Positions 1 to 64,000 of a stretch of DNA of 64,000 bases are shown here, one piece after another; within the stretch, counting starts at the first letter, position 1, and the number at the start of each line of letters is the position of its first letter. The position numbers were made by a program, and so were the translations under genes. Under the pieces are notes generated by a model. The model ran no database searches, was not told where the DNA came from, and saw only the letters and a program-made list of their open reading frames with translations. Origin of the DNA: Sabellastarte sp. h YS-2021. Its lineage: Eukaryota; Annelida; Polychaeta; Sabellida; Sabellidae. The stretch spans positions 20,913,160 through 20,977,159 of the forward strand of contig OZ024927.1 of assembly GCA_964017235.1 (NCBI GenBank), written 5' to 3'.

Positions 1-290
1 GGAGACATCAAGTCAATTTTTTAAGATATTATGTTAATTTTTGGAGATATTAAGTCAATTTTTCGAGATATTATGTAAATTTTTTGAGATGTTAAGTCAA
101 TTTTATGAGATACTTATCCCAATTTTCTTAGATATTCTGTCGATTTTCGAGATATTTTGTCAATTTTTCTCCAAAAATTGAGATAACTATCTAAAAAAAT
201 TGACTTAGTATCTCAAAAAATTGAGAGAGTATCTCAAAAATTGATTTAATATCTCAAAAAATTGAGATACTATGTCACTAAATTGAAAAA
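1..290. repeat. AT-rich palindromic minisatellite
   Basis: Positions 1-170 repeat a roughly 30-bp unit of the form GAGATATTAAGTCAATTTTT. From about 175 to 290 the same unit recurs in inverted orientation (AAAATTGAGATA.., ATCTCAAAAAATTGA). The two halves could fold into one long hairpin. It lies in the intron beyond exon 15; no coding is seen. Confidence 0.8.
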
Positions 291-526
291 AAAATTTTTT
301 TTACTTGGGCCTAATACTCTTTGCAAAAAGTGGTAAATCTTAGTATATATTTTTAATACACCCAATAGTGTATAGCACACTCATTGAGGTATTTATCTCT
401 ATTTTGTTGATAAGTTACAGGCACTTTAATAAAATCGGTGATTGATGCAGTGGTAATAGTAATTGACACCTAATCTATACAACAAAATTTTTGCCCTATT
501 AAACTGTTCAAAGAACATAAACTGAC

Positions 527-641
527 CTGAGTTCCTGGTATCAAGGTCAACCCATGTAGAAACACACTGCTACCAGAACCCACATTATTGAATGCGGCCA
601 CATCACCCTTTCCTGGCCCTGTACCCACTCCAACTTCATAG
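527..641 (-). CDS. Host gene exon 15 (last exon in this window)
   Basis: 115 nt, phase 2 in, phase 0 out; acceptor ATATTTCAG, donor GTCAGT. It encodes YEVGVGTGPGKGDVAAF and a serine-glycine rich strand ending LTLIPGTQ, which is the usual second half of a module up to the turn before the closing strand. The next exon must lie beyond the left edge of the window. Confidence 0.84.
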
Positions 642-719
642 CTGAAATATTATATTGTGTATTATAACAAGCTAGAAATGTGCTATAAACTCCAGACCCT
701 TTCTACTTTCTCACAAAAT

Positions 720-3700
720 TGCAAATTTAATAAGTAAATTAAATTTTTACAAGTTAAAACCCTATCCAATGAACAATTGCTAATATGGCCAGTGCAGACC
801 AGCCCGCCAAGCCTCAGAAAAAGATGTCCTGTGTTTCCACTGGTTGTGCCGGCCTAGTACTGCACACTGGCCAGGTGGAGCATCATACTTCCTTCCTGTC
901 TAGACAGCATGAAGGCATCTTTTTCGGTATCTAACCCTATTACACCCCTAGTACGCTGATAGCAAGGTCAATGGGAGGGTCTTGTGTGTCCATTGGATAG
1001 GGTACTAACTAATAAAAATTCAATTTACTTATTAATTTTGCAATTTTATTGTATTAATACATCCTAACAAATGGACAATTGCTGAATGATTACCGCTTGG
1101 TTGGCAGGTATGATACTAGGGACTTAAGTGAACTCACAAACAAAAACTAACAAATTTTTTCTCAAGGCCTGGGTGGAGCTTGAGGAGAGGAAACCCTTTA
1201 AGGCCATGATCAGTTATCAGCAGCCGGTTACCGGGGCTATACCAACGTTGCCCCCCCCCCTTTTTTACAGATCTGCTCTGAGATAGTCGAAGAGAGGGAT
1301 GAGTCCCATAAGAAGTAGAAAGAAACCTCCCAAAGGAAGTGTGTCAGAGTTTTATATATATATAATAATTATATATATGCCACATCCTTCAGGTAAGATT
1401 GCGTGAAGGTGTTATGTGACTTCCTGTGGTAGGCTGATAAGATTTGCTCTAAGGAGACTCCCGAGTGAAAGGCCTTTGAAGCAGCAAAGGCCCTGACATC
1501 ATGGGCTTTAACCTGATATAAAATGTGGGCCAGCTGGTCAGAGCTCATAACATAGGATCACAGTCTGCTTGATCCATGAGGAGATAGTGGCAGGTGAAAT
1601 GCCTTTGTCAAAACCTTTCTTAAAGGAGACAAAAAACCAACTCCTTATTCTGCCTGAGGTCCTGTCCAAATAGTAGCACAATGCTCTCACTGGACATAGG
1701 AACCTGTCAGTCATGTGGAACCTATCCAGAGTTGGGCCCAGGGCTGGTATAACCACTGGTGCCACACTGGACCCTCTTTGGTCAGCTGATTCTTGGAAAG
1801 AAAGCTGGGTGATGGGTACATGGACACCTTTGACCAGTCATATTGGTATCTAATATTTCTGTTTTGCCAAGCATGTATCTCACTTCTATGCTTGCCTGAC
1901 CCAAGGGCCAAGAGGAAAACTGTCTTGAAGGTCAAATGCTTCAAACAGGCCTCTTTAATTGTTTCAAATGGAGCCTTTGTCAGCTGGTGCAAAACCAGGG
2001 AGAGGTTCCAGGAGAGGATTCCCCTCCTGCCTTTGGGTCTGTCTCTGTGGAAACTTTCCAGGAGAGGAGTGAGATTTTCATCTTTACTGATATTGATGGG
2101 TGAGTTTCCCAGTTTATCAGCAATGGCTGACCTGTAACCATCAGTGGTGCTGGGCTGCAACTTCCTGTCCTGACACAGGTACATAAGGAAGTCAACAAGT
2201 TACTTTCACGGGGTACCATGAAGTCCGCCTGATTGCAGAGGCACCACTTTGTAAAAATGGTCCACTTTGCCTCATGGATCTGGTCACTCCTCTTTGAGGA
2301 GCCTCAATTCTTGCTGTCACTGCCTCAGAGAAACCCTGCTCCTTGATTGCTGAGGCTCTAGGAGTCATGCATGGAGATTTAGGTTTGTCAGATTTCTGTG
2401 AGAGTTCTGATTGAAGGGCTGTGTCAACAGGTTGGGCAGATTGGGCAGGCTGTGGGATTTTGCTCGCTCCTTTACTTTCAGATCTTAACGTCTTCAGCTG
2501 GGCTTGCATACCCTGTTGTACCTTAAAAAGGCACCTATTGAAGCTCACTGCTTGACTGCAGATAACAGTGGCCTATCTTGCCCACTTCTCCCGTCTTTGC
2601 AGTATTTCCTGAGAAAAGCAGCGTGATGCAGGTGGGGTAGAAGTGAGACCAGACTGTCTGGCAATCCTACTATAACAGCTTTTTCAACTTTATTAGACAC
2701 ATGTGAGTTCCAGGCCGAGACAACAGAAGGGTCAACTTTGTGGTCGGAATACAACCCGTACCACTTGGGCTGTGACTTTGCTGGTCTCAAGAACTGGTCT
2801 TTCATCAGGCCACTGGCCTCCAAACTACGAGGATATCTTTCACCAGAGTAATGTTCAATTTGATTAGTTTCTTGCACAACCAGTCTTCCGTTGGCATTTG
2901 CACCAACACTTTTCCAGGGACAGGAACCTTTGGACCGGAGAAGGGGTTGTCATCAGACGCAGTGTTAGAACCATGTCTGGGATACTACACCAGTCCATAT
3001 ATGATGTGATATGCCTCTCGTCTCCCTGTAAGTTTGTTCCTCAGAGAGGGACTGTGATCGGATTCAATGATGGTCATATCCTGATCATCCTTATTCCACA
3101 TACAAGTCTACAGGTGGTCGGTACTTCACTACCGCCCTCAGAACTCATGCTGGAGATGCTGTCCTTTCTCTGTGTGTGTAACACACGGGAGCCGATGTTG
3201 GTGAAAACTGCAGACTTAGGTCGGTCAGTTTGAAATCTGCTGGGTTGGAATTTACTGGTGGACTGATGCCTGGTGGCAGAGAAATAGGTACCAGTGCACT
3301 CTGAAGATCCTGGTCAGTGCCAGTCGGACAGAAGCTGGCTGGTTGACTGATGCTTGATAGCAGAGGAGTCAGTACCAGTGCGCTTTGGAGATGAAGATCC
3401 TGGTCAGTGTCGGTCAGATCTGAGCTGGATGGTCAACTGATGCTTTATAGCAGAGGACTTTTTTCTAGTGTGCTTTGAAGATAGCTGTAGGTCCGACTCA
3501 AGCTGGCTAGTTGACTGATGCTTTACAGCAGAGGAGTCTATACCAGTGCGCTCTGAAGAAATAGGTTTTAAGAAGGGCTCAGTGTCCTTGGCAACATTAG
3601 CTGGAGGAGAGTGAGAAGGTGCTACCTTGACAGAAGATGAGAAGGTCGGTTGAAAAGTATTGGCCATGAGGAGAGCCTCCAATCTATTAAACCTGTCTGA

Positions 3701-4445
3701 CCACTTCTGGTCAAGTTCCTCAATCTTGCTATCTGTGGCCAACTTGCTCTCAACAGGTTTCTTGGATTTGGAGGTAGTGGGCTTGTCTTTCTTAACTTTC
3801 ATCTCTGGAGGAACGGCAGACAGTGGATGGATCCACTAAAGTACTGTCCTTACTGAGAGTGGAAGCAGACTCCATCTTCTTAGCCTCACATTTTTCCTTT
3901 TTTCAGTTTATAAGAAGGAGTAGCAAGCTGAGCTCATTGTTCAGGGGTCAAAATAATGTAGAACTTACACTCTGAGTATGGAGTTTCTACACATGGGTCC
4001 TTTCCTCTCCTCTTATCCCTGCAGCATGCGCAGGAAGAATGTCCATCAAAATTCCCCACAGCATGGCCACAATTTCCTCTCTACTAACCAGGTGACAACA
4101 TGTTGGTCTATGTGCTCTCCAATACCCGTTTAAGTAACAGAAATACTTAAATTCACAATATCATGGCCAATATTCTACAAAAACTTGCTTTCACAAAAAT
4201 CCGTCTGCACAGTACACATGCCAAATGAAAAAGATGCCATGACGTCACACTGTCTAGACAGGAAGGAAGTATGATGCGCCACCTAGAGAGTGTATAGTAC
4301 TTGGCTGGCCCGGGCGGTGAAAACACAGGATGTCTTTTTCTGATGTTTGGCGGACCAGTCTGTGCTGACCGGATTAGAAATTGTCCATTAGATAGGATGT
4401 ATAAACGCAATAAAATTGGAAATTTTATCTTATATGTAAGTTTAT
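720..4445 (-). mobile_element. DIRS-type tyrosine-recombinase retroelement, copy A (broken)
   Basis: Inverted terminal repeats lie at about 722-1130 and 4180-4440; both carry the AAAAAGATGTCCTG block and the CTTCCTTCCTGTCTAGACAG block in opposite orientation. Between them, on the minus strand, a gag-like part (about 2545-3860, with a KWSDRFNRLEALL motif) and a tyrosine recombinase part (about 1538-2500) can be recognised. No reverse transcriptase or RNase H part was seen. The copy is incomplete, has several breaks and is a fossil of moderate age. Confidence 0.75.
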
Positions 4446-6353
4446 CAGCTATAAGCACCCCTTGGAACTCATTACTATATCACAGGCTTGCCTCAAAGGT
4501 GACCAACTCTTCTATGAAAAAAGTTTTAGTATGACTCCATCCAGGGACACTCGGTGTCATCCCCAGACCACATGTTTGATGGTGTTATGTTTATCTGCCT
4601 CTTTTTTGTTGACCCTATCCCCCTGCTGAAAATGAGCAAGCAGGACATGCTAAAATTTGAAAATTTAATCAGTAAATTAAATTGTTATAAGTTAATATCT
4701 TACCCAACAGACTATTGCCATAGATCCAGTGCAAGTTGGTTATTTCAAGCATACAAAAAAATTGTCCTGAGTCTCCTCTAGTGGAACTGGCCTTAGTTCT
4801 ACCCCCACTCAGTAGGGGGCTAGTGCCTCCCATACTCACTAGGTGTCTAGTGATCTTACTTCCTCTTTTTGGTTTGAAGATCTTGACCATTAGTGACCAC
4901 AGTAAGGTAAATCTGTGGGGTTTAAGTGTGGGACTCTGGTGTCTGTTAGGTAAGATATTAACTTATAAATGTTTAATTTACGTATTAAATTTGCAATTTT
5001 ATTGCTTTAATACATGTATATCTTATCAAACAGACTAATGCCAGAATTAGTACCGAAAGGATGGTGGGTAGCTTACTGGAGGGACAAGATAGAAGAATTA
5101 ATCAGAAAATCCATCATGTCAGGTCCTGGGTCTGACAGGATGACCCTCCCTAGGGATTCCCAGAGTAAGGAGAGGGAAACATTGACAGAACTTCTAACTC
5201 TCAGACTAGCAAGTCAGAGAGGTTCTGCGGAAGAAGAAACCCATACAGTGTAAAAGGTGAAAAAGTCCCCCTTCATGGCTTTTAAGAAAAATTGACCCTC
5301 CTTGAATATCCAAAAGCAATATAATGGGAGGAAGGAAGAAAGAGTTTTAGTGGAAGGCAGTAGGTGACGAATTTGCTGTTCTGCCACTATGGAAGCCAAG
5401 AGATAAAATTAAGAATCAGCCCAGGCAACATCCTTCAGGTAGAACTGCATAAAGGTGTTGTGGGACATTCAATGACAAGCCAAGAGGATTTGCTCTAAGG
5501 AGACTCCTCCTTGAAAGGCTTTGGTGGCAGCAAAAGCCCTAACATTGTGCGCTTTCACCTAATGAACCCCCAGTGAATCCTGGTCTGAAATTTTGTAACA
5601 CAGGATAACTAACTTCTTAAGACAGACAAAAACTAATTGTTTATTGTCTCTTGAGATCCTGGGTTCTGTCACTGATGGTAGCAGTACAGTGCCCTAACTG
5701 GGCAGAAGGATCTCTCCTCCTTAAGGGATTTATCCCAGGTGGGGGCCAGTGCCGGGAATACCACTGGTGCAACACTATCAGGAGCTTCACAAGCCAGTTG
5801 GTTTTCAGAAAGAAAACTCAGGAAAGGGAGACTTGAGACCAGTCATCCCTATGGCAAATATTCCTATTCACCCAGGCATGGATTTCACTTTTCCATTTTT
5901 TCTGATGCCAGAGCCAATATGAAGACAGTTTTGAAGGCGAGATGCATTAGAGGCCTTTCTTCTGAATGGCTCAATAGACGGGCCTTGGTCAATTAATGCA
6001 AAACCAGAGATAGGTTCCAAGAGGGAATATCCCTGATCCTTGGGCAGTTTTTCAGGCATCCCCCACAGGTAGATTTTGGACAACATTGTGGACACTATAT
6101 ACATGAGGAACAGAACACAACTGCCCTTATTTTGGATTTATTTTGATCATTTCCACTGTGGGGCTCACTCCTGCCTTTTGTGGATGCCCTCAAAAGAACA
6201 CAGTAAGTACATGAGTTACAACATACATTTAGTTTGTCTTGTTCCTTCAAATCACCAGTTTTAACTGAGTCTAATGTTTCAACAATTTCAGAACTATTAT
6301 GAACAAGATCAACATTTTCAACTTTTTCAGATCAGCAACAACACTTATTTAAA

Positions 6354-7935
6354 AATAGCATCAGCGATGCCCGTACCCCACAGCCTAGGGAAATATTTTC
6401 AATACCATGAGAAACAGAAGTACTGTATCAGTACAAAGTTCAGGATACTTTCAGAGCACTGTCAGTTATATAAAGTTCCAAACAATGTTTAAATGGATAA
6501 AATAATGTTTAAAAGAAAGATAATGCATGTAAACATGAAGTATTAAAACAAGATAATTCAATAACAAGATGACAGCATTAATCAGTAAACTAAAATTCAA
6601 CACTCTTTATCTACATCTGCATGGCCGAATTATGGTTTAGATGTTTTGAATATTACCATGCATACAGAAGTGGTAATACATTTAATGAATGCTTATGTGT
6701 GGTGTTGGAGCAAAATCTGTGGCTCACTTGATGATATTCTATCTCTTACAATGGGAAGTTATGAAAGTAAAATTCTTAATAAATTCTAATATGAATTACC
6801 AGTGCTTAATCTGCATCAAAAGACAGACCCCAAGGTGCAACAAGATTTTAAAGGTCAAGGTCACTACGACAAGGTCAAAGGTCAAATTAAGGTCACACCA
6901 TGATAATACACACCTATAGCCCCTAACCAATGTCCCTACCAAGTATCAACTTCCTACACCTTACGGTTTCCGAGATATAGCCCAGACAAGATTTTATAGG
7001 TCAAGGTCACTTTGGCAAGGTCAAAGGTCAAATCAAGGTCAGACCATGATGTTGCACACCTACACCCCCTAACCAATGTCTCTACCAAATATCAACTTCC
7101 TACACCTTACAGTTTCCGAGATATAGCCCGGACAAGATTTTATAGGTCAAGGTCACTACGGCAAGGTCAAAGGTCAAATCAAGACGTTGCACACCTACAC
7201 CCCCTAACCAATGTCTCTACCAAGTATCAACTTCCTACACCTTACGGTTTCTGAGATATAGCCCAGACAAGATTTTATAGGTCATTGTCACTATGGCAAG
7301 GTCAAAGGTCAAATCCAGGTCAGACCATGATGTTGCACACCTACACCCCCTAACCAATGTCCCTACCAAATATCAACTTCCTACACCTTACGGTTTCCGA
7401 GATATAGCCCAGACAAGATTTTATAGGTCAAGGTCACTACGGCAAGGTCAAAGGTCAAATCAAGGTCACACCATGACGTTGCACACCTACACCCCATAAC
7501 AAATGTCCCTACCAAATATCAACTTCCTACACCTTACAGTTTCCGAGATATAGCCCGGACAAGATTTTATAGGTCAAGGTCACTACGACAAGGTCAAAGG
7601 TCAAATCAAGGTCACACCATGACGTTGCACCCATACCCCCCCCCTTACCAATATCCCTACCAAGTATCAACTTCTTACACCTTACAGTTTCCGAGATATA
7701 GCCCGGACAAGATTTTATAGGTCAAGGTCACTACAGCAAGGTCAAAGGTCAAATCAAGGTCACACCATGACGTTGCACACCTACACCCCCTAACCAATGT
7801 CCCTACCAAGTATCAACTTCCTACACCTTACGGTTTCTGAGATACAGCCCGGACAAACTTTTTCCCGCCGCCCGCCCATCGGGACACCATGGGTGAAAAC
7901 AATATCCCGACAGCCCTTAAGGGCTGAGGGGTAAA
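6354..7935 (+). mobile_element. Tandem-core Helentron-like element, family i, copy 1
   Basis: It starts at AAAAATAGCATCAGCGATGCC and ends at the hairpin CAGCCCTTAAGGGCTG followed by AGGGGTAAAAA. The left part is about 480 bp of unique family sequence; the core (about 6840-7850) is seven tandem units of about 147 bp, each containing CCTACACCTTACGGTTTC and AAGGTCAAAGGTCA. No protein is encoded; the short open frames across units are a consequence of repetition. It sits within DIRS copy B, so it is the younger of the two. Confidence 0.75.
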
Positions 7936-9607
7936 AAGTTAATACACTCCGCAGTCTCAGTTCGAGATATAACTGAGAGAGTAACTGTCATTTGTTTTGT
8001 TTTTCTCCTTCCTCCGAAGGAGTCATCCTTGGAAGTACTTGTTCCCCTGTTTCTACCCCTGAAGAAGTTAGATCTGTTGCCAAAACTGTGTCTAGGTGGG
8101 ACTGGGCCTGATTCTGTGGGGACCTGCTCCTGTTTCCATCCTTGCATTGGTGCAAATGAGTGTGGTAAAGGTCGAAGCACCCACCACCCTGACCGCCCCT
8201 GAGACCCAAATGAAATTAGGGAGGGGGATCAGCTTCAGATTTATTAATATCCTCCTTGGCCTTGGCAACGACTGTGTCCAGTAAAAGAGCTGAATGGTGA
8301 AGAGGGCTGTTCCTGAGGGCACACCATATTTCCGGCTTGACTCCATCTTTGAGGTTTTCCAAGCATGAGTCATGATTCACAAGAGCCATGTTGCAGGCTT
8401 AGACAAAAATGGTATCTGCCATGTGCATGGACTTTAAAAGCATATTCAGGTAAAGGCTGACAGATCTCTGAGCTGACCTCACTTTACTTATCATTTCATT
8501 AAACAAGAGTAAGATGTGGTTGTGCATGTCATCATGGACCTTGTTTATGCATCTATTGAAAGCAGTAGCCTGGTTAGAGACAACTGTGGCTTCTTTGAGT
8601 GACATTCCCACTTTCTCATGGTTTCCTGTGACACTGGCCTGGAAGTTGGAGATATGTGCATGAGAGGCTTGGTGAAAGACCTGTTTAGCGCAGAAGCATT
8701 GCCAGACCACCTATCGACTGATTTACCTGGTTGGGATATAGCAGGGTCTGAGGCTGGGTGCATAGCTCACCATCTGATCTGGGATTTAAGTGGCTTAACA
8801 AACTGATCTATTTGGGGCCAGTTCCTGTCTCCTACCCTGGAAATGTGGCCTTAAATGAGATGCAAATTCATCTGTTGAAATTGGGAACAGAACTAATCAT
8901 CTGCTGGCATTACGACAGATACTTTCCCAGCAGGTTGAGACCTGTTGCCACTCCATGGGTTATCCTGAAAATAAGGACAGACATATTCATCCTGTGAGAT
9001 GAAAAATCATTTCATATAGTATCTGATGGCACAAACAGTTTCTCTGTAACTCTGATCCTCTGAGAAAAGTGACTCCAAGTCAGCTGGATCAGCTTCAGAA
9101 ACAGAATCCGCCTCTAGAAGGTCGTCATAAGCATCTGGTGCCCAGTCGGTGGGACTGTCACATAAAGCCTCCAGATCAGAGTCCCAGTTTGGATATAAGT
9201 CAATCAAAGTTGAGACATAACCTTGGTCAACTGAAGCCTAGGGCACAGTATCTCAACTGCTAGCCCTTGGCAGAGGAGGTGTAGGAGTGGGTCTGGTAAA
9301 CAAATCTAGAGTAGGGTGTTTTTGAATGCCCAACCTGTAATACTGGTTGAGGATGTTGCAGGGTCTGGGTGGACGATGCAACAGAGCTGACAAACTGCTG
9401 CTGTGGAATGGCTGGACTGGGCACATGGTCTGCTGGGAAGGTTGGTATGATGGCTAACTGGTGCGGTAGCACTGCCAACTGTTGAAGTGAAAACAGGTTC
9501 CTGGTGATGGTCTGCCAGATTGGCTGAACTAATTTGAGGGACTGGTTGTAAAGAGACTGGAAGAAACTGTTGAAGAGTGCCTTGAAGAATAGCTCAACCA
9601 AACACAA

Positions 9608-9792
9608 GGGGGCCATGGTGGCAGAGTGGTAACCCTCTCGCCTCCCACATCTGAGGCCAGGGTTCGATCCCCACAGGGCCTCAACTGGGAAAGCTGGTAG
9701 TTGCTTGCCGTTGGTCGGCAGTTTACAGTACACAACCCTAACGAACTCTATTTACTGGTTTCCTCTGAAAGTGACGTAAAACCCCAAATAAA
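9608..9792 (+). mobile_element. tRNA-derived SINE with 14-bp target duplication
   Basis: A 185-bp element with an A box (TGGCAGAGTGGT) and a B box (GGTTCGATCC) at tRNA spacing, followed by a non-tRNA body and an AAAACCCCAAATAAA tail. It is flanked by perfect direct repeats TCAACCAAACACAA at 9594-9607 and 9793-9806. The perfect duplication indicates a recent insertion. It landed in the gag-like part of DIRS copy B. The extended body rules against a functional tRNA gene. Confidence 0.88.
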
Positions 9793-10404
9793 TCAACCAA
9801 ACACAAAGCCAGCAGCAGTAAGTTATAGGTCAACCAAGGGGCTTGAGCAGGCGATTTGGAAACCTACCCTAGGGTTCACAGTGATACTAGTGAGTGGGGA
9901 AGATTGAAGAGTTAGAGGAATAGTAGAGACCGCCCTACTTGGGGGGATGAACAACTTTGCTCTTGTCTGGAGAGAGACCAAGTCTGGCTTTGGAGAAAGC
10001 AGGGAGATCTCTCCCATTGAGCTATTAAAGCTTCCAACCTGGTAAATTGGGATGAAATATGGTCATTAAATTCTGCAGATTCACTGCAGTTAAGGTTGAA
10101 GTTATGGCTGCACAAGCAGAACAAGGTTCCCAATCCTTTTTCACGACAACACACACACTTCTGGTGGGTATCAAACAGGGCCATTGTGTGGCCACACAAC
10201 CCCTTCTACTGACCAGAAGAACTAACAGTTCACCCAAAACACTGGCTAATTTTGAAATAATGTCCAAGTTTCAAAGCACACAAAATTTAGGTATCTTATA
10301 ACAATGCGCCAAACAAAAAAAGAAGTGATGTCACTAGCCCCCTAGTGAGTGGGAGAAGCACTAAGGCTCCAACCAAGGTCTTAGGTTTGGGTAGAGAGGA
10401 AGGG

Positions 10405-10860
10405 CTACCAACTGATGAGTGATACCCTTGTGTGTGAACTTCTCAGTGTCAGTACTTCTTGGACCTGTGGTGAATAGGCTATGTGCAGCTGACGATCTAT
10501 AGAGCAAGCAAATTTATCTAGTATGTTTAGTGATGCCCTACTAGACTCTACTCCATCTTGAATTTGTACTAGTTTATTATGGGCCTTCACTTGTCCTTGG
10601 GCTTGAAGACTCGAAACAGACAGCTGTAAGAGCTAAAGAATGGAACCTGAAACACGCTTTCTATTGCTTACTTTTGGAAGAGGTCTTCAATGTAGTAGTG
10701 AAGGGCCTGATCTTTTATCGTAATTTAGATATCTACTCCCTATCAAAGGCTGATAATGAGGGTTTGTCACTGAAGGCAGCCATTATAATAATGTGCGTGA
10801 TGATGTCTGAACAGTGGGGCACCCTTGTCTTTTCAAGTCTCCTAAAAATATTTTAAGTGA
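10405..10860 (-). mobile_element. DIRS-type reverse transcriptase fragment
   Basis: The stretch around 10590-10760 resembles, on the minus strand, the reverse transcriptase region at 59880-60036 (shared blocks near GAAACAGACAGCTGTAA and GAAGGGCCTGATCTTTT). It lies outside the terminal repeat of copy B and is a separate, broken piece. Its ends are not clear. Confidence 0.4.
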
Positions 10861-11257
10861 CCCCTTACCCCTTTTCTCTCCTTGGTAGGTAGTTATTGTT
10901 TAGCGGGGGGAGCTCGCCTACCTCTATTTTAATGGGGATTTAACTGAGCTGAATTGCTCTTGTAACAACAGACCTGTGACTGACCACTAGAGGATACCCT
11001 TGCATCCCTCTTGTAAAGTGCAAGTAGTATTTAGGGGGGTTTGTAGAAGAAAATTACATAATTGTGGTTTCAAAAGTATCCTTTTTTCACTACCGGGATT
11101 TTATCATCTTGATAACTTAATTCTATTTTATCATTTACACCCTAAACATTAAGGTCTATAACCCTTTAGCTAACTCTGTGGTTAAAATGCCTTAAACCTC
11201 AAGGTTAATATCAATTTAGCTAGCTCTGTATTTCATATATCGTCAGTTAATAAAAAA
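10861..11257. other. Intron sequence without recognised features
   Basis: About 400 nt of unique-looking intron between a DIRS fragment and the 1.7-kb duplication. No exon, terminal repeat or tandem array is evident. Confidence 0.6.
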
Positions 11258-11299
11258 ATCACAGCCTTGCTTATGAGAAGTTACTCATATTATACCTAC

Positions 11300-11499
11300 C
11301 TGTGTATGCCAGATTCCTTGTCCTCAAACATTTCCCATCTAACCTCCATTGTGGACACTGACTGCTGACAGAATTTCCCCTCAGTGACCTCTCCAGGGGT
11401 CACTGGAGTTGTGATGAAAACCTGACCTATATCAGGGACAGTGGTGTCTATTGTGAGTTTGGCAATCACTGAACTCACAAGACCCACAGCATTGATCAC
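11300..11499 (-). CDS. Host gene exon 14, downstream copy of a duplicated exon
   Basis: Identical in sequence to the exon at 13006-13205, with the same acceptor and donor, 1706 nt further along the gene. Either copy joins exon 15 in frame through a split serine codon (AG plus C), giving ESGIHSYEVGVGTGPG. It could be a mutually exclusive alternative, a dispensable copy or an assembly duplicate. Confidence 0.75.
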
Positions 11500-11659
11500 C
11501 TGCAAATATTTTGAGTGCTTATATTTTTGTCAAAACTCTGAAAAAAACAGGAGATACTGCTGGAACATTTCTTAAAGTTTAACAAAAACACATAAAAACA
11601 ACACTTTTTCATGATAAACAAGCAAGCTAGCAAAGATTGTCAATAAATTTGAGGTCATG

Positions 11660-12610
11660 TTTATCACAATTACTAGAAATAGGACGCCCTGTTGATAGTA
11701 GCTGCGACATATGAATAGAAACAGGATAGCATAGAAGAACACACATTATCATGTGTAATGTCCACCTCATGAACCTTTTGCAAAAATTGTACAGTAGTCT
11801 TACAAGACCCTGTTTCATATGTAAAATATATCAAGGATACTTAAATATTTATAAGTATAAATGTAAATTATTTCAGCTTCATGCCTTATTGCATTGGTTG
11901 GGTTGAAAATTTCGATGAAATTGCTCTATCTCGCACGGTTAAGGAGATAGTAGCAAATGTGTTTTGCCCTTTTTGGCAAAGATTCAAAATGGTTGCCATT
12001 TTTGGGGAGGGGAAAATTTTTTGAAAATTGCCAAGAGTACATTGCTCAGGTACAATGTGGGTCGAAAATGTCAACAAAAATCGCTCTATCTTGCACAGTT
12101 AAGGAGATAGAAGCAAATTTGTGTTTTGCCATGGCAAAAATTCGAAAATTTAAAATGGCCACCATTTTTGGGGAGCGGAAAATCTTTTGAAAATTGCCAA
12201 GAGTACATTTCTCAGATACCCTGAGGGTCAAAAATTTCGACGAAATCGCTCTATCTGGCACGGTTAAGGAGACAGAAGCAAATTTGTGTTTTGCCATTTT
12301 TGGCAAAAAAATCAAAAATTCAAAATGGCCGCCATTTTTGGGGAGGGGAAATTTCTTTTGAAAATTGAAAGACTACATTTCTTAGATACCCTATGGGTCG
12401 AAAATTTTGACGAAATCGCTCTATCTCGCACGGTTAAGGAGATATATAGAAGCACATTTGTGTTTTGCCATTTTTGGCAAAGTAGCTATTACTCAGTCAG
12501 TTATATAGCTATTATCACTAAAAGCAATCCCAAGCAAGCTATCTACCTAACTACTGCTCATACCAAATTTGGTAAATATATGTCAAATCGTTTTCCATAA
12601 AATGCCCGGA
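11660..12610 (+). mobile_element. Tandem-core element family iv, truncated copy (repeated at 13366-14316)
   Basis: The left end has AGAAATAGGACGCCCTGTTGATAGTAG-type sequence and the block AATGTCCACCTCATG. The core (about 11890-12480) has units of about 160 bp with AAAATGGCCGCCATTTTTGG and ATCGCTCTATCTCGCACGG. The right unique part (AAAGCAATCCCAAGCAAGC) is present, but the terminal TGTCCACCCC hairpin is missing; the element is cut at about 12615 by DIRS-type terminal-repeat sequence. The second copy is part of the 1.7-kb duplication. Confidence 0.7.
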
Positions 12611-12617
12611 AACAAAA

Positions 12618-12870
12618 GAAGTACACAAAATTGAAAATTTTAATTACTTAAATGTAGCTTTTATAAGCTACAAGCTTACCATGTGGGACTGAATGCTTAC
12701 TCTAATGGCCGCGAGGCATCACGACCAATGTCTAATAAAAAAAGACATTTATAGTTGGCCGTAGCCTCAGGTTGTCGTCACGAGATATGCCCCTTTTGTT
12801 ATCTCCTTTCTCGTTGGTCGCCACCATATTGAAATCTTTGGGAAGTATTATCACACAGAGAAAAATGTTG
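12618..12870. mobile_element. Solo DIRS-type terminal repeat (repeated at 14324-14576)
   Basis: This block (AAGCTTACCATGTGGGACTG, TAGTTGGCCGTAGCCTCAGG) closely matches 59075-59290, where it forms the terminal repeat of DIRS copy C. No coding parts accompany it. It belongs to a different terminal-repeat family from copies A, B and D. Confidence 0.65.
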
Positions 12871-13005
12871 TTTTAATGTGTGATTAAGTTTAAACTAAAA
12901 GTTCTATTGAGTAAACTGAAAGTCACTTTAGTGCTCTTTTCCTTTATTTTATTACTTTATTTTATCACAGCCTTGCTTATGAGAAGTTACTCATATTATA
13001 CCTAC

Positions 13006-13205
13006 CTGTGTATGCCAGATTCCTTGTCCTCAAACATTTCCCATCTAACCTCCATTGTGGACACTGACTGCTGACAGAATTTCCCCTCAGTGACCTCTCC
13101 AGGGGTCACTGGAGTTGTGATGAAAACCTGACCTATATCAGGGACAGTGGTGTCTATTGTGAGTTTGGCAATCACTGAACTCACAAGACCCACAGCATTG
13201 ATCAC
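13006..13205 (-). CDS. Host gene exon 14, upstream copy of a duplicated exon
   Basis: 200 nt, phase 0 in, phase 2 out; acceptor TTTGCAG, donor GTAGGT. It encodes VINAVGLVSS (closing strand of the exon 13 module), the linker IDTTVP and the core RWEMFEDKESGIH. The whole exon with 1.7 kb around it is present twice. This copy is the first met by transcription. Because 200 is not a multiple of three, using both copies in one transcript would break the frame, so only one can be used at a time. Confidence 0.75.
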
Positions 13206-14664
13206 CTGCAAATATTTTGAGTGCTTATATTTTTGTCAAAACTCTGAAAAAAACAGGAGATACTGCTGGAACATTTCTTAAAGTTTAACAAAAACACATA
13301 AAAACAACACTTTTTCATGATAAACAAGCAAGCTAGCAAAGATTGTCAATAAATTTGAGGTCATGTTTATCACAATTACTAGAAATAGGACGCCCTGTTG
13401 ATAGTAGCTGCGACATATGAATAGAAACAGGATAGCATAGAAGAACACACATTATCATGTGTAATGTCCACCTCATGAACCTTTTGCAAAAATTGTACAG
13501 TAGTCTTACAAGACCCTGTTTCATATGTAAAATATATCAAGGATACTTAAATATTTATAAGTATAAATGTAAATTATTTCAGCTTCATGCCTTATTGCAT
13601 TGGTTGGGTTGAAAATTTCGATGAAATTGCTCTATCTCGCACGGTTAAGGAGATAGTAGCAAATGTGTTTTGCCCTTTTTGGCAAAGATTCAAAATGGTT
13701 GCCATTTTTGGGGAGGGGAAAATTTTTTGAAAATTGCCAAGAGTACATTGCTCAGGTACAATGTGGGTCGAAAATGTCAACAAAAATCGCTCTATCTTGC
13801 ACGGTTAAGGAGATAGAAGCAAATTTGTGTTTTGCCATGGCAAAAATTCGAAAATTTAAAATGGCCACCATTTTTGGGGAGCGGAAAATCTTTTGAAAAT
13901 TGCCAAGAGTACATTTCTCAGATACCCTGAGGGTCAAAAATTTCGACGAAATCGCTCTATCTGGCACGGTTAAGGAGACAGAAGCAAATTTGTGTTTTGC
14001 CATTTTTGGCAAAAAAATCAAAAATTCAAAATGGCCGCCATTTTTGGGGAGGGGAAATTTCTTTTGAAAATTGAAAGACTACATTTCTTAGATACCCTAT
14101 GGGTCGAAAATTTTGACGAAATCGCTCTATCTCGCACGGTTAAGGAGATATATAGAAGCACATTTGTGTTTTGCCATTTTTGGCAAAGTAGCTATTACTC
14201 AGTCAGTTATATAGCTATTATCACTAAAAGCAATCCCAAGCAAGCTATCTACCTAACTACTGCTCATACCAAATTTGGTAAATATATGTCAAATCGTTTT
14301 CCATAAAATGCCCGGAAACAAAAGAAGTACACAAAATTGAAAATTTTAATTACTTAAATGTAGCTTTTATAAGCTACAAGCTTACCATGTGGGACTGAAT
14401 GCTTACTCTAATGGCCGCGAGGCATCACGACCAATGTCTAATAAAAAAAGACATTTATAGTTGGCCGTAGCCTCAGGTTGTCGTCACGAGATATGCCCCT
14501 TTTGTTATCTCCTTTCTCGTTGGTCGCCACCATATTGAAATCTTTGGGAAGTATTATCACACAGAGAAAAATGTTGTTTTAATGTGTGATTAAGTTTAAA
14601 CTAAAAGTTCTATTGAGTAAACTGAAAGTCACTTTAGTGCTCTTTTCCTTTATTTTATTACTTT

Positions 14665-15480
14665 TTCTTTTGGGATGTAGCTCAAATTAAGAATAAACAA
14701 TAACAGTTACAATATTCAATTTATAAACCATTTAACATTTAACTAATTATTAATAAAGTTGCACAATCCAATTGTCAAATATCAGTTTATAACTTCCTGT
14801 TCGAAATTCACTATCATTCAATTCTCCTTTTAAATCTATTAATATCACTTCTCATTCTATTTTCATTTTAACACTCAGTTCAAATAATTACTTTTCCTTT
14901 TGACTATCTTCACACTCTCATTTCACTTCTCTCATTTATTTTTCATTTTTATTCTCAATTTCAGTTCTCATTTTCCTTCGTGTTTTCCTCACAATTTTTA
15001 TAGACAGAGTTCTCAGTGCAAAGATGTTACAATTATGACATTGGCCAATCACATTACAGAAACACAAGACTACACAAAACACTAGATAACAAAATGAGTG
15101 ACCAATGACATGACATAAAAGAACAATAACCATTTATAGTACAATATACAATACAACATCACAAGAACACAAACCACATCACTACATAATTATACAGTCA
15201 TTCTCACCTCATCACACAACTTCAAACACACCCACTAATAATGACTTCCTGCAGCTGCAATAGACATTATACAACAACTGGATATCTGTGATTCCAGATT
15301 ACAGATAACAGGAGGGTACAAAATGAGAAGGACATACAGGACATAATGACAGATGTTTTACAATAGACATTACATCATAAAAGACATAAATTTACAAGCA
15401 ATATCAAATGAACACAAACTACAAAGAAAACACACATATCCAAAGAAGTACCATCACAAATAAGACATTTTAACTGAAAA
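14665..15480. other. Intron sequence, pyrimidine- and adenine-rich
   Basis: About 800 nt with long T/C-rich runs (14820-15000) and then A/C-rich runs (15050-15460). No open frame with family features, terminal repeats or tandem arrays were found. Confidence 0.5.
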
Positions 15481-15935
15481 ACTAGGGGGTATCCTTAAAA
15501 TGCATCTAACTCCTAAAATACTAAATTTTACACTGTGATAGTATTTACTGCTGTTTTCTACCTATATTTCAGTGCAGTTTGATTGTTATACGTCCATTTT
15601 TATGCATTTCATTTATCAATCTGTATATCACATTCTACCCAACTTTCAGCCTTGTCGGTTGTGTAATTTGTTTATATTTTTAGTGTTGTGAGCTCGTCTC
15701 GACTAGGCTTTATTGCTACGAGTATTTATTCGAGTATTTACTCGCGTTTGTTTTATTGCGTTCAAACATGTCTTCTCACCAGTCCAGCAAAGATAAACCT
15801 CGCGCAGCCAAGTGTAATCATTTCTGCCACTCCTTAATAATTACTGTCCTACCTGCAGAGAAGCAGGAAAGGGAGATGATCCCTGTGTCACTCTTTTGTC
15901 ACCCTGTGATATCTGTTCAGCTTTTACAGAGGAAC
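15480..15935 (+). mobile_element. Remnant of a DIRS-type gag region
   Basis: On the plus strand, the segment at about 15768-15935 carries a cysteine-rich pattern like the start of DIRS-type gag proteins. The part before it may be the leader of the same element. It is short, broken and has no terminal repeat that I could identify. Confidence 0.35.
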
Positions 15936-16150
15936 AGCTACAAAAGTAGCTAAGTAGCTATTACACAGTTAGCTATACAGCTATCTTCACCAAATGCAAT
16001 CCCATGCAAGCTATTAAACCAATAAACACCCATATCAAATTTGGTAAAGATAGGATAAATCCTTTCCTTGAAATGACCGGAAACCAAGTCTGACGGACGG
16101 CGGAAAAAGCAAAAATAATATGTCCACCTCCCAGTGGGGTGGACATAACT
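15936..16150 (+). mobile_element. Tandem-core element family iv, right-end fragment
   Basis: It matches the right end of the full family iv copy (46500-46710): AAGTAGCTATTAC.. tail, GCAATCCCATGCAAGCTATT, GGAAACCAAG and the terminal hairpin built from TATGTCCACC and GGGGTGGACATA at 16120-16148. The left end and core are absent. Confidence 0.7.
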
Positions 16151-16315
16151 ATACCAGTTTACAAATATTTTATGGATTTTGAAGGTGAATGAAGTGTCAT
16201 ATAGTTTTAAACCATAAAAGGTAGGGTAGCACAACAATAATGAGATACCATCAAGAACAAATTTTCCTTGACACCTTTGCTATTAATATAACTTATAAGG
16301 CTAACAGCCTAACTT

Positions 16316-17890
16316 TATAACAGAAAATAACATAAGAGATGCCTATACCCCACAGTCTGGGAAAACAGTATTGGACACCATGAGATACAGAGATAGTAAA
16401 AGATAAGGAGAACTTCAGAAAAAAAACAGTGTAAGTTATGTACATGAAAATTAACACTTATAATAAGAGAACAAATGTGTATGTAGATAAAGAATAAGTT
16501 TAATAGCATTAATAGATTACAGCATTGATTTAATAAAGTAAAATCTATGAAGCTGTAAAATTTATCAACTAATCTATTTACTAATTCATAAGACTAGTAT
16601 ATCTGTCACTAAAAGTAGCACAACTGGGTATAAATAGATAAAAAATCAGTTTCAGCAATCCAAGATAGGAGATATATGTCTCAATTGTGGAAGTAGATAC
16701 AATTCTGGCAGAGCCAAGGTCAAGAGTCACACCAAGATCACACCTACATCCTCCAACCAATTTACCTACCATATAACAACTTCCTGCATGATAGAGTTTC
16801 GTAGATATTCCAAAGACAAAACATTAAATTTCAGTGCTACTTTAACTAGGTGAAAGGTCAAATAAAGGTCAATTTGACATTGCACACCAAAACCCCTAAA
16901 CCAATAAAACAAGGTCAATGACAATGCACACCTACATTTTCTAACCAATATCCCCACAAGTACAGTAGAACCTCGATTATCCGGCCTTCTATTATCCGAA
17001 TCTCCAGATTAACCGAATCGAAATCATGTCTCCCTACACAGCATGTACATGTATAATGCACTGTCTACCGTGAGTGATAAAACAGGATTTTACACAGTCT
17101 CCGAGACTATTAATTCTAGTGCTTTATAAAACGTACCATTCACAGAAATTTATAACTTCTTTGATCTTTATCACCATTGTTACAATGGGGGAGGGATTAA
17201 TTCAATTACAAGACCCCGCTACACAACTTCATTCATAATGCACTAATCAATGAAAGCATGTTCGATTGCGTTTCGCAATTTATAATCTCCCGGAGTAGGT
17301 TACAGACTGACAACGTGTATCAAAGAAAAGACGTCATCAATGCATTACCAACCAAACACCCATATCACTGAAGGTGTGTTTGCTTTGGCTTTTACAATAA
17401 ATAAATCTCCCGGAGTTTTCCACATGACAAAATGCATAACGATGTTTATCTAAAGTTAAAACGTCCACATTCATGTACCAACCGAACACAACTATTTCAA
17501 ATCCGGGTAATATGTTAAATAATAATACCTGTAATATCCATAGATATGGAGCAAATAGGCGACAATTGAAGGGTCATTTACATTATATGACATAAATACA
17601 TTAAATTATTTTATCGATGACCACCAACATCTATATTTATTGCATAACAATGACATTTCTTCAATTATCGCCCACTCTGTAACCCATAGACCGTGAATTT
17701 AGGCTTCCTTCATCTATCCAAACCCCTCGATTATTCGGCCGGATTGTATGTCTCCCATGGGGTTTGGATAATCGAGGTTCTACTGTATTAACTTCCCATA
17801 CCTTACAGTTTCTGACATACAGCCCAGATAAGATTTTTTCATGCTATCCACCCAACCAGCCAGATGTCATGGGAAAGACTGCTGTAAAAA
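16316..17890 (+). mobile_element. Tandem-core element family i, old diverged copy
   Basis: The left end (ATAAGAGATGCCTATACCCCACAG region) and the right end (GACTGCTGTAAAAAC) are recognisable but worn. Core units are few and diverged (ACTTCCTGCATGATAGAGTTTC, AACTTCCCATACCTTACAG). A pogo-like element (16963-17785) splits the core. Confidence 0.55.
16963..17785. mobile_element. Non-autonomous pogo/Tigger-like DNA transposon
   Basis: It is 823 bp long with 20-bp terminal inverted repeats CAGTAGAACCTCGATTATCC at both ends and a TA target duplication (16961-16962 and 17786-17787). The terminal sequence and TA target are those of the pogo/Tigger branch of Tc1-mariner elements. No transposase frame is present, so it depends on an enzyme from elsewhere. 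Confidence 0.88.
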
Positions 17891-17917
17891 CTGATTTAAT
17901 TATATTTACAATCTTTA

Positions 17918-18045
17918 CATAACACACTTGTAAGATGTAAAAAGTCCACATTTTATAGGAGATCTGTAACATGATGGTTGGTCTGGTTTATAACACACCT
18001 ATAAGGTAATAAAAGCTCTTGTTTTACAACACACCTGTCAGGTTA
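17918..18045. repeat. Degenerate copies of the exon 13 donor region in the intron
   Basis: Motifs at 17918, 17991 and 18029 (ATAACACACTTGTAAGATG, ATAACACACCTATAAGGTAA, ACAACACACCTGTCAGGT) repeat the exon 13 end plus donor as read on the plus strand (ATAACACACCTGTAAGGTGA at 19623). Another worn copy is at about 19560. An element of family i was later inserted between them (18047-19513). Confidence 0.5.
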
Positions 18046-18046
18046 A

Positions 18047-19513
18047 AAAATAGCATCAGAGATGCCCATACCCCACAGCCTAGGAAAATATTTTCAACAC
18101 CATGAGATACAGAAGCACTGTACCAGTACAAAGTTCAGGATACTTTCAGAGCACTGTCAGTTATATAAAGTTCCAAAAAATGTTTAAATGCAGAAAATAA
18201 TGTTTAAAAGAAAGATAATGCATGTAAAGATGAAGTATTAAAACAAGTCAATTCAATAACAAGATGACAGCATTAATCAGTAAACTAAAATTCAACATTC
18301 TTTATCTACATCTGTATGGCCGAATTATGGTTTAGATGTTTTGAATATTACCATGCATACAGAAGTGGTCATACATTTAATGAACGCTTATGGGTGGTGT
18401 TGGAGCAAAATCTGTGGCTCACTTGATGAAATTCTATCTCTTACAATGGGAAGTTATGAAAGTAAAATTCTTAATAAATTCTAATATGAATTAACAGTGC
18501 TTAATCTGCATCAAAAGACAGATCCAAAGGTGCAACAAGATTTTAAAGGTAAAGGTCACTATGACAAGGTCATGGAGTGGGGTCACACCATGACGTTGCA
18601 CAACTACACCCCCTAACCAATATCCCTACCAAGTATCAACTTCCTACACCTTACAGTTTCCGAGATATAGCCTGGACAAGATTTTATAGGTCAAGGTCAC
18701 TACGGCAAGGTCAAAGGTCAAATCAAGGTCAGACCATGACGTTGCACAACTACACCCCCTAACCAATGTCCCTACCAAGTATCAACTTCCTACACCTTAC
18801 GGTTTCTGAGATATAGCCCGGACAATATTTTCAAACTCAAGGTCACTACGGCAAGGTCAAAGGTCAAATCCTGGTCAGACCATGACGTTGCACAACTACA
18901 CCCCCTAACCAATGTCCCTACCAAATATCAACTTCCTACACCTTACAGTTTCTGAGATATAGCCTGGACAAGATTTTATAGGTCAAGGTCACTACGGCAA
19001 GGTCAAAGGTCAAATCAAGGTCACTCCATGACGTTGCACACCGACACCCCCTAACCAATATCCCTACCAAGTATCAACTTCCTACACCTTACAGTTTCTG
19101 AGATATAGCCCGGACAAGATTTTATAGGTCAAGGTCACTACGGAAAGGTCAAAGGTCAAATCGAGGTCACACCATGACGTTGCACAACTACACCCCCTAA
19201 CCAATGTCCCTACCAAGTATCAACTTCCTATACCTTACGGTTTCCGAGATATAGCCCGGACAAGATTTTCAAACTCAAGGTCAGTACGGCAAGGTCAAAG
19301 GTCAAATCAAAGTCAGACCATGACGTTGCACACCTACACCCCCTAACCAATGTCCCTACCAAGTATCAACTTCCCACACCTTACGGTTTCTGAGATACAG
19401 CCCGGACAAACTTTTTCCCGCCGCCCGCCGACAGGACGCCCGCCCGCCCGCCCATCCGGACACCATGGGTGAAAACAATACCCCGACAGCCCTTAAGGGC
19501 TGTGGGGTAAAAA
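18047..19513 (+). mobile_element. Tandem-core Helentron-like element, family i, most complete copy
   Basis: The left end is AAAAAATAGCATCAGAGATGC, with the subterminal repeat TACCCCACAGCC at 18069-18080. The right end is the palindrome ACAGCCCTTAAGGGCTGT, with the inverted partner GGCTGTGGGGTA at 19498-19509, then AAAA. A unique left segment (about 490 bp) precedes a core of about six 147-bp units and a CCCG-rich segment. No coding capacity. The plan (short subterminal inverted repeats, tandem core, 3' hairpin, A/T-run target) is that of Helentron-derived non-autonomous elements. Confidence 0.78.
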
Positions 19514-19631
19514 GCTGTGGTTTATAATTTACCTTCAAAGTGAGAAAATTCCAATTATGTAACACACATGGTGGGCAAAGACCTACATTTATATCAGACA
19601 TGTAGGGTGAAATCTTGATGTTATAACACAC

Positions 19632-19857
19632 CTGTAAGGTGACAAAGGCTCTGGTTTTATTCTCTAATTTGTCAATGTCCAAACTTCTCTTCCAGTTATA
19701 TTCTCCATAAGGGACCATCTCAAAAGGCACAATTTGGTCCTGCAGCTGTCGCTCACCAATGGCCAACCTCTGCTCTATCAGGGGACTCTCAGGGTCCAGT
19801 GTGTGTGTCCATTCACAGTAGACTTCAGTTTGAACAGGAGATAAGTATTCTGTGCAC
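19632..19857 (-). CDS. Host gene exon 13
   Basis: 226 nt, phase 2 in, phase 0 out; acceptor CTCTTTAG, donor GTGTGT after CAG. It encodes YCEWTHTLDPESPLIEQRLAIG, a core in which ESPL replaces ESGI, and ends TRAFVTLQ. The open frame runs on into the intron and into a mobile element, but the donor and the fit of exon 14 (VINAVGL) end the exon here. Degenerate copies of the donor region recur in the intron on both sides of the inserted element. Confidence 0.84.
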
Positions 19858-20454
19858 CTAAAGAGAATTGGTATTACCCATAGTATGAACATAAAACGTT
19901 TTTGGAGACATAGTATTTTGCAAGTTTGGTATGTACTCAAAGGTTGTCACCTCTGTGTTGATTTAAGACTGTAACAAGCAGCAATAATGAGGACTAGTCC
20001 CAATATGACACTGACTGGTGAATGGGACATAAACTGTTACTTTGACCCCTGTGTGACAACAATGAACTTTCATTATGTGCATCATATAAAAAACTGAGGA
20101 GACAAGAGTCAAACACATTTCTGACTAAATTAAAAGGAGACTCCTGTGTGAACTTTGTATTTTGGGTCTTTAATGTATTTTAAGACAGCAAATCTACATA
20201 TAACACAGTGCCCAGTATGCGATATTAGCATTTTTAATTATTGCTATGTAACAAGGAGTACCTTTGTATTAGTTAGATTTTGTATGTAGTTAGAAGAGCG
20301 GAAGAAACTAGTAGACACAGTTGTTCAAGGTTCTGTCAGCCAACAGCAAATAACTACAAACTTACCCATTTCAGGTTGGTATTGGCGCAGCTCCAAGCTA
20401 TTTGCCACTTGTAGAAGGCCAACCCACACAGAGATAACAGCATTTTACTACATT
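19858..20454. other. Intron sequence upstream of exon 13
   Basis: About 600 nt without recognised repeats, exons or terminal structures. Confidence 0.55.
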
Positions 20455-23425
20455 AAAAATAGCATCAGAGATGCCTGTACCCAATGTCCCTACCAAGTGT
20501 CAACCTTCTACACCTTATGGAATCTAAGAAATAGCACAGACAAGATTTTAAAACTCATGGTTACTTTGACAAGGTCAAAGGTCAAATCAAGATCACAATA
20601 CAAGCATTCTGACGCATGCATTTATCTCCCGCCGTATAAATTAGATGTACTAAAGATAGTGGAATATAAATTTTCTTGTGAGATGGAGGCACATGTAGAA
20701 GTGACAAGTTTAATGTTTGATTGCAATACTTTTAAAGACAAAAGGCATTTACTCATTTTAGTAGCTATTACTCTGCCATCCAAAGAGCTACAGTTCTGCA
20801 ACTTTATTATGCAGTAGATCAACCCAAAGTAGGTAAGGACGTATTTAGAAGAAATTTCTTATCTGTAACACTTTTAGAGATAAAAGATATTTACTTATTT
20901 TAGTGGCTATTACTCTGCCATCCAAAGAGCTACAGTTCTGCAACTTCACTATGTGGTAGATCACCCAAAAGCAGGTGAATGACTTCTTTAGAAGAAATTG
21001 CCTACCTGTAATACTTTTAGAGATAAAAGACATTTACTCATTTTAGTAGCTATTACTCAGCTATCCAAAGAGCTACAGTTTTGCAACTTCACTATGTAGT
21101 AGATCACCCAAAAGCAGGTGAATGACTTATTTAGAAGAAATTGCCTACCTGTAATAGTTTTAGAGATAAAAGACATTTACTCATTTTAGTAGCTATTACT
21201 CAGCTATCCAAAGAGCTACAGTTCTGCAACTTCACTATGTGGTAGATCACCCAAAAGTAGGTGAATTAGTTATTTAGAAGAAATTGCCTACCTATAATAC
21301 TTTTAGAGATAAGACATTTACTCATTTTAGTAGCTATTACTCAGCTATCCAAAGAGCTACAGTTCTGCAACTTCAATATGTGGTAGATCACACAAAAGTA
21401 TGTGAATGATTTATTTAGAAGAAATTGCCTACCTGTAATAATTTTACAGATAAAAGACATTTACTCATTTTAGTAGCTATTACTCAGCTATCCAAAGAGC
21501 TAGAGTTCTGCAACTTCACTATGTGGTAGATCACACAAAAGTACGTGAATGGCTTATTTAGAAGAAATTACCTACCTGTAATACTTTTAGAGATAAAAGA
21601 CATTTACTCAATTTGGTAGCTATTACTCAGCTATCCAAAGAGCTACAGTTCTGCAACTTCACTATGTGGTAGATCACCCAAAAGTAGGTGAATGACTTAT
21701 TTAGAAGAAATTGCCTACCTGTAATACTTTTAGAGATAAAAGACATTTGCTCATTTTAGTAGCTATTACTCAGTTATCCAAAGAGCTACAGTTCTGCAAC
21801 TTCACTATGTAGTAGATCACCCAAAAGTAGGTGAATGACTTATTTAGAAGAAATTGCCTACCTATAATACTTTTAGAGATAAAAGACATTTACTCATTTT
21901 AGTAGCTCTTGCTCAGCTATCTACTCACTTAGCTATTGACCTACACCTGCAAAAGCAACAAAAATATAAAGGACACCAGGAAAGTAAGCTTTTGACAACT
22001 GAATAACAAATGAAAAGATTTGCCTAACTTTGGTACTTGTGAAGGTATTTGACATTTATTTCCATCATAATTTTGGTACAAATAAGAACATAGCTAATTG
22101 CTCACTTATGACATGCAATGGAACCCCAAATGATATGCTATCTTATAGTTAAGGAAAAAGTAGCTGAACAAATTATTTCAGGAAAATCCTGTAACTGCAG
22201 TAGTTTTTGAGTTACAATGGATTTACTCAACAGTCACAATTTCAAAGTAGCTATTACTCAGCTGTCCAGTGTGCAACAGGTTTGCAGCTTTACTATCTGA
22301 TAGCTCATCAAAAACTAGATGAATAACATATTTGAAAATATTTCCCTAACTTGAATACTTTTGAAGATATTTGAAATTTACTTATGTTGTTATTTTCCTA
22401 CAAATAAGAAAATAGCTATTACTCACTTATGGCATGCAACAGAACCCCAAACTATATGCCATCTTATAGTTAAGGACAAAGTAGCTGAACAACATATTTT
22501 AGGAAAATACTCTAACTGCACTAGTTTTGGAGTTACAATGGATTTACTCAACAGTCACAATTTCAAAGTAGTTATTACTCAGCTATCCAATGTGCAACAG
22601 ATCTGAAACTTTACTATGTGATAGCTTATCAAAAAGTAGATGAACAACATATTTGAAAAGAATTCCCTAACTTTAATACTTTTGAAGATATTTGACATTT
22701 ACTCATGTCATTATTTTGCTACAAATAAGAAAATAGCTATTACTCACTTACGGCATGCAATGGGACCCCAAACTATGTACCATCTTATAGCTAAGGACAA
22801 AGTAGCTGAACAACATATTTGAAGAAAAAGTTTTAACTGCAATAGTTTTTGAGTTATGAGCCCTTTACTCCAAGTAGCTAAGATTGCTATTACTCACTTA
22901 TCTTTAGGCCTAAGTCCATAAAACCAAAAAATTTTTCGAGGGCGTGAAAATTCATTGGGACAATTAATTTACAAAAAATCTGTAGCTGTAGTAGTTTTGG
23001 AGAAATCTGCGTGACTAACTAATGCACGCACGCACACACCCACGCACACACAGGCATCATTTCATAATCTCCCTCCCGGGCTAAAGCCTGGCGGGAGATA
23101 ATAATGTTGCACACCTATAACCCCTAACCAATGTCCCTACCAATTATCAACTTGCTACACCTTACGGTTTCCGAGATATAGCCCGGACAAGATTTTATAG
23201 GTCAAGGTCACTACGGCAAGGTCAAAGGTCAAATCAAGGTCACACCATGGTGTTGCACACCTACACCCCTAACCAATGACCCTACCAAGTATAAACTTCC
23301 TACACCTTACATTTTCTGAGATATAGCCCGGACGAACTTCCCCACCCCACCCACCCGCTCGCCCATCCAGACCCCATGGATGAAAACAATACCCCAACAA
23401 CCCTTAAGGTCTGTGGGGTAAAAAA
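20455..23425 (+). mobile_element. Family i element split by a nested family iii element
   Basis: The outer element starts at AAAAATAGCATCAGAGATGCC (20455) and has one core unit to about 20600. The core resumes at about 23102 (GTTGCACACCTATAACCCC) and the element ends at about 23425 with CCCTTAAGG.. GTGGGGTAAAAAA. Between lies a complete family iii element. The outer copy has few core units and lacks most of the unique left segment. Confidence 0.75.
20622..23101 (+). mobile_element. Tandem-core Helentron-like element, family iii, nested copy
   Basis: Subterminal inverted repeats TTATCTCCCGCC (20622-20633) and GGCGGGAGATAA (23090-23101) are perfect. The right one also folds with ATCTCCC at 23067 into a terminal hairpin. 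The core has eight units of about 142 bp (20750-21930: AAATTGCCTACCTGTAATAC, AGTAGCTATTACTCAGC) and then longer related units of about 320 bp (22000-22900). A CACACGCA-type microsatellite (23025-23052) precedes the hairpin. No protein. Confidence 0.75.
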
Positions 23426-23469
23426 CTTGTTATTAACCACTGGGCCCCTGAGGACCTCTATTTCAGGCT

Positions 23470-25446
23470 TGTTATTATTGTATCCACCGGAAGCATCCGG
23501 TTGATACTTTGGTTTAGCGTTCGCTACGCCGCCGCCGCCGCCGCGCGTAGAGAGATTTTTGGCGTTAACACTCTAAGAGGAACACAACAGCAGCTAGGTT
23601 CACCAAATTTGCAGGATATCTTCATTGGGGGGTAAGCTTCTCTGGGAAGGAAAATAGCCTCATTCTGAAAAACAAGATGGCCGCCACGGGCATTTCTTTG
23701 AAAATAATCTACATTTTTCTACTGGCTGTTACTCATAGGTAGAAGGTTGAATCTCTTCATAAGTGATATGTATGACACATATACATGTCCTCTACAACCT
23801 TGCACACATTTGACCTTGAAGCTCCTAACTCGAGGTCATCCACGGAGTGCCGAAGTAACCCACATAGAGGACTTTAAAAGTGCCTATATCTCCCTTATTA
23901 TTGGTCCTAGAGGTTTGCAATGTGAAGCCAACCTATAAGAAATCATGTGCTGCGAATCTTCTGATGTGGTCAGATTTGACCTTGGACCCCTCCTTCAAGG
24001 TCAAACGAGGATAGCCAAACTTAAAAGTGCTTATAACTCACTTATTATCGATCCTAGAGGTTTGGGATGGTAAATCAACATATAGGAAATCATGTGCTGC
24101 GAATCTTCTGATGTGGTCAGATTTGACCTTGGACCCCTCCTTCAAGGTCAAACGAGGACAGCCAAACTTAAAAGTGCTTATAACTCGATTATTATTGGTC
24201 CTAGATGTTTGGGATGGTAAACCAGCATATAGAAAATCATGGGCTGGGAATCTTCTGGTGTGGTCGGATTTGACCTTGGGCCCCTCCTTGAAGGTCAAAT
24301 GAGGATAGCCAAAGGTAAAAGTGCTTATAACTCGCTTATTATTGGTCCTAGAGGTTTGGGATGGTAAACCAACCTATGGGAAATCATGGGCTGGGAATCT
24401 TCTGGTGTGGTCGGATTTGACCTTGGGCCCCTCGTTCAAGGTCAAATGAGGACAGCCAAACTTAAAAGTGTTTATAACTCACTTATTATTGGTCCTACAG
24501 GTTTGGGATGGTAAACCAGCATATAGGAAATCATGCGCTGGGAATCTTCTGGTGTGGTCGGATTTGACCTTGGGCCCCTCGTTGAAGGTCAAATGAGGAC
24601 AGCCAAACTTAAAAGTGCTTATAACTCGCTTATTATTGGTTCTAGAGGTTTGGGATGGTAAACCAACCTATAGGAAATCATGCGCTGGGAATCTTCTGGC
24701 GTGGTCTGATTTGACCTTGGGCCCCTCCTTCGAGGTCAAACGAGGATAGCCAAACTTAAAAGTGCTTATAATTCGCTTATTATTGATTCCAGTGGTTTGG
24801 GATGGTAAACCAACATACAGGAAATCATGGGTGGGGAATCTTCTGGTATGGTCGGATTTGACCTTGGGCCCCTCCTTCAAGGTCAAGTGAGGACAGCCAA
24901 ACTTAAAAGTGCTTATAACTTGCTTATTATTGGACTTAGAGGTTTGGGATGGTAAACCAACATATAGGAAATCATGGGCTGGGAATCTTCTGACGTGGTC
25001 GGATTTGACCTTGGGCCCCTCCTTCAAGGTCAAACGAGGACAGCCAAACTTAAAAGTGCTTATAACTCGCTTATTATTGGTCCTAGAGGTTTGGCATGGT
25101 AAACCAGCATATAGGAAATCATGGGCTGGGAATGTTCTGGTGTGGTCGGATTTGACCTTAGGTCCCTCCTTGAAGGTCAAATGAGGACAGCCAAACTTAA
25201 AAGTGCTTATAACTCGCTTATTATTGGTCCTAGATGTTTGGGATGGTAAACCAATATATGGGAAATCATGGGCTGGGAATCTTCTGGGGTGGTCGGATTT
25301 GACCTTGGGCCCCTCCTTGAAGGTCAAATGAGGACAGCCAAACTTAAAAGTGCTTATAACTTGCTTATTATTGGTCCTAGAGGTTTTGGTGCATTGTCTT
25401 TACGGTGGATACAATTTGCATCGGTTTTCCGATGCGCTAGGTCTAG
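23470..25446 (+). mobile_element. Tandem-core element family v with Helitron-like 3' end
   Basis: Inverted repeats ATTGTATCCACCG (23477-23489) and CGGTGGATACAAT (25403-25415) are perfect. The core, 23930-25390, is ten head-to-tail units of 147 bp (GAAATCATGGGCTGGGAATC, TTGACCTTGGGCCCCTCC). The right end has a hairpin (stem GCATCGG 25418-25424 with CCGATGC 25429-25435) followed by CTAG at 25443-25446 and a T, the form of a Helitron 3' terminus. A GCC-rich segment follows the left end. The long open frame across the core exists only because 147 is divisible by three. Confidence 0.72.
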
Positions 25447-25480
25447 TTTTTGTTAGGTAATTAATCTGCCACAAAATTTG

Positions 25481-25550
25481 CATGAACACTTTAATCAGCA
25501 GTTCTGTCACATCAACATTTAACTTAAAGGCTAGAGAAGTTCCCTCTATT
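25481..25550 (-). pseudogene. Possible relic of the end of exon 12
   Basis: The plus-strand block GTTCTGTCACATCAACATTT near 25500 resembles GTTCTGTCACATCTACAGTT of exon 12 at 25663, with further weak similarity on both sides. It could be a decayed partial exon duplication next to the donor. The match is short and may be chance. Confidence 0.3.
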
Positions 25551-25641
25551 AAATTTACAAAAAATATCTAAACTAGGACATTAACATTGCTTATCATGCT
25601 TAATTCATCTTATTTTATTTATACATTGTGGTATGACCTAC

Positions 25642-25867
25642 TTGAATCCTTCAACCACTGGTTCTGTCACATCTACAGTTAAAGCTGGAGCCACTGCCTC
25701 CCTCACATTTCCTGCCAGATCTGTTGCTATGACAGAGAAGATGATAGTCTCTCCTGCTTCCATGGTAACTGCCCTGATAGCGATCTGCCTGTCTGTGGAC
25801 AAGGAAGCAGGATGTTTGTCATCTTCCAAAGGAAGAGCTCCAGCCATCCAAGTGTCATTCAGTGCAC
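25642..25867 (-). CDS. Host gene exon 12
   Basis: 226 nt, phase 1 in, phase 2 out; acceptor TATAACAG, donor GTAGGT. It encodes GALPLEDDKHPASLSTDRQ, then TMEAGETIIFSVIATDLAGN (closing strand), and the linker LTVDVTEPVVEGF. A faint partial copy of the end of this exon can be seen in the adjoining intron at about 25481-25550. Confidence 0.86.
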
Positions 25868-26552
25868 CTGTTATAAAGGAATCATGAGTTGTGACAGATT
25901 CTTTTTTTCACATATACATAAAGATATACAAGACCGAGAAAGTTAATTATTTTCCCTTATCAGCTGATGGGTCCCTGGCAAGAGATAAAGTCTTAAATCT
26001 GTAAAAATAAGCTTTATTGTAATTCTAAATGGTATTTCATATACTCCTTTATTTATGATAATGGTATGACTAATTAATGTATCAACAAATTACTTTAGGA
26101 ACTATCACACCAAACAGTTCAACAGAAAACCCTATTACAGGTCATTCAAATTAAGGACACCATTACAGGACAAAATTGTCAAACAACAACCATACAATTA
26201 CAATACAAAAGTGAAACAGGTTTAATATTCAAAAGTATCGACTTCTCTTATGTCATCATAACCTATATTCCAGTCCAACAAAGAGAAGTTATTTCTGTAA
26301 TTATGACTATCTTGTGTCTTGATAACAATTAGTCTATTAAGCAAAAATAAATTACAATATAATTCAGTCCGCCCCTGAGCTGTATTTTCAATCCACTGTA
26401 CGGAAGTTATATTCTGTCTGAAGACCCTATTTCATATGGATGTAACAACTGATGTCATACATATTCGGTAAGAAGTGGAAATTAGTTATATTACATAAAG
26501 TCACTTTTTATACCTTGGCTGCAAATACGTAATCTTTAATAACAATAGTCAC
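25868..26552. other. Intron between exons 11 and 12
   Basis: About 680 nt of unique intron; no repeat or exon was recognised. Confidence 0.55.
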
Positions 26553-26746
26553 CTGCAGCATCATCAGTCGTGTTCCAGGCCAGTGCGATGGAATCGTACT
26601 CCATCTGGAACAGACTCGACCCCTGGTGAGAGATTTCACTGTCTGTGTCATTACCAAACTCTCCCAGTGTCACAAACACCACGTCTGGAGGTCTGATGTC
26701 AATCAGGATCCCATCAGAGCAAGAGTGAAGGATGTCCTCACTGCAT
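26553..26746 (-). CDS. Host gene exon 11
   Basis: 194 nt, phase 2 in, phase 1 out; acceptor CTGTGTAG, donor GTGACT. It encodes two cysteines (RCSEDILHSCSDG), a linker of the form LIDIRPPDVVFV and the strand SIALAWNTTDDAAG, a core variant without ESGI. Exon 12 completes the module. Confidence 0.85.
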
Positions 26747-27280
26747 CTACACAGGTCAAGTGAGATATGTGAAATCAGTTACCAATTATAGTACGTTTTA
26801 ATGATCAGAAATATCTGCATGCCATTGATGCTGACAATTCAGCTGAGGAAAGCCAACAACTTTCCAACTGGAATTCATACTTAAGTCTCATTGACTGTGA
26901 TAATATCATGAAAATACTTGATTTTTATATGTTTGTGATATGTAGATGCTAAATATGATAACAACTAACCATATGCATCAACAGGGTTTGGAACTTTCTG
27001 CTCCAAAGTTATTTGAATTTTACATTTGATGATTGAAGGCCAACAAGAATAAATTCAATTAATTGTTTTGGTCTTCTTCATCCTGACTAAATATACATAC
27101 TATGGAAATTTAGATTAGCTAATTATGTATACATATACATTGTATATATGTTAAGGTAAAGTTGTGTAACCAACAATTTTGCAAAATTACTGCATGTTTT
27201 AGGGAGTTTGCTAATATAGGTCATATATGGCTTGCGGTGGATAGTAAATGTTAATATATTGTATAGGTAGATGTGCTTAC
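26747..27280. other. Intron between exons 10 and 11
   Basis: About 530 nt of AT-rich unique intron without mobile elements. Confidence 0.55.
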
Positions 27281-27617
27281 CTGTGTCCTGTATGAGCCCT
27301 GACTGATGCATATAGAATATCTCCATGTTCCAGAGGTAAATGTATTTCAGTGATTGCATGAGACTCATTTAACATCACAATCCCATATGATGAATATGGC
27401 AGGATATCTGAGTATCCAGGTTGGCTGCCCAGGGCCCACTCGTAACCACGGATACCACAGGCTGGACTGTCAAAACCTTGGAAAGTCATACCCACTGTGA
27501 CTGTATCTGTCGAGTAGTCTTTGTCTACATACAGTTCACGACCATCGTAAATAATGCCAGGTGTGTTCTCACCATACACATGGATGGGTCGAGAGTTGAT
27601 GACTTCAGATTTAACCC
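27281..27617 (-). CDS. Host gene exon 10 (complete FN3-like module in one exon)
   Basis: 337 nt, phase 1 in, phase 2 out; acceptor TCAACAG, donor GTAAGC. It encodes a variant module: a tyrosine and aspartate rich first part, then FQGFDSPACGIRGYEWALG in which CGI replaces ESGI, and the closing strand ILYASVRAHTG. It is the longest exon found here. A short element-free intron of about 530 nt follows. Confidence 0.86.
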
Positions 27618-27886
27618 CTGTTGAGTAAAATAAAATAGAAAAATCAGAATGATTTCATGAAAATTACTGAATATAGACCTTAGAATAATCATTGGTTTGC
27701 AACATAATACTGAGACTTGCTCAACTTCCAATACTGAGGACATTGTGAATTGTATATCCTTGAAATGACATTATTATTTAAAGGCTAATATGTAGCTAGC
27801 AATACAGAAGCATCCTGTTACATGCTGAAACCGATTATATGATAACATGTAGCACAAACCTGGATTAATCAGTAACCTAGAAATTT

Positions 27887-28620
27887 AAAATAGCCAGCCT
27901 CGGCAGGCAAGAACCCCAGCCCACAAGTACAGCTAAATGGCCAACAACATTGAGATTTGAGAATATCTTAGGAACAACTTCTGTTGTAAGAAGTATAGAG
28001 AACCCATAAGATGTTCTACAAAAGATTCTCAGGCCATGATTTCTTACAATTAGTTTTCATATTCTGAAGCCCAAGAAACAATTATAAGGGAGATATAAGG
28101 CCTTTTTAATATGATGACCCTCCTATTTGGCATTCAAGATGTGATATGGTGGTCATTTCCTTCCTAAACACAATTAGTCTCAGGCAAGATTTCCTATCCA
28201 TTTACATTTTGTGCAAATCTGATGAAGCTAGCTGCAATATATTAGGTTACAGAAAACATTAAAGATTCTAGAACAAACTTTAAGACACAAAAAGTGTTTT
28301 AAAAGTTCTAGATCCTCTTAGGGTAAACATATCTTGAAAATTTGGTGAAAATCTGTGTAGGGGTTTAGTCTGTGGAACACCCACAAACTTTTAAGACTTG
28401 AAAATCTTAAAAATGTTGCCATGGCAACAACTGTTACCAGATACCTCCCAAAACCTAATCAGCTCTAGATCTTCTTGGAGTAAACATACCCTAAAAATTT
28501 GGTGAAAATCCGTGAAGGGGTTTAGGCTGTGGAACACCCACAAGCTTTATGCCCACCGACGCCACCCGGATGGTGCAGGGGACGACTATAGCCCCAGCCT
28601 TTATGGGCTGGGGTTAAAAA
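27887..28620 (+). mobile_element. Tandem-core Helentron-like element, family ii, short copy
   Basis: The left end is AAAATAGCCAGCCTCGGCAGG, with the subterminal repeat AACCCCAGCCCA (27912-27923). The right end has the perfect inverted partner TGGGCTGGGGTT (28604-28615), the hairpin CCAGCC..GGCTGG and AAAAA. The core is short, with units containing AGGCCATGATTTCTTACA and AAAATTTGGTGAAAATC. Confidence 0.75.
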
Positions 28621-28882
28621 TTACACGCTATAACTATGAGTTACTTCTTTAATTGAAATTTTGTTATTTAAATGTAGCTATAAAGAACTGGGTCATGTCA
28701 ACATAATAAATAATTAGACACATAGCAATGTGAAAACATTAATAGACATTACTATTTGTGTGTTTTATTGTGTGTAAACAGACAAAAAGGTACTAAAATG
28801 TATGACTATTTCTGCCTCTTAGATCCGTCTTAGAAAACTACATACCTACTAACAGGTGGGTAAAATATTGTAAAGTGTATAC

Positions 28883-29017
28883 CTGCTCCATTCAAAGCAT
28901 ATATAGATACATAGTAAAGTTCTCCTGTTTCAGCTGTCACATTAAGCAGGATTCCATCAATGTAACCATCTGCTTCAGTACCAAAGTCTCTGTATCCCCC
29001 AGTTACAGATGAGTCCC
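28883..29017 (-). CDS. Host gene exon 9
   Basis: 135 nt, phase 1 in, phase 1 out; acceptor GTGTTAG, donor GTATAC. It encodes GYRDFGTEADGYIDG, an NVTAETGELYYVSIYALNGAG closing strand pattern and one NVT sequon. The intron that separates it from exon 8 is about 12.6 kb and contains the LINE, two SINE or LINE related insertions, a DIRS-type element and several tandem arrays. Confidence 0.84.
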
Positions 29018-29137
29018 CTAACACAAAAATATCACTCTCAAATGTCAATATCATTTTGACAGGGACATTCCCGAATAGTCTCAAATAATAAAATCTGAAT
29101 GAAAAATAATTTAAAAGTCAAAACATAACCATCTATT

Positions 29138-29800
29138 AAAAGCAAATATTGCAAGCCTCGGCAGGCAAAAACCCCAGTCCACAGCTACAACTAAATGGAC
29201 AACAACATTTAGATTTGGGAAAAATCTAACTTAAAGGAACAACTTCAGTTGTAAGAAGTATACAGAACCCACAAGATGCTGTCAGATGTAATAACTTACA
29301 TATAGTTGAAGATGGGGAAAATTTACATTATATTATTCGTTCACGATGTGAGGATTTCTTTTAACAACAGGAAAGCACCTGTCAATTCAGATGAAAGTCT
29401 ATTATTAAGCAATAGTTTCTCTAGCATAGAAACACAAATACTAAAATGGTTATCTCCCACTCAGAATTAAGCAAAAATAGCAGTGTGACCTTGAAACAGA
29501 GTTCCAAGTCCATGAAGTGGGGGTCAAAGGTCAAATTTGATACTAGATTCACAGGCCATGATTTCTTACATATTGTTTTCACATTTTGAAGCCCTAGGAG
29601 CAGTTATAAGGGAAACATAAGAGTTTTTTTTAGTTTGATGACTCTACTTGACCTTGAAGCATGGATCAAAGGCCAAATTTGAAACTTGCTAAAGATTCGT
29701 AGGCCATGATTTCCCATAAGTTGTTTTCACATTTGGATGCCCTGGAACCAATAATGAACTAGACCAAGGACGCATCTGTGGCCAGATGCAAAATGTGTCC
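29138..29800 (+). mobile_element. Family ii element, partial copy
   Basis: It starts at GCAAGCCTCGGCAGGC (about 29153) and includes ACCCCAGTCCACAGC, a core with GGGTCAAAGGTCAAATTTGA and AGGCCATGATTTCTTACA units, and no terminal hairpin. It passes at about 29800 into a family iii-type array. Confidence 0.6.
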
Positions 29801-29935
29801 ACCGGCAAAGGCAAAAGTAGCTATTACTCAGCTATTCCACGAGCTAGAGGTCTGAAGTTTTACTATGTTATAGCTGACCCAAAAGTAGGTGAATAACATA
29901 TTTGGACAGAATTCTCTCAATTCTCTCTCATTATC

Positions 29936-30245
29936 TGCCACTGTGGCCTAGCGGGTAATGCACTTGTCTAGGAACTCAGAGGACGTGGGATCAATCCCAG
30001 GTATAGGCAGATACATAGTGGCTCGGATGACCACTTAAAATGGCGGTCCTCTGTCATTGGGTCCTATCCCCAGTGGCAGGCTAAAGAACCTCAAGGACGT
30101 TGATAAATGGTCATCCTTGAGCCTCTGTCTTTCAGTTAGGGGAACGTGAGTTACTTGTCAGTTGGGACTGTACTTGTGCAGTCAGATGTGTTAAATAGCG
30201 CTCTGAGTCCTGTAGTATATGGAGATATTGCGCTGAGTATAAAAA
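29936..30245 (+). mobile_element. tRNA-derived SINE with a LINE-like tail
   Basis: The A box (TGGCCTAGCGGGTAATGC) and B box (GGATCAATCCC) are correctly spaced near 29951-30000. A body of about 180 bp follows, and the tail reads GCGCTCTGAGTCC .. GAGATATTGCGCTGAGTATA then AAAAATAAATACA. This tail parallels the 3' end of the nearby LINE. Target duplications could not be fixed because the flanks are repetitive. Confidence 0.75.
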
Positions 30246-30862
30246 TAAATACACAAAATACACACACAAATACACACAAATGCAATAGTTGTCAAGTTAC
30301 AAGTGATTTTACTCATGATGGAAGTTAGTGAAAAGTCCAAAAGTAGCTATTACTCACTTAGCTACTGAAATAGACACTCAAGTTACTCACCATCAAACGA
30401 TTTAGTGTTGAGTAAGAACTTCAAAGTAGCTATTACTCAGCTATGCAATGAGCCATAGGTCTGGAATTTTACTAGGTTATAGCTGCCTCAAAATAGGTGA
30501 ATAACATATTGAAACTAAATAATCTAAATGCAACAGTTTCAAGTTATAAGTGATTTACCCAACAGTGATAACCTAAAAGTAGATATTACTCAGCTATGCC
30601 ATGAGCTAGAGGTCTGTAATTTTATTATGTTATAGCTGACCCAAAATTAGATGAATAACATATTGCACAAAATTCTGTAAATGCAATAGTTTTCAAGTTA
30701 CAAGTGATTTTACTCATGATGGAAGTTAGTGAAAAATCCAAAGGTAGCTATTACTCACTTAGTTATTGAGATAGACACCCAAGTTACTCACCATGTTGTA
30801 GCTATGGAAAAAGTAGCTGAATAACATATTTTAACAAAGTGGTCTAAATGCAATACTTTTCA

Positions 30863-33800
30863 GCACCGCGGAGACGTCTTTTTTTGTAAATAATAAAAGA
30901 AACCCTGTTTGGTACATAAGTCTAGGCGAATATAAGGAGCTTTCAATATATATTGCAAGGATACTAAATAATATCCACAACATGTGTAATCTGTGTTCCT
31001 ATTACCAATGCTGTAGCTTGTATTTGCATGTTTATTGATAGTACGGGTATTATCGCCCATTTAGCGGGAATTATCGGCCCAGATTTATTGTGAGTTATTC
31101 CTATTTTACTGATATTTTAGTCCATTGTTGTTTTTCACTGTAGTGGTTGTCAATATCACCTGAATATCATAGTCATTCTCCAGTTTCTGGTCATTCCAAT
31201 TGTTGTTTTTTTCACTGTTGTGAAATATCTACTGAATACCATTGACTATTTTGTTAGTCACTCCAATACTTTCCTTAAGCTTAAGGCCATCCCCTCTTCG
31301 ATTCACTTTAGGGAAATTGTTTATTCTAGAGGCTCAGTGAGGAGTGTAGGGTGCCCGTGAGTTGCCCACGGGACGGAATTTAGAGTGGACAGACTGTGTC
31401 ACATAGTAACTAACTCAGAATTAGGGTATACTGGTGTTACTCCTCACGGTCCTGTTCTTAGTTTAGGGAACTGGAGTGCAATGAGTACCATCCGCTGGTT
31501 GTTCCTCTTACTGTTGTTTTGGAGAAAGTCAGTAAGCAGTGATCCTAATGTGTTTATTCCGTTGTCTGCTCATGGTCTTACTTCGTTACCACGCCCCTAC
31601 AGACTCTACAGCTATGTCCTGAATACTCATCTTTTCCCTTGTGTGGCTAAGCGTCATGGCCTTGCGACCTTATTGTTGCTTTGTGGTGACATCTCCCTTA
31701 ATCCTGGACCAATCTCGTTTGGGGTGGTAAATTGCCGATCTGTAAGAAACAAGGGACCCTGCATCGATGATACTGTAACAGTACATTCTGTCGACATTCT
31801 TGCTGTCACTGAAACACATATTCGCCAGGAGGAAACGGACAGCCTTCTACATTCTATCACCCCGACAGGCTTCAAATTCTGCCACAAACCCCGTATTCAT
31901 GGCCGTGGTGGTGGTGTCGGATTTTTTATCAACAAAGCTATACAGTTTAGATCTGTGGATACACCTACTTTCAGTTCCTTTGAAAATGTTAGCATTGCAA
32001 TTGGGTCAGCGGCTCAACAGCTTGTGTTGACTTGTGTTTATCGTCCACCTGGCTCATGCTCTGAAAGTTTCCTGGACCAATTTCTCAATCTTTTAGAATA
32101 TTTATCCTCTGTTTCTCCCTCTTTCCTAATTTGTGGGGATTTCAATATTCATGTGGATACTTCTTCAAATGATAGTATCAAATTCCAGACTGTTTAGAAT
32201 CATGCAATATAACACAAAATGTTCAAACGGCTACCCATCTACACGGTCATATCCTAGACCTTGTTCTCACTCCTACTGATGCCAGTGTCATCTCTAATGT
32301 ACGAGTTGCTGAATTTATTTCTGATCATGCTCTTGTCCTTGCTCAGCTTGACTCAGTTAATCCTCCTTCACATAAGGCAAAAGTTGTCACCTTCAGGAGG
32401 TATCATAAAATTGACATGGACAGTTTCCGTAAGGATTTGGGAAATAGCGCATTCGTAAAATGCCCTGGTGATACAGTCAGTGGTTTGTGTGAACAATACT
32501 TAGATGATTTGAGCAAATTGCTCGACAAGCATGCACCATTGGTTACTCGCACTTTTACTAAGCAAGCTACTGGTTGGCTATCTGACACCTACAGGCTGGC
32601 AAAAACCATCAGGCGACAGCTGGAACGAATCTGGCGTAAAGATAAATCTGCCTATAATCGAGCTAGACTTCGAAGACAGATTGGTCGCTGCAATTCACTG
32701 GTCAACAAAGATAAGGCAAATTACTTCAGAAACCTGGTCAGAGAAAATACCAATAACTCCAAGAAGCTATGGCAGGTCTTGCGTTCCGCACTGCACTCTA
32801 GTCCTGAAGCAGTACTCCCTTCTCATGAATCTAAGAAAGGTCTTGCTGACCGGTTTGTCACTTTCTTCAGTGACAAAATAGATAAAATCAGAAACTCATT
32901 TTCCTCTAGTGACTCATTCACTCTGCCTCCTCCACCTGATGTACCCAATTTCAGCTGCTTTAAACAAGTTTCTCAAGAGGAAATTAGAAAAATTATCATG
33001 AAGTCACCCACTAAATCTTGTTTGTTAGACCCATGGCCTACATTTCTTGTTAAGGAATGTATTGATATTTTACTGCCCTCTATCACCAGGCTTGTTAACT
33101 GCTCGCTGTCAGAAGGTGTTGTACCTGATGAGTTCAAGAAGGCTATTGTAACCCCATTGATTAAAAAGTCATCACTACCACCCAATGACTTAAAAAACTA
33201 CAGACCTGTTTCTGAGTTGGGCTTCATATCCAAACTGGTTGAACGTGTTGTTGCTTCTCAGTTGAATGACCATGTTAGTTTGAACGGACTTGAGAATGTC
33301 AGGCAATCTGCCTACAAACTAGGTCACTCAACTGAATCTGCATTGCTTTCAATTAAGAATGATGTTCATTTGGCTTTTGCTAAAGGTGAGGCTACTGCTG
33401 TCGTTCTCTTGGATCAATCAGCAGCGTTTGATACTATTGATCATGATACGCTACTTAATTCTCTTAGCTCCTGGTTTGGTGTGAGCGGGGTTGTCCTCGA
33501 TTGGTTTAAGTCTTATCTCTCAGACCGTGTTCAGTGCATTAAGATTGGGTCAATTTTATCTGATGCCAAAAAGTTATTGTATGGTGTGCCTCAAGGCTCT
33601 GTCCTGGGGCCAATCCTTTTTTCACTCTATACTACTCTACTGAGTAAAGTCATACAGAATCATCCTGGTATTAGTTTCCAGTTCTACGCTGATGACACAC
33701 AATTGTATGTACACCTCACACATAAAAATGTTGCCTCGGGCCTTGATAAGCTGTCACACTGCCTTAAAGACGTAAAGAGATGGCTCTCCACAAATAAGCT

Positions 33801-34703
33801 CAAGCTAAATCCAGATAAGACCGAATTCATTGTGTTTGGCTCAAAGTCTCAGCGCGAAAAACTTAATCAGTCCTTCCCGGTCAACATACTTGGTAATCTC
33901 ATATCACCAACAGATGCAGTTAGGAACCTTGGTGTCTGGTTTGATTCTGATTTCTCATTCTCTTGCCATGTTAGGAAGGTCTGCAAGGCTTGTTTTGCTC
34001 ATGTCCGGGATCTTAAGCGACTCCGAGGACATCTGACACATGAAGCTACTCTTATGGCTGCCAATGCTCTGGTCGGAAGTCGACTAGATTACTGTAACTC
34101 TCTGTTCAGAGGTCTCTCAGCTCTAGATCTGCGCAAACTTCAATGTGTTCAGGATAGCCTTGCCAGAATTGTTGCCAACACCACCAAGTACTCACACATC
34201 ACTCCAGTTAGAAAAGCACTACATTGGTTGCCAATTAAGTACCGTTCTATCTTTAAGACTGCCATGCTGGTATATAAGTTCCTACACAGTGGTAACCCCA
34301 GATACTTTGAACCCTTCCTCATTCCCAGACATAGTGCATATAACACTCGTCGAAGTCAATCTGATGGTATATTTCTTGAGGTTCCCCACTTTGGTTCAAT
34401 TTTCAAGTCTCGAAAACATTTTGGACTCAGTTTTGCGTATGACGCACCTATGATTTGGAATGACCTTCCTGATGAGGTCCGCTCTGCAAACTCACTTGCC
34501 TCTTTCAGGTCAAAGTTGAAGTCATACCTCTTTGGAAAAGCATACCCACCCTAAATTTCCAATCTCCTTTCTGCTTTCTCCGCGGTGCTGACCCCTGCAA
34601 TGTCTCTGGTTTTTGAATATTGAACAATGTTTTTGTGTGATGCGCCTTAGAGTCTGTCTTTTGACAGAGATTAAGCGCTATAAAAGTGCTATTAGAATTA
34701 GAA
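30863..34703 (+). mobile_element. Nearly full-length CR1/L2-group LINE
   Basis: The element is about 3.84 kb and is flanked by the 6-bp direct repeat TTTTCA (30857-30862 and 34704-34709) inside a family iii-type array. It has a 5' leader of about 600 nt, one coding region (31481-34554), and a 3' end with a stem-loop (TCTGTC and GACAGA arms) and the tail ATTAGAATTAGAATT. The first bases, GCACCGCGGAGA, recur as the inverted complement just after the stop codon (34577-34588). The recent look suggests a young insertion. Confidence 0.85.
31481..34554 (+). CDS. LINE polyprotein: 2A-like peptide, AP endonuclease, reverse transcriptase (one frameshift)
   Basis: From ATG at 31481 the protein starts with a signal-peptide-like stretch (STIRWLFLLLLFW), then reaches LLLLCGDISLNPGP (GDISLNPGP at 31685-31711), a 2A-like sequence expected to separate a 76-residue leader from the rest. 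The endonuclease follows (NCRS, VTETHI, RGGGVGFFI, VYRPPG, CGDFNIHVD, SDH). Near 32190 the frame changes; the SDH motif and all that follows lie in another frame, consistent with loss of about one base. The reverse transcriptase carries AFDTIDH (Asp at about 33430), PQGSVLGP and YADD (33685-33696), then a C-terminal WNDLP..SF..KLKSYLF end typical of CR1/L2-type elements. Confidence 0.85.
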
Positions 34704-35479
34704 TTTTCAAGTTATAATTGATTTAGTGCATGATTTCATTAATTTTAATGCATTAAAAATTATTTTAAAAATTCCTAAAAAAAACTTTAGCATGTGAAAG
34801 CTCTCCAAAATGTAGGTGAATGAGTTATTTGAGAAATACTGGCTATCTGCAATACTTTTAGTGATAATAGGTATTTACTTATTTTGCGTAGGTGAGTTAT
34901 TAGCTACGGGTCTGAAATTTCACCAAGTGAAAGCTCTCCTAAAAGTAGGTGAATGAGTTATTTGAGAAAAGTTGACTATCTGCAATACTTTTAGAGATAA
35001 TTCGCATTTACTCATTTTGAGTAGGTGAGTAATTAGCTACGGGTCTGAAACTTCACCATGTGAAAGATCTTCCAAAAGTAGGTGAATGAGTTATTTGAGA
35101 AAAATTGGCTATCTGCAATACTTTTAGAGATAATTAGCATTTACTCATTTTGAGTATGTGAATAATTAGCTACAGGTCTGAAACTTCACCAAGTGAAAGC
35201 TCTCCCAAAAGTAGGTGAATGAGTTATTTTGAGAAAAATTGGCTATCGGCAATACTTTTAGAGATAATTCACATTTACTCATTATGAGTAGGTGTAATTA
35301 ACTATGGGTCTGAAACTTGACCATGTGAAAGCTCTTCCAAATGTAGGTGAATGAGTTATTTGGGAAAAATTGGCTATCTGCAATACTTTTAGAGATAATT
35401 CGCATTTACTCATTTTGAGTAGGTGAGTAATTAGCTATGGGTCCGAAACTTGACCATGTGAAATTGAAAACTTTCATGT

Positions 35480-36110
35480 TTCAACAGAATACTCTTCTAC
35501 TACCCTGTGGGTCCAAAATTTGCTCGAAATCGCTCTATCTCTGACAGTTTCAGAGATATTTGCCATTTTTCATTTTCCGCAAAAATTCAAGATGGCCGCC
35601 AAAAGTTGTAAAATTTGAAATTTTTCATATTGCAACTGAATACTCCTGTACTACCCTGCAGGTCAAAAATTCACTCGACATTGCTATATCTCTTACGGTT
35701 TTCGGAATATTTCAACTTTTTGTATTTTGTAAAAAAACGGTCAAAGAAACACCCACGGCGGCCATCTTGTTTTTGTCCCGATATCCAGAATAATTCCCAA
35801 GCAAGCTTTGACCATGATGAACATATCCTGCAAATTTGGAAAGTGTACATTGCATGCCCTTTGATATACTGGGGCAGCAAAAGTCCCAAAAATTTGAATA
35901 AAACGGCCGTGGCGGCCATCTTGTTTTTGGAAACGAGGCCAAAAAAACTCGAAGGCAAGCTTTTGTACCATTGAACCTATCCTGCAAATTTGAGGCCTCT
36001 AATGCTAATACTTTTTGCTGCAGAGGGGCAACAAGAAATCATCTACACACTGCGGCGGCGGCGTACCCCAGCGAAAACCATAGTATCCACCGGATGCATC
36101 CGTTGGATAC
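35480..36110. mobile_element. Fragment of a tandem-core element ending in a family v-type hairpin
   Basis: Units with CAAGATGGCCGCC and TCGCTCTATCTC (35520-35950) precede a CGGCGGCGGCG segment and the hairpin GTATCCACCGGATG and CATCCGTTGGATAC at 36073-36100, then AATAAG. The right end thus resembles the left end of family v while the core resembles family iv. The left end is missing. Confidence 0.55.
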
Positions 36111-36880
36111 AATAAGGGAGACATAAGAGCTTTTCAGCATGATGACCCAAATTGACCTTGCAGCAGTGCTCAAAGGCAAAATTCTGAACTTGCTAAAGAT
36201 TTGCAGGCCATGACTTTCTATTGGTTATTTTCCAATTTCAAGCCATAGGAGCAATAATAACAGAGATATAAGGTCTTTTTTATATGACCCCACTTGACTT
36301 TGAAGCAGGGGTCAAAAGTCAAAATTGATGCTTGCAATAGATATACAGGGTATGACTTCTTGTGGCTTGTTTTCACATTTGGAAGCCCTTGAATCAATAA
36401 TATGGGAGATTTAAGCACTTTTTGATATGATGACCAAAATTTTGTCAAAAGCCAGATTTGACACTCATTAAAAAGTTGGCGGGCCTATATGTTAGCTTTA
36501 CATTTTCAAGCCATAGAAGCAATAATAACAGAGATATAAGGTCATTTGTATGATGATCCCACTTGACTTTAAAGCAGGGGTCAAAGGTCAAATTTAACAC
36601 TAACAATTCATATTCATAGGCCATGATTTCCTATAAGTTGTTTTCACATTCCGAACCCACAGAACAATGAATGATAAGGGAGTTATCAGGCTTTTTTTGA
36701 TATGATGACCCCCTACTTGACATTAAAAATGTGACATGGCAGCCATTTTGCTTTTAAAACAAGGTCAAAATTACTCTCATGCAAACTGTCCTAGTCATGT
36801 ACATTTTCTGCAAACCATTTATCAAATAAGTGTTATGTCTTCGTATGATTTTTGGATTTTTAAATCTGAAGATGTTAAAA
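36111..36880. repeat. Family ii-type tandem array
   Basis: About five units of roughly 150 bp with AGGCCATGATTTCCTATAAG, GGAGATATAAGG and GGGGTCAAAGGTCAAATTT. No terminal structures are visible at either end; the right side meets DIRS copy D. Confidence 0.6.
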
Positions 36881-39800
36881 AATTGCAAATTGAATATTAA
36901 ATAAATTTTTATAAGTTAATACCTTACCTAATGGACACTTTGCTATACCGGTTGGTGCAGACCAGGATGCCAAACATCAGAAAAAGATGTCCTGCATTTC
37001 AACAGCAGGGTCAATCCCGTACTGTGCATTCACTAGGTGGCGCATGGCGCATCCTTCCTGTCCAGATGGCATGATGTCACAGCATCTTTTTTGTTGTCTA
37101 AACCTATTTAGACCCCTAGTAAGCTGATAACGGGGTCAGCTGGGAGGGCCTCACCTGTCCATTAAATAAGGTATTTACTTAAAAATTTAATTTATTCATT
37201 AAATTTGCAACATTATCACCTTTAAGTTAATACATCTTACCTAATGGACAATTTGCTAGAATAACTACTGCTTGATAGAAGGGTGAGTTACTAGGGACTG
37301 CAAGTGAACTCAAAAATTAAGGCAATAAAGGACTCAAACAGGACTCTAGTCAGTCCTATAGGTCAGTTGTCAGTGTCCAGGTTGCCAGCAGCATACCAAC
37401 ATTGCCCCCCCCCCTTTTTAAACAGACCTGTTCTGAGGTAAGGAAAGAGAGGTATGAGTTCTGTCCCTTACAGAAGGGTGTAACCACTCATTGGTGAATT
37501 TTTTTCAATTTTTGTCTATCTCCAAGATAACTGGACTATTGGTGTATCTGTTGAGAAGCCACAACTGGACCCAGATGAAAGAGCTCTGAATCAGCCCAGG
37601 CCATTTCCTTCAGATAGAATTGTGTGAAATTGTTATGACTTCCAATGACAGGCTGATAGAAGTTGTTTTAAGGAAACTAATGTCTGAAAACCCTTAGAGA
37701 CAGCAAAGGCCTTCACTTCATGGGCTTTCTGCTGATATAAGGTGAGGGCCTCCTAGATCAGAGAGCTCATAGCAGAGAATCACTGTTTGCTTGATCCATG
37801 AGTAGATAGTGGCAGGGGAGATATCTTTGTCGAAGCCTTTCTTGAAGTAGACTTCCTTGTTCTGCCTGAGGCCTTCAGTCCTATCTAAATAGTAGTGCAG
37901 GGCTCTGACTGGACATAGGGACCTATGCCCATGTGGACAAAAGGTGATGGTCCTAATGTAATTACAGTAAACAGTTAAAATACAGCACCAGAACACCTAT
38001 CAACCTCAAGTGATTTATTCAGACTGGGGACCACGGCTGGAATAACCAGTGCCCACACTGTTTAGACCTTCTTTGGCAAGCTGGCTTTTGGATAGAAAGC
38101 TTGGTGAGGGATAAAGAGACATCTTGGACCAGTCTGACTGGTGTCTGACTTACTTAGCCAAACACTGATCTCACTCCTGCACTTGCCAGAATCCAAAGCT
38201 AAGGGGAAGGCAGTCTTGAATGCCAAATGCTTCAAAGAAGCCTCTTTAAGGGGTTCAAAAGGAGCTGGTGGTGCCCTAAAGTCCACATAATGTCTGTGAC
38301 ACCACTTTGTAAAAGTGGTCTACTTTTCCTCATAGACTGATTTGGTTGAGCCTCTTTGAGGCACCTCAATTTGTGCTGCCATTGCCTCAGAAAAGCCATG
38401 CTCTTTGATAGCTGAGGCCCTCGGAGCCAAGCATGTAGATTTAGGTTTGACAGATTCCTGTGAGGAGTCTGGTTGAAAGGCTGTGTCAATAGATTGGGCA
38501 GGCACGGGGGAGGATCTGGCTTGACATAACCACTAGATCCCAAAACCAGGTCATGGTGGGCCATCCTGGCAATTACAATGATTCTCCAATAGGGGTAGTG
38601 CCATAACTTCACTACCACATTGCCCAATATCAGGACTAGTGGGAAGGCATATGGATCCAGATCCTCCCAGGACAGACGGTCACCTGCCTAGGCAAGGAGA
38701 TCTGGTACTGGTGACACAAAATATGAGCCTGTTTTTTTTAACCTTGTAGCAAACATATCTGAGGTTGGTGCCCCTGGTGTATATCAACTGAAAGACCTCT
38801 GGAAGGAAAACCCACTTTGCCTGGATGGTTTGGCCTAGTTTGAATAGCTTGTCTGCTATAACATCCAACCAGCCTGGAATCTGTCGGGCCTTGAGAGCCA
38901 CCTGTTTCCTGGAGCACCGGATCACGATACTCCACAGAAGGGCACACAGTGGGCCCGATCTCATACCTCCTTGTTTATATAGGCAATCACTGTGGTGTGG
39001 TCTGTTGCTATAAGAATGATCTTGCTTGAGCAGAGGTCTTAGAGCCAGGAAGATCGCCTTTAGTTCCAGATAGTTTATGTGCAACTTACTTTCTAGAAGG
39101 GACAAAGTTCAACTTGCAGTGTGTTCCACTAAGTGAATGCTCCCCCCTTCTTTCGATGCGTCTGCAAAGATTTGCACAGCATGACTGATGAGATGTAATG
39201 GTTGGCCTTGAAGAATGTTTTCTTTCTGAAGCCACCATTTTAATGGAAGGTAGAGTGAACTTGGGATAGGGATCACCTTTTCTAGTAATTCTGGGACCCT
39301 CCAGTTGTTCTTCAAGTGCCACTGTATTTGTCTCATATGGAGTCGACCTAGCTGGACTTGCTTTTCCGTAGCTGTCAACAACCCTATCAAGGACACCAGC
39401 TGCCAGACAGGGCAGGTTGGCTTGGACAGTAGTTTCTGTATCTTTGCAATTAAGGTCTGCCAATGCTCTAGCACGGGTTTGACCTTGCCTTCCTGAAGTT
39501 GAAATGGTAGCCTACTAAGTCGAAGACTTGTTTGGGGTTCAGTTCTGATTTGTTCATGTTTACCATCCAACTTAATTTCTAAAGAGTTTGTGTATGCTGT
39601 AGATAGGTTTGGTGGTCACTCTGACCAACCAGTCGTCTAGGAACTGGAGGATTCTCATACGCTTCTGTAAAGCCATCAGTTTGACCTCCTATACCACCAC
39701 CGTGAATTTCATGGGTGCTGTGGAAAGACCAAATGGTAGTGCCTTGTAGGTTTAACTTGAACGTGAAACCGGTATTTCCTGGACTGGGTCTGTATTGGAA

Positions 39801-40180
39801 TGTGGAAGTAGGTGTCCTTGAAATTGTGTCTTTCTTGCCATTACATGGCCACACACCCCTCTCTTTTGTCCTGGTGATGCCATGTTGTGTAATACCCGTC
39901 ACAATATGTAGTAGAAATTAAAACAAATTTAAATCTGCAGAAAAAAACCTTTTTCTATTTCAGAGAGCTTCTGTAAAACAAGTCTGCAGAGTGCACACGC
40001 CAAAAGAGACAGATGACATGACACCATTCTGTCTAGACAGGAAGGAAGTACCATGCGCCACCTGGTGGACCAACCCTGCTGGTGGAAACACAGGACATCT
40101 TTTTCTGACGTTTGGCAAGCTGGTCTGTGCCAACCGGTTGTAGCAAATAGTCCATTAGGTAAGATGTATTAATGCAACAA
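36880..40180 (-). mobile_element. DIRS-type retroelement, copy D (broken)
   Basis: Inverted terminal repeats lie at about 36885-37260 and 39990-40180 (AAAAAGATGTCCTG, GTCTAGACAGGAAGG blocks). On the minus strand, tracts of a tyrosine recombinase (about 37718-38640) and of a reverse transcriptase plus RNase H (about 38680-39900, with FADASKEGG and a KWWLQKENILQG stretch) can be recognised. A gag part was not seen. The copy belongs to the same terminal-repeat family as copy A, and has several breaks. Confidence 0.75.
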
Positions 40181-40259
40181 GGGTGCAGTGGCTGGCTTTC
40201 TGCCAACCATGGAGTCGAATCTTGGGATAGCAATGGGTGTTGACATCAATGTAAATTGT

Positions 40260-41220
40260 TCTATTATCGCCCACATTTGTAAACCGCTTGCAAAGATGTT
40301 TACAGATCACTGGGAAAGGTCTGTTTTGCTTGAGAATGAAAATATTACGTTTGCGTAGCAAAATATGTTGGGTATTTGTAGTGACCAGAAACTTGATAGG
40401 AAGGTTTTATAAATAGAGGGGTCCTCTATGTAAGTCCGCAGTATGAATATTGATTTTAAAGGGAGAAGACGTATTTTAAATTGTAATCGTGGATTATATA
40501 AGATCAGCGAACTAGTTCATATAATAAATATAAAACACATTCGTATTATGTATATGTATAAAGTGTGTTATGTGGATATTTTACACAAGCAAACTGTAAA
40601 TATTTTTGGCCAAATATTCAATAATATTCAGTTAAAATAAGGAAATTTTGAAGGAAAAAGATGTAGGCAATACATCGATGTTGCAATCTTCATCCAATAT
40701 TTCTTGTGGCCATATTTAACATTTACAAATATTTTAAAGTGAAATAAAATAACCTTATTTTCAAAAGAAAGATCTTCTATTTAAACCTTTGCAGATCTTT
40801 GTAGTATTTATATTCACTGATGAAAGGTGATCAGCTCATGAATATAATTAAATGTACAAGTCCACAAATAGATCTTCAGTTATATTTACACCGTGGCCAA
40901 GCTGGTGTATTTTGTCTTCTTTTTATATAAGCTGTTGATAATCAGTATTTTAATCTCACTGTTCTCACATATAATATATATATATATATGTATGCACCTT
41001 ACTTTTTAACAAATAGATTTCTTTTAAACTTTTGTAAATCCATCATCATTTGTCAAGCATTTGATCTTAAAGCAAATATGTAGACGTTTGTCATTGCTGA
41101 GGGCATATAAACTGCAAATTTGTAATACTTTCATTCTCAAGCAAAACAGACCTTTCCCAGTGATGTTTACTCCAAACATTATATTGCATATTTTCCAGAT
41201 ATATAAAATATTTTAGAAGT
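40260..41220. repeat. Inverted repeat pair in the intron
   Basis: The segment at about 40304-40350 (CACTGGGAAAGGTCTGTTTT, GCTTGAGAATGAAAATATTA) recurs as its reverse complement at about 41125-41172. The arms are about 45 bp and lie about 770 nt apart. They may be arms of a small DNA element, but no target duplication or terminal motif was found. The AT-rich middle has no coding signal. Confidence 0.55.
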
Positions 41221-41646
41221 TCTTGCAACATTTCGAAACAGCTGACAGACAAATATTTAATCAAGTGAGAACTTCTAGGAAATGGAAACTCCAATAGCCT
41301 CTTCCAGTGGTTGAATGCAGAACTACGGAGTTGCGCATATATTTTTTCTTTTATAAAATATACCTTAATAAAACATTTAAAAAATTAAAAATGGCAGAGT
41401 GTATACTATACACCTTAATGTACAGATATGTGTACAAATATTATACAGAATTTGGATATTCAAAGGCTTAAACGGCCGATTTAAAATCGTGGCCACAACC
41501 CAGTACATAACTCAAATCAAAGATTCGACTAATAAAATCAAATATTTTCACCAAGCAGAATCAGTAAAGAATGAATATGATTGTCAGTGACATATGTGAT
41601 GGTCACTGAAACCAATTAACCATTGTTGGTAACCGAGCAACATCAC

Positions 41647-41797
41647 CTTCAAATATTCCCACAGCCAGCATGAATCTGATGATGCCACTTTCATGGTCAT
41701 AACCCACCCAGGATGCTTGGATACCATGATGATTGTCGTGGATAATTTCTCCTGCATCATTTAGAAATTCATCTGCACCGTAACTACCAATGTAAAG
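41647..41797 (-). CDS. Host gene exon 8
   Basis: 151 nt, phase 0 in, phase 1 out; acceptor CTATTTAG, donor GTGATG. It encodes a strand with IGSYGADEFLND and the core SWVGYDHESGIIRFMLAVGIFE. The donor choice is fixed by exon 9, which restores the expected EGDSSV run and the phase. It is the shortest first-half exon seen apart from exon 15. Confidence 0.8.
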
Positions 41798-41959
41798 CTA
41801 AATAGCAGTAGAAAAAGAACAGACAACATGCCAGTCCAAAAGGTCATCATACTGTTCAAAAGATGTACGTTTACAGACTAAGACACCTAAAACTAATATT
41901 AGACACCAACCAAAATATATTTCCACTATACTTGTTCTTATGATGCAGCAAACATAAGG

Positions 41960-42321
41960 AACACATTAGTTGCTTAAATCCCAACAGATCTCCTACCTCT
42001 CTAACATCCTTGAAGTCAAACTTAAAATCTTACCTGTTCTTCAAGGCTGATTCACCTTAGTTTCTATTCTTTCCTGAGGCTGTGTCATTAAAAAGTCTTA
42101 GTCAAGTCTTAGGTTTAAGTTGCACATAGTTTTGAGACAAAAGTTAAGCCTAAGACTTGGCTTAAACCATCTATCAATAGGGTCCATGGTGTTTCCATGG
42201 TTGTTGACCGTTTTAATGTCCCCAGATATCCTATGGACTCATTCTACTGGATTTGTTGTACCACACAATTTGCAGTTTGAACAAACTAAGCACCATAAAA
42301 GTCATATTAGAATTAGAATTC
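41960..42321 (+). mobile_element. 5'-truncated LINE tail
   Basis: Near 41998-42060 the plus strand reads SLTSLKSNLKSYLFFKADSP and a stop, which matches the C-terminus of the LINE at 34490-34554. The fragment ends at 42321 with CCATAAAAGTCATATTAGA and ATTAGAATT, the same tail type. It is a dead, severely truncated insertion of a related LINE. Confidence 0.7.
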
Positions 42322-42389
42322 ACTGGATGCATCCATACATTGAATACACTGAATAACATTTTGTTATGTTAACATGAACATAGATTTCC

Positions 42390-42812
42390 TTACTGTCACT
42401 ATTCCACAAAAAGTTTTACACAAAGGTTCCTGAAATTTACAGACATGTTCTTTATTAAAAAATCTTTTCTGGGAATACTTTTGGTCTCATTTTGAAAAAA
42501 AAACAGAAGGAAACTAGCCAAGATTTTGTACTGACTGCTGCTATTATCAGCATTAGAAGGTTGAATCTGTTTCTTAGTGATATGTTAAAGGAATGGAAAC
42601 ATTTGACCTGAGGTTCTTAATGTTCAAGGCAATGATGAAGAATGATATGCACAAGTCTATAACAATACAGTGGACACTGTGTAACTGGAACCGGTGTGTT
42701 GAGACCAAAAGTATTCCCAGAAAAGATTTTTTAATAAAGAACATGTCTTTAAATTTCAGGAACCTTTGTGTAAAACTTTTTGTGGCTACCAACATCTGAT
42801 GTGACAGTAATC
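42390..42812. mobile_element. Fold-back element with long inverted arms
   Basis: The arm at about 42400-42490 (CACAAAAAGTTTTACACAAA, GGTTCCTGAAATTTACAGAC, ATCTTTTCTGGGAATACTTT) is the near-perfect inverted complement of 42699-42790. The outer ends share TTACTGTCAC. The arms are about 90 bp around a 210-bp centre with no coding capacity. This is a fold-back or MITE-like insertion; target repeats were not resolved. Confidence 0.7.
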
Positions 42813-43320
42813 TTCACTTTCCTTCAAAGTTATGTTCAGGTATTTATCCGTGTAAAGAAATTGATGATTGAAGAAAGGGGTGGTGGTGGTGATCATTTCA
42901 TTAAATAGGGTTCAATTAGTATTTAATTAGTAAGTGTGTACAAAATAGGGATTAAATGGGGGAAGGAAAAACTTCTCATACTTGATTTAAATGTAAGATT
43001 ATATGTGATTTAGTTAAAAAGCTATCAATGCTGCTTGTGTACACATATTTAACCAACTGAATCCTTCTTACTTGATAAAATGTAATTTTGTGTGCATGTG
43101 AACACAAAAGCCAGACTTACATTTCAAATCTGACATTGAGAAACATATACATATGTACATATAATTAGTCCCCTGTAGGTATAGCCTGATTCAGTTTTGA
43201 GCTTACACAGAAAAAAATCACGATTTTGTTTGATAAATTCAACCCATAATTACAATCCAGATCTGTGGATACTGAAGAGTTTACTGTTTTATCAATGTTT
43301 GATGCTTTATAATGCCTCAC

Positions 43321-43550
43321 CTTTGACATTATCGGGGCTGTAGTATCTACTGTTACTCCCAACGATTCCTGTTTACTGGCTAGAGTTGCCCCATTGATAG
43401 CGATGATCTCTATGGAGTACCGTATGCCATTCTCCAGCACTAAACCATTAATATTTTCTTGGAATTCTGTATCTTTCTGGTTTTCTGGTGTGAAAATCTT
43501 GTACTTTGTATCCTCTGGCCAAATCTGTAAACTGTTCTTGTTTTTGTGTT
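43321..43550 (-). CDS. Host gene exon 7
   Basis: 230 nt, phase 1 in, phase 0 out; acceptor TTTTTCAG, donor GTGAGG. It opens with a lysine and asparagine rich strand, reaches LENGIRYSIEIIAINGA (closing strand of the exon 6 module) and ends with the linker VTVDTTAPIMSK. Exon 8 continues in frame with a new core. Frame continues past the donor for some codons but that extension is intron, as the splice signal and exon 8 phase show. Confidence 0.83.
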
Positions 43551-43832
43551 CTGAAAAATTTCATATTATAATATTTTTGGAGGTAAAATTTCTTTCTTCA
43601 CCAGTTAAAAGGAGGTTCAATAGTGATATTATTACTGAAGTGCAAAGTAATGTTGACCTTCAAATTTCTTTTTTATTATCTGCCACATGATCAATTTCAC
43701 CTAAAATGTAGGACGTACACACCATTGCATATTTTTTAAATGGCCGGCCACTCATTTTAAGTGATACATCAGCCAATTTCATATATTAAGCATACACCAA
43801 TTCCTCAAATTATATCATCTATAACCTACAAA

Positions 43833-44100
43833 CATGTTGTATACGTTATTAGGTAGGTATTGTTGCACTATTTCTGCTGACTTTTGATGCATGTACATGT
43901 GGCGAATGGATACAACACTACCGGTCCCAGTCAGAGCCTAGCTCAGGATGTTTTTTTCTGACATTTGGCGGGACCGGTTGCGCGCCGGACTAATGTATTG
44001 GTCCAGTAGGTAAGATATATTATCTCAATGAAAATGTTGTATACATTATTAGGTAGGTATCTTTGCACTATTGTTGCTGGCTTCTGATGCATGAAAATGT
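43833..44100. repeat. Direct repeat pair bracketing a DIRS-type terminal-repeat fragment
   Basis: A stretch of about 62 bp (ATGTTGTATACGTTATTAGG, TAGGTATTGTTGCACTATTT) at 43833-43895 recurs at 44036-44098 with a few differences. Between them (about 43900-44030) is a terminal-repeat fragment of the copy A/D type (CAGGATGTTTTTTTCTGACA, TTGGTCCAGTAGGTAAGATA). Confidence 0.6.
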
Positions 44101-44189
44101 ATGTAGAAATGGCCGAGAAATCTGAACTTTAAAAATCCAGCTTGTTTTTTTCTATTGAAATGTACTCTGTTATCGAAAAATACTGTCTT

Positions 44190-46710
44190 GTCCCTTGATA
44201 TTTAACTTATTAACAACTAGAAATAGGACGCCCTGTTGATAGTAGATGCAAATAGAAACAGGATAGCATAGAAGAACACACATATCATGTGTAATGTCCA
44301 CCCCATGAACCTTGCCCAAATTGTACAGTAGTCTTACAAGACCCTGTTTCATTTGTAAAATATATCAATGATGCTTAAATATTTATTAGTGTAGATGTAA
44401 ATTATTTCAGCTTCATGCCTTTTTGCATTGGTTGGGTTGAAAATTTTGACGAAATCACTCTATCTTGCACAGTTAAGAAGATAGAAGCAAATTCCTGTTT
44501 TTCTATTTTTGGCAAAAAATTTGAAAATTCAAAATGGCCGCCATTTTTGGGAAAAGGAAAATTTTTTGAAAATTGCCAAGAGTACATTTCTTAGATACCC
44601 TATGAGTCGAAAATTTCAACGAAATAACTCTATTTTGCATGGTTAAGGCCAGTTTGTGTTTTTCCATTTTGGGCAAAAATTCGAAAATTCAAAATGGCCG
44701 CCATATGTGGGGGAGGGGAAAATTTTTTGAAAATTGCAAAGAGTACATTTCTTAGATACCCCTTGGGTCGAAAATTTCGACGAAATCGCTCTATCTCGCA
44801 TGGTTAAGGAGATAGAAGCAAATTTGTGTTTTGCCATTGTTGGTAAAAATTCGAAAATTCAAAATGGCCGCCATTTTTGGGGAGGGGAAAATTTTTTGAA
44901 CATTGCAAAGATTACATTCCTTAGATACCCTGTGGGTCGAAAATTTCGACGAAATCGCTCTATCTCGCATGGTTAAGGAGATAGAAGCAAATTTGTGTTT
45001 TGCCATTTTTGGCAAAATTTGAAAATTCAAAATGGCCGCCATTTTAGGGGCGGGGAAATTTTTTTTAAAATAGCCAAGAATACAATGCTCAAATACCTGT
45101 GGGTCGAAAACTTTGACGAAATCGCTCTATCTCGGACGGTTAAGGAGATAGAAGCAAATTTGTGTTTTGCCATTTTTGGCAAAAATTCGAAAATTCAAAA
45201 TGGCCGCCATTTTTGGGGAGGGGAAAATGTTTTGAAAATTGCAAAGAGTACACTCCTTAGATACCCTGTGGGTTGATAATTTCGACGAAATCGCTCTATC
45301 TCACACAGTTAAGGAGATAGAAGCAAATTTGTGTTTTGCCATTTTTGGCGAAAATTCAAAATGGCCGCCATTTTTGGGGAGGGGAAAATTTTTTAAAGAT
45401 TACCAAGAGTAGAATTCTCAGACACCCTGTGGGTCGAAAATTTTGACGAAATCGCTCTATCTCGCACGGTTAAGGAGATAGAAGCAAATTTGTGTTTTGC
45501 CATTCAAAAATTCAAAATGGCCGCCATTTTTGGGGAGGGGAAAATGTTTTGAAAATTGCAAAGAGTACACTCCTTAGATACCCTGTGGGTTGAAAATTTC
45601 GACGAAATCGCTCTATCTCACACAGTTAAGGAGATAGAAGCAAATTTGTGTTTTGCCATTTTTGGCGAAAATTCAAAATGGCCGCCATTTTTGGGGAGGG
45701 GAAAATTTTTAAAGATTACCAAGAGTACAATGCTCAGATACCCTGTGGGTCGAAAATTTTGACGAAATCACTCTATCTCGCACGGTTAAGGAGATAGAAG
45801 CAAATTTGTGTTTTGCCATTTTTGGCAAAAATTCGAAAATTCAAAATGGCCGCCATTTTTGGGGAGGGAAAATTTTTTAAAAATTGCCAAGAGTAGAATT
45901 CTCAGACACCCTGTGGGTCGAAAATTTTGACGAAATCGCTCTATCTCGCACGGTTAAGGAGATAGAAGCAAATTTGTGTTTTGCCATTTTTGGCAAAAAT
46001 TCGAAAATTCAAAATGGCCGCCATTTTTGGGGAGGGGAAAATTTTTGGAAAATTGCAAAGATTGCATTCCTTAGATACCCTGTGGTTCGAAAATTTTGAC
46101 GAAATCACTCTATCTTGCACGGTTAAGGAGATAGAAGCAAATTTGTGTTTTGCCATTTTTGGCAAAAATTTGAAAATTCAAAATGGTCGCCATTTTTGGG
46201 GAGGGGAAAATTTTTTGCAAATTGCAAAAATTACATTCCTTAGATACCCTGTGGGTCAAAAATTTAGACGAAATCGCTCTATCTCGCACGGTTAAGGAGA
46301 TATGAGCACATTTGCCTTTTTCAGTATTCAAAATAGCCAATTACTCATTTATTTAATTAATTACTCACTCATCTATGAAGCAATTCCCCCCCAAAAGCAA
46401 TCCCATACAAGCTATTAACCCAATGAACCTCCATACCAAATTTCAGAAAGCTAGGCTTAATAGCATTCCTTAAAATGTCTGGAAACCAAAGAGATACTCA
46501 AAAGTAGCAAAGTAGCTATTACTCAGTTAGCTATAGAGCTATTATCACCAAGAGCAATCCCATACAAGCTATTAACCCAATAAACCTGCATGCCAAATTT
46601 GGTAAAGATAGGATAAGAACTGTTGCCTAAAATGTCTGGAAACCAAGTGGGACGACGAACGGCAGAAAAAGCAAAAATAATATGTCCACCCCCGAGTGGG
46701 GTGGACATAA
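44190..46710 (+). mobile_element. Tandem-core Helentron-like element, family iv, full copy
   Basis: The left part has AAATAGGACGCCCTGTTGATAG-type sequence and the subterminal repeat ATGTCCACCCCA (44294-44305). The core (44415-46320) has about a dozen units of about 160 bp with AAAATGGCCGCCATTTTTGG. The right unique part leads to the terminal hairpin: TATGTCCACCCC (46681-46692) pairs with GGGGTGGACATA (46698-46709), a 12-bp perfect stem. The partner TGGGGTGGACAT (46697-46708) matches the left subterminal repeat perfectly in inverted orientation. No coding capacity. Confidence 0.78.
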
Positions 46711-46719
46711 TACTTTCCT

Positions 46720-47668
46720 ACTACCCTACGGGTCAAAAATTCTGTCCAAATCACTCTATCTCTTACGGTTTCTGAGATATTAAGACTTTTTCGCTTTTCG
46801 CAAAAATTCAAGATGGCCGCCAAAAGTGGCGAAAATTGAAACTTTTCAATTTTGTATAGAATACTTTCCTACTACCCTATGGGTCAAAAATTCTGTCCAA
46901 ATCGCTCTATCTCTTACGGTTTCTGAGATATTAAGATTTTTTCGTTTTTCGCAAAAATTCAAGATGGCCGCCAAAAGTGGCGAAAAATTTCAAAATTGAA
47001 ATTTTTTAATTTTGTACAGAATACTTTTCTACTACCCTGTGAGTCAAAAATTCTGTCCAAATCACTCTATCTGTTACGGTTTCTGAGATATTAAGATTTT
47101 TTCGTTTTTCGCAAAAATTCAAGATGGCCGCCAAAAGTGGCGAAAATTTTTTAAAATTTTGTATAGAATACTTTTCTACTACCCAGTGGGTCAAAAATTC
47201 TGTCGAAATCGCTCTATCTCTTACGGTTTCTGAGATATTAGCAAATTACTCAAAAGTAGTACTGAAAATACACAATGAAGTACCTAAATGGCTATTACTC
47301 ATGTACTGACAAAGCTATCAGTCCCAAATGCAATACCAAGCGAGCTATGGACATAACAATCTTGTATTCAAAATTGTAGTAAAATATCTTTAATTTTTTT
47401 GGCTTAAATGCACGGAAACCAATGGGTACTGAAAATAGCTGTACTTAAGTATTACTCAGTAAGCAAAAGAGGTACAACAGCCAAAAGCAATCCCAAGCAA
47501 GCTACTGACCCAATAAGCCTGCATAACAAATTTGGTGACAATAGCTCTAATACTTTTCCTTTAAATGAGCGGAAACCATGCGTGACGCCGGACATCGGAC
47601 GCCGGACATCGGACGGCCGAAAAAGCAAAAATAATATATCCACCCCCCCAGGGGGGTGGACAAAATAA
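46720..47668 (+). mobile_element. Second family iv-like array and terminal hairpin
   Basis: Four units of about 150 bp (CAAGATGGCCGCCAAAAGTG, CTATCTCTTACGGTTTCTG) are followed by a right unique part (AAAAGCAATCCCAAGCAAGC) and the hairpin TCCACCCCCC with GGGGGGTGGA at 47637-47660. The unit is a different subtype from the adjoining copy. No left end is seen. It ends 47 nt from the donor of exon 6. Confidence 0.7.
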
Positions 47669-47714
47669 ATTGTGTATGCATTAGTAAAGCTGTAGTGTAG
47701 CACTATCTAATTAC

Positions 47715-47922
47715 CCATTACTCTGAGCCTATACTCTTTGATGTGTGACTCCAGGTCCTCAAACTGCCAGTGAGCATAGATTTCCTCATTGGATACTTGA
47801 TACCTCAGGCCCTGTGGATGGTCTCTGAGAAACACCACAGTTGGTGGTGTCTGGTCTATCACATACCCACTAGACTGGCTTTCTGTCTCAAGATTGGCCC
47901 CGTTTTTGGCTTCTACATTAAA
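47715..47922 (-). CDS. Host gene exon 6
   Basis: 208 nt, phase 0 in, phase 1 out. It begins FNVEAKNGA, the closing strand of exon 5's module, then the linker VIDQTPP and the next core WQFEDLESHIKEYRLRV, in which the usual glycine of ESGI is a histidine. Two donors are possible a few bases apart (GTAATG and GTAATT); the second gives the phase needed by exon 7 and is used here. The tandem-core element upstream of the donor on the map ends only about 47 nt away, at 47668. Confidence 0.82.
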
Positions 47923-48440
47923 CTGAAGTACAAATAAAAAGACCAGTTGCAGTAGAGCTTATATTTATAAACTTGCAAATTTTATGTTTAAATGTAGGTT
48001 ATCTTTTGGGATTCATTGATTTCTGGGAGACTCATCTCCTGGGTTGCCAAACTTCTTGAGAAAAGAAAAGAAACTACTCTTGGCCATGCAGGAGTATTGC
48101 TAGATGGCGTTAGCAATGAGGTGACCAAGGTTGTTGTTCAGGCTATTGTTCATTTGTGTCCACCTCTTCAGCTGTAAAATGAGTGGGGTTGGATGCAACA
48201 TAGTACAGCAACATTGTAACTTATAATAGCTGCATTTAATTATAAAATTTACTATTTTATTGTGCTACATTATGTTAGCTTTGTGACTCTTTCTTCTTTT
48301 CTGACTTTCTAAAACTAGTGTTTAGCTCTGCAAAAAACTTTACGTCCCAAAAATCTACGATAAGGTTAGCAAAGCAAGTTATCAAAATTAATAGCAACTA
48401 GAGGATCGCTCGCACAAAAAAAGATAATGTTTTTGCATAG
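47923..48440. other. Intron upstream of exon 6
   Basis: About 500 nt of unique intron without recognised features. Confidence 0.5.
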
Positions 48441-48844
48441 CAAAAACAAAGCGTCCCGAAAAGGATATAAAGGTGAGTGCTAAAGTATTAAGAAAATGCT
48501 CCGTTTCTAGCCTTATACTGTTGTGGCAACCAAAGTTAGCGCAGTCTGCTCTATCTAGCACGGTTTTCAAGATATAAGCATTTTTGTGTTTTGCAATTTT
48601 TGCAAAAAATTCAAAAATTCAAAATGGCCGCTATATTTGGCGAGACAAAAATATTTTGAAAATTGGCATGGCTACTCTGCAGAGATATCCAGCAGGTAAA
48701 AAATTTTGTTGAATTCGCTCCATCTAGCACGGTTTTCGAGATATAAGCATTTTTGTGTTTTGCAAAAACTTTGAAAATTCAAAATCGCCACCATTTTTGG
48801 CGAGACAAAAATTTTTGAAAACAAGACCACTGATGCGGTGTGTA

Positions 48845-50610
48845 TCTCCCGCCGAGCATTAAAGGAGAAGAAATAGCTTTTCCGAGATATTCACAATTTT
48901 TCATTTCGTGTGTGAAAGCTCTTCCAAACGTAGGTGAATGACTTATTTGAGAAAAATTGGCTATCTGCAATACTTTTAAGAGATAATTCGCATTTACTCC
49001 CAAAAGTAGATGCATGAGTTATTTGATAAAAATTGGGTATCCGCAATACTTTTACAGATAATTAGCATTTACTCATTTTGAGTAGGTGAACAATTAGCTA
49101 CAGGTCTGAAACTTCACCAAGTGAAAGCTCTCCCAAAAGTAGGTGAATGAGTTATTTGAGAAAAATTGGCTATCTGGAATACTTTTAAGAGATAATTTGC
49201 ATTTACTCATTTTGAGTAGGTGAGTAATTATCTACGGGTCTGAAACTTCACCATGTGAAAGCTCTCCCAAAAGTAGATGAATGAGTTATTTGAGAGAAAT
49301 TGGCTATCTGCAATACTTCTAGAGATAATTGGCATTTACTCATTTTGAGTAGGTGAATAATTAGCTATGGGTCTGAAACTTCACCAAGTGAAAGCTCTCC
49401 CAAAAGTAGGTGAATGAGTTATTTGAGAAAAATTGGCTATCCGCAATAATTTTAGAGATAATTCGCATTTACTCATTTTGAGTAGGTGAATAATTAGCTA
49501 TGGGTCTGAAACTTCACTAGGGGTGAGACGGGGACAATATTTTGACTCCGGTTAATCCGCGGGAAATAACCGGACCGTAACCGGAGATCGTGAACATCCA
49601 AAAGCTTAATATTAGACCATTTCCTTGCAGTTTGCTTCGTTTTTTAAGGCAAAAATGATCCTTTTGTCAAAAAAAGCAACACAAAATACAGTTAAACTGG
49701 ATACTAGCAAAAAAGAGAGTACTTACCTGCAGACAGGAAATGAACTATGGTTGCTATGGAGATACAGTAAAGTTGATTACGGTAAATCCCCAAACAGGAA
49801 GTCCAGGTACTTAAGGTGTACTGAAGCTGAAGTTGTGATAAAATATGATAGATAATGGAGTTCTAGGGTAAGTAAAACACTTTTTATTGTTATATTTATT
49901 TTATTCAACACAATTTGTACCTTTTCTGTAAAGGAAGTATAGATTTTCGGTTTCCACGAACGTTAAAATATACCCGGTAGTTTCATAGATTGTCACCGTC
50001 TTTCGGTGACCGGGCACCCTGTCACACCCCTAAACTTCACCATGTGAAAGCTCTTCCAAAAGTAGGTGAATTAGTTATTTGAGAAAAATTGGCTATCTGC
50101 AATACTTTTAGAGATAATTAGCATTAACTCATTTTGAGTAGGTGAGTAATTATCTATGGGTCTGAAACTTCACCATGTGAAAGCTCTCCCACAAGTAGAT
50201 GAATGAGTTATTTGATAAAATTTGGGTAGGTGAGTAATTACCTCCGGGTCTGGAACTTCACCAAGTAAAAGCTCTCCCAAAAGTAGATGAATAAGTTATT
50301 TGATAAAAATTGGCTATCTGCAATACTTTTAGAGATAATTTGCATTTACTCATTTTGAGTAGGTGAGTAATTAGCTATGGGTGTAAAACTTCACCATGTG
50401 AAAGCTCTTCCAAAAGTAGGTGAATCATTTATTTGAGAAAAATTGGCTATCTGCAATACTTTTAAGAGATAATTTGCATTTACTCATTTTGAGTAGGTGA
50501 GTAATTATCTACGGGTCTGAAACTTCACCATGTGAAAGCTCTCCCAAAAGTAGATGAATGAATTATTTGAGAAAAATTGGCTATCTGCAATACTTTTAAG
50601 AGATAATTCG
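48845..50610 (+). repeat. Family iii-related array nested in the family vi element
   Basis: It opens with TATCTCCCGCCGAGCATTAA, the same start as family iii, then about ten units of about 137 bp (GTGAAAGCTCTTCCAAAAGT, AATTGGCTATCTGCAATAC). The terminal hairpin is missing; the array passes directly into family vi core at about 50605. A hAT-like element interrupts it. Confidence 0.65.
49518..50032. mobile_element. Non-autonomous hAT-like transposon with 8-bp target duplication
   Basis: A 515-bp element with terminal inverted repeats TAGGGGTGAGAC and, on the complement of the right end, TAGGGGTGTGAC. The 8-bp direct repeat AACTTCAC flanks it exactly (49510-49517 and 50033-50040). The 8-bp duplication and GGGGTG ends are those of hAT elements. 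No transposase frame is present. The empty site can be read from neighbouring array units. Confidence 0.88.
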
Positions 50611-51869
50611 CCATCTACACAGTTTTCAAGATATTAGCATTTTTGTGTTTTGCAATTTTTGCATAAAATTCGAAAATTCAAAATGGGCGCCATTTTTGGT
50701 GAGTTAAAATTTTTTTGAAAATTGGCATGGCTACTCTGTAGGGAAACCCTGCGGATCAAAAATTTCATTGAAAACGCTCTATCTAGCACGGTTTTCGAGA
50801 TATAAGCATTTTTATGTTTTGCAATTTTTGCAAAAAATTCAAAATGGCCGCTATTTTTGGCGAGACAAATTTTTTTGCAAATTGGGATAGCTACTCTGCA
50901 GAGATACCCTGTGGGTCAAAAATTTCGTCGAAATTGCTCTATCTAGTACGGTTTTCGAGATATAAGCATTTTTATGTTTTGCAATTTTTGCAAAAAATTC
51001 GAAAATTCAAAATGGCGGTCATTTTTGGCGAGACAAAAATTTTTTTAAGATTGGGATAGCTACTCTGCAGAGATACTCTGTAGGTCAAAAATTTCGTTAA
51101 AATTACTCTATCTAGCACGGTTTTCGAGATATAAGCATTTATATGTTTTGCAAATTTTGCGAAAAATTCGAAAATTCAAAATGGCCGTCATTTTTGGTGA
51201 GACAAAAATTTTTTCAAGATTGGGATAACTACTCTGCAGAGATACCCTGCAGGTCAAAAATTTCGTCGAAATGGCTCTATCTAGCACGGTTTTCGAGATA
51301 TAAGCATTTTTATGTTTTGCAATTTTTGCGAAAAATTCGAAATTTCAAAATGGCCGTCATTTTTGGCGAGACAAAAATTTTTTCAAGATTGGGATAGCTA
51401 CTCTGCAGAGATACCCTGTGGGTAAAAAATTTTGTCGAAATCGCTCTATCTAGCACGGTTTTGGAGATATAAGCATTTTTGTGTTTTCCTTATTTGGAAA
51501 ATTCATAATGATTAATTAATCATTAATTACTCGGCCATTTCTTAACCAATCAATGCCAAAATCTAATGATTTCCAAATTTTAATAGAATGAATGTATTTG
51601 CCAATTAGTTTCAGGTGAATTGATAAAATCCCTTTCAAGTTATCATCCGGACAAGCTTCCCCATCGAAAAAAAGACATTTTTGGTCATGTGACCTCTCTG
51701 ATTGGCTGAAATGTCACTGCAGCATATTCAAAAAAAATCCCCAAGGCTACTGCATAAACCTGCCAAATTTGAAAAGAATCCGCCAAACGGTTACAGAGTT
51801 ATAAGGAAAACAAAATGCGGAGCCGGTGGAGCCTGAAGGTCTCCCATACACAAACAAGCGTCCCTTGCG

Positions 51870-52186
51870 GGATACTTAAATAGATATGGCACATCTACCT
51901 GAGCTACTACAATACACCATGGATATCTGATGCATTTAGTCTGACTGAGCTCCATGGAGCTCACTGTTGTAATCTTAACCAATCCTATCTCCTAATATCC
52001 CACCATAAAAAGCTTTTGACACTGAGAAGACTCTGATATGCACCTTTACTGGACCAGCTCCATGGCTTGTTGGTGTACTTGCTTGTAAAACAGTAAAATT
52101 TTCTATTTCATCTAAGATAAAAAAGTAGAAGATCTAATGTCTGTTGTGTATCCTTTCTTAAAGAAAATGCAAAGTAGAGTACGATA
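51870..52186. other. Intron sequence without recognised features
   Basis: About 320 nt between the family vi right end and a LINE remnant. The lower part may be the worn 3' untranslated region of that LINE. Confidence 0.4.
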
Positions 52187-52330
52187 AAACCTAGGGTGGG
52201 TAGGTCTTTGGTAAGAGATAAGCTTTCAACTTCTTACAAAAAGGCAGAAGAGATGTGACAGATCGGATGTCATCTGGCAACTCATTCCATACCTTGAGAG
52301 CATCATTGGCTAAACTAAAACCAAACTGCT
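52187..52330 (-). mobile_element. LINE C-terminal fragment, minus strand
   Basis: The minus strand reads ALKVWNELPDDIRSVTSLLPF followed by KKLKAYLLPKTYPP and a stop, matching the last 40 residues of the LINE at 34554. Upstream sequence is lost. It is a truncated, older insertion in the opposite orientation to the main LINE. Confidence 0.75.
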
Positions 52331-52524
52331 AAGATGAACCTAGCTATGATGGTGATCTATCTCCCTGTCAAGTTTGAATTTGATTGGACAAACTGTTTTT
52401 GAGTTAGATTCCGGAAACAAAAAATGTGGACGGACAGACGGATGTCGGACACATCAATCTAATAGGTGCATTGGTTACACGCATCCCACCTAAAAATCTG
52501 TATGTTAATAGTTGTGTATTAATC

Positions 52525-53270
52525 CCCAGTAAACATTTTTAGGTTTTGCAAACATTTGAAAGGAAACGTTTGGCAAAGGTTAAAAATTGATGGGTACGAA
52601 AACCATTTTTAATGTTTTTAAAACATTTTATGAAAACCGTTTATTAAACGTTTAATGATGTTAGAAAAACGTTATAAATGAACATAAGATAATGTCTGAA
52701 TAATAATGGGGTCAGAGGTCAAATTCAATATCTTTGTATGGTTGCTCACTGTTGAAAATATTATTTTCATGTCTAAAATTGTAAAACAGTGGCTTAGAAA
52801 TTGTGCCCCCATTGAATTCATACTTTTAGGGATTGCATGTGGGGAAATTTTTTACATGTTTGAAGGTGAAGGTTTAAAATTATAGGTTTAAAAAACGTTT
52901 TTGATAGAATGTTTATAAAACATTTGACAAGTAGTGTTTTTTAAACATTTTATGTGTACTGTTTATCAAACATTTCATGATGAATGTTTGAAAAACCTTT
53001 CCAGCAAAACCTTAATTTCTTCAGCTATTTTAAAAATGTTTTAAAAATGTTTCCAGTCAAACCTAGCTTCTTGACTTATTTTATAAATGTTTAATAAACG
53101 TTTTCAGTAAAAACATTTTTATAGAGAATGTTTATAAAACGTTTTTTAAACATTACAGCAAAAACGTTTACTTAGAAACGTTTAGAAAACCAAAGATGGG
53201 GTATACTTAGGTTTTAAAAACGTTTTATAAACATTTCAACCATTTAAAAACTTTTCTAATGTTTACTGGG
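52525..53270. mobile_element. Small inverted-repeat element rich in AAACGTTT motifs
   Basis: The ends are CCCAGTAAACATT (52525-52537) and the inverted complement AATGTTTACTGGG (53258-53270). The inside repeats AAACGTTT, AAACATTT and TTTTAAAAACGTT many times in both orientations. It is about 746 bp long with no coding capacity. A target duplication was not clear. Its right end touches the exon 5-derived array. Confidence 0.7.
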
Positions 53271-53284
53271 TCTCCCATGTATCA

Positions 53285-53785
53285 AATCGCTTACCTATAT
53301 AACACCTGCATGCTGAAAGTGTTGTGTATGAACTACCTGATCTTAATTCTTTCACCTATAAAATGACTGCATGTTGAAGGTACTGTGAATGATTTTCTAC
53401 GTGACACCCTTTCACCAATATGAAGTCTGCATACTGAAAGTGGTGAGCACAATCTTCAAGGTATTTAATTCTTTCACGTATTACACTTTTGTGCACTGAA
53501 GGTGTTATGCATGACCTTTCATGTAAAAAATTAATTATCTAACCTTTGTAAAGTGTGCATATTCATGTTATGGTGTATGATCTTCTATGTCTTATTTCTC
53601 TCACCCGTGTAATGCCTGCATATTAAGGATGCTTTGTATGACCATCCATAGATTCTCTTACCTGTATAAAGTCTGCATTCTGAAGGTGTTGTGTATCTTT
53701 TTCCACTCACTAATTCTCCTGCTTGTGTAAAGCTTGCATACTTAGTGTAATGTACAAGATCTACCAGACATATTAATTCTCTCAC
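53285..53785 (-). repeat. Intronic array made of copies of the exon 5 end and its splice donor
   Basis: Eight degenerate units of about 56-66 bp start near 53291, 53351, 53411, 53473, 53539, 53601, 53657 and 53718. The ninth and intact member is exon 5 itself (53782 onward). Each follows the plus-strand pattern TCACCTGTACAAAGTCTGCA then TGAAGGTGTTGTGTATGA. Seven of the eight keep the AC that is the GT of the donor. The unit near 53657 could still encode LQNADFIQ before a GTAAGA donor, close to LQHTDFVQ of exon 5. Confidence 0.85.
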
Positions 53786-54042
53786 CTGTACAAAGTCTGT
53801 ATGTTGAAGGTGTTGTGTATGATCCTCCAGGTATTCTTCATCTCCTCTCATAATGAACTCTTCCCTGTTTTCTCCATTCACAAACAGAGTCACAATGTAC
53901 TCATCTATACCACTCTCTGGGTCATGGAAATCTCCCCAGTTTGAAAAGACACTTGCAGTTTGTGAGGAAAACTCTATGTCTTCAGCAGGATCTTGCCCAT
54001 CATGTACCCAGCCTTGGTCTGGTCTGGTGACATCTACCATTA
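53786..54042 (-). CDS. Host gene exon 5 (most of one FN3-like module in a single exon)
   Basis: 257 nt, phase 1 in, phase 0 out; acceptor TTTTAACAG, donor GTGAGA after CAG. It encodes the linker MVDVTRP, an acidic stretch, the core WGDFHDPESGIDEY and a final segment THQLQ-like (TQHLQHTDFVQ). Most other modules are split in two exons at this core, so this one is a fused layout. The last 50 or so coding bases together with the donor are repeated in degenerate tandem copies throughout the first 500 nt of the following intron (53285-53785). Confidence 0.86.
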
Positions 54043-54157
54043 CTGTTAAAACAATAAGTCTTTTAAAAAAGCAAGAGAAGAAACTGCTTAATGTTAGACC
54101 ATTTTGGGATATCTGAGATACCACTATAAAAGTGACAACTGATACCATGAAAAGTAT

Positions 54158-55770
54158 ATAAAAATAGCCAGCCTCAGCAGGCAAGAACTCCAGCTTGCAG
54201 GTACAACTAAATGGGCAACAACACTGAGACTTAGGAAATATATAAAGAACAACTTCAGTTGTAAGAAGTATACAGAACCCATAAGATGTCCAATATAAGA
54301 ACTTTCATGTTGTTGAAACAGAGGGAAAACTTGCATATTTTATTCCTTAATGATGTGAGTTCAAAACTCAAGGACCAATATATGACGGATATATATATCT
54401 GCTTTAGTATGATGACCCCACTTGACCATGAAGCAGGGATGAAAGGTCAAATTTGAGACATGCAATAGATTCACAGGCCATGATTTCTTACGAGTTGTTT
54501 TCACATCTGGAAGTCCTGGAATTAATAATAGGGGAGATATAAGAGCTTTTTAGTATGATGATTCAAACTGACTTTGAAGCACGGATCAAAGGCCAAACTT
54601 GCTAAAGATTTACAGGCCTTCAGTGACTTCCTGTAGGTTAGTTTCACATTTTCAAATTGTAAGAGCAATAATATTGAGATATAAAACCTTTCTTGTACAA
54701 TGACCCCACTTCACGTTAAAAAAAGATTCACAGGCCCTGAATTCCCTTTTAGTTGTTTTCTCATGCCAAACCCCTAGGCCCAATGATAAAGGAGATATTA
54801 TGCCTTTTTGATATGATGCCTCCCTATTTAACACACAATATATGTTAAATGGCAGCCATTTTGTTTTCAAAACAAGCACAAAACTACTCTCAAGCCTTCC
54901 ATATACATTTTGTGCAAATCTGATGAAGTTGGCTATAATATTTTAAGTTTTAGAACATATTAATGATTTTCTAACAATCCGCAATGGCAGTTTTTCAAAA
55001 TGTAGACAAAATTTTGTAGACATGCTTTCATAGCCATAAACATTGCAAATTTGGTGAAAATATCTTCATAAATGAATGAGATATAAAGGTTTATGTACAA
55101 ATGTGACAAACACACACATGCACATAGGCCCTGGCACACACATGGAAGGCATTTCATAATCTGCACAACTCCCGCCTTTGGCCAGCAGGAGATAAAAATG
55201 CAACTACAGTAACACCAGTTTAATAGTGGCCCGTTTTAAATTAAGAAGTTTGAGACCCAAAAGTATTTAATGCATTGCTATGGCAACAGCAGTTGCATGG
55301 TATCTCCCAAAACCTAATCAGCTCTAGATCCTCGTTGGGTAGCCATATCCTGAAAAATTCGATGAAAATCCATGAATGGGTTTATGCTGTGGAACACCCA
55401 CAAACTTTAAGATCCAAAAATCTTGAAGCGTTGCCATGGCAACAGTTGTTGCCAGATACCCCCAAAACCTAATTGAGTTCTAGTTCCTCTTGAGGTAAAT
55501 AGATCAAGAAAATTTGGTGAAAATCCATGAATCAGTTTATCACCTGTGTTGTCTAGGGCATCACAGATGTCAGTCCCTCTCCCCCAGGTAGTTGTGGATG
55601 CACCTTTATCTTGTCAGTACAGCCATCTTGTACTCTGTGTAGCATTAGCAGGTACCTAAGTTACCCATTTCAATGAGCCAATCTGAACCCTTAAGCTTTG
55701 TTCCCACCACAGCCGCCCGGACGATGCAGGAAACAACTATAACCCCAGCCTTTATGGGCTGGATTTAAAA
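54158..55770 (+). mobile_element. Family ii element with an internal family iii-type end
   Basis: It starts at AAAATAGCCAGCCTCAGCAGG and ends at CCCCAGCCTTTATGGGCTGG then ATTTAAAAA. The core (54380-54900) has AGGCCATGATTTCTTACGAG units. At about 55165-55195 an ACTCCCGCC .. GGAGATAAAAATG structure like a family iii right end interrupts it. The two fragments may be separate insertions of related elements. Confidence 0.6.
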
Positions 55771-55922
55771 ACTTGCCATTTGTGCCATAAACTCAACTAA
55801 TGAGCGAAAATGGGCACTATTGAAAGAAACAGCCTCACATTTCACAGGTCCCGTTACGGACTTAGTATTTTATATACAAATACATTTAAAATCCTCTACC
55901 AAACTTCACACAATCATATTAC

Positions 55923-56107
55923 CTCCATCAGATGACTTCTGAGAAGCCCGTGAGTTGATGGCTTGGTTATAAGCTCTGATGATGTTGTAGTAGGTCTCGC
56001 TGTGATTCAGTGTGATATCTATACAAGCTGAACGTTCATAGTGACTGTATTCCACGAACTCCATCACATCAGTTGTATTATGTGAAGTACCGATTCCCCA
56101 CAGGAAC
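55923..56107 (-). CDS. Host gene exon 4 (second half of an FN3-like module)
   Basis: 185 nt, phase 2 in, phase 1 out; acceptor AATCCTAG, donor GTAATA. It continues exon 3 with FLWGIGTSHNTTDV, a cysteine strand (SACIDITLNHSETYY) and the closing IIRAYNQA strand. Two N-glycosylation sequons (NTT and NHS) are visible. The upstream intron carries a relic exon and a small inverted-repeat element. Confidence 0.86.
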
Positions 56108-56845
56108 CTAGGATTGAATATAAAGATATGAACAAACACCATCACAATTGCCAAATTCTTGGAAGTTACTATTTTTGTATCCACAAAATGGATCAGCCAC
56201 AGATAAAAATATTTCTCTGTTAAACTGAACTTAAATTTTCTTCTTCAGCTAACATTCTCCTCCTTCCAGTGCATTAAAGGATTTTCATCAATTTTGCGCC
56301 ATACAAATATGTATCTGTTACTTACTTACTCTTATTGATACAGACCCAGAGGAATATGTACATAATTGGCACAAGAGATATCTTATAATAGTGTCTCACC
56401 AAAATAGCTCCAAAGCAGACATAAGTGAAAAAATACTTTGTCTTGTGAATTTGCTACAATGAAAACGTGACAACTTTAGGTGGTCAGGACCCAGCTAATA
56501 TTATACCTAGCTTGGGCTCTGAAAACTTCACAGCACACAGAACACACAAATATAGCGGACCAACTTATTTTAGCATATGAATGTACAAGTCCAATGAAAT
56601 AGAGCTCAGAGAAATATTCACAGGTGGAATGTTTTTCTAAATGTGAAAATGGGTGAAAATCCTGCAAAGATTATCCAGTACTCAATAAATACTGGAGAAA
56701 CTCAACACAAACCAATTAAACACCCTTTACATGGATCCTTAATTAAGTTGCTTAAAATATGTTCCAGTTAATTTTCACCTTTAGAAATACATACATTTTT
56801 AACAAGAACAATCACTTGATTTGTATCTCCACAATTCTTACAATT
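56108..56845. other. Intron downstream of the relic exon
   Basis: About 740 nt of unique intron without repeats that I could recognise. Confidence 0.5.
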
Positions 56846-56945
56846 TTCTTGCATTTCTGCCCCACCCTCAGCATCAGACCATGTATAAAACTGAACACAG
56901 TTTCTACTGTACTTGCACTTTGTCTCTTCTACATGCAGTTCCATG
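56846..56945 (-). pseudogene. Relic copy of exon 3
   Basis: On the minus strand this segment reads RNCVQFYTWSDAEGG, against RMCVQWYDWFDAESG of exon 3. The surrounding sequence has diverged and no clear acceptor was found. It lies between exons 3 and 4, the place expected if a two-exon module had been duplicated and one copy then lost. It is unlikely to be used. Confidence 0.5.
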
Positions 56946-57327
56946 TCACTTTAGCATTTGATTTCTTCAAAGTTTCATAATTGTGTGTTTCACTGCATAC
57001 ACATTTAATCAGCATCAGGCTAATATAATCCGACTGCTCACTATACCACTTAACTAGCAAATTCTTCTGGGCAAATTCTTGTAAAACAAGTTCTTAACTG
57101 GAATACAGTCGAAACTGAAGAAAACAATAGTGTTAATTTAAGACTTCAATAATTTTATTTTTATTGCTGCAATTTGTGAAATTTTGTGCAATTCCAATTT
57201 TTGATGATTCCCAATGAAGCCAAAAGTTTAAAACTACTTCCACTGGCCTTTTTGCTGATTAGTTATTCTTTCTACATGATTTTGATAAGGTACCACATAG
57301 AGACAGAGACCTAATCTTTCTATTATA
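56946..57327. other. Intron sequence without recognised features
   Basis: About 380 nt of AT-rich intron between the relic exon and a small inverted-repeat element. Confidence 0.45.
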
Positions 57328-57997
57328 GGGGTGTTCCACTGGGGCTGTCTTGTCGGCAACTAAGGATTTTTCAAGGGTCGGGAGCAATGTTTACAGAGTC
57401 AATTAGGGTTGATTTTAATTTCCTGGCTTGTCATGGTGGGTCTGCAAAATATGAAACATGTTTGATATTTCACCCACCATCCACGACTCTTGATCCCGAC
57501 CATGGCTCTGCCCACCATGAAAGCGGATTGCCTAGTCACTGAGAAATAAAATAATTTTCCCTCAAACTTGCTGGCTCTTGGAAATTGTGCTGCACTGTTT
57601 CAGATATCTATGGGCCAGTGTTGGTTCTTACATGTGTGTTGCCTTGGGTCTCCTCAGTGGATGCCCAGGTGGATCATTAAGAGCAGTCCACAGTCTGGTT
57701 GTGTTGAGGCCGGAGGAAGTGGCAGCTCCTTTCTACCTTGTATATACTGCGATTGGTACCATCAGCAAATAGTTTCGGTAAACTTCTCCAGTCTTGTTGA
57801 TTATTTTGTCACTTTAACTTGTTGCAATGACCTATGACTTGTCTGTTGTACCTCTATGGCCTGTCCTCATAGCTTTACATCTGGTCCTTCAGAGAAAAAG
57901 GCCAACCTCAAGTCCGGTTGGGATCTAGGTTCTGGATTTTTGTTCCGATCCCCAACTCATAGGGTTGTTCGTAGGGTCAGCTCCAGTGGAACACCCC
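57328..57997. mobile_element. Small inverted-repeat element of unknown family
   Basis: The ends GGGGTGTTCCACTGGGGCTG (57328-57347) and, on the complement, GGGGTGTTCCACTGGAGCTG (57978-57997) match at 19 of 20 positions. The inside is about 630 bp, richer in GC than the intron. Short open frames in it show no family features. Flanking target repeats were not resolved. Confidence 0.65.
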
Positions 57998-58270
57998 AAC
58001 CCTTATATTTTGTTTATCAAAACTGGGAGAGATACCTTCCTCATGCCAGGCTCAATTTAAGGTTACTTAAACTAACTCCAAGATTAACTAATATAACTGT
58101 CATGTTAATCTATACTTATATCATGTCCTTCCACAAATATTGGCAACATCTGTAATTCTTGAATACATATTACATTTATTTACCAGTTTGCAAATAAGGG
58201 TTTGGTGAATACAAATACATGAGGTTCACTTTCATCATGTACAGGTAATATTCCTTAATATAATTCTCAC

Positions 58271-58448
58271 CTTTTTATCCCACTCTCTGCATCAAACCAG
58301 TCATACCACTGAACACACATCCTGTCACTCTCTGACTGGTAATCTAGATCTACCTGAGATATATCTCCATCTAGTACAGATCCAGTTACAGGAGGAGTGG
58401 GGTCCATCATGAGGGGCTGATGAGCATGTCCAGCAGTCAACATTTCAA
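58271..58448 (-). CDS. Host gene exon 3 (first half of an FN3-like module)
   Basis: 178 nt, phase 1 in, phase 2 out; acceptor TTTTCACAG, donor GTGAGA. It encodes the end of the linker (MMDPTPPVTGSV) and the strand C(V)QWYDWFDAESGIK that defines the module core. Only about 400 nt separate it from exon 2. A decayed copy of the cysteine and tryptophan region of this exon lies in the next intron near 56850-56945. Confidence 0.86.
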
Positions 58449-58852
58449 CTGTGAAAATAAGTACTATTCTGAAGCTTTCTCAAATCTTCAAACATACTCT
58501 ATATTCTTGGTATGATCAGAAGCTTAGCTGAGATGTTTTTAGTGGTAAAAAGTAGGTTAGCTATAAACATAATACACACAAATACTAAGGACTGCAAAAG
58601 GAAATTTTTGATGTGAACTTAATTACACTGTTAGAGACCTGTTACCACAAAGTAAAAATTTAATGGTTACTTTATCATGATTTGGAGAACACCATCATAT
58701 TTGTTGTATGTAAAAACAATGTGTCAAATCTATGGTCACTTCTACAAAAAACTATTCTATTGCTTTTATGTCAACTTTTGTTGATCTTCCTCAGAATCTC
58801 GTGGCACAGATATTAAGAACAATGAAAGTCGGATTGGATGAGACTAGCTTAC

Positions 58853-59038
58853 CATTGTTTGCAACTCTGATTCTGACCCACACTGTTGTGCCAACAGGCA
58901 GGTCCACTCCATCCACTGACACCATCTCATAGCCATCATGCAGGGGGTCATGTTGGGAGTAAGCTCTCACAAACACATCATGTTTCGTCTCTCCCAGACC
59001 AATATCTGTCCTCATGATACCTGATTCAGGATCTGAAG
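58853..59038 (-). CDS. Host gene exon 2 (second half of an FN3-like module)
   Basis: 186 nt, phase 1 in and phase 1 out; acceptor TCTGCAG, donor GTAAGC. It opens with the ASDPESGI motif directly continuing exon 1, followed by a glycine-containing strand (DIGLGETKHDV) and a closing strand WVRIRVANNG. Together with the second half of exon 1 it makes one full module. The upstream intron holds a broken DIRS-type element that begins about 40 nt from the acceptor. Confidence 0.85.
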
Positions 59039-59074
59039 CTGCAGACAAGGAATTCTGATTAAATAGTAGTCAAA

Positions 59075-62000
59075 ATTTGAAAATTTTAATTACTTTAATG
59101 TTGCTTTTATAAGCTACAAGCTTACCATGTGGGACTGAATGCTTACTCGGATGGCTGCGAAGCCTCTGGCCAACGTCTAAGAAAAACAGACATTTATAGT
59201 TGGCCGTAGCCTCAGGTTGTTGTCACGTGATCAACCCCATTTGTCTTCTCCTTTCTCGTTGAAAAATTTAAACCCATAACCCCTCAGCTGTAATACAGTG
59301 AGGAGGTCGGGTGGGACTCTTCTAAGTCCCACATGGTAAGCTTGTAGCTTATAAAAGCTACATTTAAGTAATTAAAATTTTCAATTTTATTTTGCTACAA
59401 TAGCTTACCATGTGGGACTGAATGCTGAATCCAACTGCCTGGTGGAGGGATTACAGCTGAGACTGGAAGATAAGTCTAGTTTTTCTTAGATTTTGAGTAA
59501 TAAATATAGAATGAGAGTTAGAAAAGTACCAGTCTGAGTCCCACTAACAGTGCCCCAATCCCTACGACCGGGCCTGTAAAAAGCCAAAAAACCTGATTGA
59601 ATGATTGACAGTGCTAAAAAACTGCCTGGGTATTTTGACAGGAGAAGAGGTGTAGCCTAAGTACATCTAGCTGGGGTATGAACGTGAACTGGAACACCTG
59701 TCACTTGTGGCAAAACCTGAGGTACTTCCTTGAGTTTAGGTGGATGGGGATGTGAAGGTAGGCGTCTGATAAATCTATCGACGACACCCATTCCCCTGGA
59801 ATCAGAGAGGTCCTGATGGACTCTGGTGTTTCCATTTGGAACCATTCTACAAGTAGGAAGGTATTGAGACTGCTTAGGTCTATTACTGGCCGCCACCTTT
59901 AGTGAGGCTTGGGGACTAGAAACAGGCAACTGTAAAACCTGAGAGATTTTAATTTTCCACCCTTTCTATTGTGTTTTTGACAGAAGAGACTTGATACAAG
60001 AGGCAAGAGCTTGGTCTTTTGAAAGGGCCTTGTATTCAGGGGCGTAGGAAGCAATTTTTGGTTGGGGGGGTGAGGAACTAGATTTTACCGACTCGACACC
60101 CATATCAACAGACAGGCCATCCTTCATGCTATAGGCATTCACTGGGTATTTTTGGTGTGATTTGGTGTGATTCACAATTATAAATTATCAGAATTAACTA
60201 AAATCTTTTGTTAGGATGTTATTCGGTAAAGTTCCTTTACCAAAGGAAATTTTTATCACGACAGTGTGACTGACATTAATCCTAAGTTTCCCCGACCTTG
60301 TCTGGGTAGAGAAATACATATAGTCACCTCTGCATTTGAAAGGTATTTCTAATATCTTGACTACATGTTTCCAGAACTTGTGACCTTTCCTTCAAGTGCC
60401 TAGTTGAAACAAGATCTATTTTGAGCACGGTTAATACCCAAACTGAGGGGGATGTATGATCATTGGACTGGCTTGGTCCAATAAACACACAGTAAAGAAA
60501 GAAGAGTTTTCTGGAAAAACTCTCATCAGCTGACAACTTGCTGTGCTAAACTGTTGCTCTGTGTGAATTTGAAACTATATGTCTAAGTTCTAAATAATTA
60601 GCAATACGGTAAATTAAATGTAGAAGATTACTATATGTATGATTTTGGTCTGCATAAATGAAACGTTTCACAGAATTTTGCAATTCCCACGACAGGTTAA
60701 CTGAAAATGTTTTATAGTTCAAATGTTAGCTTACACAATGGTACATATGATCAGTGAATAGGGTAAAAGTGTAATTTGACCACATATTACTGAGTTACAT
60801 AACTTCAAAATTGGAGTTTAGTTTTGTTGCAAAAAGTTGGGGGGATGAAAAGATATCCCCGCCCCCCCCAACTTTATGGTTGCGGGGGCGACCGCCCCCG
60901 CTGCCCCCCCAGTTCCTATGCCTATACTGTATCCTGATCGAAGCAGGGAACTTGGGCTAATTTTGGTTTTGATATGAATGGAAGAATGTACCCATTGGTG
61001 ATAATGTTTAACATGTTGTTTCAAATTTGTTTGCTATCCAGACTCTTCTGAAAGAACAGAGGTGACCTCCTAGTCATTGGGGGGAGGGGTTTCATCCCCC
61101 TGGATTCGGTCGAAAATTACCTCTGAAGCCTCTGTTGTTCGATTTTCCCCCACCTGAGGAAAACGATTGGTTACTGCTTTAGAAGGAGTTACCCTGTAGG
61201 AGCCTCTTAGCTTATTTTGATAGGGTCTAAAACCTGTGATTCTTTTAGGGTGCCTTTTTTGAGGAGGAAGTCTTCTCCATCCTTGACTAATTGTGACTTG
61301 AACAAAGTAGTAGGCCAAAAGGGCGAATTCCTGAGTTCTTGGCAGTCTTTGCAAAGGTAGCCGCAAAGTTGAGGGTAGAGAGATTCTGCCTAGCTTCCTG
61401 TGCTCAAGTTCCTTGAGACCTTGTAGGAGAACCTTGCTCATAGGAGCCCCAGAGGGCTTAGGAAAAAACAGATCTTTGCAAAATCTGAATTAAGCCCCTG
61501 TAGTTTGTCCTCAAAACAAGGCTGTCCCACCTTGTACCATATTCCTCTTGGCCTAAGCTCCTGTTGGCCTTTTTCATCATCCGAGCCCAGCACAGTGGTA
61601 GAGGACCTAGGCATAGTTTCCCTGGGGTCAGGGAGATCAAGTATGTATTTAAAAGTCTCAACTTCCTCTGCATACTGTGAAGGGAGGTCAGACATATCTA
61701 AATCCCTGTAAAAGACTAGGTCTGGATTACTTTGTTGTTGGTCTTGTTTATCAGGAGTCCTTTAGGGCTTAGCAGACTTTTTAATAGGGACAGAGGACTG
61801 ATCCTCCGCTGAAGGTTAAGACTGTGAGAAGTATTTTGCCCACACTTTGTGTTTCTTTTTGTCCGAGTGTTTTTTGGCTCTAGAAGAACACACCCTTTCA
61901 GGCTGTTCCAAGTGTTCGAAGTGATATTCCTAGTGTTTGGAGCATGTTTGGACTGGCCGCTTTAGCCGAACCATGGTGCTAGAGAGGGACCACAGAAGTC

Positions 62001-62080
62001 CATTTCCATAGGTTGTTGATCATCCGAGTGATCAGAAGAACGATTAATTAACTGATTAATGCATGTAACAATTATTTCCA
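59075..62080 (-). mobile_element. DIRS-type retroelement, copy C (broken, second terminal-repeat family)
   Basis: The terminal repeat at 59075-59440 (CTTACCATGTGGGACTGAAT in two orientations) also occurs as solo copies at 12618 and 14324. Minus-strand parts of a reverse transcriptase (about 59640-60036) and a gag-like protein (about 60936-61960) are recognisable. No recombinase part or second terminal repeat was found. An insertion at about 60036-60935 lies between the two parts. It is incomplete, with several breaks. Confidence 0.65.
60036..60935. mobile_element. Inserted non-autonomous DNA element with GGGGCGTAGGAA-type ends
   Basis: The left end CAGGGGCGTAGGAAGC and the complement of the right end (CAGTATAGGCATAGGAAC) are similar. 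A G-rich block lies inside each end; the right one includes the palindrome GCGGGGGCG / CGCCCCCGC at about 60883-60902. It lies between the reverse transcriptase and gag-like parts of DIRS copy C, so it came later. The target duplication is unclear and no transposase is present. Confidence 0.55.
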
Positions 62081-62740
62081 TGAAAATTAATTTTCTTATG
62101 TTAATAAAATTTATGAAAAATACAATTTTAAATTCATTTATAGGTTGTTATAATAGATCAACCACAAATGTTTTATTATTCAAATTATGTCACCTTATAA
62201 GCAATGACTGAATTGTAAACATTTTATCTTATTGAATTATCCTGTTACATACACAAATCTTTATACATTTTATGCCAAATTGCAATTATTGTAAAACATC
62301 AAAAAACAATCACATTATTTGCCCTTGTTTGAATAAGGTCCTCCTGCATCCAAATGCTTAAGCTAAGTATACAGACACAAAGGTATTAAGTTGAGCAATT
62401 GCCTATGGGCAGTAAGTCAACTGATTACAGTACCAATGCACTCAACCCATATCAATTGGGACTGAAAGGGTTCACACTACAAAGGGAATGAACCAACCTG
62501 CTTCAATCCACCTCTTGAGTAGGGTTGAAATTTATCCTAGTCAACCCAGATTGCGAGCGTTCACACCTTATCCCAATCTGCTTCAATCTGTGTTAACCAA
62601 AGTTAAATCACTTAGGTCTGAATGCCAAGAGTATTACTTTCTTGACAACATACTTGGGATGCTTGAAGCATTCAAAACAGGGAGTATCTCTAACAACAAC
62701 TTTCACATGCCATAGTGAATTGCTCTTTCCTTCTTTTACA
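62081..62740. other. Intron downstream of exon 1
   Basis: About 660 nt with an AT-rich first half and, at 62380-62640, a stretch with repeated TGCTTCAATC and GTTCACAC motifs that may be a worn mobile element. Nothing firm can be assigned. Confidence 0.45.
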
Positions 62741-62743
62741 CAC

Positions 62744-62948
62744 CTTTATAGTACACAGCCAGCAGATCAAAGTCCTCATCATAGAAGATATCCTCCACCA
62801 GATGTAGCTGTGGGGAAGAGGTGTCCACAATGATGGGTGTATTGTGACACACTGTGGTCACCAGGGCTCCCCCAAACACTACATTGTTCAGGGCCTGAAC
62901 TGACGCGAAATATGCACCATCTGGTAACTGCAAGTCAGTGGCCATACC
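62744..62948 (-). CDS. Host gene exon 1 of this window (end of one FN3-like module, start of the next)
   Basis: 205 nt, entered in phase 0 after TTTCAG and left in phase 1 before GTGTG. It encodes the last strands of one module (PDGAYFASVQALN, then a GGALVTTVCH stretch with one cysteine) and the linker of the next (VDTSSP), ending DLLAVYYK. Residue 1 is a glycine codon, GGT. The acceptor is only 16 nt from the end of a mobile element that occupies the upstream intron. Exon 2 completes the second module with a SDPESGI motif across an Ala codon split by the intron. Boundaries are supported by splice signals and by the phase of exon 2. Confidence 0.85.
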
Positions 62949-62964
62949 CTGAAACATAAACAAG

Positions 62965-63866
62965 AAAATAGCATCAGAGATGCCTGTACCCCACAGCCTG
63001 GGGAAATGGTTTTCAACACCATGAGATACAGAAGTAGTAAAATAGCATCAGAGATGCCCATACCCCACAGCCTGGGGAAATGGTTTTCAACACCATGAGA
63101 TACAGAAGTAGTAAAATAGCATCAGAGATGCCCGTACCCCACAGCCTGGGGAAATATTTTCAACACCATGAGATACAGAAGCACTGTACCAGTACAAAGT
63201 TCAGGATACTTTCAGAGCACTGTCAGTTATATAAAGTTCCAAAAAATGTTTAAATGCAGAAAATAATGTTTAAAAGAAAGATAATGCATGTAAAGATGAA
63301 GTATTAAAACAAGTCAATTCAATAACAAGATGACAGCATTAATCAGTAAACTAAAATTCAACATTCTTTATCTACATCTGCATGGTCGAATTATGGTTTA
63401 GATGTTTTGAATATTACCATGCATACAGAAGTGGTAATACATTTAATGAACGCTTATGTGTGGTGTTGGAGCAAAATCTGTGGCTCACTTGATGAAATTC
63501 TATCTCTTATAATGGGAAGTTATGAAAGTAAAATTCTTAATAAATTCTAATATGAATTAACAGTGCTTAATCTGCATCAAAAGACAGACCCAAAGGTGCA
63601 ACAAGATTTTATGGGTCAAGGTCACTATGACAAGGTCAAAGGTCAAATTAAGGTCACACCATGATAATACACACCTATGGCCCCTGACCAATGTCCCTAC
63701 CAAGTATCAACTTCCTACACCTTACGGTTTCTGAGATACAGCCCAGACAAACTTTTTCCCGCCGCCCGACCACCCGCCCGCCCGACATGATACCCGCCCG
63801 CCCGCCCATCCGGACACCATTGGTGAAAACAATACCCCGACAGCCCTTAAGGCCTGTGGGGTAAAA
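62965..63866 (+). mobile_element. Family i element with a triplicated left end
   Basis: The left end AAAATAGCATCAGAG occurs at 62965, 63039 and 63113, an exact 74-bp period, before the usual unique segment. The core is reduced to about one unit (63600-63740). The CCCG-rich segment and the end GACAGCCCTTAAGGCCTGTG GGGTAAAAA follow. The left end lies 16 nt from the acceptor of exon 1. Confidence 0.78.
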
Positions 63867-64000
63867 ACAGTACAGAGACTGGGATACTTTCAGAGCAGTG
63901 TCAGTGTCCAAATAATGTTTAAATAGAGAAAATAACATCTAAGAGAAAGAAGTTGCATGTAAAGATTAAGTATTAAAACAAGACAATTCAGTATACTTAA
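63867..64000 (+). mobile_element. Fragment of another family i element
   Basis: The sequence ACTGGGATACTTTCAGAGCA, AAATAATGTTTAAATAGAG repeats the unique left segment of family i (as at 63200-63320) with more divergence. It continues past the window edge. The copy at 62965-63866 may have been inserted into it. Confidence 0.6.

Follow-up and report, generated by a model that had tools for sequence, protein, structure and literature searches.

The window analysed here, a 64,000-nucleotide stretch of the Sabellastarte genome, holds copies of six non-coding element families, i to vi, which we assign with high confidence to the HINEs, rolling-circle transposons that are non-autonomous and belong to the Helentron/Helitron2 branch. 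The copies and their parts are as follows.

6356–7937, minus strand: additional family i copy; its core supplies the empty site for the family iii insertion.
18051–19513, minus strand: family i; 5′ hairpin 19479–19513 (TTTTTACCCCACAGCCC-ttaa-GGGCTGTcGGGGTA); array 18535–19409 (6.0 units of 146 bp) and a GGC-rich microsatellite; 3′ subTIR 18069–18080, palindrome 18053–18065, end TA, then the T-tract 18047–18050.
20460–23424, minus strand: family i copy hosting the family iii insertion, with A-type core flanking it on both sides.
20601–23101, minus strand: family iii, inserted in that family i copy; 5′ hairpin 23070–23101 (TTATCTCCCGCC); arrays 20725–21921 (143 bp) and 22000–22856 (321 bp); 3′ subTIR 20622–20633; 3′ end CTTG at 20601.
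23478–25446, plus strand: family v; 5′ TTGTATCCACCGG-aagcat-CCGGTtGATAC, then a GCC microsatellite; array 23874–25386 (10.3 units of 147 bp); 3′ subTIR, palindrome 25418–25435, end CTAG 25443–25446, then TT.
27891–28620, minus strand: family ii; 5′ hairpin 28592–28616; short E-type core 28304–28549; 3′ subTIR and weak palindrome within 27891–27924; target a T-tract.
44217–46710, minus strand: family iv; 5′ hairpin 46681–46710 (TTATGTCCACCCC); array 44433–46314 (11.4 units of 169 bp); 3′ subTIR 44294–44305; 3′ end CTAG at 44217, then TT.
46711–47664, minus strand: iv-related fragment that keeps the 5′ end and a 160-bp array and lacks a 3′ end.
48398–51879, minus strand: family vi, nested chimera of fixed order; hairpin (AAGTATCCCgcaaGGGACGCTT) at the 5′ end, adjoining 51879; B-type array 50626–51501 and B-type stretch 48548–48816; C-type arrays 48911–50625; internal iii-like 3′ end 48822–48853; outer CTAG at 48398.
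62969–63867, minus strand: family i copy in which the 3′-terminal 74 bp form a head-to-tail repeat of about 2.9 units.

A sequence-only reading of the window had described families i to v as unrelated in sequence and alike in plan, and comparison with the rest of the genome shows that all five are real and multicopy. The plan, which vi follows as well, begins with 5′ T's and a subTIR that folds with an adjacent complementary inverted repeat (IR), continues through a GC-rich microsatellite-like stretch and a tandem array in fixed orientation, and closes with a second subTIR, a 3′ palindrome that is stronger in some families than in others, and a short terminal sequence. The perfect subterminal repeat of the earlier description is borne out, as each window copy of i to v has an exact 12-base subTIR near both ends, at unequal distances from them, a length reached in none of 500 shuffles for any family; the window copy of vi has only six exact bases, which 237 of 500 shuffles equal. 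Folding of the 5′ subTIR with its IR stands well beyond shuffles in every case (z −5.6, −4.3, −3.3, −7.8 and −4.1 for i to v), as does that of the 3′ palindrome in i and v (z −3.4 each), while the 3′ palindromes of ii (z −0.35) and iii (z −0.10) fold no better than shuffles and that of iv only slightly better (z −1.23). One strong hairpin lies at one end of each element, as had been claimed, but families i to iv had been read backwards: their terminal hairpin marks the 5′ end, and what was taken for the left end is the 3′ end; family v had been given its correct forward orientation, although its 3′ subTIR lies beside the 3′ palindrome and not within it.

The ends were defined by comparison across loci, discarding matches shorter than 18 bases (shorter than 20 bases in the annotation of ends and cores at each locus). 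By this definition the earlier boundaries of i and ii hold apart from four flanking A's, whereas two left ends shift, iii beginning at 20601 rather than 20622 (21 bases) and iv at 44217 rather than 44190 (27 bases), a kind of difference that the earlier description had listed among its refuting conditions. Each 5′ end opens with a run of T's, after which comes A or G, and 5′ TC is absent. The 3′ ends are CTAG in iv, v and vi, CTTG in iii and TA in i and ii, and there are at least two end classes, CTNG before TT (iii to vi) and TA before a T-tract (i and ii).

Insertion is into TT or T-tracts, and the A/T-rich junctions of the earlier description are confirmed; of 1709 exact v 3′ ends, 1653 have TT directly after them. 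TT comes after 4/9 iii ends as scored by script, or 7/9 with the end placed one base earlier, at CTTG, and the flanks reread. An A precedes the 5′ TT in 8/9 v, 13/15 iv and 6/9 iii pairs. Wherever the sites can be read there is no duplication. Eight of 65 pairs gave usable empty sites, after five of 13 spanning matches had been left out before counting (the 74-bp repeat at 63 kb accounts for two, family ii at 73–76% identity for two more, and iii at 77% with 14 gaps for one), and seven of the eight (two v, one of them at 99.4% identity, two iii and three iv) lack a target duplication. The joined iv flanks, cut at TATGTCC, are one base too long, which we read as an element-borne T, the alternative being a one-base duplication. 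The sole good family i site is compatible with a TTTT duplication as well as with five T's borne by the element, and TTTT stands on both sides in all 12 family i pairs, as duplication would give; three of these pairs share one 5′ end and one is the composite at 20460. No usable site was recovered for family ii among the pairs searched, and the four-base flanks differ between the two sides in five of its 20 pairs, an indirect argument against duplication.

The possible TTTT duplication in i and ii, together with the inverted repeats and A/T-rich junctions, is what could be cited for a cut-and-paste origin as MITEs or pearl-type elements, and a related clam element, DTC84, is termed a MITE in the part of PMC5139131 that describes it. 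We regard this as highly unlikely, given subterminal repeats at unequal distances from the two ends, empty sites without duplication in all the usable cases except the ambiguous one of family i, and copies that lie exactly end to end. No duplication pointing to another transposon class was found. IS200/IS605-like single-strand elements were also considered and rejected, as were satellite arrays without element ends, since the ends are sharp.

Canonical Helitrons (Helitron1, with 5′ TC, a 3′ hairpin then CTRR, and an A^T target) resemble at least iv, v and vi in the CTAG ends, in the strong v hairpin seven bases ahead of CTAG, and in the iv and v targets, which are mostly A^TT without duplication. 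A Helitron1 origin is nevertheless very improbable, because the elements begin with TT and a hairpin of subTIR and IR where Helitron1 has TC, CTRR is missing in i and ii (TA) and in iii (CTTG), and the one Rep that was read carries a Helentron-type motif; moreover, 5′ TT combined with 3′ CTAG is known from a proto-Helentron, according to the relevant portion of PMC4067079. There, proto-Helentron-Pi of Phytophthora has 5′ TT, 3′ CTAG and an A/T target without duplication, all shared with the families here, and Helitron2, as outlined in a section of PMC5148889, likewise shares unequal inverted repeats and hairpins at both ends; both of these are autonomous and belong to other lineages, whereas iv, v and vi occur in an animal as copies with arrays and with no coding part noticed. 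HINE/DINE-1 elements and Helentrons, as described in PMC4067079, have subTIRs, an IR nested with the 5′ subTIR, a 3′ palindrome and a TT target with variable T's belonging to the element, together with a Rep motif with S in GSPH. These features recur here, the 3′ palindrome with varying strength and the Rep motif elsewhere in this genome, while the families themselves are known from non-coding copies.

The earlier DINE/HINE assignment was correct, but the system is not a poorly described one. By the description in the pertinent part of PMC7492417, the Cg_HINE elements of the Pacific oyster, Crassostrea gigas, have a 5′ subTIR with a complementary IR 1–12 bases off, a microsatellite, a 140–180 bp array of fixed orientation, a 3′ subTIR then a palindrome, and a TT or T-rich target without duplication, and they include several coexisting families, related and unrelated, as well as double-array elements. 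At the level of description the Sabellastarte families share this plan, target, absence of duplication and multiplicity; the genome and the sequences are different, and documented here are CTAG and CTTG 3′ ends, junctions between families, and a chimera in which an inner 3′ end can still be recognised. Bivalve pearl elements and DTC84, to judge from what parts of PMC7492417 and PMC5139131 say of them, are similarly modular and non-coding, with short arrays of about 160-bp repeats. The class is of a kind already known from oysters, and its less usual part is that some families lie exactly end to end, as though sharing a docking site.

The tandem cores first proposed are borne out, families i, iii, iv and v having units of 143–169 bp and the ii loci units of about 153–156 bp. 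Pairwise comparison places eight of ten core pairs at chance level (p >0.05), the other two being weak and uncorrected (i–v, p 0.003; ii–iv, p 0.015), in keeping with unrelated sequences. A cryptic motif common to the cores of i to v is suggestive at most and was left unused: a 36-base, one-per-sequence search gave 156.6 in the HINE orientation (60 shuffles: mean 150.0, sd 3.3, maximum 156.3) and 166.9 when either strand was permitted (shuffle mean 154.8, maximum 176.6).

The families were also said to nest and to trade core modules. Nesting is plain, with iii lying inside a family i copy. No trading within i to v was observed beyond nesting and one ii copy that carries a v-like array. Either the core type proper to the family or a plainly nested element lies in 49 of 50 distinct end-to-end pairs, a set corrected after a first tally had counted four copies twice, and an association biased by the choice of the i, ii and iv loci through similarity to whole copies; core orientation equals end orientation in 68/68 core segments, or 63 once the doubly counted copies are removed. 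The trading claim does find substance in the sixth family, since vi carries iv-like and iii-like arrays together and is a fixed nested chimera: the chimera adjoins all three vi 3′ ends found, with an identical order of parts next to the 3′ end at loci L004 and L045, and a fourth, vi-like 3′ end (L008) is without an array.

Exact junctions between the v 3′ end and a following 5′ end number three for v, six for iv and 11 for iii, each above a rough chance estimate and each with a backwards control of zero. It is conceivable, though we put it forward tentatively, that the v 3′ end is a docking site for other families, at which a shared Rep nicks CTAG/TT and joins whichever 5′ end it carries, giving exact head-to-tail heteromers and, by end bypass, spreading chimeras such as vi. 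Alternatively, though this is less likely than not, a small number of junctions that arose by chance may have multiplied as composite elements, with no recurrent targeting of the v 3′ end. In line with this, vi shows that nested composites do amplify, and on C1 a pair of the v–iii junctions (11 in all) is only 7 kb apart. Against such descent are the spread of the junctions over C1, C2, C3, C4, C6, C7 and C8, the three different partners, and the differences among v variants at the C1 junctions: the v copies at 39770821 and 55701922 are absent from the list of exact v 3′ ends, which spans C1 up to 84 Mb, and that at 63782149 is present. Under the docking interpretation a single enzyme may serve a guild of families; there are at least two end classes, yet members of iii, iv and v are all joined exactly to v 3′ ends.

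As to the enzyme, a profile search yields 24 PF14214 matches, and the one that was read has the S in its GSPH motif (IRVEFQHRGSPHLHCL) and lies in a 2245-aa open frame. A Helentron-type Rep is present in the genome in four near-identical copies (96–100%), and the Rep open frames of 2245 and 1783 aa, of which the Rep fragment was the part read, are long enough for a C-terminal endonuclease. A probe with one Rep fragment and twelve end pieces, for which 40 candidates were scored, recovered no autonomous element carrying any of the i to vi ends. Only two end-like matches among these candidates fall at Rep matches: an iii 3′ end about 130 bp outside the Rep fragment at C3:129270684, on the opposite strand, and, immediately beyond the Rep fragment at C11:69208145, a 5′ end of HINE type, whose simplest explanation is insertion into the Rep copy there rather than the end of a partner.

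We propose that the families differ in sequence and keep one plan because the plan is what a Helentron-type enzyme recognises. Such a Rep/helicase, supplied in trans from elsewhere, would nick at the 5′ TT, peel off one strand, halt at the 3′ palindrome and end, and join the 5′ end to a TT target; nested copies would be carried along as a single unit, giving chimeras such as vi, and the v 3′ end, CTAG then TT, would be a favoured or naturally nicked target on which further v, iv and iii copies land exactly.

The autonomous partner enzyme of the tandem-repeat-carrying oyster HINEs is stated in print, in the portion of PMC7492417 concerned, to be unresolved. The Sabellastarte assembly is chromosome-scale and contains both abundant HINE families and the four near-identical Rep copies of Helentron type, which makes the matching of ends to a partner a direct computation, and the exact junctions between families offer a sequence-level test of one enzyme serving several of them. 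Family vi, for its part, shows a route by which a double-array element can originate, namely nesting, after which the 3′ end of the inner element can still be seen.

The sequence-only reading had families i–iv of the Helentron-associated non-autonomous elements (HINEs) the wrong way round: their aligned ends show that on the minus strand they start with T's, followed by a subterminal inverted repeat (subTIR), a loop a few bases long, a complementary inverted repeat (IR) and a GC-rich, microsatellite-like stretch, and then by the tandem array, a second copy of the subTIR and, behind a small palindrome, the 3′ end. Family v has the identical plan on the plus strand. This order of parts agrees with that of the Pacific oyster (Crassostrea gigas) HINEs, for which the published description gives a subTIR with an IR 1–12 bases off, a microsatellite, an array, a subTIR and a palindrome (PMC7492417). 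The perfect 12–13-bp repeat originally described is borne out, with an exact 12-base subTIR in every window copy of i–v and that length in 0 of 500 shuffles; the proposed ends stand in part, as alignment shifts two of them, the start of iii to 20601 and that of iv to 44217. Folding gives strong 5′ hairpins in all five families, and strong 3′ palindromes among them in i and v only. A sixth family is also present:

48398–51879, minus strand: family vi; the 3′ terminus consists of a palindrome plus CTAG, with TT next

The 3′ ends form two classes, the first with CTAG (iv, v and vi) or CTTG (iii) and mostly TT next, the second with TA followed by a T-tract (i and ii). Canonical Helitrons begin with 5′ TC, whereas iv, v and vi do not; these three are nearer to the Phytophthora Helitron-Helentron intermediate, for which 5′ TT, 3′ CTAG and an A/T target without duplication are reported (PMC4067079, section 11).

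The genome holding the window comprises 1.786 Gb in 647 contigs. Five separate searches of it returned 7,266–9,715 first-look candidates per family for i–v, 39–40 of which were scored, and these numbers show that all five are multicopy; genome-wide, copies were counted only for the ends of v. The suggested TT preference is evident there, with TT directly after 1653 of 1709 exact v 3′ ends (backwards control, 0), and an A precedes the 5′ TT in 8/9 v, 13/15 iv and 6/9 iii pairs. When the joined flanks of 65 pairs were compared with the window and the fetched loci, 13 gave a spanning match, of which eight could serve as empty sites (v 2, iii 2, iv 3, i 1, ii 0). Target duplication is absent at all of those for v, iii and iv; for example, v inside an iv copy has an empty site at 99.4% identity, and iii inside a family i core has a gapless one. 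Where iv lies in a v core, joining the flanks leaves one base in excess unless the element is taken to begin with TTATGTCC and finish with CTAG, the alternative being a one-base duplication. At the single i site the filled form has four more T's than the empty one, which fits either element-borne T's or a TTTT duplication, and TTTT flanks both sides in 12/12 i pairs. The four-base flanks are unequal in 5/20 ii pairs, which speaks for element-borne T's, and Culex Helentrons are likewise published as carrying the T's within the element (PMC4067079, section 8).

Core similarity among i–v is at chance in eight of the ten pairwise comparisons, and further arrays in the window have relatives among these cores. 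Across the window and the fetched loci we tallied 50 distinct end-to-end pairs: i has its own core alone in 9/10 (the tenth hosts the iii insertion), ii its own in 20/21, iv the B-type core (that of iv) in 17/17, and v and iii their own in 1/1 each, a tally tilted to agreement because the i, ii and iv loci were picked by whole-copy similarity. The sole unexplained pair is the ii copy at 54165–55762, with a v-like (D) array in like orientation, which is either what is left of a nested element or another chimera. Core and ends agree in orientation in all 63 distinct segments. The units of i (18535–19409) and v (23874–25386) contain TCAAGGTCA and AAGGTCA words, which we take to resemble nuclear-receptor half sites.

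Family vi joins two core types. Its 5′ end, read from the less decayed copies L027 (loop gcaa) and L063 (ggaa), is a hairpin, AAGCGTCCC-loop-GGGACGCTT, and its core combines a B-type array, at 82% identity to the iv array, with C-type arrays that share 76% identity with the array of iii. The C block closes with a seemingly intact internal 3′ end, GGCGGGAGATACACACCGCATCAGTGGTCTTG; beyond it come further B array and then the outer 3′ end. The order of blocks next to the vi 3′ end is identical in all three copies found (the window, L004 and L045), none of which was picked for vi; a fourth, divergent vi-like 3′ end (L008) has no adjoining array. The simplest account is that an iii-like HINE inserted into a B-type HINE and that the nested unit later spread via its outer ends. 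A mirror case is described from Fusarium, where one element has several 5′ ends after self-insertion (PMC5148889). Separately, at 49518–50032 within the C-type array, a stretch TAGGGGTG...CACCCCTA is bordered on both sides by AACTTCAC. This arrangement resembles that of a hAT element with its 8-bp target duplication.

Copies also adjoin exactly. One v directly abuts the next in three places at two loci (two of these junctions were read in letters), an exact v 3′ end meets an iv 5′ end in six occurrences and an iii 5′ end in 11, two of them 7 kb apart, and the backwards controls gave 0 for both; a mixed probe of Rep fragment and end pieces added two less exact v–iv junctions and one i–ii junction. 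From 0.209 TT or AA per base (in the window) and approximately 3.7e8 genome sites, and assuming 10,000 insertions for each family, we roughly estimate a chance expectation of about 0.05 exact junctions per family; the excess is of uncertain size because the iii and iv copy numbers are assumed, HINEs may cluster and the internal control site is uncounted. The junctions reflect either a preference for existing 3′ ends as targets or the amplification of a few of them, and we infer that either would be easiest if one enzyme handled the ends of several families.

Some local repeats were also noted. By match coordinates, a full v copy at C1:88786636-88791117 is followed, gapless, by two 1255-bp copies, both matching v from within the array through the 3′ end. 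At 62965–63181 the 3′-terminal 74 bp of a family i copy stand in about 2.9 head-to-tail repeats, each stopping at the element 3′ end and T-tract. The iv 3′ end appears twice within 11673–16147, at a spacing of 1706 bp and with the same host flank, owing either to local duplication or to an artefact of the assembly.

The genome has 24 above-cut-off matches to PF14214, several within long open frames. The single Rep fragment read, from a 2245-aa frame, terminates in IRVEFQHRGSPHLHCL; S in the position between G and P is described as marking Helentrons (PMC4067079). This fragment has four near-identical genome copies at 96–100%, and in the 96% match, at C11:69208130-69208230, a HINE-like 5′ end lies directly behind the Rep domain; it is related to that of v and consists of TTATATCCCCAGACGAAAGTCGGGGATATA with a GCC run. 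The PF14214 matches and the mixed probe of the genome establish no link of Rep to any of the six families.

Families i–vi are an ordinary but rich HINE set of a kind already known from oysters. The additions made here are the families themselves, together with the ends they have in this genome, the vi chimera and the exact between-family junctions.
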